Shown here: positions 1 through 42,906 of the stretch, piece by piece
Numbering within the stretch: the first letter of the stretch is position 1
How the letters are laid out: the number at the start of each line of letters is the position of its first letter
Assembly (NCBI RefSeq): GCF_946479415.1
Contig: NZ_CAMLFY010000027.1
Coordinates: forward strand, 1-42,906
Source: an uncultured Shinella sp.
Lineage (GTDB): Bacteria > Pseudomonadota > Alphaproteobacteria > Rhizobiales > Rhizobiaceae
Direction: 5' to 3'
Length of the DNA: 42,906 bases
The notes under the pieces: model-generated
Told to the model about the DNA's origin: nothing
The model's database searches: none
The model's input: only the letters and a program-made list of their open reading frames with translations
Made by a program: the position numbers and the translations under genes

Positions 1-2
1 GC

Positions 3-155
3 GGTAAGACGATCGCGGCGCAGCCGGTCTTCGATCAGACAAGCCCCGTCGAGGACCAGGTGGCCGCGACCAATCAGGCAGCCGGACAGGCCACGCCTTT
101 GACAGGCAAGCGCCTGCTGCCGATTGCCAGGTCGATGTTGTCAACGTTGCGGTGA
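3..155 (+). CDS. C-terminal end of an unidentified protein (partial)
   Basis: An open frame runs into the window from its left edge and stops with TGA at 153-155, giving about 50 residues. The composition (many Ala, Gln and Thr, then a basic tail ending in SMLSTLR) is plausible for the tail of a real protein, whereas the two other plus frames are interrupted or read as Arg/Pro-rich strings. No domain can be recognised from so short a piece. It lies on the opposite strand from the ArdC-like gene that follows, so the two genes converge. Confidence 0.35.
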   Translation, partial: GKTIAAQPVFDQTSPVEDQVAATNQAAGQATPLTGKRLLPIARSMLSTLR

Positions 156-583
156 TTACCTACCCAACCAACGATCACAGACCGCTCGGTCGCTCTCCCC
201 GCCTCTATTGCGGGAGGGTTAGAGTGTGTACCTGGCCCAGCGGCCAAATGGTGACCTCCCAATTCACCCCGGAACCGAAGAGTGTTACGCCCGCGCATCA
301 TTGCTGGTTACGCTCCTGCACACGCAGTCCTCGGAAACCGGGGGTCCAATCAGCAGGCCTTTTCGTCAGCGGAACGGCATGCGACCTTGCATCGAAGCGC
401 CCCTGGATATCCCTTTTCAGAGATTGACGAGGTTTGGCGTGTTGTCGAATCAGGCAACCCAAGAAATCGCTTGCAGATGTTTCCGGTGACTTTGACGAGG
501 CTCCGGCCGTCGCAGAACCACACCCGGCGCCGCACCGTCTACAGCCCGGCCGGAGACAAACACGACGACACATCGTGCTACCC
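156..583. other. Gap between convergent genes, no gene seen
   Basis: About 430 bases between two convergent 3' ends. Several overlapping short frames exist on both strands, but none has a ribosome site, a sensible composition or recognisable similarity. No strong terminator hairpin with a T tract was found. Confidence 0.5.
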
Positions 584-1696
584 TCACCCTACCCCTCGTG
601 ACGGTTGCGACCGTTCGTTCCTGGAGCCGCCGGTGTTGTCGCAATCAAGCGCCCCCCCGACCAACGTTAACGGAGTGTTAATTCCAGCCGAGAAAAATTT
701 AAACTCTCTCCGTCCGAACCCGAAGGGGGCGGGGGGAGGATTCGAAGCCGGCAACGGAATGGGAAGCCATTGAACTGCCTCCCTTTCCTCAGCGACAACG
801 GGCTGCAGGCCGTGAAGATAGGCGACGGCCCGTTGCGCGTGCGCGGCGGCGGCGAAGATCGCCCGCTTGTCGTCAGAGAGCACCTGCAACCAAGACTGAA
901 GGTAGGAGGCGTGATTCGGGCGCGGTTCCAACTCGGGTGCGATGCCGAGATCGGCGCAGAGGAAGCAACTCCCGAGTTCAGCGATCAGTTCTTCGCGGGC
1001 GCGCTCGCTACAATCCTTGCTATAGCGGCTGAGATCACGGCCGACGCGATGCGCCGGGGCCGTCCAGTGCGTAGCCTCATGGCTGAGCGTAGCCACGTAA
1101 GAGGCCGCGTCCTTGAAGCTTTCGGCGAAGGGCATCTGGATATGATCGGTCACAGGGCTGAAGAAGGCCCGGTCGCCGCCATGGCGGATATCCGCGCCGG
1201 TGTTCCGGAAGAACCGAACCGCATGCTCGATCCGATCGACGGGATCGGTACCAGACGGTGCGGATTGATAGTAGCAGTCCGGCAAGCCGTCGATCTGCGC
1301 GACGTTGAAGACGGTATATGCCTTCAGGAAAGGAACCTCACGCTCAATCTCGCCGCCGCGACCGTCGGATTCGGACTTGCTGAAGCGACTGGCAAAGACG
1401 ACGATTGCGCCGGACTCGCCCTTGCGCACGGCTGCGCCAAGCTCCAACGCCTGCTTGAACGTCATCCACATCGGCGAGGAAAACCCTCGCGCGATGCCCT
1501 CCGACCACAAGAGCAGGACATTCATGCCGCTATAGGGAAGGCCGTTGTGACGCAAAGGACGGGTAATCCGGCCTACCATGTTGGACACGCGCCACGGTTG
1601 GACCCATGGGCGGACACCGTTCGAGAGGTCCTCAACGATCCTATCGGTGATACGCGTGTAGATGTCCACGCGCTGCATTTCGGTCCGTTTCTTCAT
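584..1696 (-). CDS. ardC: ArdC-like antirestriction protein
   Basis: A 370-aa protein of the ArdC family. The N-terminal single-strand-DNA-binding domain (about residues 8-130, including DIYTRITDRI and PYSGMNVLLLW) is followed by a zincin-like metallopeptidase domain with HEATH at 206-210 and a downstream Glu (EELIAELG, about 235-242) as the likely third zinc ligand. Known family members protect incoming plasmid DNA from restriction in the new host. The start is placed at the ATG at 1696 because a GGAGGT site lies just upstream; a longer in-frame reading to 1885 adds a low-complexity stretch without a ribosome site. The last 70 or so residues are Pro/Ser-rich and may be a non-conserved tail. 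A small hairpin of the leader type lies 112-122 nt upstream. Confidence 0.9.
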   Translation of the reverse strand: MKKRTEMQRVDIYTRITDRIVEDLSNGVRPWVQPWRVSNMVGRITRPLRHNGLPYSGMNVLLLWSEGIARGFSSPMWMTFKQALELGAAVRKGESGAIVVFASRFSKSESDGRGGEIEREVPFLKAYTVFNVAQIDGLPDCYYQSAPSGTDPVDRIEHAVRFFRNTGADIRHGGDRAFFSPVTDHIQMPFAESFKDAASYVATLSHEATHWTAPAHRVGRDLSRYSKDCSERAREELIAELGSCFLCADLGIAPELEPRPNHASYLQSWLQVLSDDKRAIFAAAAHAQRAVAYLHGLQPVVAEEREAVQWLPIPLPASNPPPAPFGFGRREFKFFSAGINTPLTLVGGALDCDNTGGSRNERSQPSRGVG

Positions 1697-1807
1697 TTTC
1701 CTTACCTCCGTTCCAGAGGTCGCGCCTATCGCGACCCCGTCACGGCGGTCCGCAAGCCGGAACGACAGGGGGACGGCGCACGCAAAGCGCCGGAACGAAG
1801 TGGAGGA

Positions 1808-1818
1808 GGGCGAAGCCC
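1808..1818 (-). promoter_or_regulatory. Leader hairpin upstream of ardC (weak member)
   Basis: GGGC-GAA-GCCC on the plus strand followed by TTGCG. This resembles the stem, 3-nt loop and CTGCG tail of the hairpins at 3489-3514 and 6392-6417. It lies 112-122 nt upstream of the ArdC start. It is the least certain member of the set because the stem is only four pairs. Confidence 0.35.
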
Positions 1819-1928
1819 TTGCGCTGAATCCCGGTTCCGGCAGGACCTGAGCCGGACGGGTCGCTTGGCGCTCGTCGTTCGACATTTCCGTTTCCGATCT
1901 GGCGAAGGAACGTCAGGCATGCTATATA

Positions 1929-1944
1929 TCTGACCATCTGACTA
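1929..1944 (+). promoter_or_regulatory. Direct repeat in front of the phd/vapC-like pair
   Basis: TCTGACCA is followed at once by TCTGACTA, just after an AT-rich stretch (TATATAT) and just before the AGGTGAGG ribosome site of the antitoxin. Phd/YefM antitoxins usually autoregulate by binding short repeats over their own promoter, so this is a candidate operator. Confidence 0.35.
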
Positions 1945-1954
1945 GGTGAGGCAC

Positions 1955-2257
1955 ATGGGTAAGCAGACACAGCTTCCAGGGACGAACAGGCCGGTACACC
2001 CGACGATGAACGGACGGTGGAAGCTCGAGGACGCGAAAGCGCGCTTCAGCGAGGTTGTCCGGCATGCCAGGGAGGACGGTCCCCAGCGCGTGACCGTTCG
2101 AGGTCACGATGCGGTTGTTATCATGAGCGTCGAGGAGTTCGAGCGTCTGGCACCGACTGCGCCTCGCGTGCCGTTCGTCCAGTTCATGGAGGCGTTGCAC
2201 GTCGACGGCTTGGATCTCGAACGCGATGCCGACCACGGCCGGGATGTCGAGTTGTGA
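1955..2257 (+). CDS. Phd/YefM-type antitoxin
   Basis: A 100-aa protein with the Phd/YefM pattern: a WKLEDAKARFSEVV start to the DNA-binding fold (about residues 17-30), a VTVRG(H)DAVVIMS strand region, EEFERL, and an acidic C-terminus that would wrap the toxin. ATG 1955 is preferred over GTG 1946 because AGGTGAGG sits at the right distance. The stop overlaps the toxin start by 4 nt (GTGA), so the two are translationally coupled. This is the antitoxin of the PIN-domain toxin that follows. Confidence 0.88.
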   Translation: MGKQTQLPGTNRPVHPTMNGRWKLEDAKARFSEVVRHAREDGPQRVTVRGHDAVVIMSVEEFERLAPTAPRVPFVQFMEALHVDGLDLERDADHGRDVEL

Positions 2258-2760
2258 AAGGCTGGCTGCTCGATACCAATGTGGTGGCCGCGCTGATCAA
2301 CCCGCAGGGCGCACCCTCCATCAAAGCATGGGCGGCAAGCCAGGACGAAGCGACGTTCCATCTCAGCATCCTGACGCTCGCGGAGTACGACAGGGGAATT
2401 CATCACCTGCCGAACGACCATCCGGACCGATCGCGCTATATCGCATCGCGGGACGCTCTCGCGGATCGGTTTGGTGATCGTGTGCTTTCCCTTCGCGACG
2501 AGGCCGTGCGGCGCTGGGGACGCATATCGGGAGAGTTCAAAAAGGACACCGGGCATCCACCGCCCGTGATCGATACTCTGCTGGCGGCGACCGCAATCGA
2601 GTACGAGCTCTATCTCGTCACGCGCAACGTGAAAGACACGCGCCACTCGGGCGCGGCCATTTTCGATCCATGGACCGATGACCCGGCCAAGTTTCCACTA
2701 AGTCCAAGGGCCAATAGGCCTCGATGGCAAAGGAAATGGCGGGGCCGAAGCCCCGCCTGA
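2254..2760 (+). CDS. vapC: PIN-domain toxin, VapC/FitB-like
   Basis: A 168-aa PIN-domain ribonuclease toxin. It starts at GTG 2254, overlapping the antitoxin stop, with WLLDTNVVAALI (Asp7) at the N-terminus, a central acidic residue in LTLAEYDRGI, and VIDTLLAATA plus TRNVKDT near the C-terminus. These are the positions of the metal-binding acidic cluster. The order antitoxin-toxin and the overall pattern match the FitB-type subgroup. The reading frame is intact, unlike the three other toxin genes in this window. It converges on the minus-strand gene that ends at 2765, only 4 nt away. Confidence 0.9.
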   Translation: MKGWLLDTNVVAALINPQGAPSIKAWAASQDEATFHLSILTLAEYDRGIHHLPNDHPDRSRYIASRDALADRFGDRVLSLRDEAVRRWGRISGEFKKDTGHPPPVIDTLLAATAIEYELYLVTRNVKDTRHSGAAIFDPWTDDPAKFPLSPRANRPRWQRKWRGRSPA

Positions 2761-2764
2761 CCAC

Positions 2765-3349
2765 TCAACCGAGCGCGTCCATCTGCGCTTCGGCCGCCTT
2801 GCGATCGAGCGTCTGGCCGGGATTGTCGACTGGGCGATCGAAGGGCTTCCAGGATTCCCCGACGGCGTGTTCATAAGCCGCGACCGCGCCTTCGGCGGCC
2901 ATCCGGAGCGAGAATGCCTGGATACCCATGTCTGCGGCGAATTCCCGCTTGCGCTGCGCGGAACTGTCGTAACCGACAATGCCTTCGCGGTCGTCGTCGC
3001 GGGCGTCGCTGGCGGCCTTGGCCGTAGCGTCGCGAGCTTCCGTCACGGCGCGCGAGTAGAACTGGCCGGCGCCATGGGCGGAACCGACGAAGGCTCCGAC
3101 GACGCGTTGCAGGTGGATCTGCATCGCACGCTCGCCGAGGCCTTCGGACAAAGCGTCGACGGTTTCGAGGATGAGGCGCTTGTGCGTATCGCGCACACCG
3201 TCGCCGTCGACGACGGTGTGCGCGAAGCTTTCTGCGATCCGCAGCGCCTGGACGGCATCTGGGCAGGTGAGACGGACCATTTCGAGGGTTGCACCCTTGC
3301 GGAGCTGGACGACGCGGGCGGACGGGCGGGGGGTTGCTGACTTGGCCAT
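2765..3349 (-). CDS. Conserved plasmid protein of unknown function
   Basis: 194 aa, not recognised as any named family. It begins with a Lys/Arg-rich stretch (MAKSATPRPSARVVQLRKG), followed by a mostly helical, Ala/Glu/Asp-rich body and a charged segment with DARDDDREG. There is no signal peptide or membrane helix. Position and orientation place it in the same block as ArdC, ParB-like and the methylase-helicase, and it carries one of the hairpin leaders 140-165 nt upstream. A maintenance or anti-defence role is only inferred from this context. Confidence 0.75.
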   Translation of the reverse strand: MAKSATPRPSARVVQLRKGATLEMVRLTCPDAVQALRIAESFAHTVVDGDGVRDTHKRLILETVDALSEGLGERAMQIHLQRVVGAFVGSAHGAGQFYSRAVTEARDATAKAASDARDDDREGIVGYDSSAQRKREFAADMGIQAFSLRMAAEGAVAAYEHAVGESWKPFDRPVDNPGQTLDRKAAEAQMDALG

Positions 3350-3904
3350 TTCGATTTCCTTTTCGGGTTCTTCCGAAGACTTGCGCCGACCCCTTGCCGG
3401 AGCGCCCTTCGGTGCGGTCGAGAAAAGCCGGCGGTCAGACGGTCGCTTTCACAGGTCCGGGGCGCCTGAGCGAGAAAGGCGGGCTTGCGGACAAGCGGGG
3501 GCACAGCCCCTGCGCGGGACGCGGGCTCGCCTTGCGAAGGGAGGGTGAACCGGCCGCAACGCGGCGCGCAGCGGCCTTGAAACGAACGGCCGCCGGGTTA
3601 AGACCGTGCTGAACCAAAGGGTGCTCCGGCAAGGAGCTGGCTCATCGCCCGAACCGAAAGGCCAAACGATGGCCGCGAGCGTCCACACGCTCGCACCTTC
3701 CTGCGCCGATCAGCGACGCGTGGTCCAGTCCGGTCCCGTCGAACCAGATACCTGAAGGCGATCAGGCAGCAACGCAGTGCGGGGGCAGGCGGCCCGGTCC
3801 TTGAACGGCCACAGACCCTTCCTTCCGATGCAACCCCGCAGTAGGGCAGGGGACGCGGGCGACGGGATGGTCCGCCCAGGTTTCACAGCGGCCGCAACAG
3901 AGAT
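3350..3904. other. Long G+C-rich intergenic region with a leader hairpin
   Basis: 555 bases between the unknown 194-aa gene and the frameshifted gene ending at 3905. The part next to the start at 3349 contains the hairpin listed separately at 3489-3514. The rest holds only Arg/Pro-rich shadow frames and no supported gene. Confidence 0.5.
3489..3514 (-). promoter_or_regulatory. Leader hairpin, class I
   Basis: Plus-strand layout: GGACAAGC, then the stem GGGGC-ACA-GCCCC, then CTGCG (one C shared with the stem). The segment at 6392-6417 matches it at 22 of 26 positions. Two of the four differences are a swapped G-C/C-G stem pair and the other two are in the loop. It lies 140-165 nt upstream of the gene starting at 3349. 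Confidence 0.6.
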
Positions 3905-4401
3905 TCATGGCGGTTTTCGCCCACCGGGTCGCTCGCGCAGTGCCCCGATTGCCCGGTCCTGCCGGGCGAGCTTGCCCGATAGCGCATCGATTTCCTGCTG
4001 CCGCTCGGCCGTGATCGCGGCGAGCTTGGCGCGATAGCGGGCAAGGAAAGCGCCGGGCTCCGGCGGCTGGCCGCGTCGATAGGCGTGCCGGCTCGGATGC
4101 AGGTGCGGGATGATGGCCGTCATCCGACGGATGATCTGCCGGTCGATAAGGTCGAGCTGGTGCTGTGTCTGCCGACGAGCCTCTTCCATGCGCGACAGGA
4201 GCGAGCGGCAACCAAGAAGCGAACTCCCGCCGGGGCAGCCCTGGCCCGTCTCACCGCATTTGCAGACGAAATGGCTGGAGGCGTTGTTGCGCCGCCAGTG
4301 ATAAAGCGTCGCGACATGGTGTTGCGAGGGAGGGGGCTTCCGTCGCACCGTTCGACGACCGAAGCGACAGGTGGGAGTGAGATGGTCAGGTCCGCATTCA
4401 T
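3905..4401 (-). pseudogene. Frameshifted Cys-motif protein of unknown function
   Basis: The ATG at 4401 has a good ribosome site (GCAGGAG) and opens with MNADLTISLPPVASVV, but this frame becomes low-complexity after RNT. From about 4318 a different frame continues sensibly as VATLYHWRR, then HFVCKCGETGQGC (a compact Cys-x-Cys...Cys motif that could bind metal) and a coiled-coil-like region from about 4200 to 4020 (MEEARRQTQHQLDLIDRQI). The two halves join if one base has been lost near 4315-4320. It lies between the unknown 194-aa gene and the ParB-like gene on the same strand. The function is unknown; the break may be real or a consensus error. Confidence 0.5.
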
Positions 4402-4432
4402 GGCATTCTCCTGCAGGATCAAAATGCTGAAC

Positions 4433-4470
4433 ACACCTCCGCCGCCGGGCGCTGCCAGCGGCGGAGGTGT
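4433..4470 (-). terminator. Strong hairpin after the ParB-like gene
   Basis: A perfect 13-bp inverted repeat (ACACCTCCGCCGC at 4433-4445 and its complement at 4458-4470) with a 12-nt loop. It lies 25 nt beyond the ParB-like stop and 32 nt before the next minus-strand start. There is only a short T run after it, so termination or processing is probable but not certain. Confidence 0.5.
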
Positions 4471-4494
4471 GGAGCGGAAGGGGAAGTGCGGGGC

Positions 4495-6258
4495 CTATCC
4501 AGCACCGACCGAGTAGGCGGTGTCGTCCTCGATGACCGTCTCCTCCGTGTGGGAGTCGCCGTCCGCCTGCGCGGTGTCGTCAATCACCTCCGGAGAAGCT
4601 TCGGTGGTCGAGGCCTCTTCGCCATCGCTCTTGGCCTGACCGTCCTCCGATTGTCCGTCCTCCTCCACGGCGATATCGCGGGCCTTGAGGATGTCGGAAA
4701 GCTCGGCCAGTTCGGGCGCGAACCGGGCAGCGGGGTGGACGAAGTGCCCCTCCTTGAAATGCTCGACAAGCGCCGCGCGGGTTTCGCGAACGCGCTGGCG
4801 CGGCGCGATCGACGCCTCGCTGCAGGAAGCTTCGAGTGCCTGTCGAGAAAGGCATTCGAGGAAATCGACGGTGCCCATGTTCGGAAGGAAGGCATCTGCC
4901 CCGATGGCCCCGCCGGCAACGCGGGACAGAACACCGCTGTTCGACATGCCGCGGCGGCATGACAGGACGTCGATGAGCGTCTTGCGCGCAGCAATGCGAA
5001 GGGTGTCCACGTCGAACCGGAACTTCCCCTCGTCGTCGAACAGCATGGCCGCGTGCCGATTGAAGCGGGTTCCGCCGAACATCGCGCCACCGGCGCCGGA
5101 ATCGACGCGGACGTTGGTTCCGGCATAGCCGAGGACCAGCAACGCCATCAGCGTGTCATCCTCGATCGGCGCGCGGCCGAGTGCCTCGTGCAACGCGTCC
5201 GTGCGGTAATCGCCGATCATGTCGTGACCGCGCTGCGTCACTTCCGGGCGCCGCTTGGACGCCACGATGGGCTCTTCTGCGCCACCGATGCCACCAGTCG
5301 TCGCCGTGCCGCCATTGCCCGTCGATTTCTTTTCGTCGGGAAGCCGGTAGACAATCGACTGCACCTTGCCCTCGCGGTCGAGATACACTGCCGTGCGGTC
5401 TGACTTCAGCGCCTTGCCATGAACGCGCTCGGCCTTTTTCGGCAGCTCCGGCTGGCCGTAGCCGTTGACTTCGACAATCGCGCCGCGCTTCGGCAGGTTC
5501 GACGTCATCCACTCGTGCTGTGCGCCAAGGAAGCCTTCGACATTGGTCGTGTAGCGATTATCCTCGTTCGCCGGAGCGAAGAGATCCTCCGACCATTCGA
5601 TGCCATAGGACGCGGCAAGGTCGTCGCCGAAGCTGGCATCGCGCGCATACATGCGCTTCTTGTTCAAAGCGTTCGCGATCGACCACCATTGCGCCGTGTC
5701 GCCCTTTTTCGGCTTGCTCGTCTTCCAGATCGACTCCTGGTCCTCGACGCTGGCAGCGGCGATGATGCGAAGCTGCTGCTCGCTCGGCATGTCGCCGAGC
5801 GCGATCTGCTCCAGCATCCCAGGGAAAAGATTGGCAAGCAGGCGGAGCTTCTTGATCTGGCGGACAGGAAGGGCAAGCGCCAGTGCGATGGCTTCCTCGG
5901 TCCAGCCGAGCGCGACGAGACGTTCGACACCGCGCCATTGGTCGACGGGATTGAGATTTTCGCGTGCGATATTCTCGACCATGTTGCGCATCGCGCCATT
6001 ATCGTTCGCCGCCTCGATGATCAGCACCTTGATCTCGTCGAGGTTGGCGGCGATCGCCCCATCCCGCCGGCGATGGCCGTTGTCGATGATGAGGCCGTTT
6101 CCACCACCGGGTTCGGCGAAGACGATCGGTGGATTGATGATGCCGACAGCCTTGATCGTGGCGACCATCAAGGCATCGGCCTGGGGCGACGATTTCGACT
6201 GGCGAGCCTTGTCGGGGTTGTCCTTGAGCAAACGGGGATCGACGACAGCAACACGCAT
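4495..6258 (-). CDS. ParB/Spo0J-like DNA-binding protein
   Basis: 587 aa. The N-terminal ParB nuclease-like fold (about residues 15-110) has NGHRRRDGA and the NPVDQWRGVERLVALG helix characteristic of ParB/RepB/Noc proteins, followed by a helix-turn-helix-type segment (WTEEAIALALALPVRQIKKLRLL). The C-terminal 400 residues are not typical of chromosomal ParB and end in an acidic tail (about 520-587). There is no adjacent ParA, which argues against classical partitioning and for the plasmid accessory ParB-like group. The start at 6258 has AAAGGAA upstream. The gene carries a class I leader hairpin 134-159 nt upstream and is divergent from the mqsRA cassette. Confidence 0.85.
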   Translation of the reverse strand: MRVAVVDPRLLKDNPDKARQSKSSPQADALMVATIKAVGIINPPIVFAEPGGGNGLIIDNGHRRRDGAIAANLDEIKVLIIEAANDNGAMRNMVENIARENLNPVDQWRGVERLVALGWTEEAIALALALPVRQIKKLRLLANLFPGMLEQIALGDMPSEQQLRIIAAASVEDQESIWKTSKPKKGDTAQWWSIANALNKKRMYARDASFGDDLAASYGIEWSEDLFAPANEDNRYTTNVEGFLGAQHEWMTSNLPKRGAIVEVNGYGQPELPKKAERVHGKALKSDRTAVYLDREGKVQSIVYRLPDEKKSTGNGGTATTGGIGGAEEPIVASKRRPEVTQRGHDMIGDYRTDALHEALGRAPIEDDTLMALLVLGYAGTNVRVDSGAGGAMFGGTRFNRHAAMLFDDEGKFRFDVDTLRIAARKTLIDVLSCRRGMSNSGVLSRVAGGAIGADAFLPNMGTVDFLECLSRQALEASCSEASIAPRQRVRETRAALVEHFKEGHFVHPAARFAPELAELSDILKARDIAVEEDGQSEDGQAKSDGEEASTTEASPEVIDDTAQADGDSHTEETVIEDDTAYSVGAG

Positions 6259-6391
6259 GGGATGTTCCTTTCCGGGGTACGGACGCGGCCCTCTTGCCGG
6301 TCCTTCTCGTGTCTTCTTTTGTCCGAAGACACCTCCCGGACCGCGGGGCGGCCGGACCGGCGCAACTGCGGCCGAGCGTCCCTGCGGCGAA

Positions 6392-6417
6392 GGACAAGCG
6401 GGGCCAACGGCCCTGCG
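6392..6417 (-). promoter_or_regulatory. Leader hairpin, class I
   Basis: The second copy of the element at 3489-3514: GGACAAGC, then the stem GGGCC-AAC-GGCCC, then CTGCG. It is 134-159 nt upstream of the ParB-like start, nearly the same distance as the first copy from its gene. The rest of the 6259-6600 region is G+C-rich without a supported gene. Confidence 0.6.
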
Positions 6418-6603
6418 AAGGACGAGTTGCCGGGATGCGCAGGCGGCGGTTGAGCGAAGCGCCGGCGGGAGGACCGATCTGCGATCGGGTTCCTCATTTT
6501 CTCCCTTTCTCTTTCCCCCTGTTTTCCGAGGGCCGATCCGGACGACACAGTCGCCGCAGAATCGGCGGGGTAGGGCGGCGGATGGTGTTGCAGCTCTTGA
6601 TTT

Positions 6604-6620
6604 GCCACCATTAAGGTGGC
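6604..6620 (+). promoter_or_regulatory. Palindrome before mqsR, candidate MqsA operator
   Basis: GCCACC-ATTAA-GGTGGC, a perfect 6-bp inverted repeat 10 nt before the mqsR start. In E. coli, MqsA represses its operon by binding ACCT/AGGT-type palindromes. The ACC...GGT core and the position fit that role here. Confidence 0.45.
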
Positions 6621-6630
6621 GTATCCAGGC

Positions 6631-6953
6631 ATGGAAAAGAAACGCCCGACATACGATCTCGAGGCGATCAAGGCGGCATTGGGATCACCCAGGACGTTGG
6701 CGATCACGACGACGGCACTGCGTACGGCGATGGCTTTGGGGTATGACCGCGCTGGCATCGTCCAGGCGGTCACCGGACTGGATCGCTCGATGTTCTACAA
6801 GTCGATGACGACCTGTGCGGATCACCGGTCTGGCAGGACGTCTATCATGCGCCAGCCGAGGACGAAGGGTTGGTCCTCTATATTAAATTCCAGGCGGACG
6901 TGGTCACCGAGTTCAGGGTCATGTCGTTCAAGGAGAAATCCGATGGCAGTTAA
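6631..6953 (+). pseudogene. mqsR: MqsR-like toxin, frameshifted
   Basis: It opens MEKKRPTYDL, like E. coli MqsR, and keeps the toxin pattern FYKSMT. At 6823-6827 the frame changes; the continuation in another frame reads VWQDVYH, then LYIKF and SFKEK, and stops with TAA at 6951-6953. The conserved Lys, Gln, Tyr and Lys of MqsR ribonucleases are all present but split over two frames. Adding one C to the CC at 6825-6826 restores a single frame. The start overlaps no other gene, while the 3' end overlaps mqsA by 11 nt. Either the toxin is inactive or the sequence lacks a base. Confidence 0.75.
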
Positions 6954-7371
6954 GATGCAGGTTTTGCCGGACACGATGGTTTCCCCGGAGACGGGAGAGA
7001 TCCTATACCGGGATGTCCGTCCGTTCGTCGTCACCTACGAGGGCCGTACCAGGACGGTCGACCTTCCGGGCTATTATCCCGCGGACGGCGACGACGGCGT
7101 TCATGTCGGGGACGACATGGAGGCGTCGGACGCTGCACTGCGGGCGCTGAAGGAAGAAGTCGAAGGGATACCATCGCCGGCGACGATCCGGCGGGTTCGC
7201 AAGAAGCTGAAGCTCTCGCAACGCGAAGCCGGCGGGATCCTCAAGGTGGGCGAGAGCGCTTTCGACAAGTACGAGCGCGGTCTGGTCGAACCGAGCGGGC
7301 CGACGAGCCAGTTGCTTCGGCTGCTCGACCGGCATCCCGAGCTGGTCGAGGAACTGCGCCAGCCGGTATAG
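6943..7371 (+). CDS. mqsA: MqsA-like antitoxin lacking zinc cysteines
   Basis: 142 aa, with AAGGAG upstream of ATG 6943. The C-terminal half (about residues 78-140) is a Cro/CI-type helix-turn-helix with the MqsA signature VRKKLKLSQREAGGIL, FDKYERG and LLRLLDRHPEL. The N-terminal toxin-binding half has no cysteine at all, whereas E. coli MqsA holds zinc with four. The protein would be able to bind DNA and repress the operon even if the neighbouring toxin is dead. It is the antitoxin partner of the frameshifted mqsR. Confidence 0.85.
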   Translation: MAVKMQVLPDTMVSPETGEILYRDVRPFVVTYEGRTRTVDLPGYYPADGDDGVHVGDDMEASDAALRALKEEVEGIPSPATIRRVRKKLKLSQREAGGILKVGESAFDKYERGLVEPSGPTSQLLRLLDRHPELVEELRQPV

Positions 7372-7388
7372 TGGCGATAGCCATGGGC

Positions 7389-7419
7389 AAAAAAATGGGC
7401 CTGCGAAACCGCGGCCCAT
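7389..7419 (-). terminator. Rho-independent terminator of the methylase-helicase gene
   Basis: Read on the minus strand: ATGGGCC, an 11-nt loop, GGCCCAT, then seven T. It is 180 nt beyond the stop of the large gene at 7600 and would also separate it from the convergent mqsRA transcript. Confidence 0.75.
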
Positions 7420-7425
7420 TGAAGT

Positions 7426-7587
7426 GTGAAGGTCAAAACTTCCAGAGGGGAACAGCTGACGCGGCGGCACTGGGAGGAGAAGACCGCCATGTGCATCAAC
7501 TGCGAGCATAATGCCCGTTTCTTGACCAACTGGAAAACATTTATTGTGCAACGCAGCTATGCGGCGGCTGCGTTGCTCCCGTTATGA
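7426..7587 (+). CDS. Small CxxC-containing ORF, doubtful
   Basis: The frame from GTG 7426 reads about 53 residues, including REQLTRRHW-like text (GEQLTRRHWEEKTA) and MCINCEHNARF. A shorter form starts at ATG 7489 with GGGAGGAG upstream. The CINC motif and ordinary composition suggest a real small protein, but nothing could be identified. It overlaps no other supported gene and ends 12 nt before the opposing stop at 7600. Confidence 0.3.
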   Translation: MKVKTSRGEQLTRRHWEEKTAMCINCEHNARFLTNWKTFIVQRSYAAAALLPL

Positions 7588-7599
7588 TCGTCGCCAGCG

Positions 7600-10500
7600 T
7601 CACGCCGCTTGCGCAACCGGCTCAACAGTGGCGCGGGCTTCGGCGGCCAATGCCTCCTCGACCTCCTCCAGTTCCCGGCGCTTGCCGGCGAGTTCGTCGG
7701 CGAAGGCGAAGGTGCCCGTCTCGTGCGCGCGATAGGAGGCGAGCCGGCGGTTGGCGTCTTCGAGATACTGGCGCTGGCGGTGACGCTCGCCCTCGAAATC
7801 ATCGAGCGCATGTTCGAGACGAGAGATCGCACCGAGCGGCGTGACGGTCACCGGCAGGTCGATCTCGTAGTCCGCGCCGGTGCGCTGCAGGACGGTGCGA
7901 TAGTGATACCCGTCCTTGCCGAAGCGCTCTCCCTCGTAGATTACTTCGAAGCCGCCTATCGAGCCGAGCTGCGTCTCGCCCTCGTGCTGAAGCTGGACGA
8001 GAGTGAGGATCTCCTTCATCACCGCGCGACCGGCGTCCTTGCGCTCGACCTGCTGTTCTCCGAGGATGGTCATCGTGAATGCCTCGCCTGATGTCAGCAC
8101 CAGCCGCGCGATATCCTTGCCGATCTCGTCGATCCGGCGCGTCGCGACCTCGATGTCGCGTTCGGCTTCCCGCAGCCGCCGGCGGACCGAGAAGAGATCG
8201 TCGTCATGGGCGGCGCGCAGGCGCTCGAGGCGGGCGATATCAGCCTCAAGACCGGCCTTCTTCATCAGGCGCTCGTCGCCGCTGGCAATCGCCTTCGCCA
8301 TCGCAAACTGATTGGCAGCCCCTTCACCGAGATCTTCCAGCCGGCGGATCGACGTGTCGCCGGAGAGCGCCGCGGCGATAAACCGGGCTTTGCGCTCGTT
8401 GTTCTGCCACATGCTGGCATCCAGCGATCCTTGCGTCGCATAGGCGAAGATATCGACGATATCGTGCTGGTTGCCCTGGCGAACGATGCGGCCCTCACGC
8501 TGCTCGATCTGCGACGGCAACCACGGCACGTCTAGATGATGAAGCGCCTTGAGCCTGAGCTGGGCGTTGACCCCGGTGCCCATCGTCTCGGAGGAGCCGA
8601 TCAGGAATCGCACCCTGCCCGCGCGGACATCCCCGAACAGGCGTTGCTTCGTCTCGGACTTTTTATAGTCCTGCATATAGGCGATCTCGCTGGCGGGCAC
8701 GCCGAGCCGGACCAGCTCGTCGCGGATCCAGCGGTAGGCCGAAAAGCCCCGCGTCCGTTCGACACTGATCGTGCCGAGGTCGGAAAAGATCATCTGCGCG
8801 GCGCCGGGCAGGTCGTAAGGCTTGCCATCGGGACGCATGAAGATCATGTCCGCCGTTTCCTGCCAGATGCGGAAGGCATTCCCGACAAGCAGATTGAGTT
8901 TGTTGTCCGGCTCGTTGTCGTTCGCCGGCATGACCAGGCGCAGGTCGATCGCCGCGTGCCGACCGTCGGTGATAACCGAGAGCAGGATGTCGTCGCCCGG
9001 CTGCGCCGGCCCCTCGCGCATTTCGATCGCCTTGATGCGGCTGTCGAGGATCTGCTGGTACATCTTGAACGCCGCGGTAGGCGTCGCGGTGACGATCTGC
9101 CGCCCACCGGTGGAAATAGCCGGAACACGGACATATTCCCGGAGATCGGCGGGCATGACGACGTCGGCAAACGAACGGAAGAGCGAGATCAATTCCGGGA
9201 CGTTCACGAAGCTGGCAAAGCGCGAGACCGGCTTGTACTTGCCTGAAGGTTGGATCTCCAGTTCGGTGGTCGTCTCGCCGAAGGTGCTCGCCCAGGCGTC
9301 AAACTCGTGCAGGCCGCGTTCATGGAGAGCGTCGTAGCCGAGCAGGCGCTGGACTGAGAACATCTCGCCGAGCGTGTTGGTGATCGGCGTGCCCGAGGCG
9401 AGCACGAGCGCGCGGCCGGGGTTCTTCGTTTCGAGGAACCGGGACTTTACAAACAAATCCCATGCGCGTTGCGAGCCGTTGGGATCGATGCCCTTCAGCG
9501 TGCTCATGTTGGTGGCGAAGGATAGCTTGCGGAATTCCTGCGCCTCGTCGACGACAATCTGGTCGACGCCGATTTCCGAGATGGTGAGCAGATCGTCCTT
9601 GCGGGTCGATAGCGCTGTCAGCCGCTCCTCCAGCCCCTCCTTCAATCTCTCAAGCCGCTTGCGCGACACACGGTCGTCGGGCTCGACCCTGGTCAGCAGA
9701 TCCTCGTAGAGCTGCAACTCGTCCTGAATCATGCTCTGCTCGAAGGCGGAGGGGACGGCGATGAACCTGAACGCCGAATGGGTGATGATGATCGCGTCCC
9801 AGGTCGCCGTCGCCGCGCGTGACAGGAACCTTGCTCGCTTGTCTTTCGTGAAGTTGCTCTCGTCGGCCACGAGAATGCGCGCAGAAGGATAGAGCGCCAG
9901 AAACTCACGCGCCGCCTGGGCGAGGCAATGGCCGGGCACGACCAGCATCGCCTTGGCGATCAGGCCGAGCCGGCGCTGTTCCATGATGGCGGCCGCCATC
10001 GTCATCGTCTTGCCGGCGCCGACGGCGTGGGCGAGATAAGTCGCGCCATCGGCGATAATCCGCCAGATCCCGCGCTTCTGGTGCGCGTAGAGTTGGAACG
10101 CGGCGGAGGCTCCCAGCAGCTGGAGATGCGAACCGTCGAACTTGCGCGGCGCGAGATTGTTGAAGCGCTCGTTGTAGACGCCGGCCAGCCGGTCGGTCCG
10201 CTCCGGGTCGGTCCAGACCCAGCGCTCGAACTCCGTCTTGATCTTCTGCAGCTTCTCGCGGGCAGCTTCGGTATCGACGACGTTCAGCCGCTCGCCGCCG
10301 ACCTCCTTGATCGTGTCGAAGATCTGCGGCACGCGGCTGTTGAGCGCATCGGCGAGCAGTTCGCCGGCGTGGCGGCGGCTGGTGCCCCATTCCGACGTGC
10401 CGGCGGCGCGATAGGCGAGCTGGCGCGCTTCGACGGTCCAGGAGCCAAGTTCCGGCATATGATGGATCTTGATCTCGGCGTCCATCCTCTGCTTGACGAA

Positions 10501-12705
10501 GGCAACGACATCGGCGGCCGGGATCCATGGCGCGCCGAGACGCGCAGTGATATCCGAGGGACGGAGAGGGGAGGGCTGTACCGCTTGCAGCGCGCGGACA
10601 TTGCGCTCGAAGATCGGATCGAGCGCCGCGGCGGCTTCCGCAGCGGCAAGCTTGGTGCGGACCGGGCCGGAGAGATAGGCGTCGGCGGTCTGCCACGCGC
10701 CGTCGGCCGGATTCTGGAACACGGTATCACCGAGCTGGTCGACCACTTTGTCGCGGTCGCAATGCAGGAGCTCGGCGATGTGGTCGAGGTCGACGCGGCC
10801 GCGCTCGTTGAGCACGACGGCAAGCGCGTCGCCGGCATTTGTCACCACAGGCAGGGCAGGGGGCGCGATCACCCGCTGCGAGAAGATCGGACCGGGCTTG
10901 GCCGTGTCGGTGTCGAGGTCGTAGTCCTCGATGGACGCGACCAGCCAGCAGTCGGGATCGTCCCGGAAGGGCTGGAGGTTCGGCTGGCGATGCGTCTCGC
11001 GGGTCTCGCCGGATTCCGCATCCTCGGTGATGCTGACGGTCGTGTGGTTGATCGGCCCGAAATCCCTGACGAAGCTCGACCAGGCGATACGCAGCCGCAC
11101 CTGCAGGTCGCGCCACGGCCGGCCGGTCTCCTGCGCCTTCAGTACCTCGCGCACGGCGTCGCGGACGGGGATCAGCTTCTGGATGGTGCGGACGTGCTTT
11201 TCCGTCAGGCCGTCGCCGGTTCGGCCCTTCCTGACCTTGATCACGACGGGCTGGCCGTCGACGATCTGTATCAGGCCCTGCCTGTTGTCGACCAAGTAGC
11301 TGCCTTCGCGAACATTGGCGTTGCCGGGCTGCAGGTCTACAATCTCGGCCAGTTCTTCCTCGAGATCGAGATCGATCTCCGTCGGCTCGCCGTCATAGAG
11401 GTCTTCCGGCAGACGGCTGACGGCCGCGTTCAGCACCTCGGCGAGGTTCTCGCCCGCCCGCGCCCGGCAGGTATAGGTCTCGCCGAACGGACCGGAAGTC
11501 AGCGCGTGGGTGCCGAGAACCATGCCGGGATTGTCTGCGAACCAGCGATTGACGCGGATCGCGCCTTCGTCATCCGTAGCCGGGCGGACTTCCTCGACGT
11601 CGAGCCACGAAACGTCGCCCTCGGCCTCGGCGATCTTGCGTTTGCGGAAGAAGAGGATGTCGACGACGGTGTCCGTGCCGGCGTCGCGGCGGAAACTGCC
11701 CTCGGGCAATCGGATGGCTGCGACGAGGTTGGCCGATCTGGCAATTTGCGCACGCGCCGTCGCGTCTGCCTTGTCCATCGTGCCGCAGCTCGTCACGAAG
11801 GCCGCCAGCCCGCCGGGCTTCAAGAGGTCGATCGAGCGGGCGATGAAGTAGTCGTGCAGCCGAAGCGCAAGCGGCCGATAGTGATGGTCCGACCTTACCG
11901 TCCGGTCGGAGTAGGGCGGATTGCCGATAGCGAGGTCATAGACGACGCCGAGGTCGGTACGGGTGAAGTCGCCATTGACGATGCGCGCTTTCGGCTGCAG
12001 CAACCGCACGATACGCGCCGTGACCGGATCGAGTTCGATGCCGGTGACATGGCTGGCGGCACGATAGGCCTGCGGCATCAGCGCAGGGAACAATCCCGTG
12101 CCGATGCCCGGCTCCAGCACGCGGCCGCCGCGCCAGCCGAGACGCTGCAGCCCGGCCCACATCGCCCGGACGATGAATTCGGGCGTGAAGTGCGCATACT
12201 GGGTGCAGCGGGCGAGCGAGGCATAGTCGGCCTCGTTGACGGCTGTCTCCAGCGAGCTGCCGAGATCGTCCCAACCCTCGCGGAACTCCACCTCGCCTGG
12301 CCGACGGAACATGCCGTTGGCCAGCTCAGATGCGCCGAAGCCGGTGAAGTGGATTAGTTTCTGCTGTTCCTCGCGCGACGCCGGGCGGTCCTGTTTTTCG
12401 ATTTCGCCGGCAATCAGGATGGCCGCGACGTTCGCCTTCGCCCGTTCCTTCCAGCCGGCGGCGAGACCGCGGCCCTCGTCGTCGAGGAAGAAATTGCTGC
12501 GTGCGCCCTGTTTGCGCGGGGCCGGGTTGCGCGCCGCGGCGATCGGCAGAGCCGGGGCAGGGGCGGGCGGCGTCGGGTCCGGATCGTCATCGTTGGCGGC
12601 GAAGGGATCGTGGCCGCTAAATCCGGAAATACCGAGGCCGAGGCCCAGCCTAGACGTCAACGCGGTGTTGCCGAGCATGTCGAGCGTGAAAGGATCGTTG
12701 CTCAT
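7600..12705 (-). CDS. DarB-like DNA methylase-helicase fusion
   Basis: A 1701-aa protein joining an N6-adenine methyltransferase and an SNF2-type helicase. The methylase part has the SAM motif VLEPGIGTG (about 196-204) and the catalytic NPPY (about 262-265). The helicase part has AVGAGKT (about 890), DEAQ (about 1050) and a late QREGRIVRQG motif (about 1400), followed by a coiled-coil-rich C-terminus. The same architecture is known in DarB of phage P1, which protects DNA from type I restriction in cis, and in large plasmid-borne proteins. The start at 12705 has AAGGAG; a longer frame to 12861 is low-complexity. The frame is intact over 5 kb. It carries a class II leader hairpin 169-205 nt upstream. 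Confidence 0.9.
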   Translation of the reverse strand: MSNDPFTLDMLGNTALTSRLGLGLGISGFSGHDPFAANDDDPDPTPPAPAPALPIAAARNPAPRKQGARSNFFLDDEGRGLAAGWKERAKANVAAILIAGEIEKQDRPASREEQQKLIHFTGFGASELANGMFRRPGEVEFREGWDDLGSSLETAVNEADYASLARCTQYAHFTPEFIVRAMWAGLQRLGWRGGRVLEPGIGTGLFPALMPQAYRAASHVTGIELDPVTARIVRLLQPKARIVNGDFTRTDLGVVYDLAIGNPPYSDRTVRSDHHYRPLALRLHDYFIARSIDLLKPGGLAAFVTSCGTMDKADATARAQIARSANLVAAIRLPEGSFRRDAGTDTVVDILFFRKRKIAEAEGDVSWLDVEEVRPATDDEGAIRVNRWFADNPGMVLGTHALTSGPFGETYTCRARAGENLAEVLNAAVSRLPEDLYDGEPTEIDLDLEEELAEIVDLQPGNANVREGSYLVDNRQGLIQIVDGQPVVIKVRKGRTGDGLTEKHVRTIQKLIPVRDAVREVLKAQETGRPWRDLQVRLRIAWSSFVRDFGPINHTTVSITEDAESGETRETHRQPNLQPFRDDPDCWLVASIEDYDLDTDTAKPGPIFSQRVIAPPALPVVTNAGDALAVVLNERGRVDLDHIAELLHCDRDKVVDQLGDTVFQNPADGAWQTADAYLSGPVRTKLAAAEAAAALDPIFERNVRALQAVQPSPLRPSDITARLGAPWIPAADVVAFVKQRMDAEIKIHHMPELGSWTVEARQLAYRAAGTSEWGTSRRHAGELLADALNSRVPQIFDTIKEVGGERLNVVDTEAAREKLQKIKTEFERWVWTDPERTDRLAGVYNERFNNLAPRKFDGSHLQLLGASAAFQLYAHQKRGIWRIIADGATYLAHAVGAGKTMTMAAAIMEQRRLGLIAKAMLVVPGHCLAQAAREFLALYPSARILVADESNFTKDKRARFLSRAATATWDAIIITHSAFRFIAVPSAFEQSMIQDELQLYEDLLTRVEPDDRVSRKRLERLKEGLEERLTALSTRKDDLLTISEIGVDQIVVDEAQEFRKLSFATNMSTLKGIDPNGSQRAWDLFVKSRFLETKNPGRALVLASGTPITNTLGEMFSVQRLLGYDALHERGLHEFDAWASTFGETTTELEIQPSGKYKPVSRFASFVNVPELISLFRSFADVVMPADLREYVRVPAISTGGRQIVTATPTAAFKMYQQILDSRIKAIEMREGPAQPGDDILLSVITDGRHAAIDLRLVMPANDNEPDNKLNLLVGNAFRIWQETADMIFMRPDGKPYDLPGAAQMIFSDLGTISVERTRGFSAYRWIRDELVRLGVPASEIAYMQDYKKSETKQRLFGDVRAGRVRFLIGSSETMGTGVNAQLRLKALHHLDVPWLPSQIEQREGRIVRQGNQHDIVDIFAYATQGSLDASMWQNNERKARFIAAALSGDTSIRRLEDLGEGAANQFAMAKAIASGDERLMKKAGLEADIARLERLRAAHDDDLFSVRRRLREAERDIEVATRRIDEIGKDIARLVLTSGEAFTMTILGEQQVERKDAGRAVMKEILTLVQLQHEGETQLGSIGGFEVIYEGERFGKDGYHYRTVLQRTGADYEIDLPVTVTPLGAISRLEHALDDFEGERHRQRQYLEDANRRLASYRAHETGTFAFADELAGKRRELEEVEEALAAEARATVEPVAQAA

Positions 12706-12868
12706 CCAGATCTCCTTGTGAGCAGGCGTGCGCCATCGCCCGCGGGAAGGGGTTCCAGCAGGTGAGGGGCGCTTGCGATGGGATGAGGGGGTGATGCGGT
12801 CGGAAGCGGAGCGATGTCCTTCCTTCTTCAGACCTTGTCTTGCACGATCCGGAGCCCGCATCGCGGGC

Positions 12869-12915
12869 GGCCGGTCAAGGGCCGCTTCAGCGGCAACGCC
12901 TGCCCTTGACGGGCC
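12869..12915 (-). promoter_or_regulatory. Leader hairpin, class II
   Basis: Arms GGCCGGTCAAGGGC (12869-12882) and GCCCTTGACGGGCC (12902-12915) pair with one mismatch and enclose a second hairpin, GCCGC-TTCA-GCGGC. It shares GTCAAGGG...CCCTTGAC and a loop of about 21 nt with the element at 13841-13878. It is 169-205 nt upstream of the methylase-helicase start; the rest of the 12706-13122 gap holds no gene. Confidence 0.6.
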
Positions 12916-13122
12916 GGGCGTGCATGCGGGAGGTCTTCTTCGGCCCCTTCTTCTTCCCGTTTCTCATCCGCCCCTGCAGCGCGGCGCGGATATCCGTCAG
13001 GAGTGATCGACGCCCTCCTGGCGATCGTCACCCTCGAAGCCGGAGATGAAGCGTTCGGCGCGATCGAGGGTGTGGAGAGGAGCAGGGGGAGGACGTTGCG
13101 ATACGCAGGCCTTCCGCCCCCA

Positions 13123-13728
13123 TCACGCCGCGGCCGCATCGGGCAGGTAGCGCAGATGCACTGGCAGCTTGGCGGCGATCTCCTCGTCTGTCATGGCTTC
13201 GAGCAGCTTCGGGACGCTCCCCAGTTTGCCGCCGAAGAAATGGACGGTGCGCCGGCCGCGCGACGCGTAGGGCCAGCGATAATCGGCATAGCCGCGATAG
13301 GGCGCGGCGGTGCTGCTCCAGATGTGCTCGAGACGTTCTTCCCGCGTCATCGCCCGCACCGGCCGGCTCTCGCGTTCGATGATGGCGAGACGCATGCGCT
13401 CGACTGACATATCGTCGGAAAGATCGCAGTAGCCATGAAAGTAGCGGATGGCATCGTCGATGCGCAGCGCGAAAAACACCGACGTCACCGACCCGGTCAG
13501 GAATTGCCGGAGTGCGAACATCGAGCCACGGATCCAGAGGGGCGGCTCCACAGCGAACATATAGTCGTGTTCGGCCTCGCCGATCTCAAACCATTCCCCG
13601 GCATAGAGCACCGTTGCGTCATCCGCGCGGTGGTGAACGCGCCCGGTATGGCGGTCGAACATGCGATACATCTGTCGGCGGTCGGCGACGCCCTGGAATA
13701 CCTTGCGGATTACGAGTGCGGTGGTCAT
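13123..13728 (-). CDS. Conserved plasmid protein of unknown function
   Basis: 201 aa, not recognised. It is rich in aromatic residues and Arg (DYMFAVEPPLWIRGSMF, YRGYADYRWPYASRG) with no signal peptide or clear membrane segment. The start at 13728 has AAGGAG just upstream. It is co-oriented with the methylase-helicase downstream and the TOPRIM gene upstream, and carries a class II leader hairpin 113-150 nt upstream. Only the context suggests a plasmid establishment role. Confidence 0.72.
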   Translation of the reverse strand: MTTALVIRKVFQGVADRRQMYRMFDRHTGRVHHRADDATVLYAGEWFEIGEAEHDYMFAVEPPLWIRGSMFALRQFLTGSVTSVFFALRIDDAIRYFHGYCDLSDDMSVERMRLAIIERESRPVRAMTREERLEHIWSSTAAPYRGYADYRWPYASRGRRTVHFFGGKLGSVPKLLEAMTDEEIAAKLPVHLRYLPDAAAA

Positions 13729-13840
13729 GTGCGGCTCCTTCGGGGCTGTCGGACCGAAGCGCGGCGTAGCCTTCTCGACCCAGCCTTCTTCTTCAGTCCT
13801 CTGTTACCCCTCCTCGACCGCCGGTATCGCGACCGGCCGG

Positions 13841-13878
13841 GTCAAGGGCCGGCTCCGCCGGGCGAAGCTTCCCTTGAC
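13841..13878 (-). promoter_or_regulatory. Leader hairpin, class II
   Basis: GTCAAGGG (13841-13848) and CCCTTGAC (13871-13878) form perfect 8-bp arms with a 22-nt loop that itself folds (CCGG...CCGG). Outer bases (CCGGCCGG and GCGGGCGG) extend the stem with mismatches. It overlaps the last codons of the TOPRIM gene, whose C-terminus (ASPGGAGP) is therefore dictated by the hairpin. It is 113-150 nt upstream of the 201-aa gene. Confidence 0.6.
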
Positions 13879-14834
13879 GCGGGCGGCGCGCATCCGGCAC
13901 GCCTCGCCTTTTTCCGTTCCTCCCTTCTTTCCTTTTCCACCTTTGCTTTTTCCTGGAGCGCCTCGTTCCAGTCGTCCGCCGTCGGCTGCAGCCGCTGCCA
14001 GGCGCAACCGGCGCTGTCGGCGAGGACGCGCAGACGCTCGGCAAAGGTCTCGCCCTGATCATTCGCGTCGGTCGCCGCGACCAGCGTGACGCCGGGACGC
14101 GAGGCCAGGGTCCGCAGGGCCGCATCGGTAAGGGGGGACCATCCCCCGCCGGTGCTGAGATATTGCGAGCCATCGCGGAGGCTTTCGAAGGCGGCGAGGC
14201 TCATGGCGTCGATCGCCGCCTCCGTAACGCAAAGGCGCATGGCATCCCGCGGGCCAAGACGGAATAGAGTTTTCGAGCCACCCGTCGAGAACCCGCGCCA
14301 TTCCGGACCGCGCTCCTCCCAGCCGCAGACAATGCCGGCATCGTCCGTGTGGGCCGCCCACATGCTTCCATATGGACCTTCGCGAAGCTGGTTGTTCGTG
14401 ATTGCCATTCGCAGCACGCTCGCCGGAAGGAAACGGGCGCCGGACAGATAGCGCCAGGTCGCGGACCCGCGCCATGGAACGCGTCGCGCCGACCATCGAT
14501 CCGCAAGACTGGTCGCTGCGGGTCGCTCGCGGGGTGCCTTCGCCCAGACCGGATCACTGGTCTGGAATCCGACCAGGGACGCAACGCTTGCGACACCCTC
14601 GACGAAGCCGACATGATCGAGACGTCGCACGAGCGCGAAGATATCGCCCTTGTCGTCGCTGAGCGGATCGAACCAGCCCTTTCCCTGATGGGTCACGATG
14701 ACAATCTCGCCGCCCCGGCGAAACTTGACCGCCCGGCGCGTGCTCTCCTTGACGTCGACGGCAAATCCGGCCCGCTCCAGAAGCGCACCGCAATTCACCT
14801 TCTCCTTCAACTCTCTGATTTTCTCTTTTTTCAT
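13842..14834 (-). CDS. DUF3991 and TOPRIM domain protein (primase-like)
   Basis: 330 aa. The N-terminal part (about 1-70: MKKEKIRELKEKVN, VTHQGKGWFDPLSDDKGDIF) matches the DUF3991 zinc-finger-like primase leader found in plasmid proteins. The C-terminal half is a TOPRIM fold with LCVTEAAIDAMSLAAF (Glu about 215) and VTLVAATDANDQGETFAERL (DxN/D motif about 268-273). Such proteins are thought to act on nucleic acids during plasmid transfer or replication. The ribosome site for 14834 is weak, so the exact start is uncertain. The tail from about residue 300 is Lys/Glu-rich then Pro/Gly-rich. Confidence 0.82.
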   Translation of the reverse strand: MKKEKIRELKEKVNCGALLERAGFAVDVKESTRRAVKFRRGGEIVIVTHQGKGWFDPLSDDKGDIFALVRRLDHVGFVEGVASVASLVGFQTSDPVWAKAPRERPAATSLADRWSARRVPWRGSATWRYLSGARFLPASVLRMAITNNQLREGPYGSMWAAHTDDAGIVCGWEERGPEWRGFSTGGSKTLFRLGPRDAMRLCVTEAAIDAMSLAAFESLRDGSQYLSTGGGWSPLTDAALRTLASRPGVTLVAATDANDQGETFAERLRVLADSAGCAWQRLQPTADDWNEALQEKAKVEKERREERKKARRAGCAPPASREASPGGAGP

Positions 14835-14924
14835 GCCAATCCGGCCGCGCCAGCGACCGCTCCCTTCTTTTCCCATCCACACATTTGCGCAGCAAATCGA
14901 CACCCGCCGCGCCAAGCGGCAGCT

Positions 14925-14986
14925 GCAAGGGCGCGGAGATCGGGGCGAGGGGAACCCGCGCCCCGCCGCGGCGCCGCTTCCCTTGC
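14925..14986 (-). promoter_or_regulatory. Leader hairpin, class II variant
   Basis: GCAAGGG (14925-14931) pairs with CCCTTGC (14980-14986), and inside it CGGGGCG (14941-14947) pairs perfectly with CGCCCCG (14959-14965). The AAGGG/CCCTT arms resemble the other class II elements, but the enclosed part is longer (48 nt). It is 91-152 nt upstream of the TOPRIM gene start. Confidence 0.5.
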
Positions 14987-15030
14987 GGACGCCGCATGGA
15001 TGCGGCACCTCAGAGGAAGGCAGGGCGGGC

Positions 15031-15213
15031 TCAATGAGCCGGCCCGAAGTCGAAGGGATCGATTTCGTGGATCACGTCCACCTCGGCGTCGTCGAGCTCC
15101 TCGCTCGGCATGACGCCATATTCTCCAGCCGATCGGAACAAGGTCACCGGGACCATGAGCGTGCGGGCGAGGTGAAAGGCATGTGATTGGGCGAGCGAGA
15201 GATCGTGCGACAT
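15031..15213 (-). CDS. Small acidic protein of unknown function
   Basis: 60 aa, opening MSHDLSLAQSHAFHLARTLMV and ending in a strongly acidic stretch (EELDDAEVDVIHEIDPFDF). The start has GGAG upstream. There is no recognised domain. It lies in the same minus-strand series as the TOPRIM gene, 196 nt upstream of that gene's start, and has a 7-bp hairpin (GAGCGGG-ctaatt-CCCGCTC, 15231-15250) just in front of its ribosome site that could affect its translation. Confidence 0.6.
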   Translation of the reverse strand: MSHDLSLAQSHAFHLARTLMVPVTLFRSAGEYGVMPSEELDDAEVDVIHEIDPFDFGPAH

Positions 15214-15541
15214 GGTGAGGCTCCATCCGGGAGCGGGCTAATTCCCGCTCGATGGCGCCAGGGTTGGTCCGGGGCGGGGCGCGATCACCGCGAAGGCGCA
15301 TGCCGCAGCGGCCGTAGCTTGCTAACGGACCCCCTGCGGGTTGATCGTCAAAGCCCGGCCCTGGACCAGGTCGCCATCCCAGAAGAGCGGGATTGGTCCG
15401 TGCCCTATGGAGGCGACGGTTGCTGCACAGGCGTCGCGGCAGAACACACCTCCTCTCACCGAATTTTGCTCGGGTTATCCACCCCGAGGCAAGGATCTGC
15501 CATCGGCTGGAACATGCCTGCCTCCCCCGAAAGCAGCGAGG
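15214..15541. other. Gap with hairpin, no gene
   Basis: It holds the 15231-15250 hairpin close to the 60-aa gene and a GC-rich run with ACCCCCTGCG near 15325-15335 that faintly recalls the leader hairpins. Frames across it are shadow-like. No terminator for the thermonuclease gene was evident. Confidence 0.4.
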
Positions 15542-15994
15542 TCAGCTTTTGCACCACGGCTTTCGCCAGCTACCCCAACGGCGCGCCAGGCCATGCTTGA
15601 TCAGCGTTTCTCCGACGTCGTGTCGGTCCACGGCGACGCGCGCCAACTGGCGACCGTAGCGGTCAAGTTTGCCGCGGATCAACTCGATCCGATGACCCGA
15701 CACCTGGGTTGCCAGTTCGTCCTTCGCTTGCAGCGCTGCGACGCGTTCTGCGGCACACGTTCCGTCAATCTCCGGCGCATCTATGTTCTCGATGCGGATC
15801 TTCTCGCGCCTACCAGTCCGGTCGTGGACGGTAAAGGTGTCGCCATCCCAGATCCTAAGCGTGACATTCTGGCAAGCGTCACGATCACAGACCGCCGCGC
15901 CGACAATCGTGTGACGGTTCGTTGAAGCCGAGGCGCAGGCGAGCATCAACAAATGCGAAATCCCCACGGCCAGGACAGACCGGGCGAACATCAC
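15542..15994 (-). CDS. Secreted thermonuclease-family protein
   Basis: 150 aa with a signal peptide (about residues 1-24, ending CASAS). The mature part is a staphylococcal-nuclease fold: RIWDGDTFTV (catalytic Asp), REKIRIENIDAPE (Arg and Asp), and DRYGRQLARV (Arg of the active site). Family members cleave DNA and RNA with Ca2+. The ATG overlaps the SSB stop by 4 nt, so the two are translationally coupled. Export of a nuclease from a plasmid transfer block is seen in rhizobial plasmids, but its job is not known. Confidence 0.85.
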   Translation of the reverse strand: MMFARSVLAVGISHLLMLACASASTNRHTIVGAAVCDRDACQNVTLRIWDGDTFTVHDRTGRREKIRIENIDAPEIDGTCAAERVAALQAKDELATQVSGHRIELIRGKLDRYGRQLARVAVDRHDVGETLIKHGLARRWGSWRKPWCKS

Positions 15995-16308
15995 GAGGTC
16001 TTTTTCGATACGAGATTAAAGAGCTGCGCGATGACGTCGGTGGCGTAGACCTTTTCACCGCCGCGCTCATAGCTGCTGTTGGACACGCGGGATTCCACAT
16101 AAACGAGATCGCCCTCTCCGACATTTTCCTCGATCCACTCCGCCTTTTTCTTGTCAAGGGCGGTGATCTGAACCCAATCGGTGGCGCTCTTGCGTTCCCC
16201 ATCCGACTGCCATTCGCGATTGCTCGCCACATTCACCTTCAACATGCCCTTCAGCGGGATGACGTTTCCGACGTGACCAAGCAGGGTATGCCGGTTGACG
16301 CTGCGCAT
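15991..16308 (-). CDS. Single-stranded DNA-binding protein (SSB-like)
   Basis: 105 aa with an OB fold: RHTLLGHVGNVIPL at the N-terminus, LKVNVASNREW, TDWVQITALDKKKAEW and GDLVYVESRVSNSSYE. The typical acidic C-terminal tail of replicative SSB is absent (it ends LVSKKTS), as in other short plasmid SSB-like proteins. The start at 16308 has AAGGAA upstream; an earlier in-frame start at 16362 lacks support. It lies between the TrbM-like gene (32 nt upstream) and the coupled thermonuclease. It would coat the incoming transferred strand. Confidence 0.85.
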   Translation of the reverse strand: MRSVNRHTLLGHVGNVIPLKGMLKVNVASNREWQSDGERKSATDWVQITALDKKKAEWIEENVGEGDLVYVESRVSNSSYERGGEKVYATDVIAQLFNLVSKKTS

Positions 16309-16340
16309 GGACTCATTCCTTCTCGAGTGGAAAATACCGT

Positions 16341-16850
16341 CTATCTGCTGAGGCTGAACCAATGCCGCTGGGTTTGCCCTGACGTGTCGTTTTTGATATC
16401 GAAATAATATGGCTCGGACCGCAGCGGTCGGGGCATAGTGACCGTTTGAATGCAGCCTCGCTGCCGATCAGAAATGTAGGACCCGTGCGCATTGCCCTGG
16501 CAGAAATTGACCGTCTTGACGCAAAGATCGCCTTTGCCGGCAAAACTGTTGCGGTCGCTCCTGCTTCCGACCTGATAGCCCGCCAGGCAGTCCGCATATC
16601 GTTCGTGACCCGGCGAGCCCATTCCTGCCTCGGGGCAGGTCGGCCAATCGAAGCCGGGTTTTTTCATCGCAGAGATAAGCCGGTTCATCGGTGGATGGCA
16701 GGCGGACACGCCGCGCCAGGATGGATTGGAAGACGATGCGCACAGGAGGACTTCGCAGCCCCATTCGCTGGCGGCAGCAGGAGCGGGAAGCACCGCGGCC
16801 GTCAGAAACAGTCCAAGGACGGCATGGTGAGGCATGGCTTTGACGATCAT
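16341..16850 (-). CDS. TrbM-like conjugation-associated exported protein
   Basis: 169 aa. The signal peptide (residues 1-28) ends APAAAS, followed by SEWGCEVLLCASSSNPSWRG, ACHPPMNRLI and PTCPEAG, the Cys-rich pattern of the TrbM family of conjugal transfer proteins. Six or more cysteines in the exported part suggest disulfides. Start 16850 is chosen because GGAAGAG lies 5 nt upstream; a start at 16874 is also in frame. It is divergent from the XRE regulator, with only 46 nt between the starts, so both probably share a regulated promoter region. Confidence 0.75.
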   Translation of the reverse strand: MIVKAMPHHAVLGLFLTAAVLPAPAAASEWGCEVLLCASSSNPSWRGVSACHPPMNRLISAMKKPGFDWPTCPEAGMGSPGHERYADCLAGYQVGSRSDRNSFAGKGDLCVKTVNFCQGNAHGSYISDRQRGCIQTVTMPRPLRSEPYYFDIKNDTSGQTQRHWFSLSR

Positions 16851-16880
16851 CAGCACTCTTCCCATCAAACACACTAACGA

Positions 16881-16896
16881 ATAAACTATAATTTAT
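16881..16896. promoter_or_regulatory. AT-rich near-palindrome between trbM-like and xre
   Basis: ATAAACTATAATTTAT is a near-perfect palindrome (14 of 16) directly before the XRE start and containing a TATAAT-like box. Its first ten bases recur at 17242-17251. It is a candidate operator/promoter for the XRE protein. Confidence 0.5.
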
Positions 16897-17160
16897 ATGG
16901 CGATGATGAGCAAGCGCAAGAAGGCAGACACCGAGCTTGGTACGAGGATCCTGCGAAACATCGCACGGGTCATAGAGCGCGAGCGGGAACGGCGCGGCCT
17001 CAACAAGAAAGAGATGGCCGAGCTGTGCGACGTGACCTATCCTTTTTATTTTCAAATCCTTGACGGGAAGGCAAATCCATCATTGCAGACCATTACGCGG
17101 ATCTGCGTCAACCTTGACATGCCTTTCCAGGAGCTCGTGAGCGGGGCAGCACCTCTCTGA
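16897..17160 (+). CDS. XRE-family transcriptional regulator
   Basis: 87 aa with a Cro/CI helix-turn-helix (about 23-80: ERERRGLNKKEMAELCDV, FQILDGKANPSLQTITRICVNL). A basic N-terminal extension (MSKRKKADTELGTRIL) precedes it. There is no partner toxin on either side. ATG 16903 or 16906 could also be the start, since no clear ribosome site separates them and the AT-rich palindrome abuts ATG 16897. Position suggests control of its own gene and of the divergent trbM-ssb-nuclease series. Confidence 0.85.
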   Translation: MAMMSKRKKADTELGTRILRNIARVIERERERRGLNKKEMAELCDVTYPFYFQILDGKANPSLQTITRICVNLDMPFQELVSGAAPL

Positions 17161-17241
17161 TCGGCTGCGCGGGGAACGCCTATCGGCGGACCCATCCGCG
17201 TGGCCGAAGCTTGTTTCCCTGCTAAATCGGCTGCCAGAAAC

Positions 17242-17257
17242 ATAAACTATACTTATT
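17242..17257. promoter_or_regulatory. Second copy of the XRE-associated site
   Basis: ATAAACTATA followed by CTTATT, sharing its first ten bases exactly with 16881-16890. It lies 72-87 nt before the start of the exported pseudogene at 17329, in the right place for a regulated promoter. Confidence 0.4.
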
Positions 17258-17328
17258 TTATCTCCCCTATCAGATTGATCGCCGGATGGGTCGCAAGGCT
17301 CACGGCGCGATATTGGGGCATTGCCGGC

Positions 17329-17730
17329 ATGAAGTCTTTCGCAGCTTCCGTTTTTCTCATGATCGCCTCGGCCGCCCATGCGGGCGAGAACCCGATCGGG
17401 CCGACCCAGCCTCAGCTGGACCTGCGGGTTCTCGATCATCCGGTGCGAGCGTTCGGTTGATTGCGGGACAGTCGCGGAGCAGGGTGAATTCACCCTGGAC
17501 TATCGCCAAAACAGCCTGACGGATCGGAAGGGCACGGTTCATCCGGTCAAGCGCCACTATGTCCAGATGGTGGCCGGCAGCCCGATTGGGAGCGAGGTGA
17601 AGATCGAACTCGATACGAACGAGGTGATCTGGCTTTCACCGGCCGAGGGGCAGGGGTGTTTTCCGACAACTGGATCGGCGCGATGCTGACGCCGAAGACC
17701 GGCGTGATCGTGCAGGAGCTTCGGCCTTAG
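17329..17730 (+). pseudogene. Exported protein of unknown function, two frameshifts
   Basis: ATG 17329 opens a signal peptide (MKSFAASVFLMIASAAHAG) and reads to LDHPVR. The frame is then lost near 17443-17450, where the continuation VDCGTVAEQGEFTLDY lies in another frame, apparently through one extra base or two missing. A second break at 17653-17656 (GGGG, one G short) leads to VFSDNWIGAM...ELRP and the stop at 17728-17730. If repaired, the product would be about 133 aa. No family was recognised. Confidence 0.6.
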
Positions 17731-18141
17731 GTTTGCAAGCCGATAAAATAGCGTAGTCACAACCGCCTGCACGAAAGGTTGCAGCGGCTTTGAGAAAGGT
17801 GGGCGGAGGCTGTTTGGGGAGAAGGGAACGCCCTCGGCGCCCGATACAATCGCCGGCGTCGGCAATCTAAAGGCAGTGCAGCAAATCGGAGCTTTTAGCA
17901 TCGCGCCGCGCTGCCGCGGGAAAACGGGAATTCGCGTGACGTTAAAGGCGGAGAGAAAGCAGCCGCAGGAGGCTCAACAAAGTGGCCCAGAGGGAGGCGG
18001 GATCGACTGGTTCCACCCGGGCGTTCCGCCTCGTGGGTCTCAGTGCGCTCGGGCGATTTGAGTTCGGATCGATGGATGCCAGTTCAGCTCTGGAACGTCG
18101 CAACCACGGACACCAGGGTGGGATCGTAGGTCGTCAGATTT
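17731..18141. other. Gap without a supported gene
   Basis: 411 bases between the exported pseudogene and the end of the antitoxin gene. Only short, unlikely frames are present, and no hairpin with a T run was noted. Confidence 0.45.
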
Positions 18142-18477
18142 TCACCCACGCAGCCCTCGAGTCTTTGGAGCATCAGTCCGCTGGCCGCGCCTCGCCTTTG
18201 GGACAAGAGAGAGCTTGAAGCCGAGAGCGTCAGCTACCTTTGCGATAGTCCCAAATTCCGGGTTTCCATCTGCGTCTAGCGCCTTGTAGATAGCTTGGCG
18301 GGAAAGGCCGGATTTCCGTGCGATATCCGTAATTCCCCGCGCCCTTGCGACGACACCCAGCGCGGCCGCAAGTTCATGCGGATCGCCGCTTTCACTGGCC
18401 GCGAGGATATATTCATCAGTCGCTTCATCACTATCGAGGTAGCGAGCCGGGTCGAATTCTCTAGTTTTGAGAGACAT
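18142..18477 (-). CDS. HigA-like addiction-module antidote protein
   Basis: 111 aa. The helix-turn-helix region (about 45-90: AAALGVVARARGITDIARKSGLSRQAIYKALDADGNPEFGTI) is that of the addiction-module antidote family paired with RelE/HigB-like killers. The start at 18477 has GGAG, and its ATG is 2 nt beyond the toxin stop, so toxin and antitoxin are one operon in the toxin-first order. The frame is intact while the toxin gene is broken by one base. The C-terminal tail is Arg/Lys-rich. Confidence 0.85.
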   Translation of the reverse strand: MSLKTREFDPARYLDSDEATDEYILAASESGDPHELAAALGVVARARGITDIARKSGLSRQAIYKALDADGNPEFGTIAKVADALGFKLSLVPKARRGQRTDAPKTRGLRG

Positions 18478-18479
18478 AT

Positions 18480-18775
18480 TTACTCCTTCAGCGCTTTGGC
18501 CAATGCCTTGGCTCGCTCGATGTCCTTGCTTTGGGTGCTCTTGTCGCCACCACAAAGAAGGACAATCATAATTGCACCTGCACTGACAAAGTAGACCCGG
18601 TATCCCGGACCATAATCAACCCTTAGCTCGCTGACGCCATCCCCACAGGCTTCACGTCGCCCGGATTGCCGCCAGCCAGCCGTGAAATACGTTGGCCGAT
18701 ACGAGCCTTAGCGCGGCTGTCTCTCAGCCGCGCCATCCAGGTGGCGAATTCATCGGTTTCACGTATCGACAACAT
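18480..18775 (-). pseudogene. RelE/HigB-like killer protein, frameshifted
   Basis: ATG 18775 opens MLSIRETDEFATWMARLRDSR, typical of the HigB/RelE-like killer family, and continues through RIGQRISRLAGGNPGDVKPVG. At the CCCC run (plus strand, 18641-18644) the frame goes to a stop, while the next frame reads DGVSELRVDYGPGYRVYF and ends normally at 18480 as AKALKE. One more base in that run gives a perfect 98-aa toxin. It is too short for the usual ORF length cut and is not visible as one open frame. Confidence 0.75.
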
Positions 18776-18780
18776 GACTA

Positions 18781-18809
18781 TATGTAAACCACAGTTGACA
18801 GCCCGTCAA
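18781..18809 (-). promoter_or_regulatory. Promoter and operator of the higBA-like pair
   Basis: On the minus strand TTGACG (18804-18809) and TACATA (18781-18786) are separated by exactly 17 nt, a good -35/-10 pair ending 5 nt before the toxin ATG. The inverted repeat TTGAC-AGCCC-GTCAA (18795-18809) overlaps the -35, a natural place for antitoxin repression. Confidence 0.55.
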
Positions 18810-19015
18810 GTTTTACAAGGCGTAGCCCCCGCGCCTTGAGGGTTTACGCCCGCTTCATCGCGGCCATCTTTTCACAAATCAGCCACAGGGCCTTGTTGAG
18901 TTTGATATCCTGATCGATGCCGTTCACGGCGCGAAAATTCATGCGGCACGGGCGCAAGGCGGGCACTGCGGCTTTGTAAAACGGGCCGGTTGTTAGACTC
19001 CATATGCAGAGCGAA

Positions 19016-19783
19016 CTAAACGATCATTTGCGTCGCCTCGCGCGCAGCAGCAGATAGACCTGCCATGTTTTCTATATAGGACATTGGTCCAAAGCTGATC
19101 CGCGCAACCCCTAGAGCCTTTAGCTCGCCGATTGAGGGAACGCCGGGCATAATCATCACGTTTATCGGCAGGGGACTTTGCTCACAAATAGCTTCGATGA
19201 GGCCGGGATCACTTAGCCCCGGGACGAAAAACCCCGAAGCTCCGGCTTGGGCATAGGCATGCGCCCGGCGCTGAGCTTCTTCCAAAAGAGCGTCGTGGCT
19301 TTGGCTGGCACTCAAAAACAGATCTGTGCGGGCATTGAGGAAAAGTGTGAGGCCTCGGTGATCTGCCACGCTGCGAATGGCCGCAATCCGTTTAGCTTGG
19401 TGGTCCATATCGTACAGTCCGGTGCCAGCGACGATGCGGTCTTCAAAATTGAGACCGACGACACCGAGATCAAGGAAACGCGCAACATTCTGGACAAGTA
19501 ATTCGCTGTCTTCCGCGTAACCACCTTCGATATCGACGGTAACCGGGAGGTCGATCGATTTCACAACCCTTTCAGTAACGACCTCCGACAAGCCGATTGG
19601 CAGGAGTTCCCCATCTTCATAGCCTTGGGCTGCAGCCACCGCCCAACTGCTAGTGGCAATCGCTGAAGCGCCCGCGGCGGCGATCGCTTTGGCGCTACCA
19701 GCGTCCCAGGCATTGTAGAGTAACAATGGCTGCCCCTTGACGTGCAATTTTGCGAACTTTTCCGCTTTTTCTTGAATGCTCAC
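19016..19783 (-). CDS. PEP mutase / isocitrate lyase family protein
   Basis: 255 aa with an (alpha/beta)8 barrel of the isocitrate lyase/phosphoenolpyruvate mutase superfamily: LLLYNAWDAGSAKAIAAAG near the N-terminus, TVDIEGGYAED (metal and substrate Asp/Glu), GLNFEDR and LNARTDLFL. Members act on 2-3 carbon oxo or phospho acids, making or breaking C-C or C-P bonds; the substrate cannot be told here. GTG 19783 is preferred as start (CGGAG upstream); the longer frame begins at another GTG that overlaps the stop of the preceding gene. It is the second gene of a two-gene operon under a divergent TetR regulator. Confidence 0.78.
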   Translation of the reverse strand: MSIQEKAEKFAKLHVKGQPLLLYNAWDAGSAKAIAAAGASAIATSSWAVAAAQGYEDGELLPIGLSEVVTERVVKSIDLPVTVDIEGGYAEDSELLVQNVARFLDLGVVGLNFEDRIVAGTGLYDMDHQAKRIAAIRSVADHRGLTLFLNARTDLFLSASQSHDALLEEAQRRAHAYAQAGASGFFVPGLSDPGLIEAICEQSPLPINVMIMPGVPSIGELKALGVARISFGPMSYIENMAGLSAAAREATQMIV

Positions 19784-19836
19784 TTGGATGCTCCGTTTGT
19801 GGATTGCGGCGAGCGCCGCGACTGCCGCTCCCAATT

Positions 19837-20895
19837 TCACGCGATCTGGAAGTCTGGTATCCGCGCGCTCAACGCGTTGAGGAAATCGCCGGGTTTAAAC
19901 ACGGCTCCGGGCGCCTTGGCGCCGCTGCCCTGGCCTCTACCGTCCAGTAGCCGCACAACGGCCTCGCAGATAAGCGGAGCAGAAAAGGCGTATATGTCCC
20001 GGCCTCTTGCGGTGATCCTACGTGTTTCGCTTCCCTTGCGGATCACCACATCCACTGCGAATTGCTGTGGTGATCGTCCAATCTCGTCAGCACCTTTGGG
20101 CGCGGGAGTGTGAGCGTCACGAACATCCCGGAGGGCATCCCGATTCAAAAAGGAATGCAGCTCTTTCGGCTGCAGATGCCGGGTGAGGACGGGAACTTCG
20201 GAAAACGGCAGGGCAACAACGTTCTGGAGGCCGAACGGCGCCGGAAAATTAATCTCCAAGTCGTCAGAAGCGGGCGTCAGCGGCACCAATTTTCCGCCTG
20301 AAACGACCAGCCGCTGGGCCGTATTGCGGTCACCCGTAATCCTTGTCCCTTTCGTTGGATGCCAGCTGTCCAGAGCGATGCCGATGCGAATTTCGTCGAC
20401 CTCCTCCCAGCCTTCCATTGCTGCGGAGACCAACAAGTCTCCAAATCCGCCATAGAAACCCATTGCAGGAAGCAATATCACGCCAGCGTCGCGCGCGGAT
20501 TCATCGTAGACTTCGAATATTTCCGTTGTGCTTGGCTGCTCGGCAGTCACATCCAGATAATGAGCGCCAGCGCGAATAGCGGCAGCGGCAACTGCGGCGG
20601 CGGTATCCAAGAACGGACCGGCGCAATTGATCACCGCAGAGACCCCGGCAAAGGCCCTGTCCAGCGACAAAGCGTCATCGACGCTAGCTTCGTGCATAAT
20701 GATCTGCGGATCGAAGATATGCGACTGCCGTAGCTGAGCCATGGCACGCACGACGGCCACCGGCCTCAGGCCGCGTCGCAGGAGCTCCTTTATTACGAAG
20801 CGGCCCGTGTGACCACCGGCTCCGAAAACGGCCACTGACTTCGCGTCACCACTCTCCATCAAACCATCCGTCGAATTCTCGATGTTCTCACTCAT
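19837..20895 (-). CDS. Saccharopine dehydrogenase-like NAD(P)-binding oxidoreductase
   Basis: 352 aa with a Rossmann nucleotide-binding start (VAVFGAGGHTGRFVIKELL, about residues 20-40) and the GVSAVINCAGPFLDTAA segment typical of saccharopine-dehydrogenase-like and trans-acting enoyl-reductase-like proteins. The start at 20895 follows GAGGAGGTGATT. It is the first gene of the operon, with the PEP-mutase-fold gene next. Substrate unknown. The promoter region is shared with the divergent TetR gene and contains a large inverted repeat. Confidence 0.75.
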   Translation of the reverse strand: MSENIENSTDGLMESGDAKSVAVFGAGGHTGRFVIKELLRRGLRPVAVVRAMAQLRQSHIFDPQIIMHEASVDDALSLDRAFAGVSAVINCAGPFLDTAAAVAAAAIRAGAHYLDVTAEQPSTTEIFEVYDESARDAGVILLPAMGFYGGFGDLLVSAAMEGWEEVDEIRIGIALDSWHPTKGTRITGDRNTAQRLVVSGGKLVPLTPASDDLEINFPAPFGLQNVVALPFSEVPVLTRHLQPKELHSFLNRDALRDVRDAHTPAPKGADEIGRSPQQFAVDVVIRKGSETRRITARGRDIYAFSAPLICEAVVRLLDGRGQGSGAKAPGAVFKPGDFLNALSARIPDFQIA

Positions 20896-20909
20896 AATCA
20901 CCTCCTCGA

Positions 20910-20950
20910 TACAGACCTGTTTGTAGCTCAAGACTACGTACAGGTCTGTA
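20910..20950. promoter_or_regulatory. Double operator between the oxidoreductase and TetR genes
   Basis: Two 17-bp arms (20910-20926 and 20934-20950) match as an inverted repeat at 15 of 17 positions with a 7-nt spacer. The outer 11 bases (TACAGACCTGT and ACAGGTCTGTA) match perfectly. Each arm also contains its own small dyad, ACAG-AC-CTGT. This is what a TetR-family repressor site controlling both divergent genes would look like. Confidence 0.7.
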
Positions 20951-20998
20951 GCGTGTCAAGCGCGAATATGTTATTCGTCATTCAAAGGAGAAATCCGG

Positions 20999-21613
20999 AT
21001 GGCCAAAACGACGAGTGAAACGATGGGAAAAGTTGCCATGAATAGCGCAGATTTGCGCGATCGCGTGCTGGAAACGGCATCCAAACTCTTCTACGAGCGG
21101 GGCGTCCACGCAGTCGGTGTCGACCTGATTGTGGAAGAGGCCAGAATCGCCAAGACCAGCCTATACCGCCACTTTCGCACAAAGGACGATCTCATCGCCG
21201 CGTTTCTTGTACGTGAAGATGAAGATTTTTGGGGCACTTGGGATGCGGTAGAGAAATTGAACCGTGAAGACCCGGCAGCAGAGCTGGACGCGCATCTCGC
21301 CTGGATCGGTGAACGTGTCGGCCGCCCAAACTACCGCGGCTGCCCGCAGATCAATGTCTCTGCGGAGTTTCCGGAACCCGACCACCCTGCTAGAAAAGTG
21401 GCGCGCACTCACAAAGCGGAACTGCGGCGTCGCCTGACAGACCTAGCCGAACGCCTTGGAGCCAAACAACCGACTGAGCTTGGAGGGCAACTCGCCGTGC
21501 TCGTCAACGGCGCTTTCGTTAGCTCGCAAATGCTGAATGCCAACGAGGCGGTCTCACTGCTTCAGCACATGGCAAACGCGTTGATCGAGAAAGGCTGCAT
21601 GAGAAATCAATGA
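20999..21613 (+). CDS. TetR/AcrR-family regulator
   Basis: 204 aa. The N-terminal helix-turn-helix is clear (about 20-66: RDRVLETASKLFYERG, GVDLIVEEARIAKTSLYRHFRTKDDLI). The C-terminal ligand domain includes RPNYRGCPQINVSAEF. AAAGGAG precedes ATG 20999. It is divergent from the oxidoreductase/PEP-mutase-fold operon and most likely represses it through the inverted repeat between them. The inducer is unknown. Confidence 0.9.
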   Translation: MAKTTSETMGKVAMNSADLRDRVLETASKLFYERGVHAVGVDLIVEEARIAKTSLYRHFRTKDDLIAAFLVREDEDFWGTWDAVEKLNREDPAAELDAHLAWIGERVGRPNYRGCPQINVSAEFPEPDHPARKVARTHKAELRRRLTDLAERLGAKQPTELGGQLAVLVNGAFVSSQMLNANEAVSLLQHMANALIEKGCMRNQ

Positions 21614-21885
21614 GCGCGTCAGGACGACCAGGGACAAAAGTAAGGTTCATTACTTTTGATGGCCACTGGCTTTGGCAAACCCGCCGCTGTTCGAGAGGAT
21701 GGCCCGGCGTTATCCATAAGGCGTAACGCGCCGCACCAGTTCTTGTATGGATCATTGACCGTTCGCGGCTGGTTCTGCGTTATTTAGCGAGAGGCAATAT
21801 ATTTTATCCGCCCCGGCCTGTCAGCCCGTGTCGGGTTTCTGATGTCTAGTGGCAGTGAACTGAACCCAGACAATCTCCTTCTTGC

Positions 21886-22131
21886 CTAGCTGACTGCGAT
21901 CTTGCCCGACTTCACAAGGGCGGTAACGTCGAGATCGAAGCGCTTCGCGATAGGCTGTTCATCTTCCTCACTCGTAGGCGCGAAGTGTAGGAAGTAGGAC
22001 GCGTTCCGCCCGTTCGACCGTTCAATCTCGGTGTCTGACAGCTTCTGCCCGACATAGATGCCATTACCGATCTCGTGGCCTTCCACCAAGACAGATTTCT
22101 TCACGGTGAACTTCACAGGGGTGACTGTCAT
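21886..22131 (-). CDS. Small protein of unknown function
   Basis: 81 aa starting MTVTPVKFTVKKSVLVEG, with GGAGG at the right distance from ATG 22131. It is beta-rich and acidic towards the end (SEEDEQPIAKRFDLDV). The region downstream (21614-21885) has no gene. No family was recognised. It may be cotranscribed with the small membrane ORF just upstream. Confidence 0.6.
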   Translation of the reverse strand: MTVTPVKFTVKKSVLVEGHEIGNGIYVGQKLSDTEIERSNGRNASYFLHFAPTSEEDEQPIAKRFDLDVTALVKSGKIAVS

Positions 22132-22157
22132 CTGGTGTCCTCCATCTAGTTGCTCCC

Positions 22158-22370
22158 TCAAAACCACTGCCACGCCGCCCAAAAGCAAGCATACGCGATC
22201 ACGCCAATGACAAAGATCAGTGCGATTTGCCGAGCCACTGCGCAACGCTCCCTCAGTTCAAGCGGCACCAATACTGACCGCTCAGCCAAAGAAAGTCGAC
22301 CAGATGTTACTCTCTGTATTTTCGGTGGAGGATGGAGACACAGCGACCTCTGGGCCAGCGCCTCCGACAT
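22158..22370 (-). CDS. Possible small membrane protein
   Basis: The last 40 residues form a credible single membrane helix (QIALIFVIGVIAYACFWAAW) after a basic stretch. The first part of the 70-aa frame is less convincing, so the true start is probably further in. It ends 26 nt before the 81-aa gene on the same strand. Confidence 0.35.
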   Translation of the reverse strand: MSEALAQRSLCLHPPPKIQRVTSGRLSLAERSVLVPLELRERCAVARQIALIFVIGVIAYACFWAAWQWF

Positions 22371-22829
22371 CCTAGTCTATGGCGACATGAAAAAGCCCGT
22401 CAACGAAACCAACCGCCTCGCGCGCGAACTTTGGGACACCACGTTTGACGTCGGGCAATTTGCAACGCTGATGGAGCAGGCGACAAGATCGCTCTGTCGG
22501 CCGGCATCACACCGCTGCTCACCTCGCCTTATGAAGGAAGGGCGGGTTGCGTCGATAACATCGTATAAGATGTGCCGGACGATGGAGCTTACGACAAGAG
22601 CCATACTAGCGCGGCCGGAACATAGCAGGACGCCACTTGCGATCCCACGAGAAAGCATTGACGGCGAGGGCAAAATTCCGACGAATGTGCTCAAATCGCC
22701 GAGGTCGATACCAAGTTTTGCGTCGGCCCCGGCGAACGTGCGTGGTGCTCAGCGCTCAATGATATTGGTCAAACCACGAACCGCTTGGGAAACATCCTGA
22801 AGCACGTGTTCAGCACCACAACCCGCCTC
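22371..22829. other. Gap with broken coding-like traces
   Basis: A plus-strand frame reads plausibly for about 35 residues from 22387 (MKKPVNETNRLARELW, TTFDVGQFATLMEQ), and another frame continues as GDKIALSAGITPLL before stopping. This looks like the remains of a gene that could not be identified. No intact gene is supported. Confidence 0.35.
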
Positions 22830-23027
22830 TCAGTCTCTGATGTACATCGGACCCGAGCGGAAATAGGCGACAGCCTTGTCGTATTCCTCTTGCTCAACTC
22901 GTTCTTCTCCTAATTCCGAAGCCAGCTCTGTCAACGGTTCGTCATTGAGAATGGGCTTATTGGGCGGGTCTCCCGCCTGTTCGTCAGCTCCGTTGAACTG
23001 GCTCTTAAAACGATTATCGCTTGGCAT
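22830..23027 (-). CDS. Small acidic protein under an EcfG-like promoter
   Basis: 65 aa starting MPSDNRFKSQFNG at ATG 23027, with AGGGG upstream, and rich in Glu/Asp (LTELASELGEERVEQEEYD). No domain is recognised. A GGAAC-N17-GTT promoter lies 57-81 nt upstream on the same strand, pointing to control by the general stress response. The longer open frame to 23456 is not supported. Confidence 0.6.
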   Translation of the reverse strand: MPSDNRFKSQFNGADEQAGDPPNKPILNDEPLTELASELGEERVEQEEYDKAVAYFRSGPMYIRD

Positions 23028-23083
23028 ATGAACAACCCCTAAAACTATGAAATAAATACGAAATTCGCAGGCGTGACCGGCGA

Positions 23084-23108
23084 AACGCGCACACAGGAGT
23101 TTTGTTCC
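23084..23108 (-). promoter_or_regulatory. EcfG-type promoter
   Basis: Minus strand: GGAAC (23104-23108), 17 nt, GTT (23084-23086). This matches the alphaproteobacterial general-stress sigma factor consensus and is followed after about 57 nt by the start of the 65-aa gene. Confidence 0.6.
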
Positions 23109-23457
23109 GACCAACCTTGACGTCCATGACAGAACGTTGCGTTCGGTGGCCTCGATGCCGCGCCATCCTGGAAAGGAAATCCCCATGACGACGTTCCGGC
23201 AGGTGCTGGAGCACTTGATCGCGCTTGGCCGGAACCCTGGTCCAACTGATGGCAAGGACGGCCTGAAGACAAGGGAGGCTATCCGACGGCTCCCAGCGGG
23301 ACCAAGGGCCGGTTGCTGAGGGGGTTCGTCGGGCGGAAGACGCCGGCGGTGCTGTTGCCGGCCAGCACGACGGCATCCTGCGTCGATGCTCGGTAACCGC
23401 CGTGTCTTTGTTTCGAAGGTGATCACCTCTTTCCAGCTTCCGACCTCCCTACACAAG

Positions 23458-23480
23458 AAAAAACCCCGCGCGTAGCGGGG
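23458..23480 (-). terminator. Rho-independent terminator
   Basis: Minus strand: CCCCGC-TACGC-GCGGGG followed by six T. Together with the one at 23546-23570 it ends transcripts coming from the genes at 23.7-24.2 kb. Confidence 0.7.
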
Positions 23481-23545
23481 CCAGTTGGGTCGTGCATGAT
23501 CTGAATGCTCTGTAGTGTTGAGGGTTCCCAGAAGGCGCGGTCATC

Positions 23546-23570
23546 AAAAAAAGCCCCGCCTAAGCGGGGC
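23546..23570 (-). terminator. Rho-independent terminator
   Basis: Minus strand: GCCCCGC-TTAG-GCGGGGC followed by a run of T. It lies about 95 nt beyond the stop of the gene at 23664-23894. The rest of 23109-23663 holds no supported gene. Confidence 0.75.
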
Positions 23571-23663
23571 AGTTAGCGTGTTGTCCTGAACCACTCCCGT
23601 GGATCTCTGACATTACCACATGCGCCTTTGCAGAAAACAAGGTCACGGCATTTTGAAGAACTG

Positions 23664-23894
23664 CTACACAGCTAGAGTCCATCGCCGGTTCGTTTTGGTT
23701 TGGAATCTAATCTGCTTGATCATTTCGCCAGCGTCCAGAAGGAGCGACTTCGCTTCGTCGCACCAGAGTGTTCTGACATGGCCCACAGCGCTCATAAGGT
23801 GTACGCCGGCTTGACGGTAGGTTTCCGCCGAAGAGCTCTCGAAAGCCTCGCGCGCCTGGGGATCATCGACATAGGCCCGAACTAGAAGGCGCAT
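23664..23894 (-). CDS. Small protein of unknown function
   Basis: 76 aa starting MRLLVRAYVDDPQAREAFESSSAETYRQAG, with AAGGA ahead of ATG 23894. Mostly helical, no recognised domain. A terminator follows it, which supports it as a real transcription unit. Confidence 0.5.
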   Translation of the reverse strand: MRLLVRAYVDDPQAREAFESSSAETYRQAGVHLMSAVGHVRTLWCDEAKSLLLDAGEMIKQIRFQTKTNRRWTLAV

Positions 23895-24001
23895 CTTGGT
23901 ATCCTTGGGTAGCAACTCGACATCGTTGCCAGCCCCGCCAGCTCGGTAACAAGTCCGATAGCGTCGTTATAGCGGTAGTTTCGGGTGAATACGGAAGGCT
24001 T

Positions 24002-24220
24002 CTAATAGCCGTCCCGGGAATAGTATGATCGTGCTGTGGCTTCAAGCAACGGCTTGTCGGTTGCCGGATTAAGCGTACCGCCTGGATATGCTTCGATCAG
24101 ATACCGCGCGAACGCCTTGCGCGCGTCGGGGGCGCGGCTGAACCACGGCTGCGAGGTTATCTCTTCGAATACTTCGCGCATATCCGCGAGGTCCGATGGC
24201 TCGAAAATGCCAGAGTTCAT
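24002..24220 (-). CDS. Small protein of unknown function
   Basis: 72 aa starting MNSGIFEPSDLADMREVFEE, with GGGGGAATG upstream of ATG 24220. It carries PWFSRAPDARKAFARYLIEAYPGG and ends SYYSRDGY. No domain recognised. The intergenic region to the divergent gene at 24404 contains an EcfG-like promoter directed the other way and the inverted repeat TTAACC...GGTTAA (24319-24341). Confidence 0.55.
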   Translation of the reverse strand: MNSGIFEPSDLADMREVFEEITSQPWFSRAPDARKAFARYLIEAYPGGTLNPATDKPLLEATARSYYSRDGY

Positions 24221-24255
24221 TTCATTCCCCCAAGGCTCCCGAGAATCGTTCAAAG

Positions 24256-24280
24256 GGAACCTCCTCTGAAGATACGAGTT
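24256..24280 (+). promoter_or_regulatory. EcfG-type promoter
   Basis: GGAAC (24256-24260), 17 nt, GTT (24278-24280), pointing to the 57-aa gene at 24404. The start codon is about 124 nt downstream, leaving room for a leader with the TTAACC/GGTTAA repeat. Confidence 0.55.
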
Positions 24281-24403
24281 GGGCCCAACGTTCGCAATGG
24301 GGTGTATCGAAGGTGACATTAACCCGAACCGTTTAGGTTAATGCTGCGTACGAATTGCCGAACGGCAGGAAAGCGCGCCTGATCGGCGCGGAGGTGTATG
24401 AAC

Positions 24404-24577
24404 ATGGCGTACGAAAGTGGAATGCAGATCATCTATGATGTGCTGAAGAAGGGTGTATTCGTCGAATTCCGGGGGCGCTCGCAATACCTTGAAGGACCAT
24501 TCGCCAGCCAGCGGGAAGCGATACGAGCTGCCGAAGATCATTGCCGAAGGCTCGGCTGGGATATGGAAGCTGGCTGA
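24404..24577 (+). CDS. 57-aa stress-type small protein
   Basis: Starts MAYESGMQIIYDVLKKGVFV and contains GRSQYLEGPFASQREAIRAAEDH. GGAGGTG lies 9 nt before ATG 24404; an in-frame ATG at 24398 is too close to it. Too short for a standard length cut, but composition, ribosome site and the EcfG-like promoter support it. It ends 6 nt before the convergent stop at 24584. Function unknown. Confidence 0.6.
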   Translation: MAYESGMQIIYDVLKKGVFVEFRGRSQYLEGPFASQREAIRAAEDHCRRLGWDMEAG

Positions 24578-24583
24578 GGGCCG

Positions 24584-25003
24584 TCATCCTTTTGGGTTCG
24601 AGCGGCCCTTGCGAGCTTTTTTCTCCGAGTGGGTGTGCTGGAGCAATTGCTGAGAACGCCGCGCCGCTTTCTCGCAGCGAGCATGCAACGCTGCCAGTTC
24701 CCTGTCGGTCAGGCGCTCGATGCCGACGAATTCATTTTCAGCGTCCGAAAAGAGGATGATTTCGTCAAGCTTCGCTTGAACCGCTGCACCATCTCGGTTC
24801 TGCGTGTTCTGAATGAGAAAAACCATAAGGAACGTTATGATCGTCGTTCCAGTGTTGATCACCAGTTGCCAAGTCTCGGAGAATCCGAAGTACGGTCCCG
24901 AGATAGCCCAGATGAGAACTGCCGCCACGCACAAAATAAACGCGGCGGGGCTGCCTGTCGCGTGAGCCGTAGCCGTCGCAAATCTCGCGAAAAAACGTTC
25001 CAT
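24584..25003 (-). CDS. Low-affinity iron permease (Fet4-like) family membrane protein
   Basis: 139 aa. Two membrane helices (about 17-35: AAFILCVAAVLIWAISG; and 45-62: INTGTTIITFLMVFLIQNTQ) are followed by NRDGAAVQAKLDEIIL and a cytoplasmic charged tail, the pattern of the small bacterial members of the Fet4-like family. Metal transport by these short forms is unproven. The start at 25003 is chosen by fit to the family. A GGAAC-N17-GTT promoter lies 57-81 nt upstream. Confidence 0.78.
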   Translation of the reverse strand: MERFFARFATATAHATGSPAAFILCVAAVLIWAISGPYFGFSETWQLVINTGTTIITFLMVFLIQNTQNRDGAAVQAKLDEIILFSDAENEFVGIERLTDRELAALHARCEKAARRSQQLLQHTHSEKKARKGRSNPKG

Positions 25004-25059
25004 GGCAAGCCGTCCAAACTGTGAGATCGTTAGACAATAGTGATCCGGCATTGGTATTG

Positions 25060-25084
25060 AACTAGCTGATTGCGACCTTGTTCC
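25060..25084 (-). promoter_or_regulatory. EcfG-type promoter
   Basis: Minus strand: GGAAC (25080-25084), 17 nt, GTT (25060-25062), upstream of the Fet4-like gene. Confidence 0.6.
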
Positions 25085-25235
25085 TAAGGAGCGCCATTGA
25101 CAACAGCGTCCCTCATTCATGCCTTCATCCTTCTTCACCACCCCTACCCATATCACGATAGAACTGCGCCAGCCGGCAGTACGAGAATTGTACCCTAATT
25201 GCCTACACCATTCATTGCGAAGTTAGGATATCTCC

Positions 25236-25260
25236 GGAACCCTATCCATACTTGCGTGTT
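25236..25260 (+). promoter_or_regulatory. EcfG-type promoter
   Basis: GGAAC (25236-25240), 17 nt, GTT (25258-25260), 41 nt before the start of the exported-protein gene at 25302. Confidence 0.6.
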
Positions 25261-25301
25261 CTCTGATCCATGCGGACCGTTCCGCCCAAGAGGAGAAGAA
25301 C

Positions 25302-25622
25302 ATGCTGACCAAACTCACCACGATTGCTGTGGCCGCCACACTCGTTAGCTTTTCCGCCTTTGCTCAGACAAGCAGCGGTGATGCTGCAGCCACGACGAAT
25401 GCAGGCGACCAGGCACAGATGCAGATGGATGAAGCCACCGGTAACGTATTCTACAGCGACATGAAGGCTCGTACGCTTCGTCCGGAAGCAGAATGGGCGA
25501 AGAATTGGGCCGGCCTGACCGATGAGCAGCGCGCCAAGATGAAGTCGGATTGCTCGACGAACGGTGCGACGGCTCGCAGCGAGGGTGACACCCGCGTTTG
25601 CGAATGGGCCGGCAACAACTAA
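25302..25622 (+). CDS. Exported protein of unknown function
   Basis: 106 aa with a signal peptide (residues 1-21, ending AFAQ). The mature part contains MDEATGNVFYSDMKARTLRP and LTDEQRAKMKSDC, ending with a second Cys (RVCEWAGNN) that could form a disulfide. AGGAGAAG precedes the ATG. An EcfG-like promoter lies upstream and a terminator downstream, so it is a single-gene stress-type unit. The function is unknown. Confidence 0.75.
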   Translation: MLTKLTTIAVAATLVSFSAFAQTSSGDAAATTNAGDQAQMQMDEATGNVFYSDMKARTLRPEAEWAKNWAGLTDEQRAKMKSDCSTNGATARSEGDTRVCEWAGNN

Positions 25623-25646
25623 GGCTAGCCAGGCCTGGACAAGCGA

Positions 25647-25671
25647 GGCTCCGAGCAATCGGGGCCTTTTT
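25647..25671 (+). terminator. Terminator of the exported-protein gene
   Basis: GGCTCCGA-GCAA-TCGGGGCC followed by TTTTT, 25 nt after the stop. Confidence 0.8.
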
Positions 25672-26444
25672 GTTGAGCGGTCGCCCGCACCGACAGACTT
25701 GCCTATCGGGGGCGACCGCTGTCTACGGTCGCGTCCCCTCACCACGAAGAGCGCAACGTCGACGTCTGAGCAACCGCTATTTGGCTGCAAGGTTCCGGGC
25801 CAGAGGCAAACGCCGATCTTCCGGCAGTAGCCGGAGGCCGCCCATAAGTACCCCAGCGCCTCCGAGGTGCAACTGACTCGTTTCATCCACACGCTGCCGA
25901 TTCGGCTCTCGGGTAGTAAGGCAGCGCCAAGCTAAGCGGAAAGACAATGCCCCGTGCGAGGCGCGGCAAGCTGAACAACAACAGTAGCTGGGATAGAATA
26001 TGTGTGTCCGGTTTTCTTTTCGGACCGCAGACACGCTAGAGTCGCGTCCACGCAAGAAAAGGCGGGCAGGCTCGCCTCTCTTGGTTCCACCGCTTGGAGC
26101 CGGTAGCGCACTAAAACGCGTCGTTGTTGCGAAAGTTTCCGTTCTTCCAAATTGGCAGCCGTCGGCTATCTTGACCGAAACCGCTTTCAGCGCCTTTGCC
26201 GATTTCGTTTGCAAAGACAACACTCTACGCCAACAGCTTTCCATTATTGCTTGGAAGGATTGTCGGAAATGTGATGGGCGCCCCGCTGGCGTGCGGTTTA
26301 ATCTACAGAACCTTATCGGTATCGACTATCCCACCCTCGCCGCCGGCATAGGCAACGGCAAGACGCATGCGCGACGGCGCGGCGAGATCGACGTTGGCCT
26401 GCAATTTGATATCCGTAAGCATCGTCGGGATCGTCGCAGGGTTT
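25672..26444. other. Gap without a supported gene
   Basis: About 770 bases. Long frames cross it on both strands, but their composition is shadow-like. It ends in the IS3 remnant and may be partly made of older insertion-sequence debris. Confidence 0.4.
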
Positions 26445-26606
26445 GCCTTTCACGCGATGAAGCGCGCCAGGACGTGTTCGACTGCATCGAAATGTTCTAC
26501 AATCCGAAACGCAAGCATGTCAGAAAACTGGATGCTGTCGCCCGTCCAGTTTGAGAAGCAGCAGAAAATCTAAACCGAGGGTGTCTACGAAACTCGGGGC
26601 CATTCA
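26445..26606 (+). mobile_element. 3' end of an IS3-family element
   Basis: One frame reads SRDEARQDVFDCIEMFYNPKR and another MLSPVQFEKQQKI before a stop, together the usual C-terminus of an IS3-type OrfB transposase broken by a frameshift. Beyond the stop, GTGTCTACGAAACTCGGGGC and CATTCA (to 26606) look like the terminal repeat of this group, ending in CA. The rest of the element is gone or unrecognisable. Confidence 0.65.
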
Positions 26607-27007
26607 CACCTAGAGCCGCGAGGGCATCGCAAAGGATGACCCTGTAGGCAACCCTCGGGTCTTCCACCTGGATCGGAAGGTTTTGTTGAGGACGGTGGGG
26701 GCCACAATGATGGACCCTGTGTTGGCTATAGACGAGACCCTTCCCTTGCTCGTGGAAGCCGCCTGGTTCGGCCACGCCATTCATGAAGACGACCAGTATC
26801 GTCACTTGAAGGCGTTGCGATCCGGCCAAGGTAGGGGATGTTGAAGCAAAATCCGCGCGTCAAAGCACAATCGATTCATCGATATCCGGACCTGCTCTAG
26901 GCTTAAAGCCGCCGGCACCCGAGGCAGTCATCTGGCCATGACAAAACGGACTGGCATCAACACCGGCAGTGGCCAGCAAGCGAGCATGCGCTAATATTCC
27001 AAACCGA
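26607..27007. other. Gap after the IS3 remnant
   Basis: About 400 bases before the uxuB stop. A minus-strand frame (26829 downwards) is open for about 85 residues, but no family or ribosome site supports it. Confidence 0.35.
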
Positions 27008-28423
27008 TCACACGATGGGGGCAGGCGAGAGGTTGGGTGATTTATTGATCCGATCACGCCAAGCATGATTATCCAGCAGTTCGGCCGGAAAAAGTCCCGG
27101 CAACGCGAAAAAGGCGGCTGATGGATCGTGGATGGTCATCAGAGCTGCCGCCTGTTTCAGTTCGCCGGCCCGCGGATCGTCGATATCGGCGGTGCGGCAG
27201 ACGTAACTGATCCAAAGTGCAGTGGCATCGGCAAAAGCAGCGCCATCGCGACCTGCGGCGAGATCGTCGATCGCTGCGGCAAAAATGCGTTGCGGCAGCT
27301 TCTGACTGCCATCCATGGCGATCTGGCGCGTGCGATGGACGATCGACGGGTTGGCGAAACGCGCGATGAGCTGATCCTGGTAGGAGGCGAGATCGATTCC
27401 GGGAACGGCATCCAGCGTCCGCGCCGCCGCCTGCATGTGCCGCCTGACGCATGCCACATGCTCTGGGATGGCCATCACGTCGCGCACATAGTCGAGGCCG
27501 GCAAGCGCGCCCAGGTAGGCGATCATCGAATGCGTGCCGTTAAGCAGGCGGAGCTTCATTTTTTCGTAGGGCTCGACATCCGGCACGAAGAGCGCGCCCG
27601 CAGTCTGCCAGGCGGGGCGCCCGGAAACGAAACGGTCCTCGATGACCCATTGCATGAAGGGCTCGGTGTCGAGCGCCAGCTTGTCGTCGGCGCCGAGCAG
27701 GGCGGCGGCGCGCTGCCGCGTCTCGTCCGTTGCGGCCGGAACGATGCGATCGACCATCGTCGACGGGAAGGCGCCGTGCTCCGCGATCCAGGCGGAAAGC
27801 GCAGGGTCGTGCGCCTCCGCCATTTCCAGAACCAGGCGGCGGACGACGCGGCCATTGGTCGGCAGGTTGTCGCAGCAAAGGACGGTAAAGGGCGATTTTC
27901 CTTCCGCGCGGCGTCGGCCGAGGCCTTCGACGATGAAACCGATGACGCCCACCGGGGTCCCCGGATTGGCGAGATCGGCGGCGACGGCAGGATGCCTGAG
28001 GTCAAGACCACCCGTCGCCGGGTCGAGGCCATAGGCCTTTTCCGTCACGGTCAGCGAAACAATACGAATTGCCGGATCGGCCAGCAGGTCGAGGAGTGCC
28101 GTCCGGTCTTCCGTTGCGGTGAGCCCGCCGATCACCGATCCAACAACCCTGACATCGGTGCCTGTCGCGCCGCACGCGGTCACGGAGAAAAGAAAATCCT
28201 GTGCCCGGAGATCGCTGATCGGCTCGACCGAGCGAAGGCTTGCACCGATGATGCCCCACGCGCCGAATTCCCCCGTCAGCGCGAGATCCGTATAGATGGC
28301 CTGGTGAGCGCGGTGAAAGGCGCCGAAGCCAATATGCAGGATACCCGGTTTCAGCAGACTGCGGTCGTAGGCGGGTGTGGTGATGGCCGCAGGCAGCCGC
28401 GTGGAGGCAGACAGACGTTCCAT
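27008..28423 (-). CDS. uxuB: D-mannonate oxidoreductase / fructuronate reductase
   Basis: 471 aa of the long-chain mannitol dehydrogenase family: an N-terminal NAD-binding part (ILHIGFGAFHRAHQAIYTD, about 28-46; LTVTEKAYGLD), CCDNLPTNGRVV, VDRIVPAAT, and the C-terminal KLRLLNGTHSMIAYLGALAG with the catalytic Lys. UxuB interconverts D-fructuronate and D-mannonate with NAD(H). It is the last gene of the operon and starts 1 nt after the uxuA stop. Mannitol dehydrogenase is the closest alternative, but the uxuA neighbour favours UxuB. Confidence 0.88.
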   Translation of the reverse strand: MERLSASTRLPAAITTPAYDRSLLKPGILHIGFGAFHRAHQAIYTDLALTGEFGAWGIIGASLRSVEPISDLRAQDFLFSVTACGATGTDVRVVGSVIGGLTATEDRTALLDLLADPAIRIVSLTVTEKAYGLDPATGGLDLRHPAVAADLANPGTPVGVIGFIVEGLGRRRAEGKSPFTVLCCDNLPTNGRVVRRLVLEMAEAHDPALSAWIAEHGAFPSTMVDRIVPAATDETRQRAAALLGADDKLALDTEPFMQWVIEDRFVSGRPAWQTAGALFVPDVEPYEKMKLRLLNGTHSMIAYLGALAGLDYVRDVMAIPEHVACVRRHMQAAARTLDAVPGIDLASYQDQLIARFANPSIVHRTRQIAMDGSQKLPQRIFAAAIDDLAAGRDGAAFADATALWISYVCRTADIDDPRAGELKQAAALMTIHDPSAAFFALPGLFPAELLDNHAWRDRINKSPNLSPAPIV

Positions 28424-28424
28424 A

Positions 28425-29621
28425 TCAGGCCAGCCCGTAGTGGGGGTGCGAAAGGGCCCGCTCTATGCCGCGCAACTCGGCCAGCCCCTTGAGGCGACCG
28501 ATGGCGGGGTAGCCGGGCTGGGCGCCACGGGTGAGGTCATCGAGGATTTCCTGGCCATGGTCGGGCCGCATCGGGATCTGGTGATCCGCCCGGCCGGTGT
28601 CGCGCCGATGCCTCTCTTCCTTGAGGATCTCGGCAATGACGGCCACCATGTCGGTGTCGCCCTCGAGATGTTCGTCTTCATAGAAGGAGCACGGCGTCTG
28701 TGCCTCTTCGCGGCGAACATTGCGCAGATGGATGAAATGAATGCGCGAGGCAAACTGGCGGACCATGGCCGGCAGGTCGTTTTCGGCATGCGCGCCGAGT
28801 GAACCCGTGCAGAAGGTGACGCCATTGGCCGGGCTATCGACCTCGCGCAACATGAAGACATAATCTTCCGCGGACGACAGGATGCGCGGCAAACCGAGCA
28901 GCGCCCACGGCGGATCGTCCGGATGGGCGCAGATATTGATGCCGACCCGTTCGGCCACCGGCGTCACCTCGGTGAGGAAATCGACGAGATGACGCTGCAA
29001 CTTCTCGCGGCTGATGCCGGCATAGGTCGCCAGCCGCTCCCGCAACTGGGGCAGGCTGTACCCATCCGCCGAGCCGGGCAGGCCGGCGCCGACATTGCGG
29101 GACAGGCCAAGCCGACGCTCCTCCGTCATTTCACTGAAACGCTTCGCCGCCAGTTCGCGCGTTGCCTCGTCATAGTCCTCCGCCGCACCGGCTCGCTCGA
29201 GGAGGAAGAGGTCAAAGGCAACGAAGTCCAGGCGGTCGAAGCGCATCGCCTTGGCACCGTGACGCGCCGTCCAGCGGAGATCCGTGCGGGTCCAGTCGAG
29301 CACCGGCATGAAATTGTAGCAGACAGTGCGGATGCCAGCTGCGGAGAGGCGGCGCAGCGTCTCCTGCCAATTGGCGACATGTTCCCGCCATGGGCCTGTC
29401 TGCGTCTTGATATTCTCCGAAACCGGGACACTTTCGACGACGTCCCATTCGAGGCCGCCGGCGCGGATCTCGGCCTGGCGCTTGGCGATCTCATCCTCTG
29501 GCCAGACCGCGCCGTTCGCAATATGGTGCAGCGCGCTGACAATGCCATGCGCGCCCGCCTGAGCCGCGTCCTGTACACTCACTTTGTCCACCGGACCGAA
29601 CCAACGCCATGTATGTCGCAT
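28425..29621 (-). CDS. uxuA: Mannonate dehydratase
   Basis: 398 aa. It begins MRHTWRWFGPVDKVSVQDAAQAGAHGIVSALHH and carries WDVVESVPVSENIK, CYNFMPVLDWTRTDL, GINICAHPDDPPW and CTGSLGAH, the patterns of the UxuA family. It dehydrates D-mannonate to 2-keto-3-deoxy-D-gluconate, using Mn2+ or Fe2+. It is 398 residues long, as expected. It lies between the dehydrogenase gene (9 nt away) and uxuB in one operon. Confidence 0.95.
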   Translation of the reverse strand: MRHTWRWFGPVDKVSVQDAAQAGAHGIVSALHHIANGAVWPEDEIAKRQAEIRAGGLEWDVVESVPVSENIKTQTGPWREHVANWQETLRRLSAAGIRTVCYNFMPVLDWTRTDLRWTARHGAKAMRFDRLDFVAFDLFLLERAGAAEDYDEATRELAAKRFSEMTEERRLGLSRNVGAGLPGSADGYSLPQLRERLATYAGISREKLQRHLVDFLTEVTPVAERVGINICAHPDDPPWALLGLPRILSSAEDYVFMLREVDSPANGVTFCTGSLGAHAENDLPAMVRQFASRIHFIHLRNVRREEAQTPCSFYEDEHLEGDTDMVAVIAEILKEERHRRDTGRADHQIPMRPDHGQEILDDLTRGAQPGYPAIGRLKGLAELRGIERALSHPHYGLA

Positions 29622-29630
29622 GTTAATTCC

Positions 29631-30680
29631 TCAGGAAAGAAAGCTGAGCTGCACCTTGCAGGCCTTCGAGCGGTCGCCGGCCAGCTCGAAGGCGCCAACG
29701 GCCTGTTCGATGGGCAAGGTGTGAGAGATGATCGGACGGACATCGATCGTCCGGGATGCAATGAGGTCGACCGCCTGTTCAAATTCGGCGCCGAAGCGCT
29801 GCGTGCCGATCAGCTGCAGCTCCTTACCGACCAGTGCGTTGAGTGGGAGGTTGATGTCGCCGGTCACGCCCACCTGAACGATCATGCCGCGCGGTCTGAC
29901 AGTTGCGATTGCACTGCGGAGGGCCGGGGCGGCGGCGGAGCATTCAAACGCGACATCGAACTGGCCCTTGTCGGCTTCATAGGGCGAAAGCGCGCTGCCA
30001 TCGTGGCCGGCATTGATGACGCGGCTGGCACCACAGGCGAGAGCCCGCTCCAGCGCGGCATCGGCGAGATCCGTCGCGACGATCGTACGGGCGCCAGCAT
30101 GATGAGCCGCCGCGACGACCAGCGCGCCGATCGGCCCAACACCTGTCACCAGCACGTGCTTGCCCTTGATGTCACCAGCGCGCGCCACGGCATGAAGGCA
30201 GACGGCGAGCGGTTCGGCGCAGGCGGCTTCGCCCGCGCCGACGAGCTTGCCGGCGGGCAGGCATTGGATGGCGGGAACCACCAGCCACTCGCGGAACATG
30301 CCCTGCGTGTGGGGCAGCCGCATCGCGCTGCCCATGAATTGCATGTTGAGACAATGGATAGCGAGATCCTCGCGGCAGAAGCGGCAGTGTCCGCAAGGTT
30401 GGCTTGGATTGATCGCCACCAAGTCGCCGATCGCAAGTTCGCGCACTCCGGCGCCGAGCGCCGCTATATGACCTGAGGCTTCATGCCCGGGAATAATCGG
30501 CTCCCGCACCCTGACAGGGCCGAAGCCGCCGTCCTGGTAATAATGAAGGTCGGAGCCGCAGATGCCGCCGGCGGCCATCTTCACCAGTACTTCGCCTTCT
30601 CCGGGTTCAGCGACATCTGCCGCCTCCACCCGGAGATCACGCTGCCCGTAGAGGCGTGCGAGACGGGTATGCGTTGCCAT
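29631..30680 (-). CDS. Zinc alcohol dehydrogenase, L-idonate/L-gulonate 5-dehydrogenase type
   Basis: 349 aa of the medium-chain zinc dehydrogenases: GGICGSDLHYYQDG (catalytic Cys), GHEASGHI, PCGHCRFCREDLAIHC (structural zinc), VTGVGPIGALVVAAAHHAGA (Rossmann). Sequence type is L-idonate 5-dehydrogenase. In the operon its product should feed UxuB, which requires D-fructuronate; L-gulonate 5-dehydrogenase activity would give exactly this, whereas L-idonate would give 5-ketogluconate and bypass UxuAB. GGAG is only 2 nt before ATG 30680, an unusual spacing, so translation may be coupled to dctM upstream. Confidence 0.85.
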   Translation of the reverse strand: MATHTRLARLYGQRDLRVEAADVAEPGEGEVLVKMAAGGICGSDLHYYQDGGFGPVRVREPIIPGHEASGHIAALGAGVRELAIGDLVAINPSQPCGHCRFCREDLAIHCLNMQFMGSAMRLPHTQGMFREWLVVPAIQCLPAGKLVGAGEAACAEPLAVCLHAVARAGDIKGKHVLVTGVGPIGALVVAAAHHAGARTIVATDLADAALERALACGASRVINAGHDGSALSPYEADKGQFDVAFECSAAAPALRSAIATVRPRGMIVQVGVTGDINLPLNALVGKELQLIGTQRFGAEFEQAVDLIASRTIDVRPIISHTLPIEQAVGAFELAGDRSKACKVQLSFLS

Positions 30681-30688
30681 TCTCCGGG

Positions 30689-32095
30689 TCAACGGATCAG
30701 CCCCACTTGGGTCGGCAGCCAGAGAGTTATGGCCGGGACGAAGGTAATGAGGATGAGTGCAATGAACAGCGGAACCAGCCAGGGCAGGATGGCCATGGTG
30801 GTGCGTTCCACCGAAAGCTTGGCGATGCGCGACAGGACGAAGAGGACCATGCCGAGCGGTGGATGGAGGAGCCCGATCATCAGGTTGAGCGTCATGATCA
30901 GCCCGAAATGCACCGGATCGATCTGGAACTGCGTGACCAGCGGCAGGAGGATCGGAACGAGGATGGTGATCGCCGCGATCGTGTCGAGAAAACAGCCGAC
31001 GAACAGCATCAGCAGGTTGACCAGGATCAGGAACACCCACTTGTTGTCGGTGATCGACAGAATTGCGCCGGAGAGCAACTGAGCCGCTTGGCTGACCGTG
31101 AGCAGCCAGGCGAAGATCGACGCCGCGGTCACGATGAAGAGCACCGAGGCCGTCGTCTCAATCGTATCGAAGGTCGCCCGCGCCAGCGTCGAGAAGGTCA
31201 TCGTGCGGTAGCGGACGAGGCCCAGGAACAGCGACCACAGCACTGCGGCGACAGCGGCTTCCGTCGGTGTGAACCAGCCCATGGTCATGCCGCCGATCAG
31301 GATGATCGGTGTCATCAGCGCCATGACGGCGGAGAAATCGAAATACCAGTCGAGCGCGAGCAGCGCGACAAGCGCGATGCCGACCGAAATGTTCATCGAC
31401 AGGCCCGCAGCCATGAGCGCATAGACCAGAACAGGAAAGGCGAAAACGACGACCACTTCCGTCGAAGCCGAAAGAAGCTGTTTCATCTCAAAGGGTGTGT
31501 CGGAGCCCCAGCCGCGCTTGTAGGCGAAGATGGCCACGGTGATCATCATCAGCACTGTCATTATGACACCCGGCACGATGCCCGCCATGAACAACGCACC
31601 GATCGAGACATTGGCCATCATGCCGTAGATGACGAAGGGCAGCGATGGCGGGAAGATCGGGCCGAGGGTAGCGGAGGCGGCGGTCACGCCGACAGCGGCT
31701 TCCACGGGATAGCCGTGGTCCTTCATCGCCTTGATCTCGATCGTACCGATGCCGGCGGCATCGGCCAGCGCCGTGCCCGACATGCCGGAAAAGATCACCG
31801 AGCCGATGATGTTGACCTGGGCGAGGCCACCTTTCATCCAGCCGACGAGCGCCACGGCAAAGGAATAGATTCGGCCGGTGACGCCGGCCGAATTCATGAG
31901 ATTGCCGGCGAGGATGAAGAAGGGCACGGCGAGCAGCGGAAAGCTCTCGACGCCGGCAATCATGCGCTGCGCCGCGATGATGTCGGGCGCCACATTGTAA
32001 AAGACGAGATAGAGGACCGAAGCCACGGCCATGGAAATGGCGACGGGCACGCCGACGAGCATGAGGACGAGAAAGGCACCGACGAGCAGCAACAT
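30689..32095 (-). CDS. dctM: TRAP transporter large permease
   Basis: 468 aa, the 12-helix DctM subunit. It starts MLLLVGAFLVLMLVGVPVAI and has the TRAP pattern PFFILAGNLMNSAGVT and SAEASATLG-type region (VTAASATLGPIFPPS), GWFTPTEAAVAA, and the NLMIGLLHPPLGMVLF C-terminal motif. It forms the Na+-driven channel with DctQ. It starts 3 nt after dctQ and ends 8 nt before the dehydrogenase gene. Confidence 0.93.
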   Translation of the reverse strand: MLLLVGAFLVLMLVGVPVAISMAVASVLYLVFYNVAPDIIAAQRMIAGVESFPLLAVPFFILAGNLMNSAGVTGRIYSFAVALVGWMKGGLAQVNIIGSVIFSGMSGTALADAAGIGTIEIKAMKDHGYPVEAAVGVTAASATLGPIFPPSLPFVIYGMMANVSIGALFMAGIVPGVIMTVLMMITVAIFAYKRGWGSDTPFEMKQLLSASTEVVVVFAFPVLVYALMAAGLSMNISVGIALVALLALDWYFDFSAVMALMTPIILIGGMTMGWFTPTEAAVAAVLWSLFLGLVRYRTMTFSTLARATFDTIETTASVLFIVTAASIFAWLLTVSQAAQLLSGAILSITDNKWVFLILVNLLMLFVGCFLDTIAAITILVPILLPLVTQFQIDPVHFGLIMTLNLMIGLLHPPLGMVLFVLSRIAKLSVERTTMAILPWLVPLFIALILITFVPAITLWLPTQVGLIR

Positions 32096-32098
32096 GGA

Positions 32099-32671
32099 TC
32101 AATCCTCTGATGTCTGGAACTCTTCGGGCCGTTCGAGGACCGAATAGCCGCGGCGTTGATTGGCGATGAAGACCTGGATGGAGCGGAAGAACATCAGCAC
32201 GAAGCCGGCCATCACACTGTAGAAGACGATGCTGCGCGGCAGGTCGACGGTGACCATGCGCTCATGCGCGACGATTGCCACATAGCGCCACATCAACCAG
32301 CAGGCATAGGCCAAGAAGGCGATGCGGACGACGTCAACAAAGATGGCCATACCGCGCGCGACGGGCCGCGGCAGGTAATGATAGAGCACATCGACCTGGA
32401 TATGCCGCGACAGCCGCACGCACATGACGGAGCCCAGAAACACCACGCCGATGAGGCAATTGGTGGCGATCTCCTCGGTCCAGGCATAGGAATCGTTGAG
32501 GGCATAGCGGGTGAAAAACTGCAGGAAGACGCAAGCGGTCATGATCCAGAAGACGGCGAACGTCAGCCAGTCCTCGAAGGCGTAGTGGGATATGTCGGCA
32601 GTCGGGGCGGCATCCTCGAAGGAGTGTGCGAGCTCCTCCGCCGTAATCGGCGTGTGGGCTTCTTGTGACAT
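32099..32671 (-). CDS. dctQ: TRAP transporter small permease
   Basis: 190 aa with four membrane helices (about 40-60, 80-100, 110-130, 155-175) and the ALNDSYAWTEEIA motif of DctQ proteins. Start 32671 is preferred; an earlier in-frame start at 32728 lacks a ribosome site. It binds DctM and the substrate-loaded DctP. Confidence 0.9.
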   Translation of the reverse strand: MSQEAHTPITAEELAHSFEDAAPTADISHYAFEDWLTFAVFWIMTACVFLQFFTRYALNDSYAWTEEIATNCLIGVVFLGSVMCVRLSRHIQVDVLYHYLPRPVARGMAIFVDVVRIAFLAYACWLMWRYVAIVAHERMVTVDLPRSIVFYSVMAGFVLMFFRSIQVFIANQRRGYSVLERPEEFQTSED

Positions 32672-32735
32672 GGGATCATCCGGCGAATGGAGTGCGGAGG
32701 CCGGGCGCCCTTTGGAAGCGCCCGGCACGGATAGG

Positions 32736-33710
32736 TCACTTGACGGCGCGGATGGCGTCCCAATCTTCCTTCACATAGCCGAGGTCCTCGAGCTTGACAT
32801 TCTCGTTGACCGTCTTCTCGAAGTCGGACTTATCGACCTCGACGACGTCAATGCCTTTTTCCTTGAAGGTGCTGACGAGCTTCTGCTCGCGTTCCTCGAT
32901 GATCTTGGTGGCACGTTCGGCGGCCTGCTGCATCACTTCGGTGAAGATCTGCTTGTCGGCATCGGAGAGCTGCGACCAAAGGCTCTTCGAGACCAGCGTG
33001 TTAAGGTGGTCGACGATGTGGCCGGTGAGGACGATGTGCTTCTGCACCTCATAGAATTTCTTGGCCTCGATGGTGGTGAGCGGATTTTCCTGTGCTTCCA
33101 CCGTGCCGTTCTGCAGCGCGAGATAGACTTCGGCAAAGGCGATCGGCGTCGTGTTGGCGCCGCAGGCGCGTGGCATGGCGAGATAGGCCGGCACATCAGG
33201 CACACGCATCTTCAGGCCCTGCATGTCGGCGCATTTGGCGATCGGCCGGTTGGAGGTGGTCTGACGAGTGCCGTAGTAGGTGACGGCTGTGATGTGGTTG
33301 CCCGACGCCTCCTCATAGCCTTGCGCAAGGCGCTTGAAGACGTCGCTCTTGGTGTAGGCGATCAGATGTGCCGGATCGCGGAAGATATAGGGGAAATAGG
33401 TGACACCGATCGGTGCATATTCCCGGGCGGCAAAGCTCGAACCCGAAATGATGATATCTACTGTGCCGAGCTTGAGCCCCTGGTTGAGATCGGCCTCCTT
33501 GCCGAGTTGCGATGCGGGGAAAACGTCGATCTTGTAGCGGCCCTCGGTGCGCTTGCCGATCTCCTCGGCGGCCCAGACCGATTCTGTGTGGAACGGCTCC
33601 GACGTTTCATAGACATGCGCCCACTTAAGCGCCGTTTCGGCTTGTGCGGCCATGGCAGAAGCCAGGACAAGGGCGGTTGCGCCGAACAATGTGGTCAATC
33701 CGAACTTCAT
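32736..33710 (-). CDS. dctP: TRAP transporter substrate-binding protein
   Basis: 324 aa. Signal peptide (residues 1-24, ending AAQAE), then the DctP fold: LKWAHVYETSEPFH, VFPASQLGKEADLNQGLKLG, NRPIAKCADMQGLKMRVPDVP (Arg that holds the substrate carboxylate) and EAQENPLTTI. Carboxylate sugars such as uronates and hexonates are common ligands in this group. AGGAGGAG precedes the ATG. It lies 39 nt downstream of the GntR gene. Confidence 0.92.
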   Translation of the reverse strand: MKFGLTTLFGATALVLASAMAAQAETALKWAHVYETSEPFHTESVWAAEEIGKRTEGRYKIDVFPASQLGKEADLNQGLKLGTVDIIISGSSFAAREYAPIGVTYFPYIFRDPAHLIAYTKSDVFKRLAQGYEEASGNHITAVTYYGTRQTTSNRPIAKCADMQGLKMRVPDVPAYLAMPRACGANTTPIAFAEVYLALQNGTVEAQENPLTTIEAKKFYEVQKHIVLTGHIVDHLNTLVSKSLWSQLSDADKQIFTEVMQQAAERATKIIEEREQKLVSTFKEKGIDVVEVDKSDFEKTVNENVKLEDLGYVKEDWDAIRAVK

Positions 33711-33749
33711 AACTTTACTCCTCCTAAGTTGAAGCCAGGGATTTGTGCG

Positions 33750-34493
33750 TCAGATAGTGCTGGCGCGCCTCCAGGCGGCGGGTATGGTGCTGTCGGCGGA
33801 CTCCTCCTCGAAGCTCTTCGACAGGCGCATCTGGGATTGTTCAAGATGGGCGCGCATCGCGGCGCGCGCGGCGGCCGGATCGCCAGAGGCGATCGCGTTG
33901 CGGACGGCATGATGCTCCTCCATCGCCGCCCGCCAAGTCTCTGCATTCTCGAAATAGCTCGCCAGCTTCTCGAAATAGGGTGTCATCCGCATGTCGTGAA
34001 TGCTGCCGATGAAACGGTTGAGTGTGGCATTGGCGATGATGCCCGAAACGATGACATGGAAACCGCGGTCGAGGGCCAAAGCCTGTCGACGGTCGTCGAG
34101 GACCGCAGCCATCTCCGTCAAGTTCTCATCCATCTGCGCAATATGCTCTGGCCGCACAAGCCGGGCCGCTTCCTCGGCGACGGCACATTCCACGACGGCG
34201 CGCGCCCTCAACAACTCGAAAGGCCCCTCGAAATCCTCCGGTGGCTGTTCGGCGGCAGGCGTCTTTCGTGTTGCCACGTAGATGCCGGAGCCCATGCGGA
34301 TATCAATATAGCCCTCCACCTCGAGCACGATCAGCGCTTCACGAACTGTGGGGCGGGAGACGCCGAGCATCTGCGCGAGCTCGCGCTCCGCCGGAAGGCG
34401 GGAACCGGATGCGAGTTCGCCACGCTCGATGAGGCCGCGTATCTGATCCGCGACCTGCCGGTAGAGACGCTGCGACTCCACTGCCGAAAACAT
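33750..34493 (-). CDS. GntR-family (FadR subgroup) regulator
   Basis: 247 aa. Winged helix (about 10-70: LYRQVADQIRGLIERGEL, SRLPAERELAQMLGVSRPTVREAL) and an FCD ligand domain (about 90-235) with DRGFHVIVSG and HHAVRNAI, holding the metal-ligand His residues. ATG 34493 follows GGGAG; a TTG at 34505 is also in frame. It is the first gene of the hexonate operon and probably represses its own promoter until the sugar acid or an intermediate binds. Confidence 0.9.
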   Translation of the reverse strand: MFSAVESQRLYRQVADQIRGLIERGELASGSRLPAERELAQMLGVSRPTVREALIVLEVEGYIDIRMGSGIYVATRKTPAAEQPPEDFEGPFELLRARAVVECAVAEEAARLVRPEHIAQMDENLTEMAAVLDDRRQALALDRGFHVIVSGIIANATLNRFIGSIHDMRMTPYFEKLASYFENAETWRAAMEEHHAVRNAIASGDPAAARAAMRAHLEQSQMRLSKSFEEESADSTIPAAWRRASTI

Positions 34494-34529
34494 GCGCTCT
34501 CCCAAGTTTGCAAATGGCAGATGGCCAGG

Positions 34530-34572
34530 TGGTCATACCAATTCGATTACACATTCTCCGTAGCCGTGTCAA
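34530..34572 (-). promoter_or_regulatory. Promoter and GntR operator of the hexonate operon
   Basis: Minus strand -35 TTGACA (34567-34572), 17 nt, -10 TAATCG (34544-34549). Directly downstream is TGGT-ATG-ACCA (34530-34540), a perfect 11-bp palindrome of the FadR-subgroup TNGTNNNACNA type, over the expected transcription start. A repressor bound there would block the operon. Confidence 0.7.
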
Positions 34573-34744
34573 TCCGATCATTTCATTGATCATCAAGGGA
34601 TTGACAGTTGGGCCGAACAATCAATTCGATTGGCGTGACCCCTCGGGCTCTACAGCGAACTTTGAAACTCAACACGCCTAGCAAGCGGCTTAGTTTGATC
34701 AACGATAGTTAAGCGCGGACTTTGGAGAAGCTAACCCAAGTGCA

Positions 34745-35056
34745 TCATGTCGGCATTGAGGGTAGGGGATCACCCGCTTCTTGCAAATGAGCCATGAACA
34801 CCTCAGCCGGCCTTGTAACCGAGGCACCTTGGCGGCTGTTCATTCAGGTGGCGGGCGAGTTGGGTAAGATCGCGCTGTGATACGGCTGCCAGATCTATGG
34901 CACTTGGCATGAAGCGGCGAATGCGCTTGTTGTGGTTTTCCACGGCACCTTTTTGCCATGGTGCGCTGGGGTCGCAGAACCAGCTGCGCGCGCTGATGCC
35001 GCCTTCCAGAGCTCGGGCGCCGGTAAACTCCGTGCGCGGTCAAAGGTGAAGCTCTG
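34745..35056 (-). mobile_element. 3' fragment of an IS30-family transposase
   Basis: Minus strand, from near 35056: FTFDR, then TEFTGARALEGG, SWFCDPSAPWQKGAVENHNKRIRRFMPS and AVSQRDLTQLARHLNEQPP, CLGYK, and in another frame PAEVFMAHLQEAG to the stop at 34745. This is the C-terminal third of an IS30-type transposase with two frameshifts. It abuts and truncates the RidA-like gene. Confidence 0.75.
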
Positions 35057-35071
35057 ACGTGCGCGCGGCCA

Positions 35072-35209
35072 CTATCGGTCCTCGAAGAGTAGGACGCCAT
35101 TCTTCCGTGGTGTCATGCCGGCGGTGAAGATCAGGTTTCCATGCCGCTCCGCCGCGACATACAGCCCCTGTGGGACCGGCTGCACGACGGCGTCGGATGT
35201 CTCCGTCAT
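35072..35209 (-). pseudogene. RidA-like protein, truncated by the IS30 remnant
   Basis: ATG 35209 overlaps the aminotransferase stop by 4 nt. It reads MTETSDAVVQPVPQGLYVAA and NLIFTAGMTPRKNGVL, the N-terminal third of a RidA/YjgF protein, then stops at 35072 just before insertion-sequence DNA. RidA proteins hydrolyse reactive enamines/imines released by PLP enzymes, so the pairing with an aminotransferase was meaningful before the loss. Confidence 0.75.
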
Positions 35210-36420
35210 GCCCGGTATCGTTCCACGAGAGCGACAAGTCGCTCGCTTGCGGCGACCGCGGCGGCGTGGTCCTGCGAGAAGTTCAGGCGCACGCAATTGC
35301 CGGAGAACGGGCTGAACTCCGTACCGGGGGTGACAATGACGTCGGCCTGGAGGCGCAGAATGCGGACGAACTGGCCGCCGGAAACGGTCAAATCGGGCAG
35401 GCTCGGGAAAATGTAGCTCCCGGCTTCCGTCGTGCGCACGCGGATGCCCGCACCCGTCCGGAAAACCTTCAGCAGGTCGTCGCGGATCGCTTCGTGTTCG
35501 CGGATGCGCTGGTTCATCCAGCCCTCCGGTTCGTTGAACCAGGTGCGCAGGACCGCCTGGCTGTAGCCGCCGGCACGCAGGGACACGATCGCCTGCAGCT
35601 TTTCCATGCGGGTGATCACTTCCTTCGAACCGAATGCGACACCGAGACGGTAGCCGCTGAGGGATTCCGTCTTGGACGGTCCCATGATGGTGATGACAGT
35701 CTCCGCATCGATCGCCTGAGCACGCAGATGGGTATACGACATCCCGGAATAGAGAAGCCGCGAATAGAGCTGGTCGACGATGACTGTCGCGCCGTATCGG
35801 CCGGCAAGTGCCGCGATCGCCTCGATTTCCTCGCGTGAATAGATCACGCCGGCCGGATTGTTCGGATTGGAGAAGAGGAACACCTTGGCACCGGCCTTGA
35901 AGGCATCCTCCAAGTGGCCGAGATCGATGCCGGCCCGGCCTTCGGTATCCACATAGTCGAGCCTGACCGGCAACATCTCGCCTTCGAAGAATTCGACGAG
36001 CTTGCGGTTGGCGAAGTAGTCGGGCTGCACGATCGCCACCTTGTCGCCATGCGCGACCGTCGATGCAACCGCCAGGAATAGCGCACCCTGCGTGCCGGGG
36101 GTGATGATCATCCCGTCGCGGCCGTCGACCGGCGCGCCGGTGAAGGCGGCGAGGCGTTCGGCAAGTTCCTCGCGGATCGGGAGCGCACCGCGATATTCGG
36201 TATAGGCCTGACGCCCGCCCGAGGCGACGCCTTCCGAGAACACCTCGAAGGAACCGGGCGTCGGGGTGAAGGCATCGACGTCGCCGTGCGAGAAGTCGAC
36301 GGGACGGCCGGAAAGCTTTTCGCCGCGCAGCAAGGTCTCGATGCCGCCGGCCTGCTGGCGAACCTCCTGACCAGGGGCATTGTCGGTGGCAAGGCGGCTG
36401 AACTTGCTTTGGATCGTCAT
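35206..36420 (-). CDS. Class I/II PLP-dependent aminotransferase
   Basis: 404 aa, fold type I. Visible motifs: YTEYRGALPIREELAERL, FSNPNNPAGVIYS (Asn that holds PLP), VDQLYSRLLY (Asp and Tyr), SKTESLSGYRLG (Lys that forms the Schiff base) and a late NCVRLNFS (substrate carboxylate Arg). AGGAG lies upstream of ATG 36420. It is divergent from a LysR regulator and coupled to the RidA-like stub. The amino acid substrate cannot be told from sequence. Confidence 0.9.
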   Translation of the reverse strand: MTIQSKFSRLATDNAPGQEVRQQAGGIETLLRGEKLSGRPVDFSHGDVDAFTPTPGSFEVFSEGVASGGRQAYTEYRGALPIREELAERLAAFTGAPVDGRDGMIITPGTQGALFLAVASTVAHGDKVAIVQPDYFANRKLVEFFEGEMLPVRLDYVDTEGRAGIDLGHLEDAFKAGAKVFLFSNPNNPAGVIYSREEIEAIAALAGRYGATVIVDQLYSRLLYSGMSYTHLRAQAIDAETVITIMGPSKTESLSGYRLGVAFGSKEVITRMEKLQAIVSLRAGGYSQAVLRTWFNEPEGWMNQRIREHEAIRDDLLKVFRTGAGIRVRTTEAGSYIFPSLPDLTVSGGQFVRILRLQADVIVTPGTEFSPFSGNCVRLNFSQDHAAAVAASERLVALVERYRA

Positions 36421-36514
36421 GGCGGGCTCCTGATCGGGATGGGTGCGGCGGGAGGTCTGGAAGGCATTCTACGCCGATCGGCAGGAAATAAAAATTACTT
36501 GTTGGTAGCTTCAG

Positions 36515-36533
36515 AAGATAATAAATCTATCTT
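36515..36533. promoter_or_regulatory. LysR-type binding site
   Basis: AAGATA-ATAAATC-TATCTT, a perfect 6-bp inverted repeat of the T-N11-A kind, directly before the lysR ATG and within the 113-nt divergent region. Confidence 0.55.
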
Positions 36534-37448
36534 ATGGATATTCGCTTCCTGGAGAGCTTCCTGACGGTAGCCGAGTGCGGCTCTATTGCCGAGGCCGCGC
36601 GCCGCTTGAACCTGACGCCAGCCGCCGTCGCGCAGCGGCTGCGTGCGCTGGAGGGGGAATTGGGGCAGGCCCTCGTCTCGCGGGTGGGCCGAACCGTCCG
36701 GCCGACGGCGGCGGGAACGGCGGTGCAACGGCATGCGCCGGACCTCGTTCGAGCCGCCCGCGACCTGCGCGCCATCGCGGCGGGCGACATGCCGGCCGGG
36801 CAATTGCGGATCGGCTGCACGCAGACGGCGCTGACCGGGCAGATGCCGGCGATCATTGCGGCGCTGAGCGCGCGCTTCCCGCAGATCGAATATTTCCTCA
36901 AACCGGGCTCGTCGGTCGATCTCTACCAGGAAATCCTTGCCGGCGATCTCGACGCGGCCATCATCGTCCGCCCACCGTTTCCGATGCCGAAGACGATGGG
37001 ATGGGACACAATCCGGCGCGAACCGCTGCTGCTACTTGCACCCGGGGCATTGGATGTTGGCGACATCCATGAGGCGATCCGGACCCACCCCTTCATCCGC
37101 TACGACCGCAACCACTGGGGTGGGCAGATCGTAGATCGCTATCTGCGCCGGCACGCGCTGACGGTTCGCGAATGGGTCGAGCTGGATGCGCTTGATTCCA
37201 TCGCGGCGCTCGTCGATCGGGGGCTTGGTATCGCCATCGTGCCGGACTGGGCGCCACCGTGGCCGGAGGGTCTACGCCTCCGCAGGATATCGCTCGAAGG
37301 TGCGGAATTCCGCCATATGGGAATCGTCTGGAGTCTCTCCGGTCCCAGGATCGCGGCGGTTCGCGCCCTGGTGGGCGCCTGCCGGGAGCTTGTCCGCGTA
37401 GCGTCAGGCGATCGCGACGCCCCGCCTTTCGATGAGGCGCCGGACTGA
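36534..37448 (+). CDS. LysR-family regulator
   Basis: 304 aa. N-terminal winged helix (MDIRFLESFLTVAECGSIAEAARRLNLTPAAVAQRLRALE, about 1-40 onward) and a ligand domain with GQLRIGCTQTAL and LVDRGLGIAIVPDWAPPWPEGL. It is divergent from the aminotransferase gene and most likely activates it in response to an amino acid or related compound. Its last 45 nt overlap the convergent aspartate-dehydrogenase-like fragment. Confidence 0.9.
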   Translation: MDIRFLESFLTVAECGSIAEAARRLNLTPAAVAQRLRALEGELGQALVSRVGRTVRPTAAGTAVQRHAPDLVRAARDLRAIAAGDMPAGQLRIGCTQTALTGQMPAIIAALSARFPQIEYFLKPGSSVDLYQEILAGDLDAAIIVRPPFPMPKTMGWDTIRREPLLLLAPGALDVGDIHEAIRTHPFIRYDRNHWGGQIVDRYLRRHALTVREWVELDALDSIAALVDRGLGIAIVPDWAPPWPEGLRLRRISLEGAEFRHMGIVWSLSGPRIAAVRALVGACRELVRVASGDRDAPPFDEAPD

Positions 37449-37626
37449 GCCCGCCGCCGAGGCCGGCGTGTAGGAGCCGGTGACGCCGCCGAGCGACTGG
37501 GAGTTCACCCGGATGTCCCAGGCAAGGCCCGGCCCGGAGACTTCGATCCGGTGCTGCATGCTGGGCTGGTCGGGCACGGCGACGATCCGGCTCAGGGTCC
37601 GGTCGAAGCCGATGCCGCCATTGGTC
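37404..37626 (-). pseudogene. C-terminal fragment of an aspartate-dehydrogenase-like gene
   Basis: Minus strand: GGIGFDRTLSRIVAVPDQP, MQHRIEVSGPG, LGGVTGSYTPASAAGSVRRLIERRG. GIGFDRT, an EIVADP-like strand and the S/T-A-S-x-x-RAL end are the family features of NadX-type aspartate dehydrogenase. The N-terminal Rossmann part is absent; upstream sequence is a frame without similarity. Its 3' end overlaps lysR by 45 nt in the opposite direction. Confidence 0.55.
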
Positions 37627-38045
37627 CGAAGGACGTGCCCACACGTCCTCGGGACGAAGGGAGGGAACGAAGACCGCTCCCGGCAGGGCGGCGGTCCGGT
37701 CATTGGTCGGCAGTGGTAAAAATCGGAAGGTTTGGCGCGCAGCGGTGAAAGCCGATTTTTTTCGCCAGGTGACAGCGCCCTCGGGCGCGCTTGCCCGCTG
37801 GCTGGATCGATGGCCTGTCGTATGAGCGGCAGGGAATATGCGGCTCGCGCTCGAGCCACCGTGCCGGGTGCGCAGGCGCCTATGGCCCATTTGGAAGGAA
37901 CTCTATCATCGACGTGTAGAAGATGGTGCAGCGCGAAATCTTCCAGCGACGTGCGCAGCATAATTTCCATCGGCGGAACCCGGCGTAAGCGGTGTTTGCA
38001 GTTGTAGGTCGGAAGCATTATGTTGTTCGTGAGATAGGATCGAGA
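37627..38045. other. Gap without a supported gene
   Basis: 419 bases between two gene remnants. One minus-strand frame is open throughout, but its composition (many Arg, Pro and Ser) and lack of a ribosome site argue against a gene. Confidence 0.4.
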
Positions 38046-38135
38046 ATGCTCTTGCAAAAATATCGCGAGAACAAGGAAGCCCTGAAAAATATCGGCCGCG
38101 AGGCTCTGGCCGAAAGTCGCCGTTTAGGACTGTAG
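38046..38135 (+). pseudogene. N-terminal stub of a zeta-associated antitoxin
   Basis: 29 aa: MLLQKYRENKEALKNIGREA and LAESRRLGL, then a stop. AGGATCGAG precedes the ATG. Small proteins starting this way commonly sit just before zeta-type toxin genes in proteobacteria and act as their antitoxin; here the remaining part is not readable. No intact antitoxin remains. Confidence 0.45.
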
Positions 38136-38227
38136 ATCTCTGCCAAAGACCGCGAGAACGAGGCAAAGGACCGTGCGAAATGCGAGCGCAAGGATTGCGC
38201 TCCGCCTATTGCTAGATGGCAGTCTAA

Positions 38228-38778
38228 GTGGCGGAATTGTCGTGCATCCTCCTCGCTGGGCCGAATGGCTCCGGCAAATCATCTGCTTTTCCCAAGCTGA
38301 ACCTTGAAGGCGAGTGGATTAACGCGGACGAGATCGGCAAGGCGCTGTCCGAATCGGGTGATGGTAATCCAAAGAGCGGCGAGCTTCCGAAGCGGCGCTT
38401 CGAAAGATTGCCGAAATGATTGAAACCCCACGGTTGTTCGTCTTCGAAACGACGCTGAGCAGCCAGCAGTCCCTCAAGCTGATGCGCGAAGCCAAGGCGG
38501 CCGGGTTCAAAGTCGGCCTCTATTACTCCGCCCTAGATTCCGTCGAAACGGACATCGAGCGTGTCCGGCAGCGTGTTGCAAAGGGCGGCCATGATATCCC
38601 TGAACCCGATATCAGGCGGCGTCACAAAGGATCTTTCTTGAAGCTGACCGAAGCACTGAAGATCGCGGATGAAGTTGTGCTGGTGGATAACAGCGGTCTC
38701 GAACCTCATGAGGTCTTCCTTATCACCTCCGGCGAAGTGCAGTCCTTCGACATTGATGACACGCAAGAGCTACATTAG
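38228..38778 (+). pseudogene. Zeta-toxin-family kinase, frameshifted
   Basis: GTG 38228 opens AELSCILLAGPNGSGKSSAF with a Walker A at residues 11-19 and INADEIGKAL. At the AAA at 38371-38373 the frame is lost. With one more A the text continues KERRASEAALRKIAEMIETPRLF, FETTLSS, and VLVDNSG, to the stop at 38776-38778, giving a complete 183-aa zeta-type kinase. Zeta toxins phosphorylate UDP-N-acetylglucosamine. The toxin is therefore either dead, as would suit its lost antitoxin, or misread by one base. Confidence 0.75.
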
Positions 38779-39004
38779 CTGTATTCCAGCAAGGTTTGCG
38801 AGGCTTATGGGCTGAGGCGGTTGCCGACTGGCTTCAAGCGTCTATAGGGCTGGTTTCCTTTGTCGTCCGCTCGACGTCTAAGGTTGTCGCTCGGCCTGAA
38901 TTTGAAGGCATTGTATGTTATGTTTTTTGTGGCGGGAGAGTTGGAATGTCCGGCGGTTTGCAAGGTAGAAATGTCCGCGTGGTCATCACACGGCACAACG
39001 GTCA

Positions 39005-39050
39005 GCCCCGATCTGAGCGGCTGATCCCGCTTGCAAGATCAGATCGGGGC
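39005..39050 (-). terminator. Hairpin inside the ISNCY element
   Basis: GCCCCGATCTGA (39005-39016) and its exact complement TCAGATCGGGGC (39039-39050), a 12-bp stem with a 22-nt loop, 40 nt after the transposase stop. It may end transposase transcription or block read-in from outside. Confidence 0.5.
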
Positions 39051-39091
39051 GGGTGGTAAATACACCTCTTCGGCTTTAGCTTTGACACGCC

Positions 39092-40465
39092 TCACTCCAC
39101 AGCCTGCTGTCGCGACAGTGCTTTCTGGCGCCGTGCGATCACTGCCGGATCGTTTATGAAATCCTTCCGCCGGCCAGGTCCGCGAGCCCGTTTGACGTAG
39201 CCATTCTTGTCGCTGTTGCTCTTCACCGTCGGCTCGTCCGGCTGCTCCTGGCGCTCCTTGATGTAGGCCAGAACGTCACCAAGCCGCTTGTTCTCGGTGA
39301 TCGCCGCATGCGTTACCCGCTGTTCCTTGTCGAACGCCTGATAGGGCAGGGAATAACCTTTCCAACGCACATCCAGCCGACCGTCAGCATAGGCATAGGT
39401 TTCGACATAGCGACCAACCAGACCACGCGTCACCTCGGTCTCTTCCAGCATGATCCGCTTGCGCTCGAACGAAAACGTCAGCTGTGATCCGACATAACGC
39501 TGCTCGCGCTTGCACAGGATCTCCGGCAACCGATCCGGAGCCAGGTTCAGCGGCCTATGCAGATCGTCCGAACGGGCAGGGGTAACCGCAAATCGTGCAT
39601 TGTAGTCCTCCATGAAGTCCGGCAAGAACGCGTTGCCGGCCTCCATGCTGTCGATGCCAGAAAGCCGCAGCTCCTTGACCAACCGGTCCTGCAGCGTCCG
39701 GTTCATCCGCTCGACACGACCCTTGGCCTGGCTCGAATTTGCGCAGAGAATCTCGATGTTTAGCTCACAAAGCGCGCGCCCGAACTGGGTCATGCCCTGG
39801 CCACCCCTGGCATCCTCCTTCGCCACCCGGAACACCGAATGTTTGTCGGAATAGAAGGCAATCGGTGCGCCATGGCGCTCAAGATAAAGCGCCAGCGCCT
39901 CGAAATAGGTGAAGGCGCTTTCCAAGCGCACGAAGCGCAACTGCATCAATTTACCGGTCGCATCATCGACGAAAACCAGTAACGAACACGGCGGCCCACG
40001 ATCCTCGAACCAGCGGTGCTCGGACCCGTCGATCTGCACCAGCTCGCCATAGGCCTCGCGCCGCAACCGCGGCTGATGAAACGTCCGGCGCTGCTTGCGC
40101 GACAGCCAAAGCCCGGCATCGACCATCCAACTGCGCACCGTCTCGCGCGACACACGCAAACCGTCGCGCTCAGCCAGCTTCTCGGTCGCCAAGGTCGGCC
40201 CGAAATCCGCATAACGTTCGCGAACCAGCGTCATCGCATATTCCCGAACCCCATTGTTGATCCGGTTGTTCGACGACCGGCCGATCGCCTTGTGCCGGAT
40301 CGACGCCGCACCGCCAGTTCGGATCCGCTCCAACAGCCGACGCACCTGGCGCTCGCTCAGATCAAGCACATGCGCCGCTGACACCATCGTCATCCGGCCG
40401 GCGACCACCTTCGACAGAACCTCGATCCGCTGCAGATCGCGCTCGCTCATCGCTATCAATCCCAT
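39092..40465 (-). CDS. ISNCY-family DDE transposase
   Basis: 457 aa. N-terminal helix-turn-helix pair (VVAGRMTMVSAAHVLDLSERQVRRLLERI; GLRVSRETVRSWMVDAG), then an RNase-H-like core with VQIDGSEHRWFED and FVDDATGKLM (first Asp), FYSDKHSVFR (second Asp) and SQAKGRVERMNRTLQDRLVKELR (Glu). Start 40465 follows GGGAG. The frame is intact, so the element may be active. Confidence 0.92.
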   Translation of the reverse strand: MGLIAMSERDLQRIEVLSKVVAGRMTMVSAAHVLDLSERQVRRLLERIRTGGAASIRHKAIGRSSNNRINNGVREYAMTLVRERYADFGPTLATEKLAERDGLRVSRETVRSWMVDAGLWLSRKQRRTFHQPRLRREAYGELVQIDGSEHRWFEDRGPPCSLLVFVDDATGKLMQLRFVRLESAFTYFEALALYLERHGAPIAFYSDKHSVFRVAKEDARGGQGMTQFGRALCELNIEILCANSSQAKGRVERMNRTLQDRLVKELRLSGIDSMEAGNAFLPDFMEDYNARFAVTPARSDDLHRPLNLAPDRLPEILCKREQRYVGSQLTFSFERKRIMLEETEVTRGLVGRYVETYAYADGRLDVRWKGYSLPYQAFDKEQRVTHAAITENKRLGDVLAYIKERQEQPDEPTVKSNSDKNGYVKRARGPGRRKDFINDPAVIARRQKALSRQQAVE

Positions 40466-40650
40466 CTGCAATCTCCCAGGCATCATTCAGACCGGGGAGT
40501 GTGACATTCCAACTTTGCAGAAACAGGACATTCTAACTTTGCGGCTACAAACATAAATCACATAATCAATATTATGGAACTTATTTGTTGCAGGCTGTCG
40601 ATGGGAGCGCATGAAATCGGCACAGTACGACCTCCAAATGGCTGTTGCGC

Positions 40651-40889
40651 AAGATCGGTGAACCCGTCTTCGCAAATTGCCAGCATATGGCGCGAAACCG
40701 AGGACGTGGGCGAGGCCTACACGATGCTGACGATGGAGCCGGGGCCGGACATGGCGCCCTATCATGACCGACAGATCGTCATCGTCGAGCGCGACAGCTG
40801 GGCCGATTGGCCCGATCCTTCAGTGTCTGCCAAACCGCTGATCAAGCCCGCCTTTCGGCTGGATCCTCTCGATGGAGCAGATCGGCTGA
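40651..40889 (+). pseudogene. C-terminal remnant of a SRAP (YedK/HMCES-like) gene
   Basis: One frame reads KIGEPVFA, the next IWRETEDVGEAYTMLTMEP, MAPYHDRQIVIVERDSWADW, and KPLIKP; the likely end WILSMEQIG and stop (40887-40889) lie in a third frame. These are the family's late motifs, including the active-site His region (APYHDRQ). The N-terminal Cys that crosslinks abasic sites is missing: the sequence upstream runs into the ISNCY element. Confidence 0.6.
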
Positions 40890-41033
40890 TGCGCTTGTCC
40901 TTTACTCACCGCCAGGTATTTCCCGGGGCGGCGAAGTATGGATTGACTGTGTTTCGGCGTGTGTTTCGCCCCCCACGATCGGCGCCGAGAGTTGGCCCCA
41001 GCCAGACCGGAGTAACCACATATTGATCAGCGT

Positions 41034-41069
41034 GTTGATTTGCATTGGGAGCTCTCAATGCAAATCAAC
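41034..41069. repeat. 36-bp near-perfect palindrome
   Basis: GTTGATTTGCATTG (41034-41047), centre GGAGCTCT, CAATGCAAATCAAC (41056-41069). Arms are exact; one centre pair mismatches. It is A+T-richer than its surroundings and flanked by TTGATC on both sides. No T tract follows, so it is more like a binding or recombination site than a terminator. Confidence 0.6.
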
Positions 41070-41211
41070 AGAATTGATCCGGTGGTATCTTTATTGTGGA
41101 GTGGGCTGCCTCAAATTGGGGTTTGGTCAGCCAGTTTCAGCCCTCATAGCCACCGACATTATGCGAGCGCGGTAAAACCGACACTGTTTTGTATGCCCAG
41201 ATTTGGGTGTG

Positions 41212-41273
41212 TGCGGAGAATATGGATCATAATATCCGCAATTATGCGGAGATAAAGATTGCTATTCTCCGCA
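41212..41273 (+). promoter_or_regulatory. Four-part palindromic array before fic
   Basis: TGCGGAGAATA (41212-41222) and its exact complement TATTCTCCGCA (41263-41273) enclose TCCGCA-ATTA-TGCGGA (41235-41250). All four units share TGCGGA(GA)ATA-like sequence in alternating direction. The array lies 20-80 nt before the fic start, where a promoter should be; it is likely the operator of this gene. Confidence 0.6.
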
Positions 41274-41293
41274 TACGCGTTTTATCGTGGCAT

Positions 41294-42436
41294 ATGATTT
41301 ATATATGGCAGTCCGCCCTATGGCCGAAATTCGATTGGAACATTGACCGCCTTACATCGAGGATTGCGGTCGTGCGTCTTGATCAAGGCAGGCTAATTGG
41401 CCGCGTCGAGAGCCTCGGCTTTCGTACGCGCGAGGCAACATTTCTACGAGCGTTGACAGATGATGTTGTAAAATCGTCAGCGATCGAGGGAGAGCAGCTG
41501 GATGAGCAACAGGTTCGATCCTCGCTTGCCAGGCGGCTCGGCATCGATATCGATGGATTTGTAACTCCAAGTCGCTCCGTGGAGGGCATCGTCCATATCA
41601 CGCTCGATGCCACGATCAATTACGCAGCCCCGCTGACGGCAGAGCGACTGTTCCAATGGCATGCAGCTCTATTCCCGACTGGTCGCAACGAATGGGGCCA
41701 CAAGCTTCGGGTCGGCGACTGGCGTGACGACTCTGGCGGCCGTATGGAAATCGTTTCCGGCGCATTCGGGTACGAAAAAGTCCACTATGTTGCTCCACCC
41801 GCAGATCGGGTGGAAGCTGAGATGTCAGCGTTCCTTGAGTGGTTCAACGAGCCGCACGAACAGGATCCTCTCGTCAAAGCAGCCATTGCTCATCTCTGGT
41901 TCGTTGCTATTCACCCTTTCGGCGATGGAAACGGACGCATAACCCGCGCAATCGCCGACATGACACTTGCACGCAGTGGTGGGGGCGCCCAGCGACTTTA
42001 TTCCATGTCCGCAGCAATCGAGCGATCCCGCATCGGGTCCTATGAAGCTCTGCAATCAATTACCAGCAAGGATAGCCTTGACATCACGAACTGGATCGAG
42101 TGGTTCCTCGATCGTCTGGGTAATGCTGTGGGTGAGGCGCTGCTGACCCTCGACAACGTGATGCTGAAAAATGAGTTCTGGCAGACCCATGCCGCAGGCG
42201 ATCTTAACACGCGACAAGCCAAGGTCCTCAACCGTCTGCTGGAAGGAAACTTCCAAGGCAAGCTTACATCGACCAAGTGGGCAAAATTGACGAACGCATC
42301 CCAGGACACAGCATCTCGCGACATTGTAGACCTGATGGCTAAAGGCATCCTGCAAAAAGGCGAGGCTGGCGGACGAAGCACGGCCTACGAATTGGTTTTG
42401 AGCTTTCCAACGAACCACGCTTCTCAATCTGGGTAA
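41294..42436 (+). CDS. Fic-family protein (DUF4172 type)
   Basis: 380 aa. N-terminal DUF4172-like part (IYIWQSALWPKFDWNIDRL), an inhibitory helix with S-x-x-x-E-G (SSAIEG, residues 61-66), the Fic core HPFGDGNGR at 207-215, and a C-terminal winged-helix-like part (LLEGNFQGKLTSTKWAKLTNASQDTASRDIVDLMAKGILQ, about 310-360). Fic proteins usually transfer AMP to a Tyr/Thr of a target; the target is unknown. Start 41294 is chosen by fit to the family; no strong ribosome site is seen. The C-terminal domain may bind the palindromic array upstream. Confidence 0.9.
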   Translation: MIYIWQSALWPKFDWNIDRLTSRIAVVRLDQGRLIGRVESLGFRTREATFLRALTDDVVKSSAIEGEQLDEQQVRSSLARRLGIDIDGFVTPSRSVEGIVHITLDATINYAAPLTAERLFQWHAALFPTGRNEWGHKLRVGDWRDDSGGRMEIVSGAFGYEKVHYVAPPADRVEAEMSAFLEWFNEPHEQDPLVKAAIAHLWFVAIHPFGDGNGRITRAIADMTLARSGGGAQRLYSMSAAIERSRIGSYEALQSITSKDSLDITNWIEWFLDRLGNAVGEALLTLDNVMLKNEFWQTHAAGDLNTRQAKVLNRLLEGNFQGKLTSTKWAKLTNASQDTASRDIVDLMAKGILQKGEAGGRSTAYELVLSFPTNHASQSG

Positions 42437-42512
42437 AGTCAAACCGGTTGGCGGTGAGGCAACCCCGAGACCGCCTGATGCACGTACTTGGCTCCTCGCA
42501 TTTATCACGAGG

Positions 42513-42906
42513 TGAACCGCCCCGGCTTTACCGGAGACCGTTTGGTTTAAGTTATGCGGCCATGGCTGGCGCGTCCAGCATGTCGTAATATCGTTCTTCG
42601 GCCTCGGCAGGTGGAATGTTTCCAATGGGCTCCAGAAGACGCCTGTTGTTGAACCAATCGACCCATTCCAGCGTGGCGAACTCCACGGCTTCGAAGTTTC
42701 GCCACGGTCCTCGCCGATGGATGACCTCGACCTTGTAAAGACCGTTGATCGTTTCGGCGAGAGCGTTGTCGTAGCTGTCGCCGACACTTCCGACAGACGG
42801 CTCTATGCCTGCTTCCGCCAGCCGCTCGGAATAGCGAATGGACACATATTGGGCAGATTCAACCGGTCGCTGCAACACCTTCGATCATATCCGATTTAAG
42901 CAGGCC
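42513..42906 (-). mobile_element. End of an IS3-family element, running off the window
   Basis: A terminal repeat at 42513-42539 (plus strand TGAACCGCCCCGGCTTTACC and on) starts with TG as expected. The transposase end lies just inside. The sequence beyond about 42845 no longer reads as transposase, so a junction with other DNA may lie near the window edge. Confidence 0.75.
42552..42878 (-). CDS. IS3-family transposase OrfB, C-terminal part
   Basis: The frame contains YVSIRYSERLAEAGIEPSVG, SYDNALAETINGLYKVEV, GPWRNFEAVEFATLEWVDWF and NNRRLLEPIGNIPPAEAEERY, the rve core end with its catalytic Glu (NALAET). The expected HHSDRG(S/V)Q before YVSIRY is replaced by RPVESAQ, so the gene is cut or rearranged there and cannot be functional as it stands. 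Confidence 0.8.
   Translation of the reverse strand: MLQRPVESAQYVSIRYSERLAEAGIEPSVGSVGDSYDNALAETINGLYKVEVIHRRGPWRNFEAVEFATLEWVDWFNNRRLLEPIGNIPPAEAEERYYDMLDAPAMAA

Follow-up and report, generated by a model that had tools for sequence, protein, structure and literature searches.

Conserved folded elements precede many first-entering genes of root-nodule and crown-gall plasmids and probably serve to activate them ahead of second-strand synthesis

The window, that is, the whole stretch of 42,906 nucleotides analysed here (contig NZ_CAMLFY010000027.1 of an uncultured Shinella sp.), contains a block of anti-defence genes with structured elements upstream of several of them (Table 1). The first-pass annotation had all genes pointing the same way; the anti-defence genes are indeed co-oriented, but two toxin-antitoxin-like ORF pairs are interposed on the + strand. 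In addition, the stop codon of the DUF3991/TOPRIM gene falls within the DUF1419 element.

Table 1. Genes and structured elements of the block in the window
Feature	Position	Strand	Remarks
ardC	584..1696	-	Pfam ArdcN and MPTase-PolyVal
ardC mini-hairpin AGGGC-GAA-GCCCT	1807..1819	+	Within a longer structured upstream stretch
Toxin-antitoxin-like ORF pairs	1946-2700; 6632-7372	+	Named from relatives' annotation
194-aa gene, function unassigned	2765..3349	-	Without Pfam match; kept in relatives
Structured stretch (class I) upstream of 194-aa gene	3350..3591	+	Consensus fold of 19 relatives
ParB-like gene	4495..6258	-	Pfam ParB_N below cut-off; ParB N-terminal domain annotated in relatives
Long imperfect hairpin stretch (class I) upstream of ParB-like gene	6301..6545	+	Consensus fold of 40 relatives
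ar15 sRNA (Rfam family)	7390-7501	-	Inside the block
Methylase-helicase gene	7600..12705	-	Pfam SNF2-rel_dom and ResIII above cut-off; Eco57I slightly below
Class II element upstream of methylase-helicase gene	12850..12927	+	Covariance model R1, 61.5 bits on +
DUF1419 gene (201-aa gene of the first-pass annotation)	13123..13728	-	Pfam DUF1419, 182.7 bits
Class II element upstream of DUF1419 gene, drawn on the presumed transferred strand	13817..13895	+	R1, 95.9 bits on +, 32.5 bits on -
DUF1419 element core	13841..13878	+	Outer stem 13841-13848 with 13871-13878; inner hairpin 13849-13861
Mini-hairpin GC-GAA-GC of DUF1419 element core	13862-13868	+	
DUF3991/TOPRIM gene	13842..14834	-	Pfam DUF3991 and Toprim_2
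TOPRIM-type element upstream of DUF3991/TOPRIM gene	14901..15013	+	Alignment A2, 43 relatives
Single-strand binding protein gene, same block	15991..16308	-	Pfam SSB, 50.2 bits

Pattern searches recovered the hairpins of the first-pass annotation at exactly the stated positions. The class II arms, GTCAAGGG-N12-30-CCCTTGAC, match the window twice (12874-12910 and 13841-13878) against 0.00 expected from 100 shuffles, the TOPRIM variant GCAAGGG-N30-55-CCCTTGC once (14925-14986; expected 0.02), and the ardC hairpin GGGCGAAGCCC once (1808-1818; expected 0.11). Shuffling rules out a chance origin for the three arm pairs; the ardC hairpin is weak on its own because 10 of the 100 shuffles also contain at least one match, and it alone could be due to chance, yet it recurs in relatives. 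Each of the four matches is given on the + strand, and the downstream genes lie on the - strand. Their near edges lie 169, 113, 91 and 112 nt from the ATG codons of the methylase-helicase (12705), DUF1419 (13728), DUF3991/TOPRIM (14834) and ardC (1696) genes, respectively. These arms are the cores of larger conserved elements, which measure ~79 nt for class II, 113 nt for the TOPRIM element (112-155 nt in relatives) and ~190 nt for the ParB-like imperfect hairpin. In DNA folding of the window sequences alone, the DUF1419 element reaches significance only on the + strand (z -3.36 versus -0.81 on -), the TOPRIM element on both strands with differing structures (z -3.68 on +, -3.37 on -), and the methylase-helicase copy is weak on both (z -1.70 and -2.11), while the ParB and ardC elements are significant on neither. 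These single-sequence folds are mixed, and it is the comparison among relatives that carries the argument.

For class II, this comparison revealed a three-way junction; in the DUF1419 core, the junction obtained from single-sequence DNA folding agrees with the one supported by covariation. In alignment A1, which holds 47 of 49 reference sequences after removal of the shortened L013 and the decayed L030, 96.8% of cells are paired, compared to 30-46% in alignments slid out of register. It contains 33 double-change cells versus 8.1 (sd 2.2) in shuffles, and on each of five measures A1 exceeds all 500 shuffles. Double changes occur in the inner hairpin, in the outer stem and twice within the arms GTCAAGGG/CCCTTGAC, which are almost invariant across relatives. 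A coding constraint was rejected for the DUF1419 element, which extends into the 3' end of the TOPRIM gene, as relatives differ in this region by insertions of 1-2 nt and in the position of the stop codon. The near-invariance of the arms would also suit an operator, in which they form a double-strand binding site of a plasmid regulator and the pairing simply follows from their dyad symmetry; moreover, CTTGAC resembles a rhizobial -35 box. However, neither the double changes, nor a strand bias, nor the variable loop lengths are expected of such a site, making an operator very improbable.

The strand bias of class II is seen in the wobble pairs and in the model scores. Stems S1-S3 in the DUF1419 rows of A1 hold seven wobbles of the entering-strand type and none of the mRNA type; across 50 elements outside the model, the ratio is 56:6 in favour of the entering strand, and 14:2 without the outer stem (S1-S3). 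These 50 unique elements, none identical to a model row, derive from 58 of 67 match rows, with five rows of G001 and one of G013 (both already examined), two extra copies in G075 and one opposite-strand row omitted. The covariance model scores 75-102 bits on one strand and 15-45 bits on the opposite one at the same sites, and was itself built on the former. A similar wobble skew could arise by C-to-T drift if a strand is single-stranded for part of the time. For class II, the drift check gave 40/839 versus 12/887 at paired positions and 31/527 versus 25/558 at unpaired positions, so that the skew lies above its own unpaired background; for the pooled units (113/3904 versus 94/3950), the background was not exceeded. 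The mini-hairpin loops are GNA or GNNA (GAA, GCA, GGA, GTA, GNNA) in 39 of 41 DUF1419, 37 of 43 TOPRIM and 45 of 50 validation elements, and in 0 of 6 methylase-helicase copies; the window copy of the latter has the loop AAC, and the window TOPRIM element has GCC rather than GNA. Passages of one study ascribe to GNA/GNNA loops on G-C stems an extraordinary stability in DNA (PMC4686876).

These observations bear on a leader RNA or attenuator, the alternative raised at first, in which the fold would work in the mRNA and control translation or termination. Class II covariation, the 56:6 wobbles and the GNA loops all match the opposite strand, even though single sequences folded with RNA parameters give the stronger structure on the mRNA strand in 32 of 33 DUF1419 cases and a possible CTTCGG/CCGAAG hairpin lies across the DUF1419 ribosome site. 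The structure conservation on the mRNA strand that characterizes RNA leaders and riboswitches was thus not found for class II by model bits or wobbles, and is ambiguous for TOPRIM and small58. The scan of 12600-15300 found no terminator-like site adjoining the elements. The ar15 sRNA lies within the block; the elements themselves match none of 4227 Rfam families (E up to 5), and a known RNA family was rejected as their identity. Because wobbles and loops fit the non-mRNA strand and no terminator adjoins, this alternative is disfavoured for class II, and we consider it very unlikely. An antisense origin, with the strand of the conserved fold expressed as a small RNA that targets each leader, would yield an equal wobble bias, and a known sRNA family, ar15, is encoded within the block. 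Nevertheless, it would require one such RNA per unit, the scan of 12600-15300 revealed no promoter-like site in either orientation, and GNA triloop stability is a rule of DNA rather than RNA in the passages of PMC4686876; we regard it as extremely improbable.

For the elements outside class II, the strand evidence is weaker. The TOPRIM alignment A2 retained 43 of 44 rows (L021 dropped). The ParB-like consensus of 40 relatives folds at -55.5 kcal/mol on the + strand versus -25.6 on the opposite strand, and the 240 nt upstream of the 194-aa gene in 19 relatives at -59.0 on + versus -36.1. Among 18 ardC upstream regions, stem and loop covary, with ACGGC-GAA-GCCGT in nine, AGGGC-GAA-GCCCT in four and ACGGC-GTA-GCCGT in two; no enrichment of GNA hairpins was found before the ParB or methylase-helicase genes. 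An upstream folding survey in relatives, with at most 25 relatives per gene and only 12 shuffles each, found structured elements before nine unit-first genes, whereas they were absent or weaker before five operon-internal genes; too few relatives were available for traC (2), traG (3), thermonuclease (3) and h5989 (3). Seven of the nine fold better by energy on the entering strand, the exceptions being TOPRIM and small58; the z-scores of DUF1419 and TOPRIM, by contrast, are better on the mRNA strand, which would suit a leader RNA. The wobble counts of DUF736 (5:7) and ParB (3:8) also run against the entering strand. Two controls run against our reading: the operon-internal h10452 has an intermediate score (z -3.3/-3.9), and on the mRNA strand h12093 has a small one (-8.8 kcal/mol, z -7.7).

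The class II element precedes six unrelated genes: DUF1419, DUF3085, methylase-helicase, DUF6117, DUF6878-like and an unnamed 244-aa gene. It is present in 53 of 54 DUF1419 upstream regions (exception L018), compared to 8 of 49 for the methylase-helicase gene (Shinella plasmids and three other loci). Additional copies occur where insertions split units, either before the methylase-helicase or DUF3085 gene or after TOPRIM. In general, elements lie 35-100 nt, and in one case 341 nt, upstream of the start codon. The pattern computed is one element per separated unit. Of 16 genomes picked for DUF1419, 15 contain class II matches, the strong placed ones within the block; a genome-wide repeat was rejected, as matches outside the block appear in these genomes only at E 0.04-0.07. 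Across 247 genomes of the family, 48 have a match; one of these, at 50 bits (G231, on a contig of 1.46 Mb), lacks a placed gene downstream.

The oriT of this plasmid lies outside the window, and the leading-side geometry is known from relatives. A MOBQ-type nic motif is present in 15 of 20 related plasmid records; it was not found in NZ_OZ000538.1, the closest relative of the window. The orientation of nic was partly set by the polarity of RSF1010, which we presume to apply here. It also follows the GpC nick of MOBQ (PMC4981023). In all 15 nic-bearing relatives, the block lies on the leading side, downstream of nic along the nicked strand, and it is this strand that serves the block genes as template; the DUF1419 gene is by arithmetic about 18-40 kb from nic. 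A late-entering block, which the first-pass annotation held to contradict its proposal, was looked for in these relatives and not seen. Overall, the elements are very probably structures that the entering strand forms while single, with early promoters as their likeliest role and priming sites as the main rival.

As priming sites of the ssi type, the entering-strand hairpins would bring in a primase or a primosome, with the TOPRIM protein of the plasmid itself as a possible candidate, and the second strand would begin at several points, the position in front of genes being secondary. The strand and structure evidence is identical for this reading, a DUF3991/TOPRIM gene lies within the block, and the elements of the window are spaced about 1 to 6 kb apart. 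Frpo itself is reportedly assigned both transcription and primer synthesis in the title of Masai and Arai 1997. Yet pure priming needs none of the ties to genes observed here, namely placement close to start codons, the tracking of unit boundaries and the appearance of elements upon unit splitting, and we consider it unlikely.

We propose that, as the strand enters the recipient, the block would arrive on the leading side, with the entering strand as the sole template for its genes. Ahead of many units, this strand would fold, class II into a junction of outer stem, inner hairpin and GNA mini-hairpin, and the ParB and 194-aa elements into long imperfect hairpins. We infer that such folds recruit RNA polymerase, so that ardC, ParB-like, methylase-helicase, DUF1419, TOPRIM and neighbouring genes would be transcribed while the second strand is still missing; the synthesis of that strand would then melt the fold and end the early burst. 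On balance, we believe that this model holds for rhizobial MOBQ plasmids. The original single-strand-promoter proposal is partly supported by the leading position and template strand, the fold on the entering strand (strongest for class II) and the unit-first placement, but a sigma-70 pair is absent from 12600-15300, where a scan limited to the E. coli-type consensus gave 0 -35/-10 pairs (0.3 in shuffles). In one published RNA-seq table of a hyperconjugative strain, DUF3991/TOPRIM is the only block gene that rises together with the tra genes (PMC13055273); conventional tra-linked control of this gene explains the rise at least as well.

Frpo1 and Frpo2 of F provide the in vivo precedent for single-strand promoters in the passages of PMC9849209. 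As far as passages of PMC9849209 and PMC11541004 describe them, these promoters and the ssi/Frpo-like promoters of ColIb-P9 resemble the present elements in lying in the leading region, folding on the transferred strand and using that strand as template, with anti-defence and SSB genes downstream and more than one copy per leading region. The stable fold on the transferred strand typical of Frpo was found for class II and is weaker or mixed for the remaining elements. Compared with the published description of Frpo, no -35/-10 pair was detected for the rhizobial elements, nor canonical boxes of the E. coli-type consensus rebuilt in a stem, within 12600-15300; furthermore, they are of several structural kinds, precede many units on alphaproteobacterial MOBQ plasmids, and include in class II a short three-way junction that carries a mini-hairpin of the GNA type. 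They share with ssi sites the hairpins on a transferred plasmid single strand, but differ in being tied to gene starts.

Early promoters of phage N4 likewise use a template-strand hairpin, whose loop of three bases is closed by a sheared G:A pair and which survives SSB while the hairpin of the other strand melts, according to passages of PMC4496689. The ardC hairpin, with its 5-bp stem and GAA loop (GTA in relatives), may resemble these virion RNA polymerase promoters as described there. The N4 hairpin has 5-7 bp and a G-purine-A loop; the mini-hairpins of class II and TOPRIM have 2-3 bp inside a larger fold, that of class II sitting in the junction. N4 employs its own virion polymerase; the single-subunit RNA polymerase family PF00940 was found in 0 of 16 plasmid records, but this is not evidence of absence since 0 of 14 control genomes gave a match either. 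A tentative and rather doubtful version of the promoter model, then, would have one promoter per unit without -10/-35 boxes, in which the template-strand GNA mini-hairpin marks the polymerase start as in N4, the loop outlasts SSB on the entering strand, and second-strand synthesis closes the switch.

In the open-licence literature, we found no paper on rhizobial single-strand promoters, the passages of PMC11541004 mention neither rhizobia nor alphaproteobacteria, and no mechanism was found described for the early expression of anti-restriction and establishment genes on Ti, Ri, Sym and catabolic plasmids. Given a sequence-defined element and its covariance model, this question becomes directly testable, and leading regions can be found without knowing their genes. 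If the elements are promoters, they would widen single-strand promoters beyond the enterobacterial, sigma-70-like Frpo; if they are priming sites, second-strand initiation would be dispersed. In either role, they would represent a covariation-supported conserved structure of single-stranded DNA, not RNA.

The window, whose DNA is of rhizobial plasmid origin, matches 384 plasmid records with its first 16 kb in a near search and 594 with positions 12600-15300 in a distant search, with NZ_OZ000538.1 (Shinella sp.) the closest among the matches listed, covering 99% of 12600-15300 at 92.8%. The minus-strand anti-defence block holds ardC, a 194-aa gene, a ParB-like gene, the ar15 small RNA, a methylase-helicase gene, DUF1419, DUF3991/TOPRIM and SSB. 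All four motifs described in the first-pass annotation were found where it had placed them, on the plus strand and opposite to the genes. Two toxin-antitoxin-like ORF pairs run counter to the block genes and would therefore not be readable from the entering strand (the nicked, transferred strand; in the window this would be the plus strand). The ar15 gene lies within the block, flanked by the MqsR/MqsA-like ORFs on one side and by the methylase-helicase gene on the other. The TRAP transporter genes are apparently cargo.

Annotated features of the window
Feature	Position	Strand	Basis
ar15 small RNA	7390-7501	minus	RF02345, 96.3 bits
Phd/VapC-like and MqsR/MqsA-like toxin-antitoxin ORF pairs	1946-2700, 6632-7372	plus	annotation of relatives
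TRAP transporter genes DctM, DctQ, DctP and GntR-type regulator	30689-34505		
Fic-domain protein with DUF4172	41189-42436		

In Rhizobium etli p42a, oriT lies between traA and traC, where an inverted repeat, which we take to lie 5' of the nick on the model of RSF1010, is followed by TATAATTGCG-CCCT (1520-1540 of the p42a locus, L036). The relaxase gene and the block are on opposite sides of oriT, a placement of the relaxase gene that is usual for lagging regions (PMC11541004). For the MOBQ relaxase TraA of pIP501, the nick falls at a GpC (PMC4981023). Of the 20 plasmid records examined, 15 have a single copy of the nic motif (up to three mismatches allowed) and none has its reversed control; the motif is absent at this threshold from NZ_OZ000538.1, CP132318.1, NZ_CP023069.1, NZ_CP074395.1 and NZ_CP039925.1. 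The early entry considered by the first-pass annotation is supported in these relatives: in 15 of 15 motif-bearing records, which are akin to each other and therefore not 15 independent draws, the nicked strand runs from the nick into the block, so that the block would enter first on the template strand of its genes.

The best-defined structure is the class II element, a three-way junction. Alignment of 47 such sequences on the entering strand revealed an outer stem, a GTCAAGGG/CCCTTGAC stem, an inner hairpin and a mini-hairpin, with 96.8% paired and 8 pairs and 33 cells changed on both sides. None of 500 shuffles equalled the real values on any measure, and the paired share falls to 30-46% in slid controls, a comparison biased toward the structure because it was drawn on these same sequences. 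The plus strand of the window, folded singly as DNA, gives the same junction. The element precedes DUF1419 in 53 of 54 loci and the methylase-helicase gene in 8 of 49 upstream regions, and its covariance model finds matches in 15 of 16 DUF1419-holding genomes and, within that family as a whole, in 48 of 247. A 50-bit match around 5017-5093 of locus L106 (genome G231, 1.46-Mb contig) has no DUF1419 gene behind it; it may be a copy in decay or part of an integrated element. The DUF1419 element contains the stop codon of DUF3991/TOPRIM and so overlaps the end of that coding region (13842-13878); insertions of relatives at this overlap have lengths that are not multiples of three. In mRNA, the ribosome site of DUF1419 could be masked by a CTTCGG/CCGAAG hairpin (13728-13752, minus), with similar letters in many relatives. 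A second conserved hairpin, GTCTTC...GAAGAC, lies at about 6317-6333, between the ParB element and its gene.

With p42a as the gene map, structured upstream regions were found for nine unit-first genes: two near oriT, DUF736, ardC, the 194-aa gene, ParB, DUF1419, TOPRIM and a 58-aa gene. Among five operon-internal genes, three have almost no upstream structure, one a small score and one an intermediate score; the mixed methylase-helicase set has no structured upstream region. In annotated relatives, p42a and pAoF64/95 among them, the methylase-helicase gene directly follows DUF1419 (and DUF3085) and lacks its own element. The Shinella relatives have three genes in between (6977-9034 in L035), and there the methylase-helicase gene does have one. 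In the window only about 400 nt (12705-13122) separate the two genes, and the element is kept regardless. Intervening ORFs also occur in R. rhizogenes L099, with an element ahead of DUF3085. Afipia L102 and the MAG locus L023 carry one more gene between TOPRIM and DUF1419, again preceded by an element of its own. Thus, class II precedes several genes, namely DUF1419, DUF3085, methylase-helicase, DUF6117, a DUF6878-like gene (below the cut-off) and an unnamed 244-aa gene; in most cases the element ends 35-100 nt before the start codon. Upstream of the 58-aa gene, positions 22250-22476 of the p42a locus (L036) recur with about 87% conservation in plasmids of Agrobacterium and Methylocystis, in matches that stop short of TOPRIM and DUF1419.

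Wobbles reveal the folding strand, because a pair that reads G-T on one strand becomes A-C on its complement. In stems S1-S3, which leave out the outer stem, all seven wobbles of the DUF1419 rows are of the entering-strand type, with zero of the mRNA type. Fifty further unique elements, from genomes outside the model, have 56 versus 6, or 14 versus 2 without the outer stem, counted separately since its pairs had been chosen on the entering strand; TOPRIM elements have 23 versus 12 in S1-S3. C-to-T drift on an often single strand could mimic this skew. In the class II alignment, C-to-T and G-to-A changes are 40/839 and 12/887 in paired columns against a weaker skew of 31/527 and 25/558 in unpaired columns, and class II therefore exceeds its background; the paired columns of nine pooled units (113/3904 versus 94/3950) do not. 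In a first consensus folding, the entering strand was better in five of five regions, in four above the largest of 100 shuffles. A second, with other region lengths and relatives, favoured it in seven of nine units and the mRNA strand in TOPRIM and the 58-aa gene; by z-score, DUF1419 and TOPRIM came out better on the mRNA strand. The energies of single sequences are mixed overall, the entering strand being better with RNA and DNA parameters, respectively, in 1/33 and 18/33 (DUF1419), 10/29 and 11/29 (TOPRIM), 23/26 and 26/26 (ParB), 6/7 and 5/7 (194-aa), and 3/5 with both (ardC).

On the entering strand, the mini-hairpin reads GC-GNA-GC. Its loops are GAA 37, GCA 2 and AAA 2 in 41 DUF1419 rows; GAA 24, GCA 11, GGA 1, GTGA 1, GCC 3, GTC 2 and GTG 1 in 43 TOPRIM rows; GAA 33, GGA 7, GCA 3, GTA 1, GGCA 1, AAA 2 and three unparsed in the 50 new elements; and AAC or AGC in six methylase-helicase rows. 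DNA loops of GNA/GNNA with closing G-C pairs have extraordinary stability (PMC4686876), and the freely varying middle base is in keeping with this rule. Such mini-hairpins (stem at least 3; per 320 nt on the entering strand, other strand and shuffles) are enriched on the entering strand before ardC (1.33, 0.28, 0.41), TOPRIM (1.43, 0.19, 0.39), the 194-aa gene (0.95, 0.47, 0.45) and DUF1419 (1.06, 0.67, 0.25), and not before ParB (0.40, 0.70, 0.26) or methylase-helicase (0.16, 0.22, 0.32).

The loop and its strand recall the early promoters of phage N4, where the template-strand hairpin persists in the presence of SSB although its counterpart on the opposite strand is melted (PMC4496689). A search for a single-subunit RNA polymerase (PF00940) gave no hit in 16 plasmid records and likewise none in 14 control genomes. 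In F, Frpo1 and Frpo2 give early, transient in vivo expression from the entering strand (PMC9849209), and leading-region anti-defence genes are oriented for such reading (PMC11541004). The comparison with Frpo made by the first-pass annotation holds for place, strand and gene content, which the rhizobial elements share with Frpo, but not for the -35/-10 pair, which Frpo has and which was not found in 12600-15300; the elements are therefore not classed as Frpo and would function, by analogy, like Frpo at best. The main rival to this promoter-like function is that they are priming sites. A literature search, with most subscription journals outside its reach, returned nothing that describes elements of this kind in plasmids of rhizobia. 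As for expression, R. favelukesii with a hyperconjugative rcgR mutation shows the DUF3991 gene of the homologous plasmid up with the tra genes, and no other gene between DUF3991 and the thermonuclease gene appears in the same table (PMC13055273). These data show tra-linked expression of one unit and lend no support to the idea that every element is equally active in donors.
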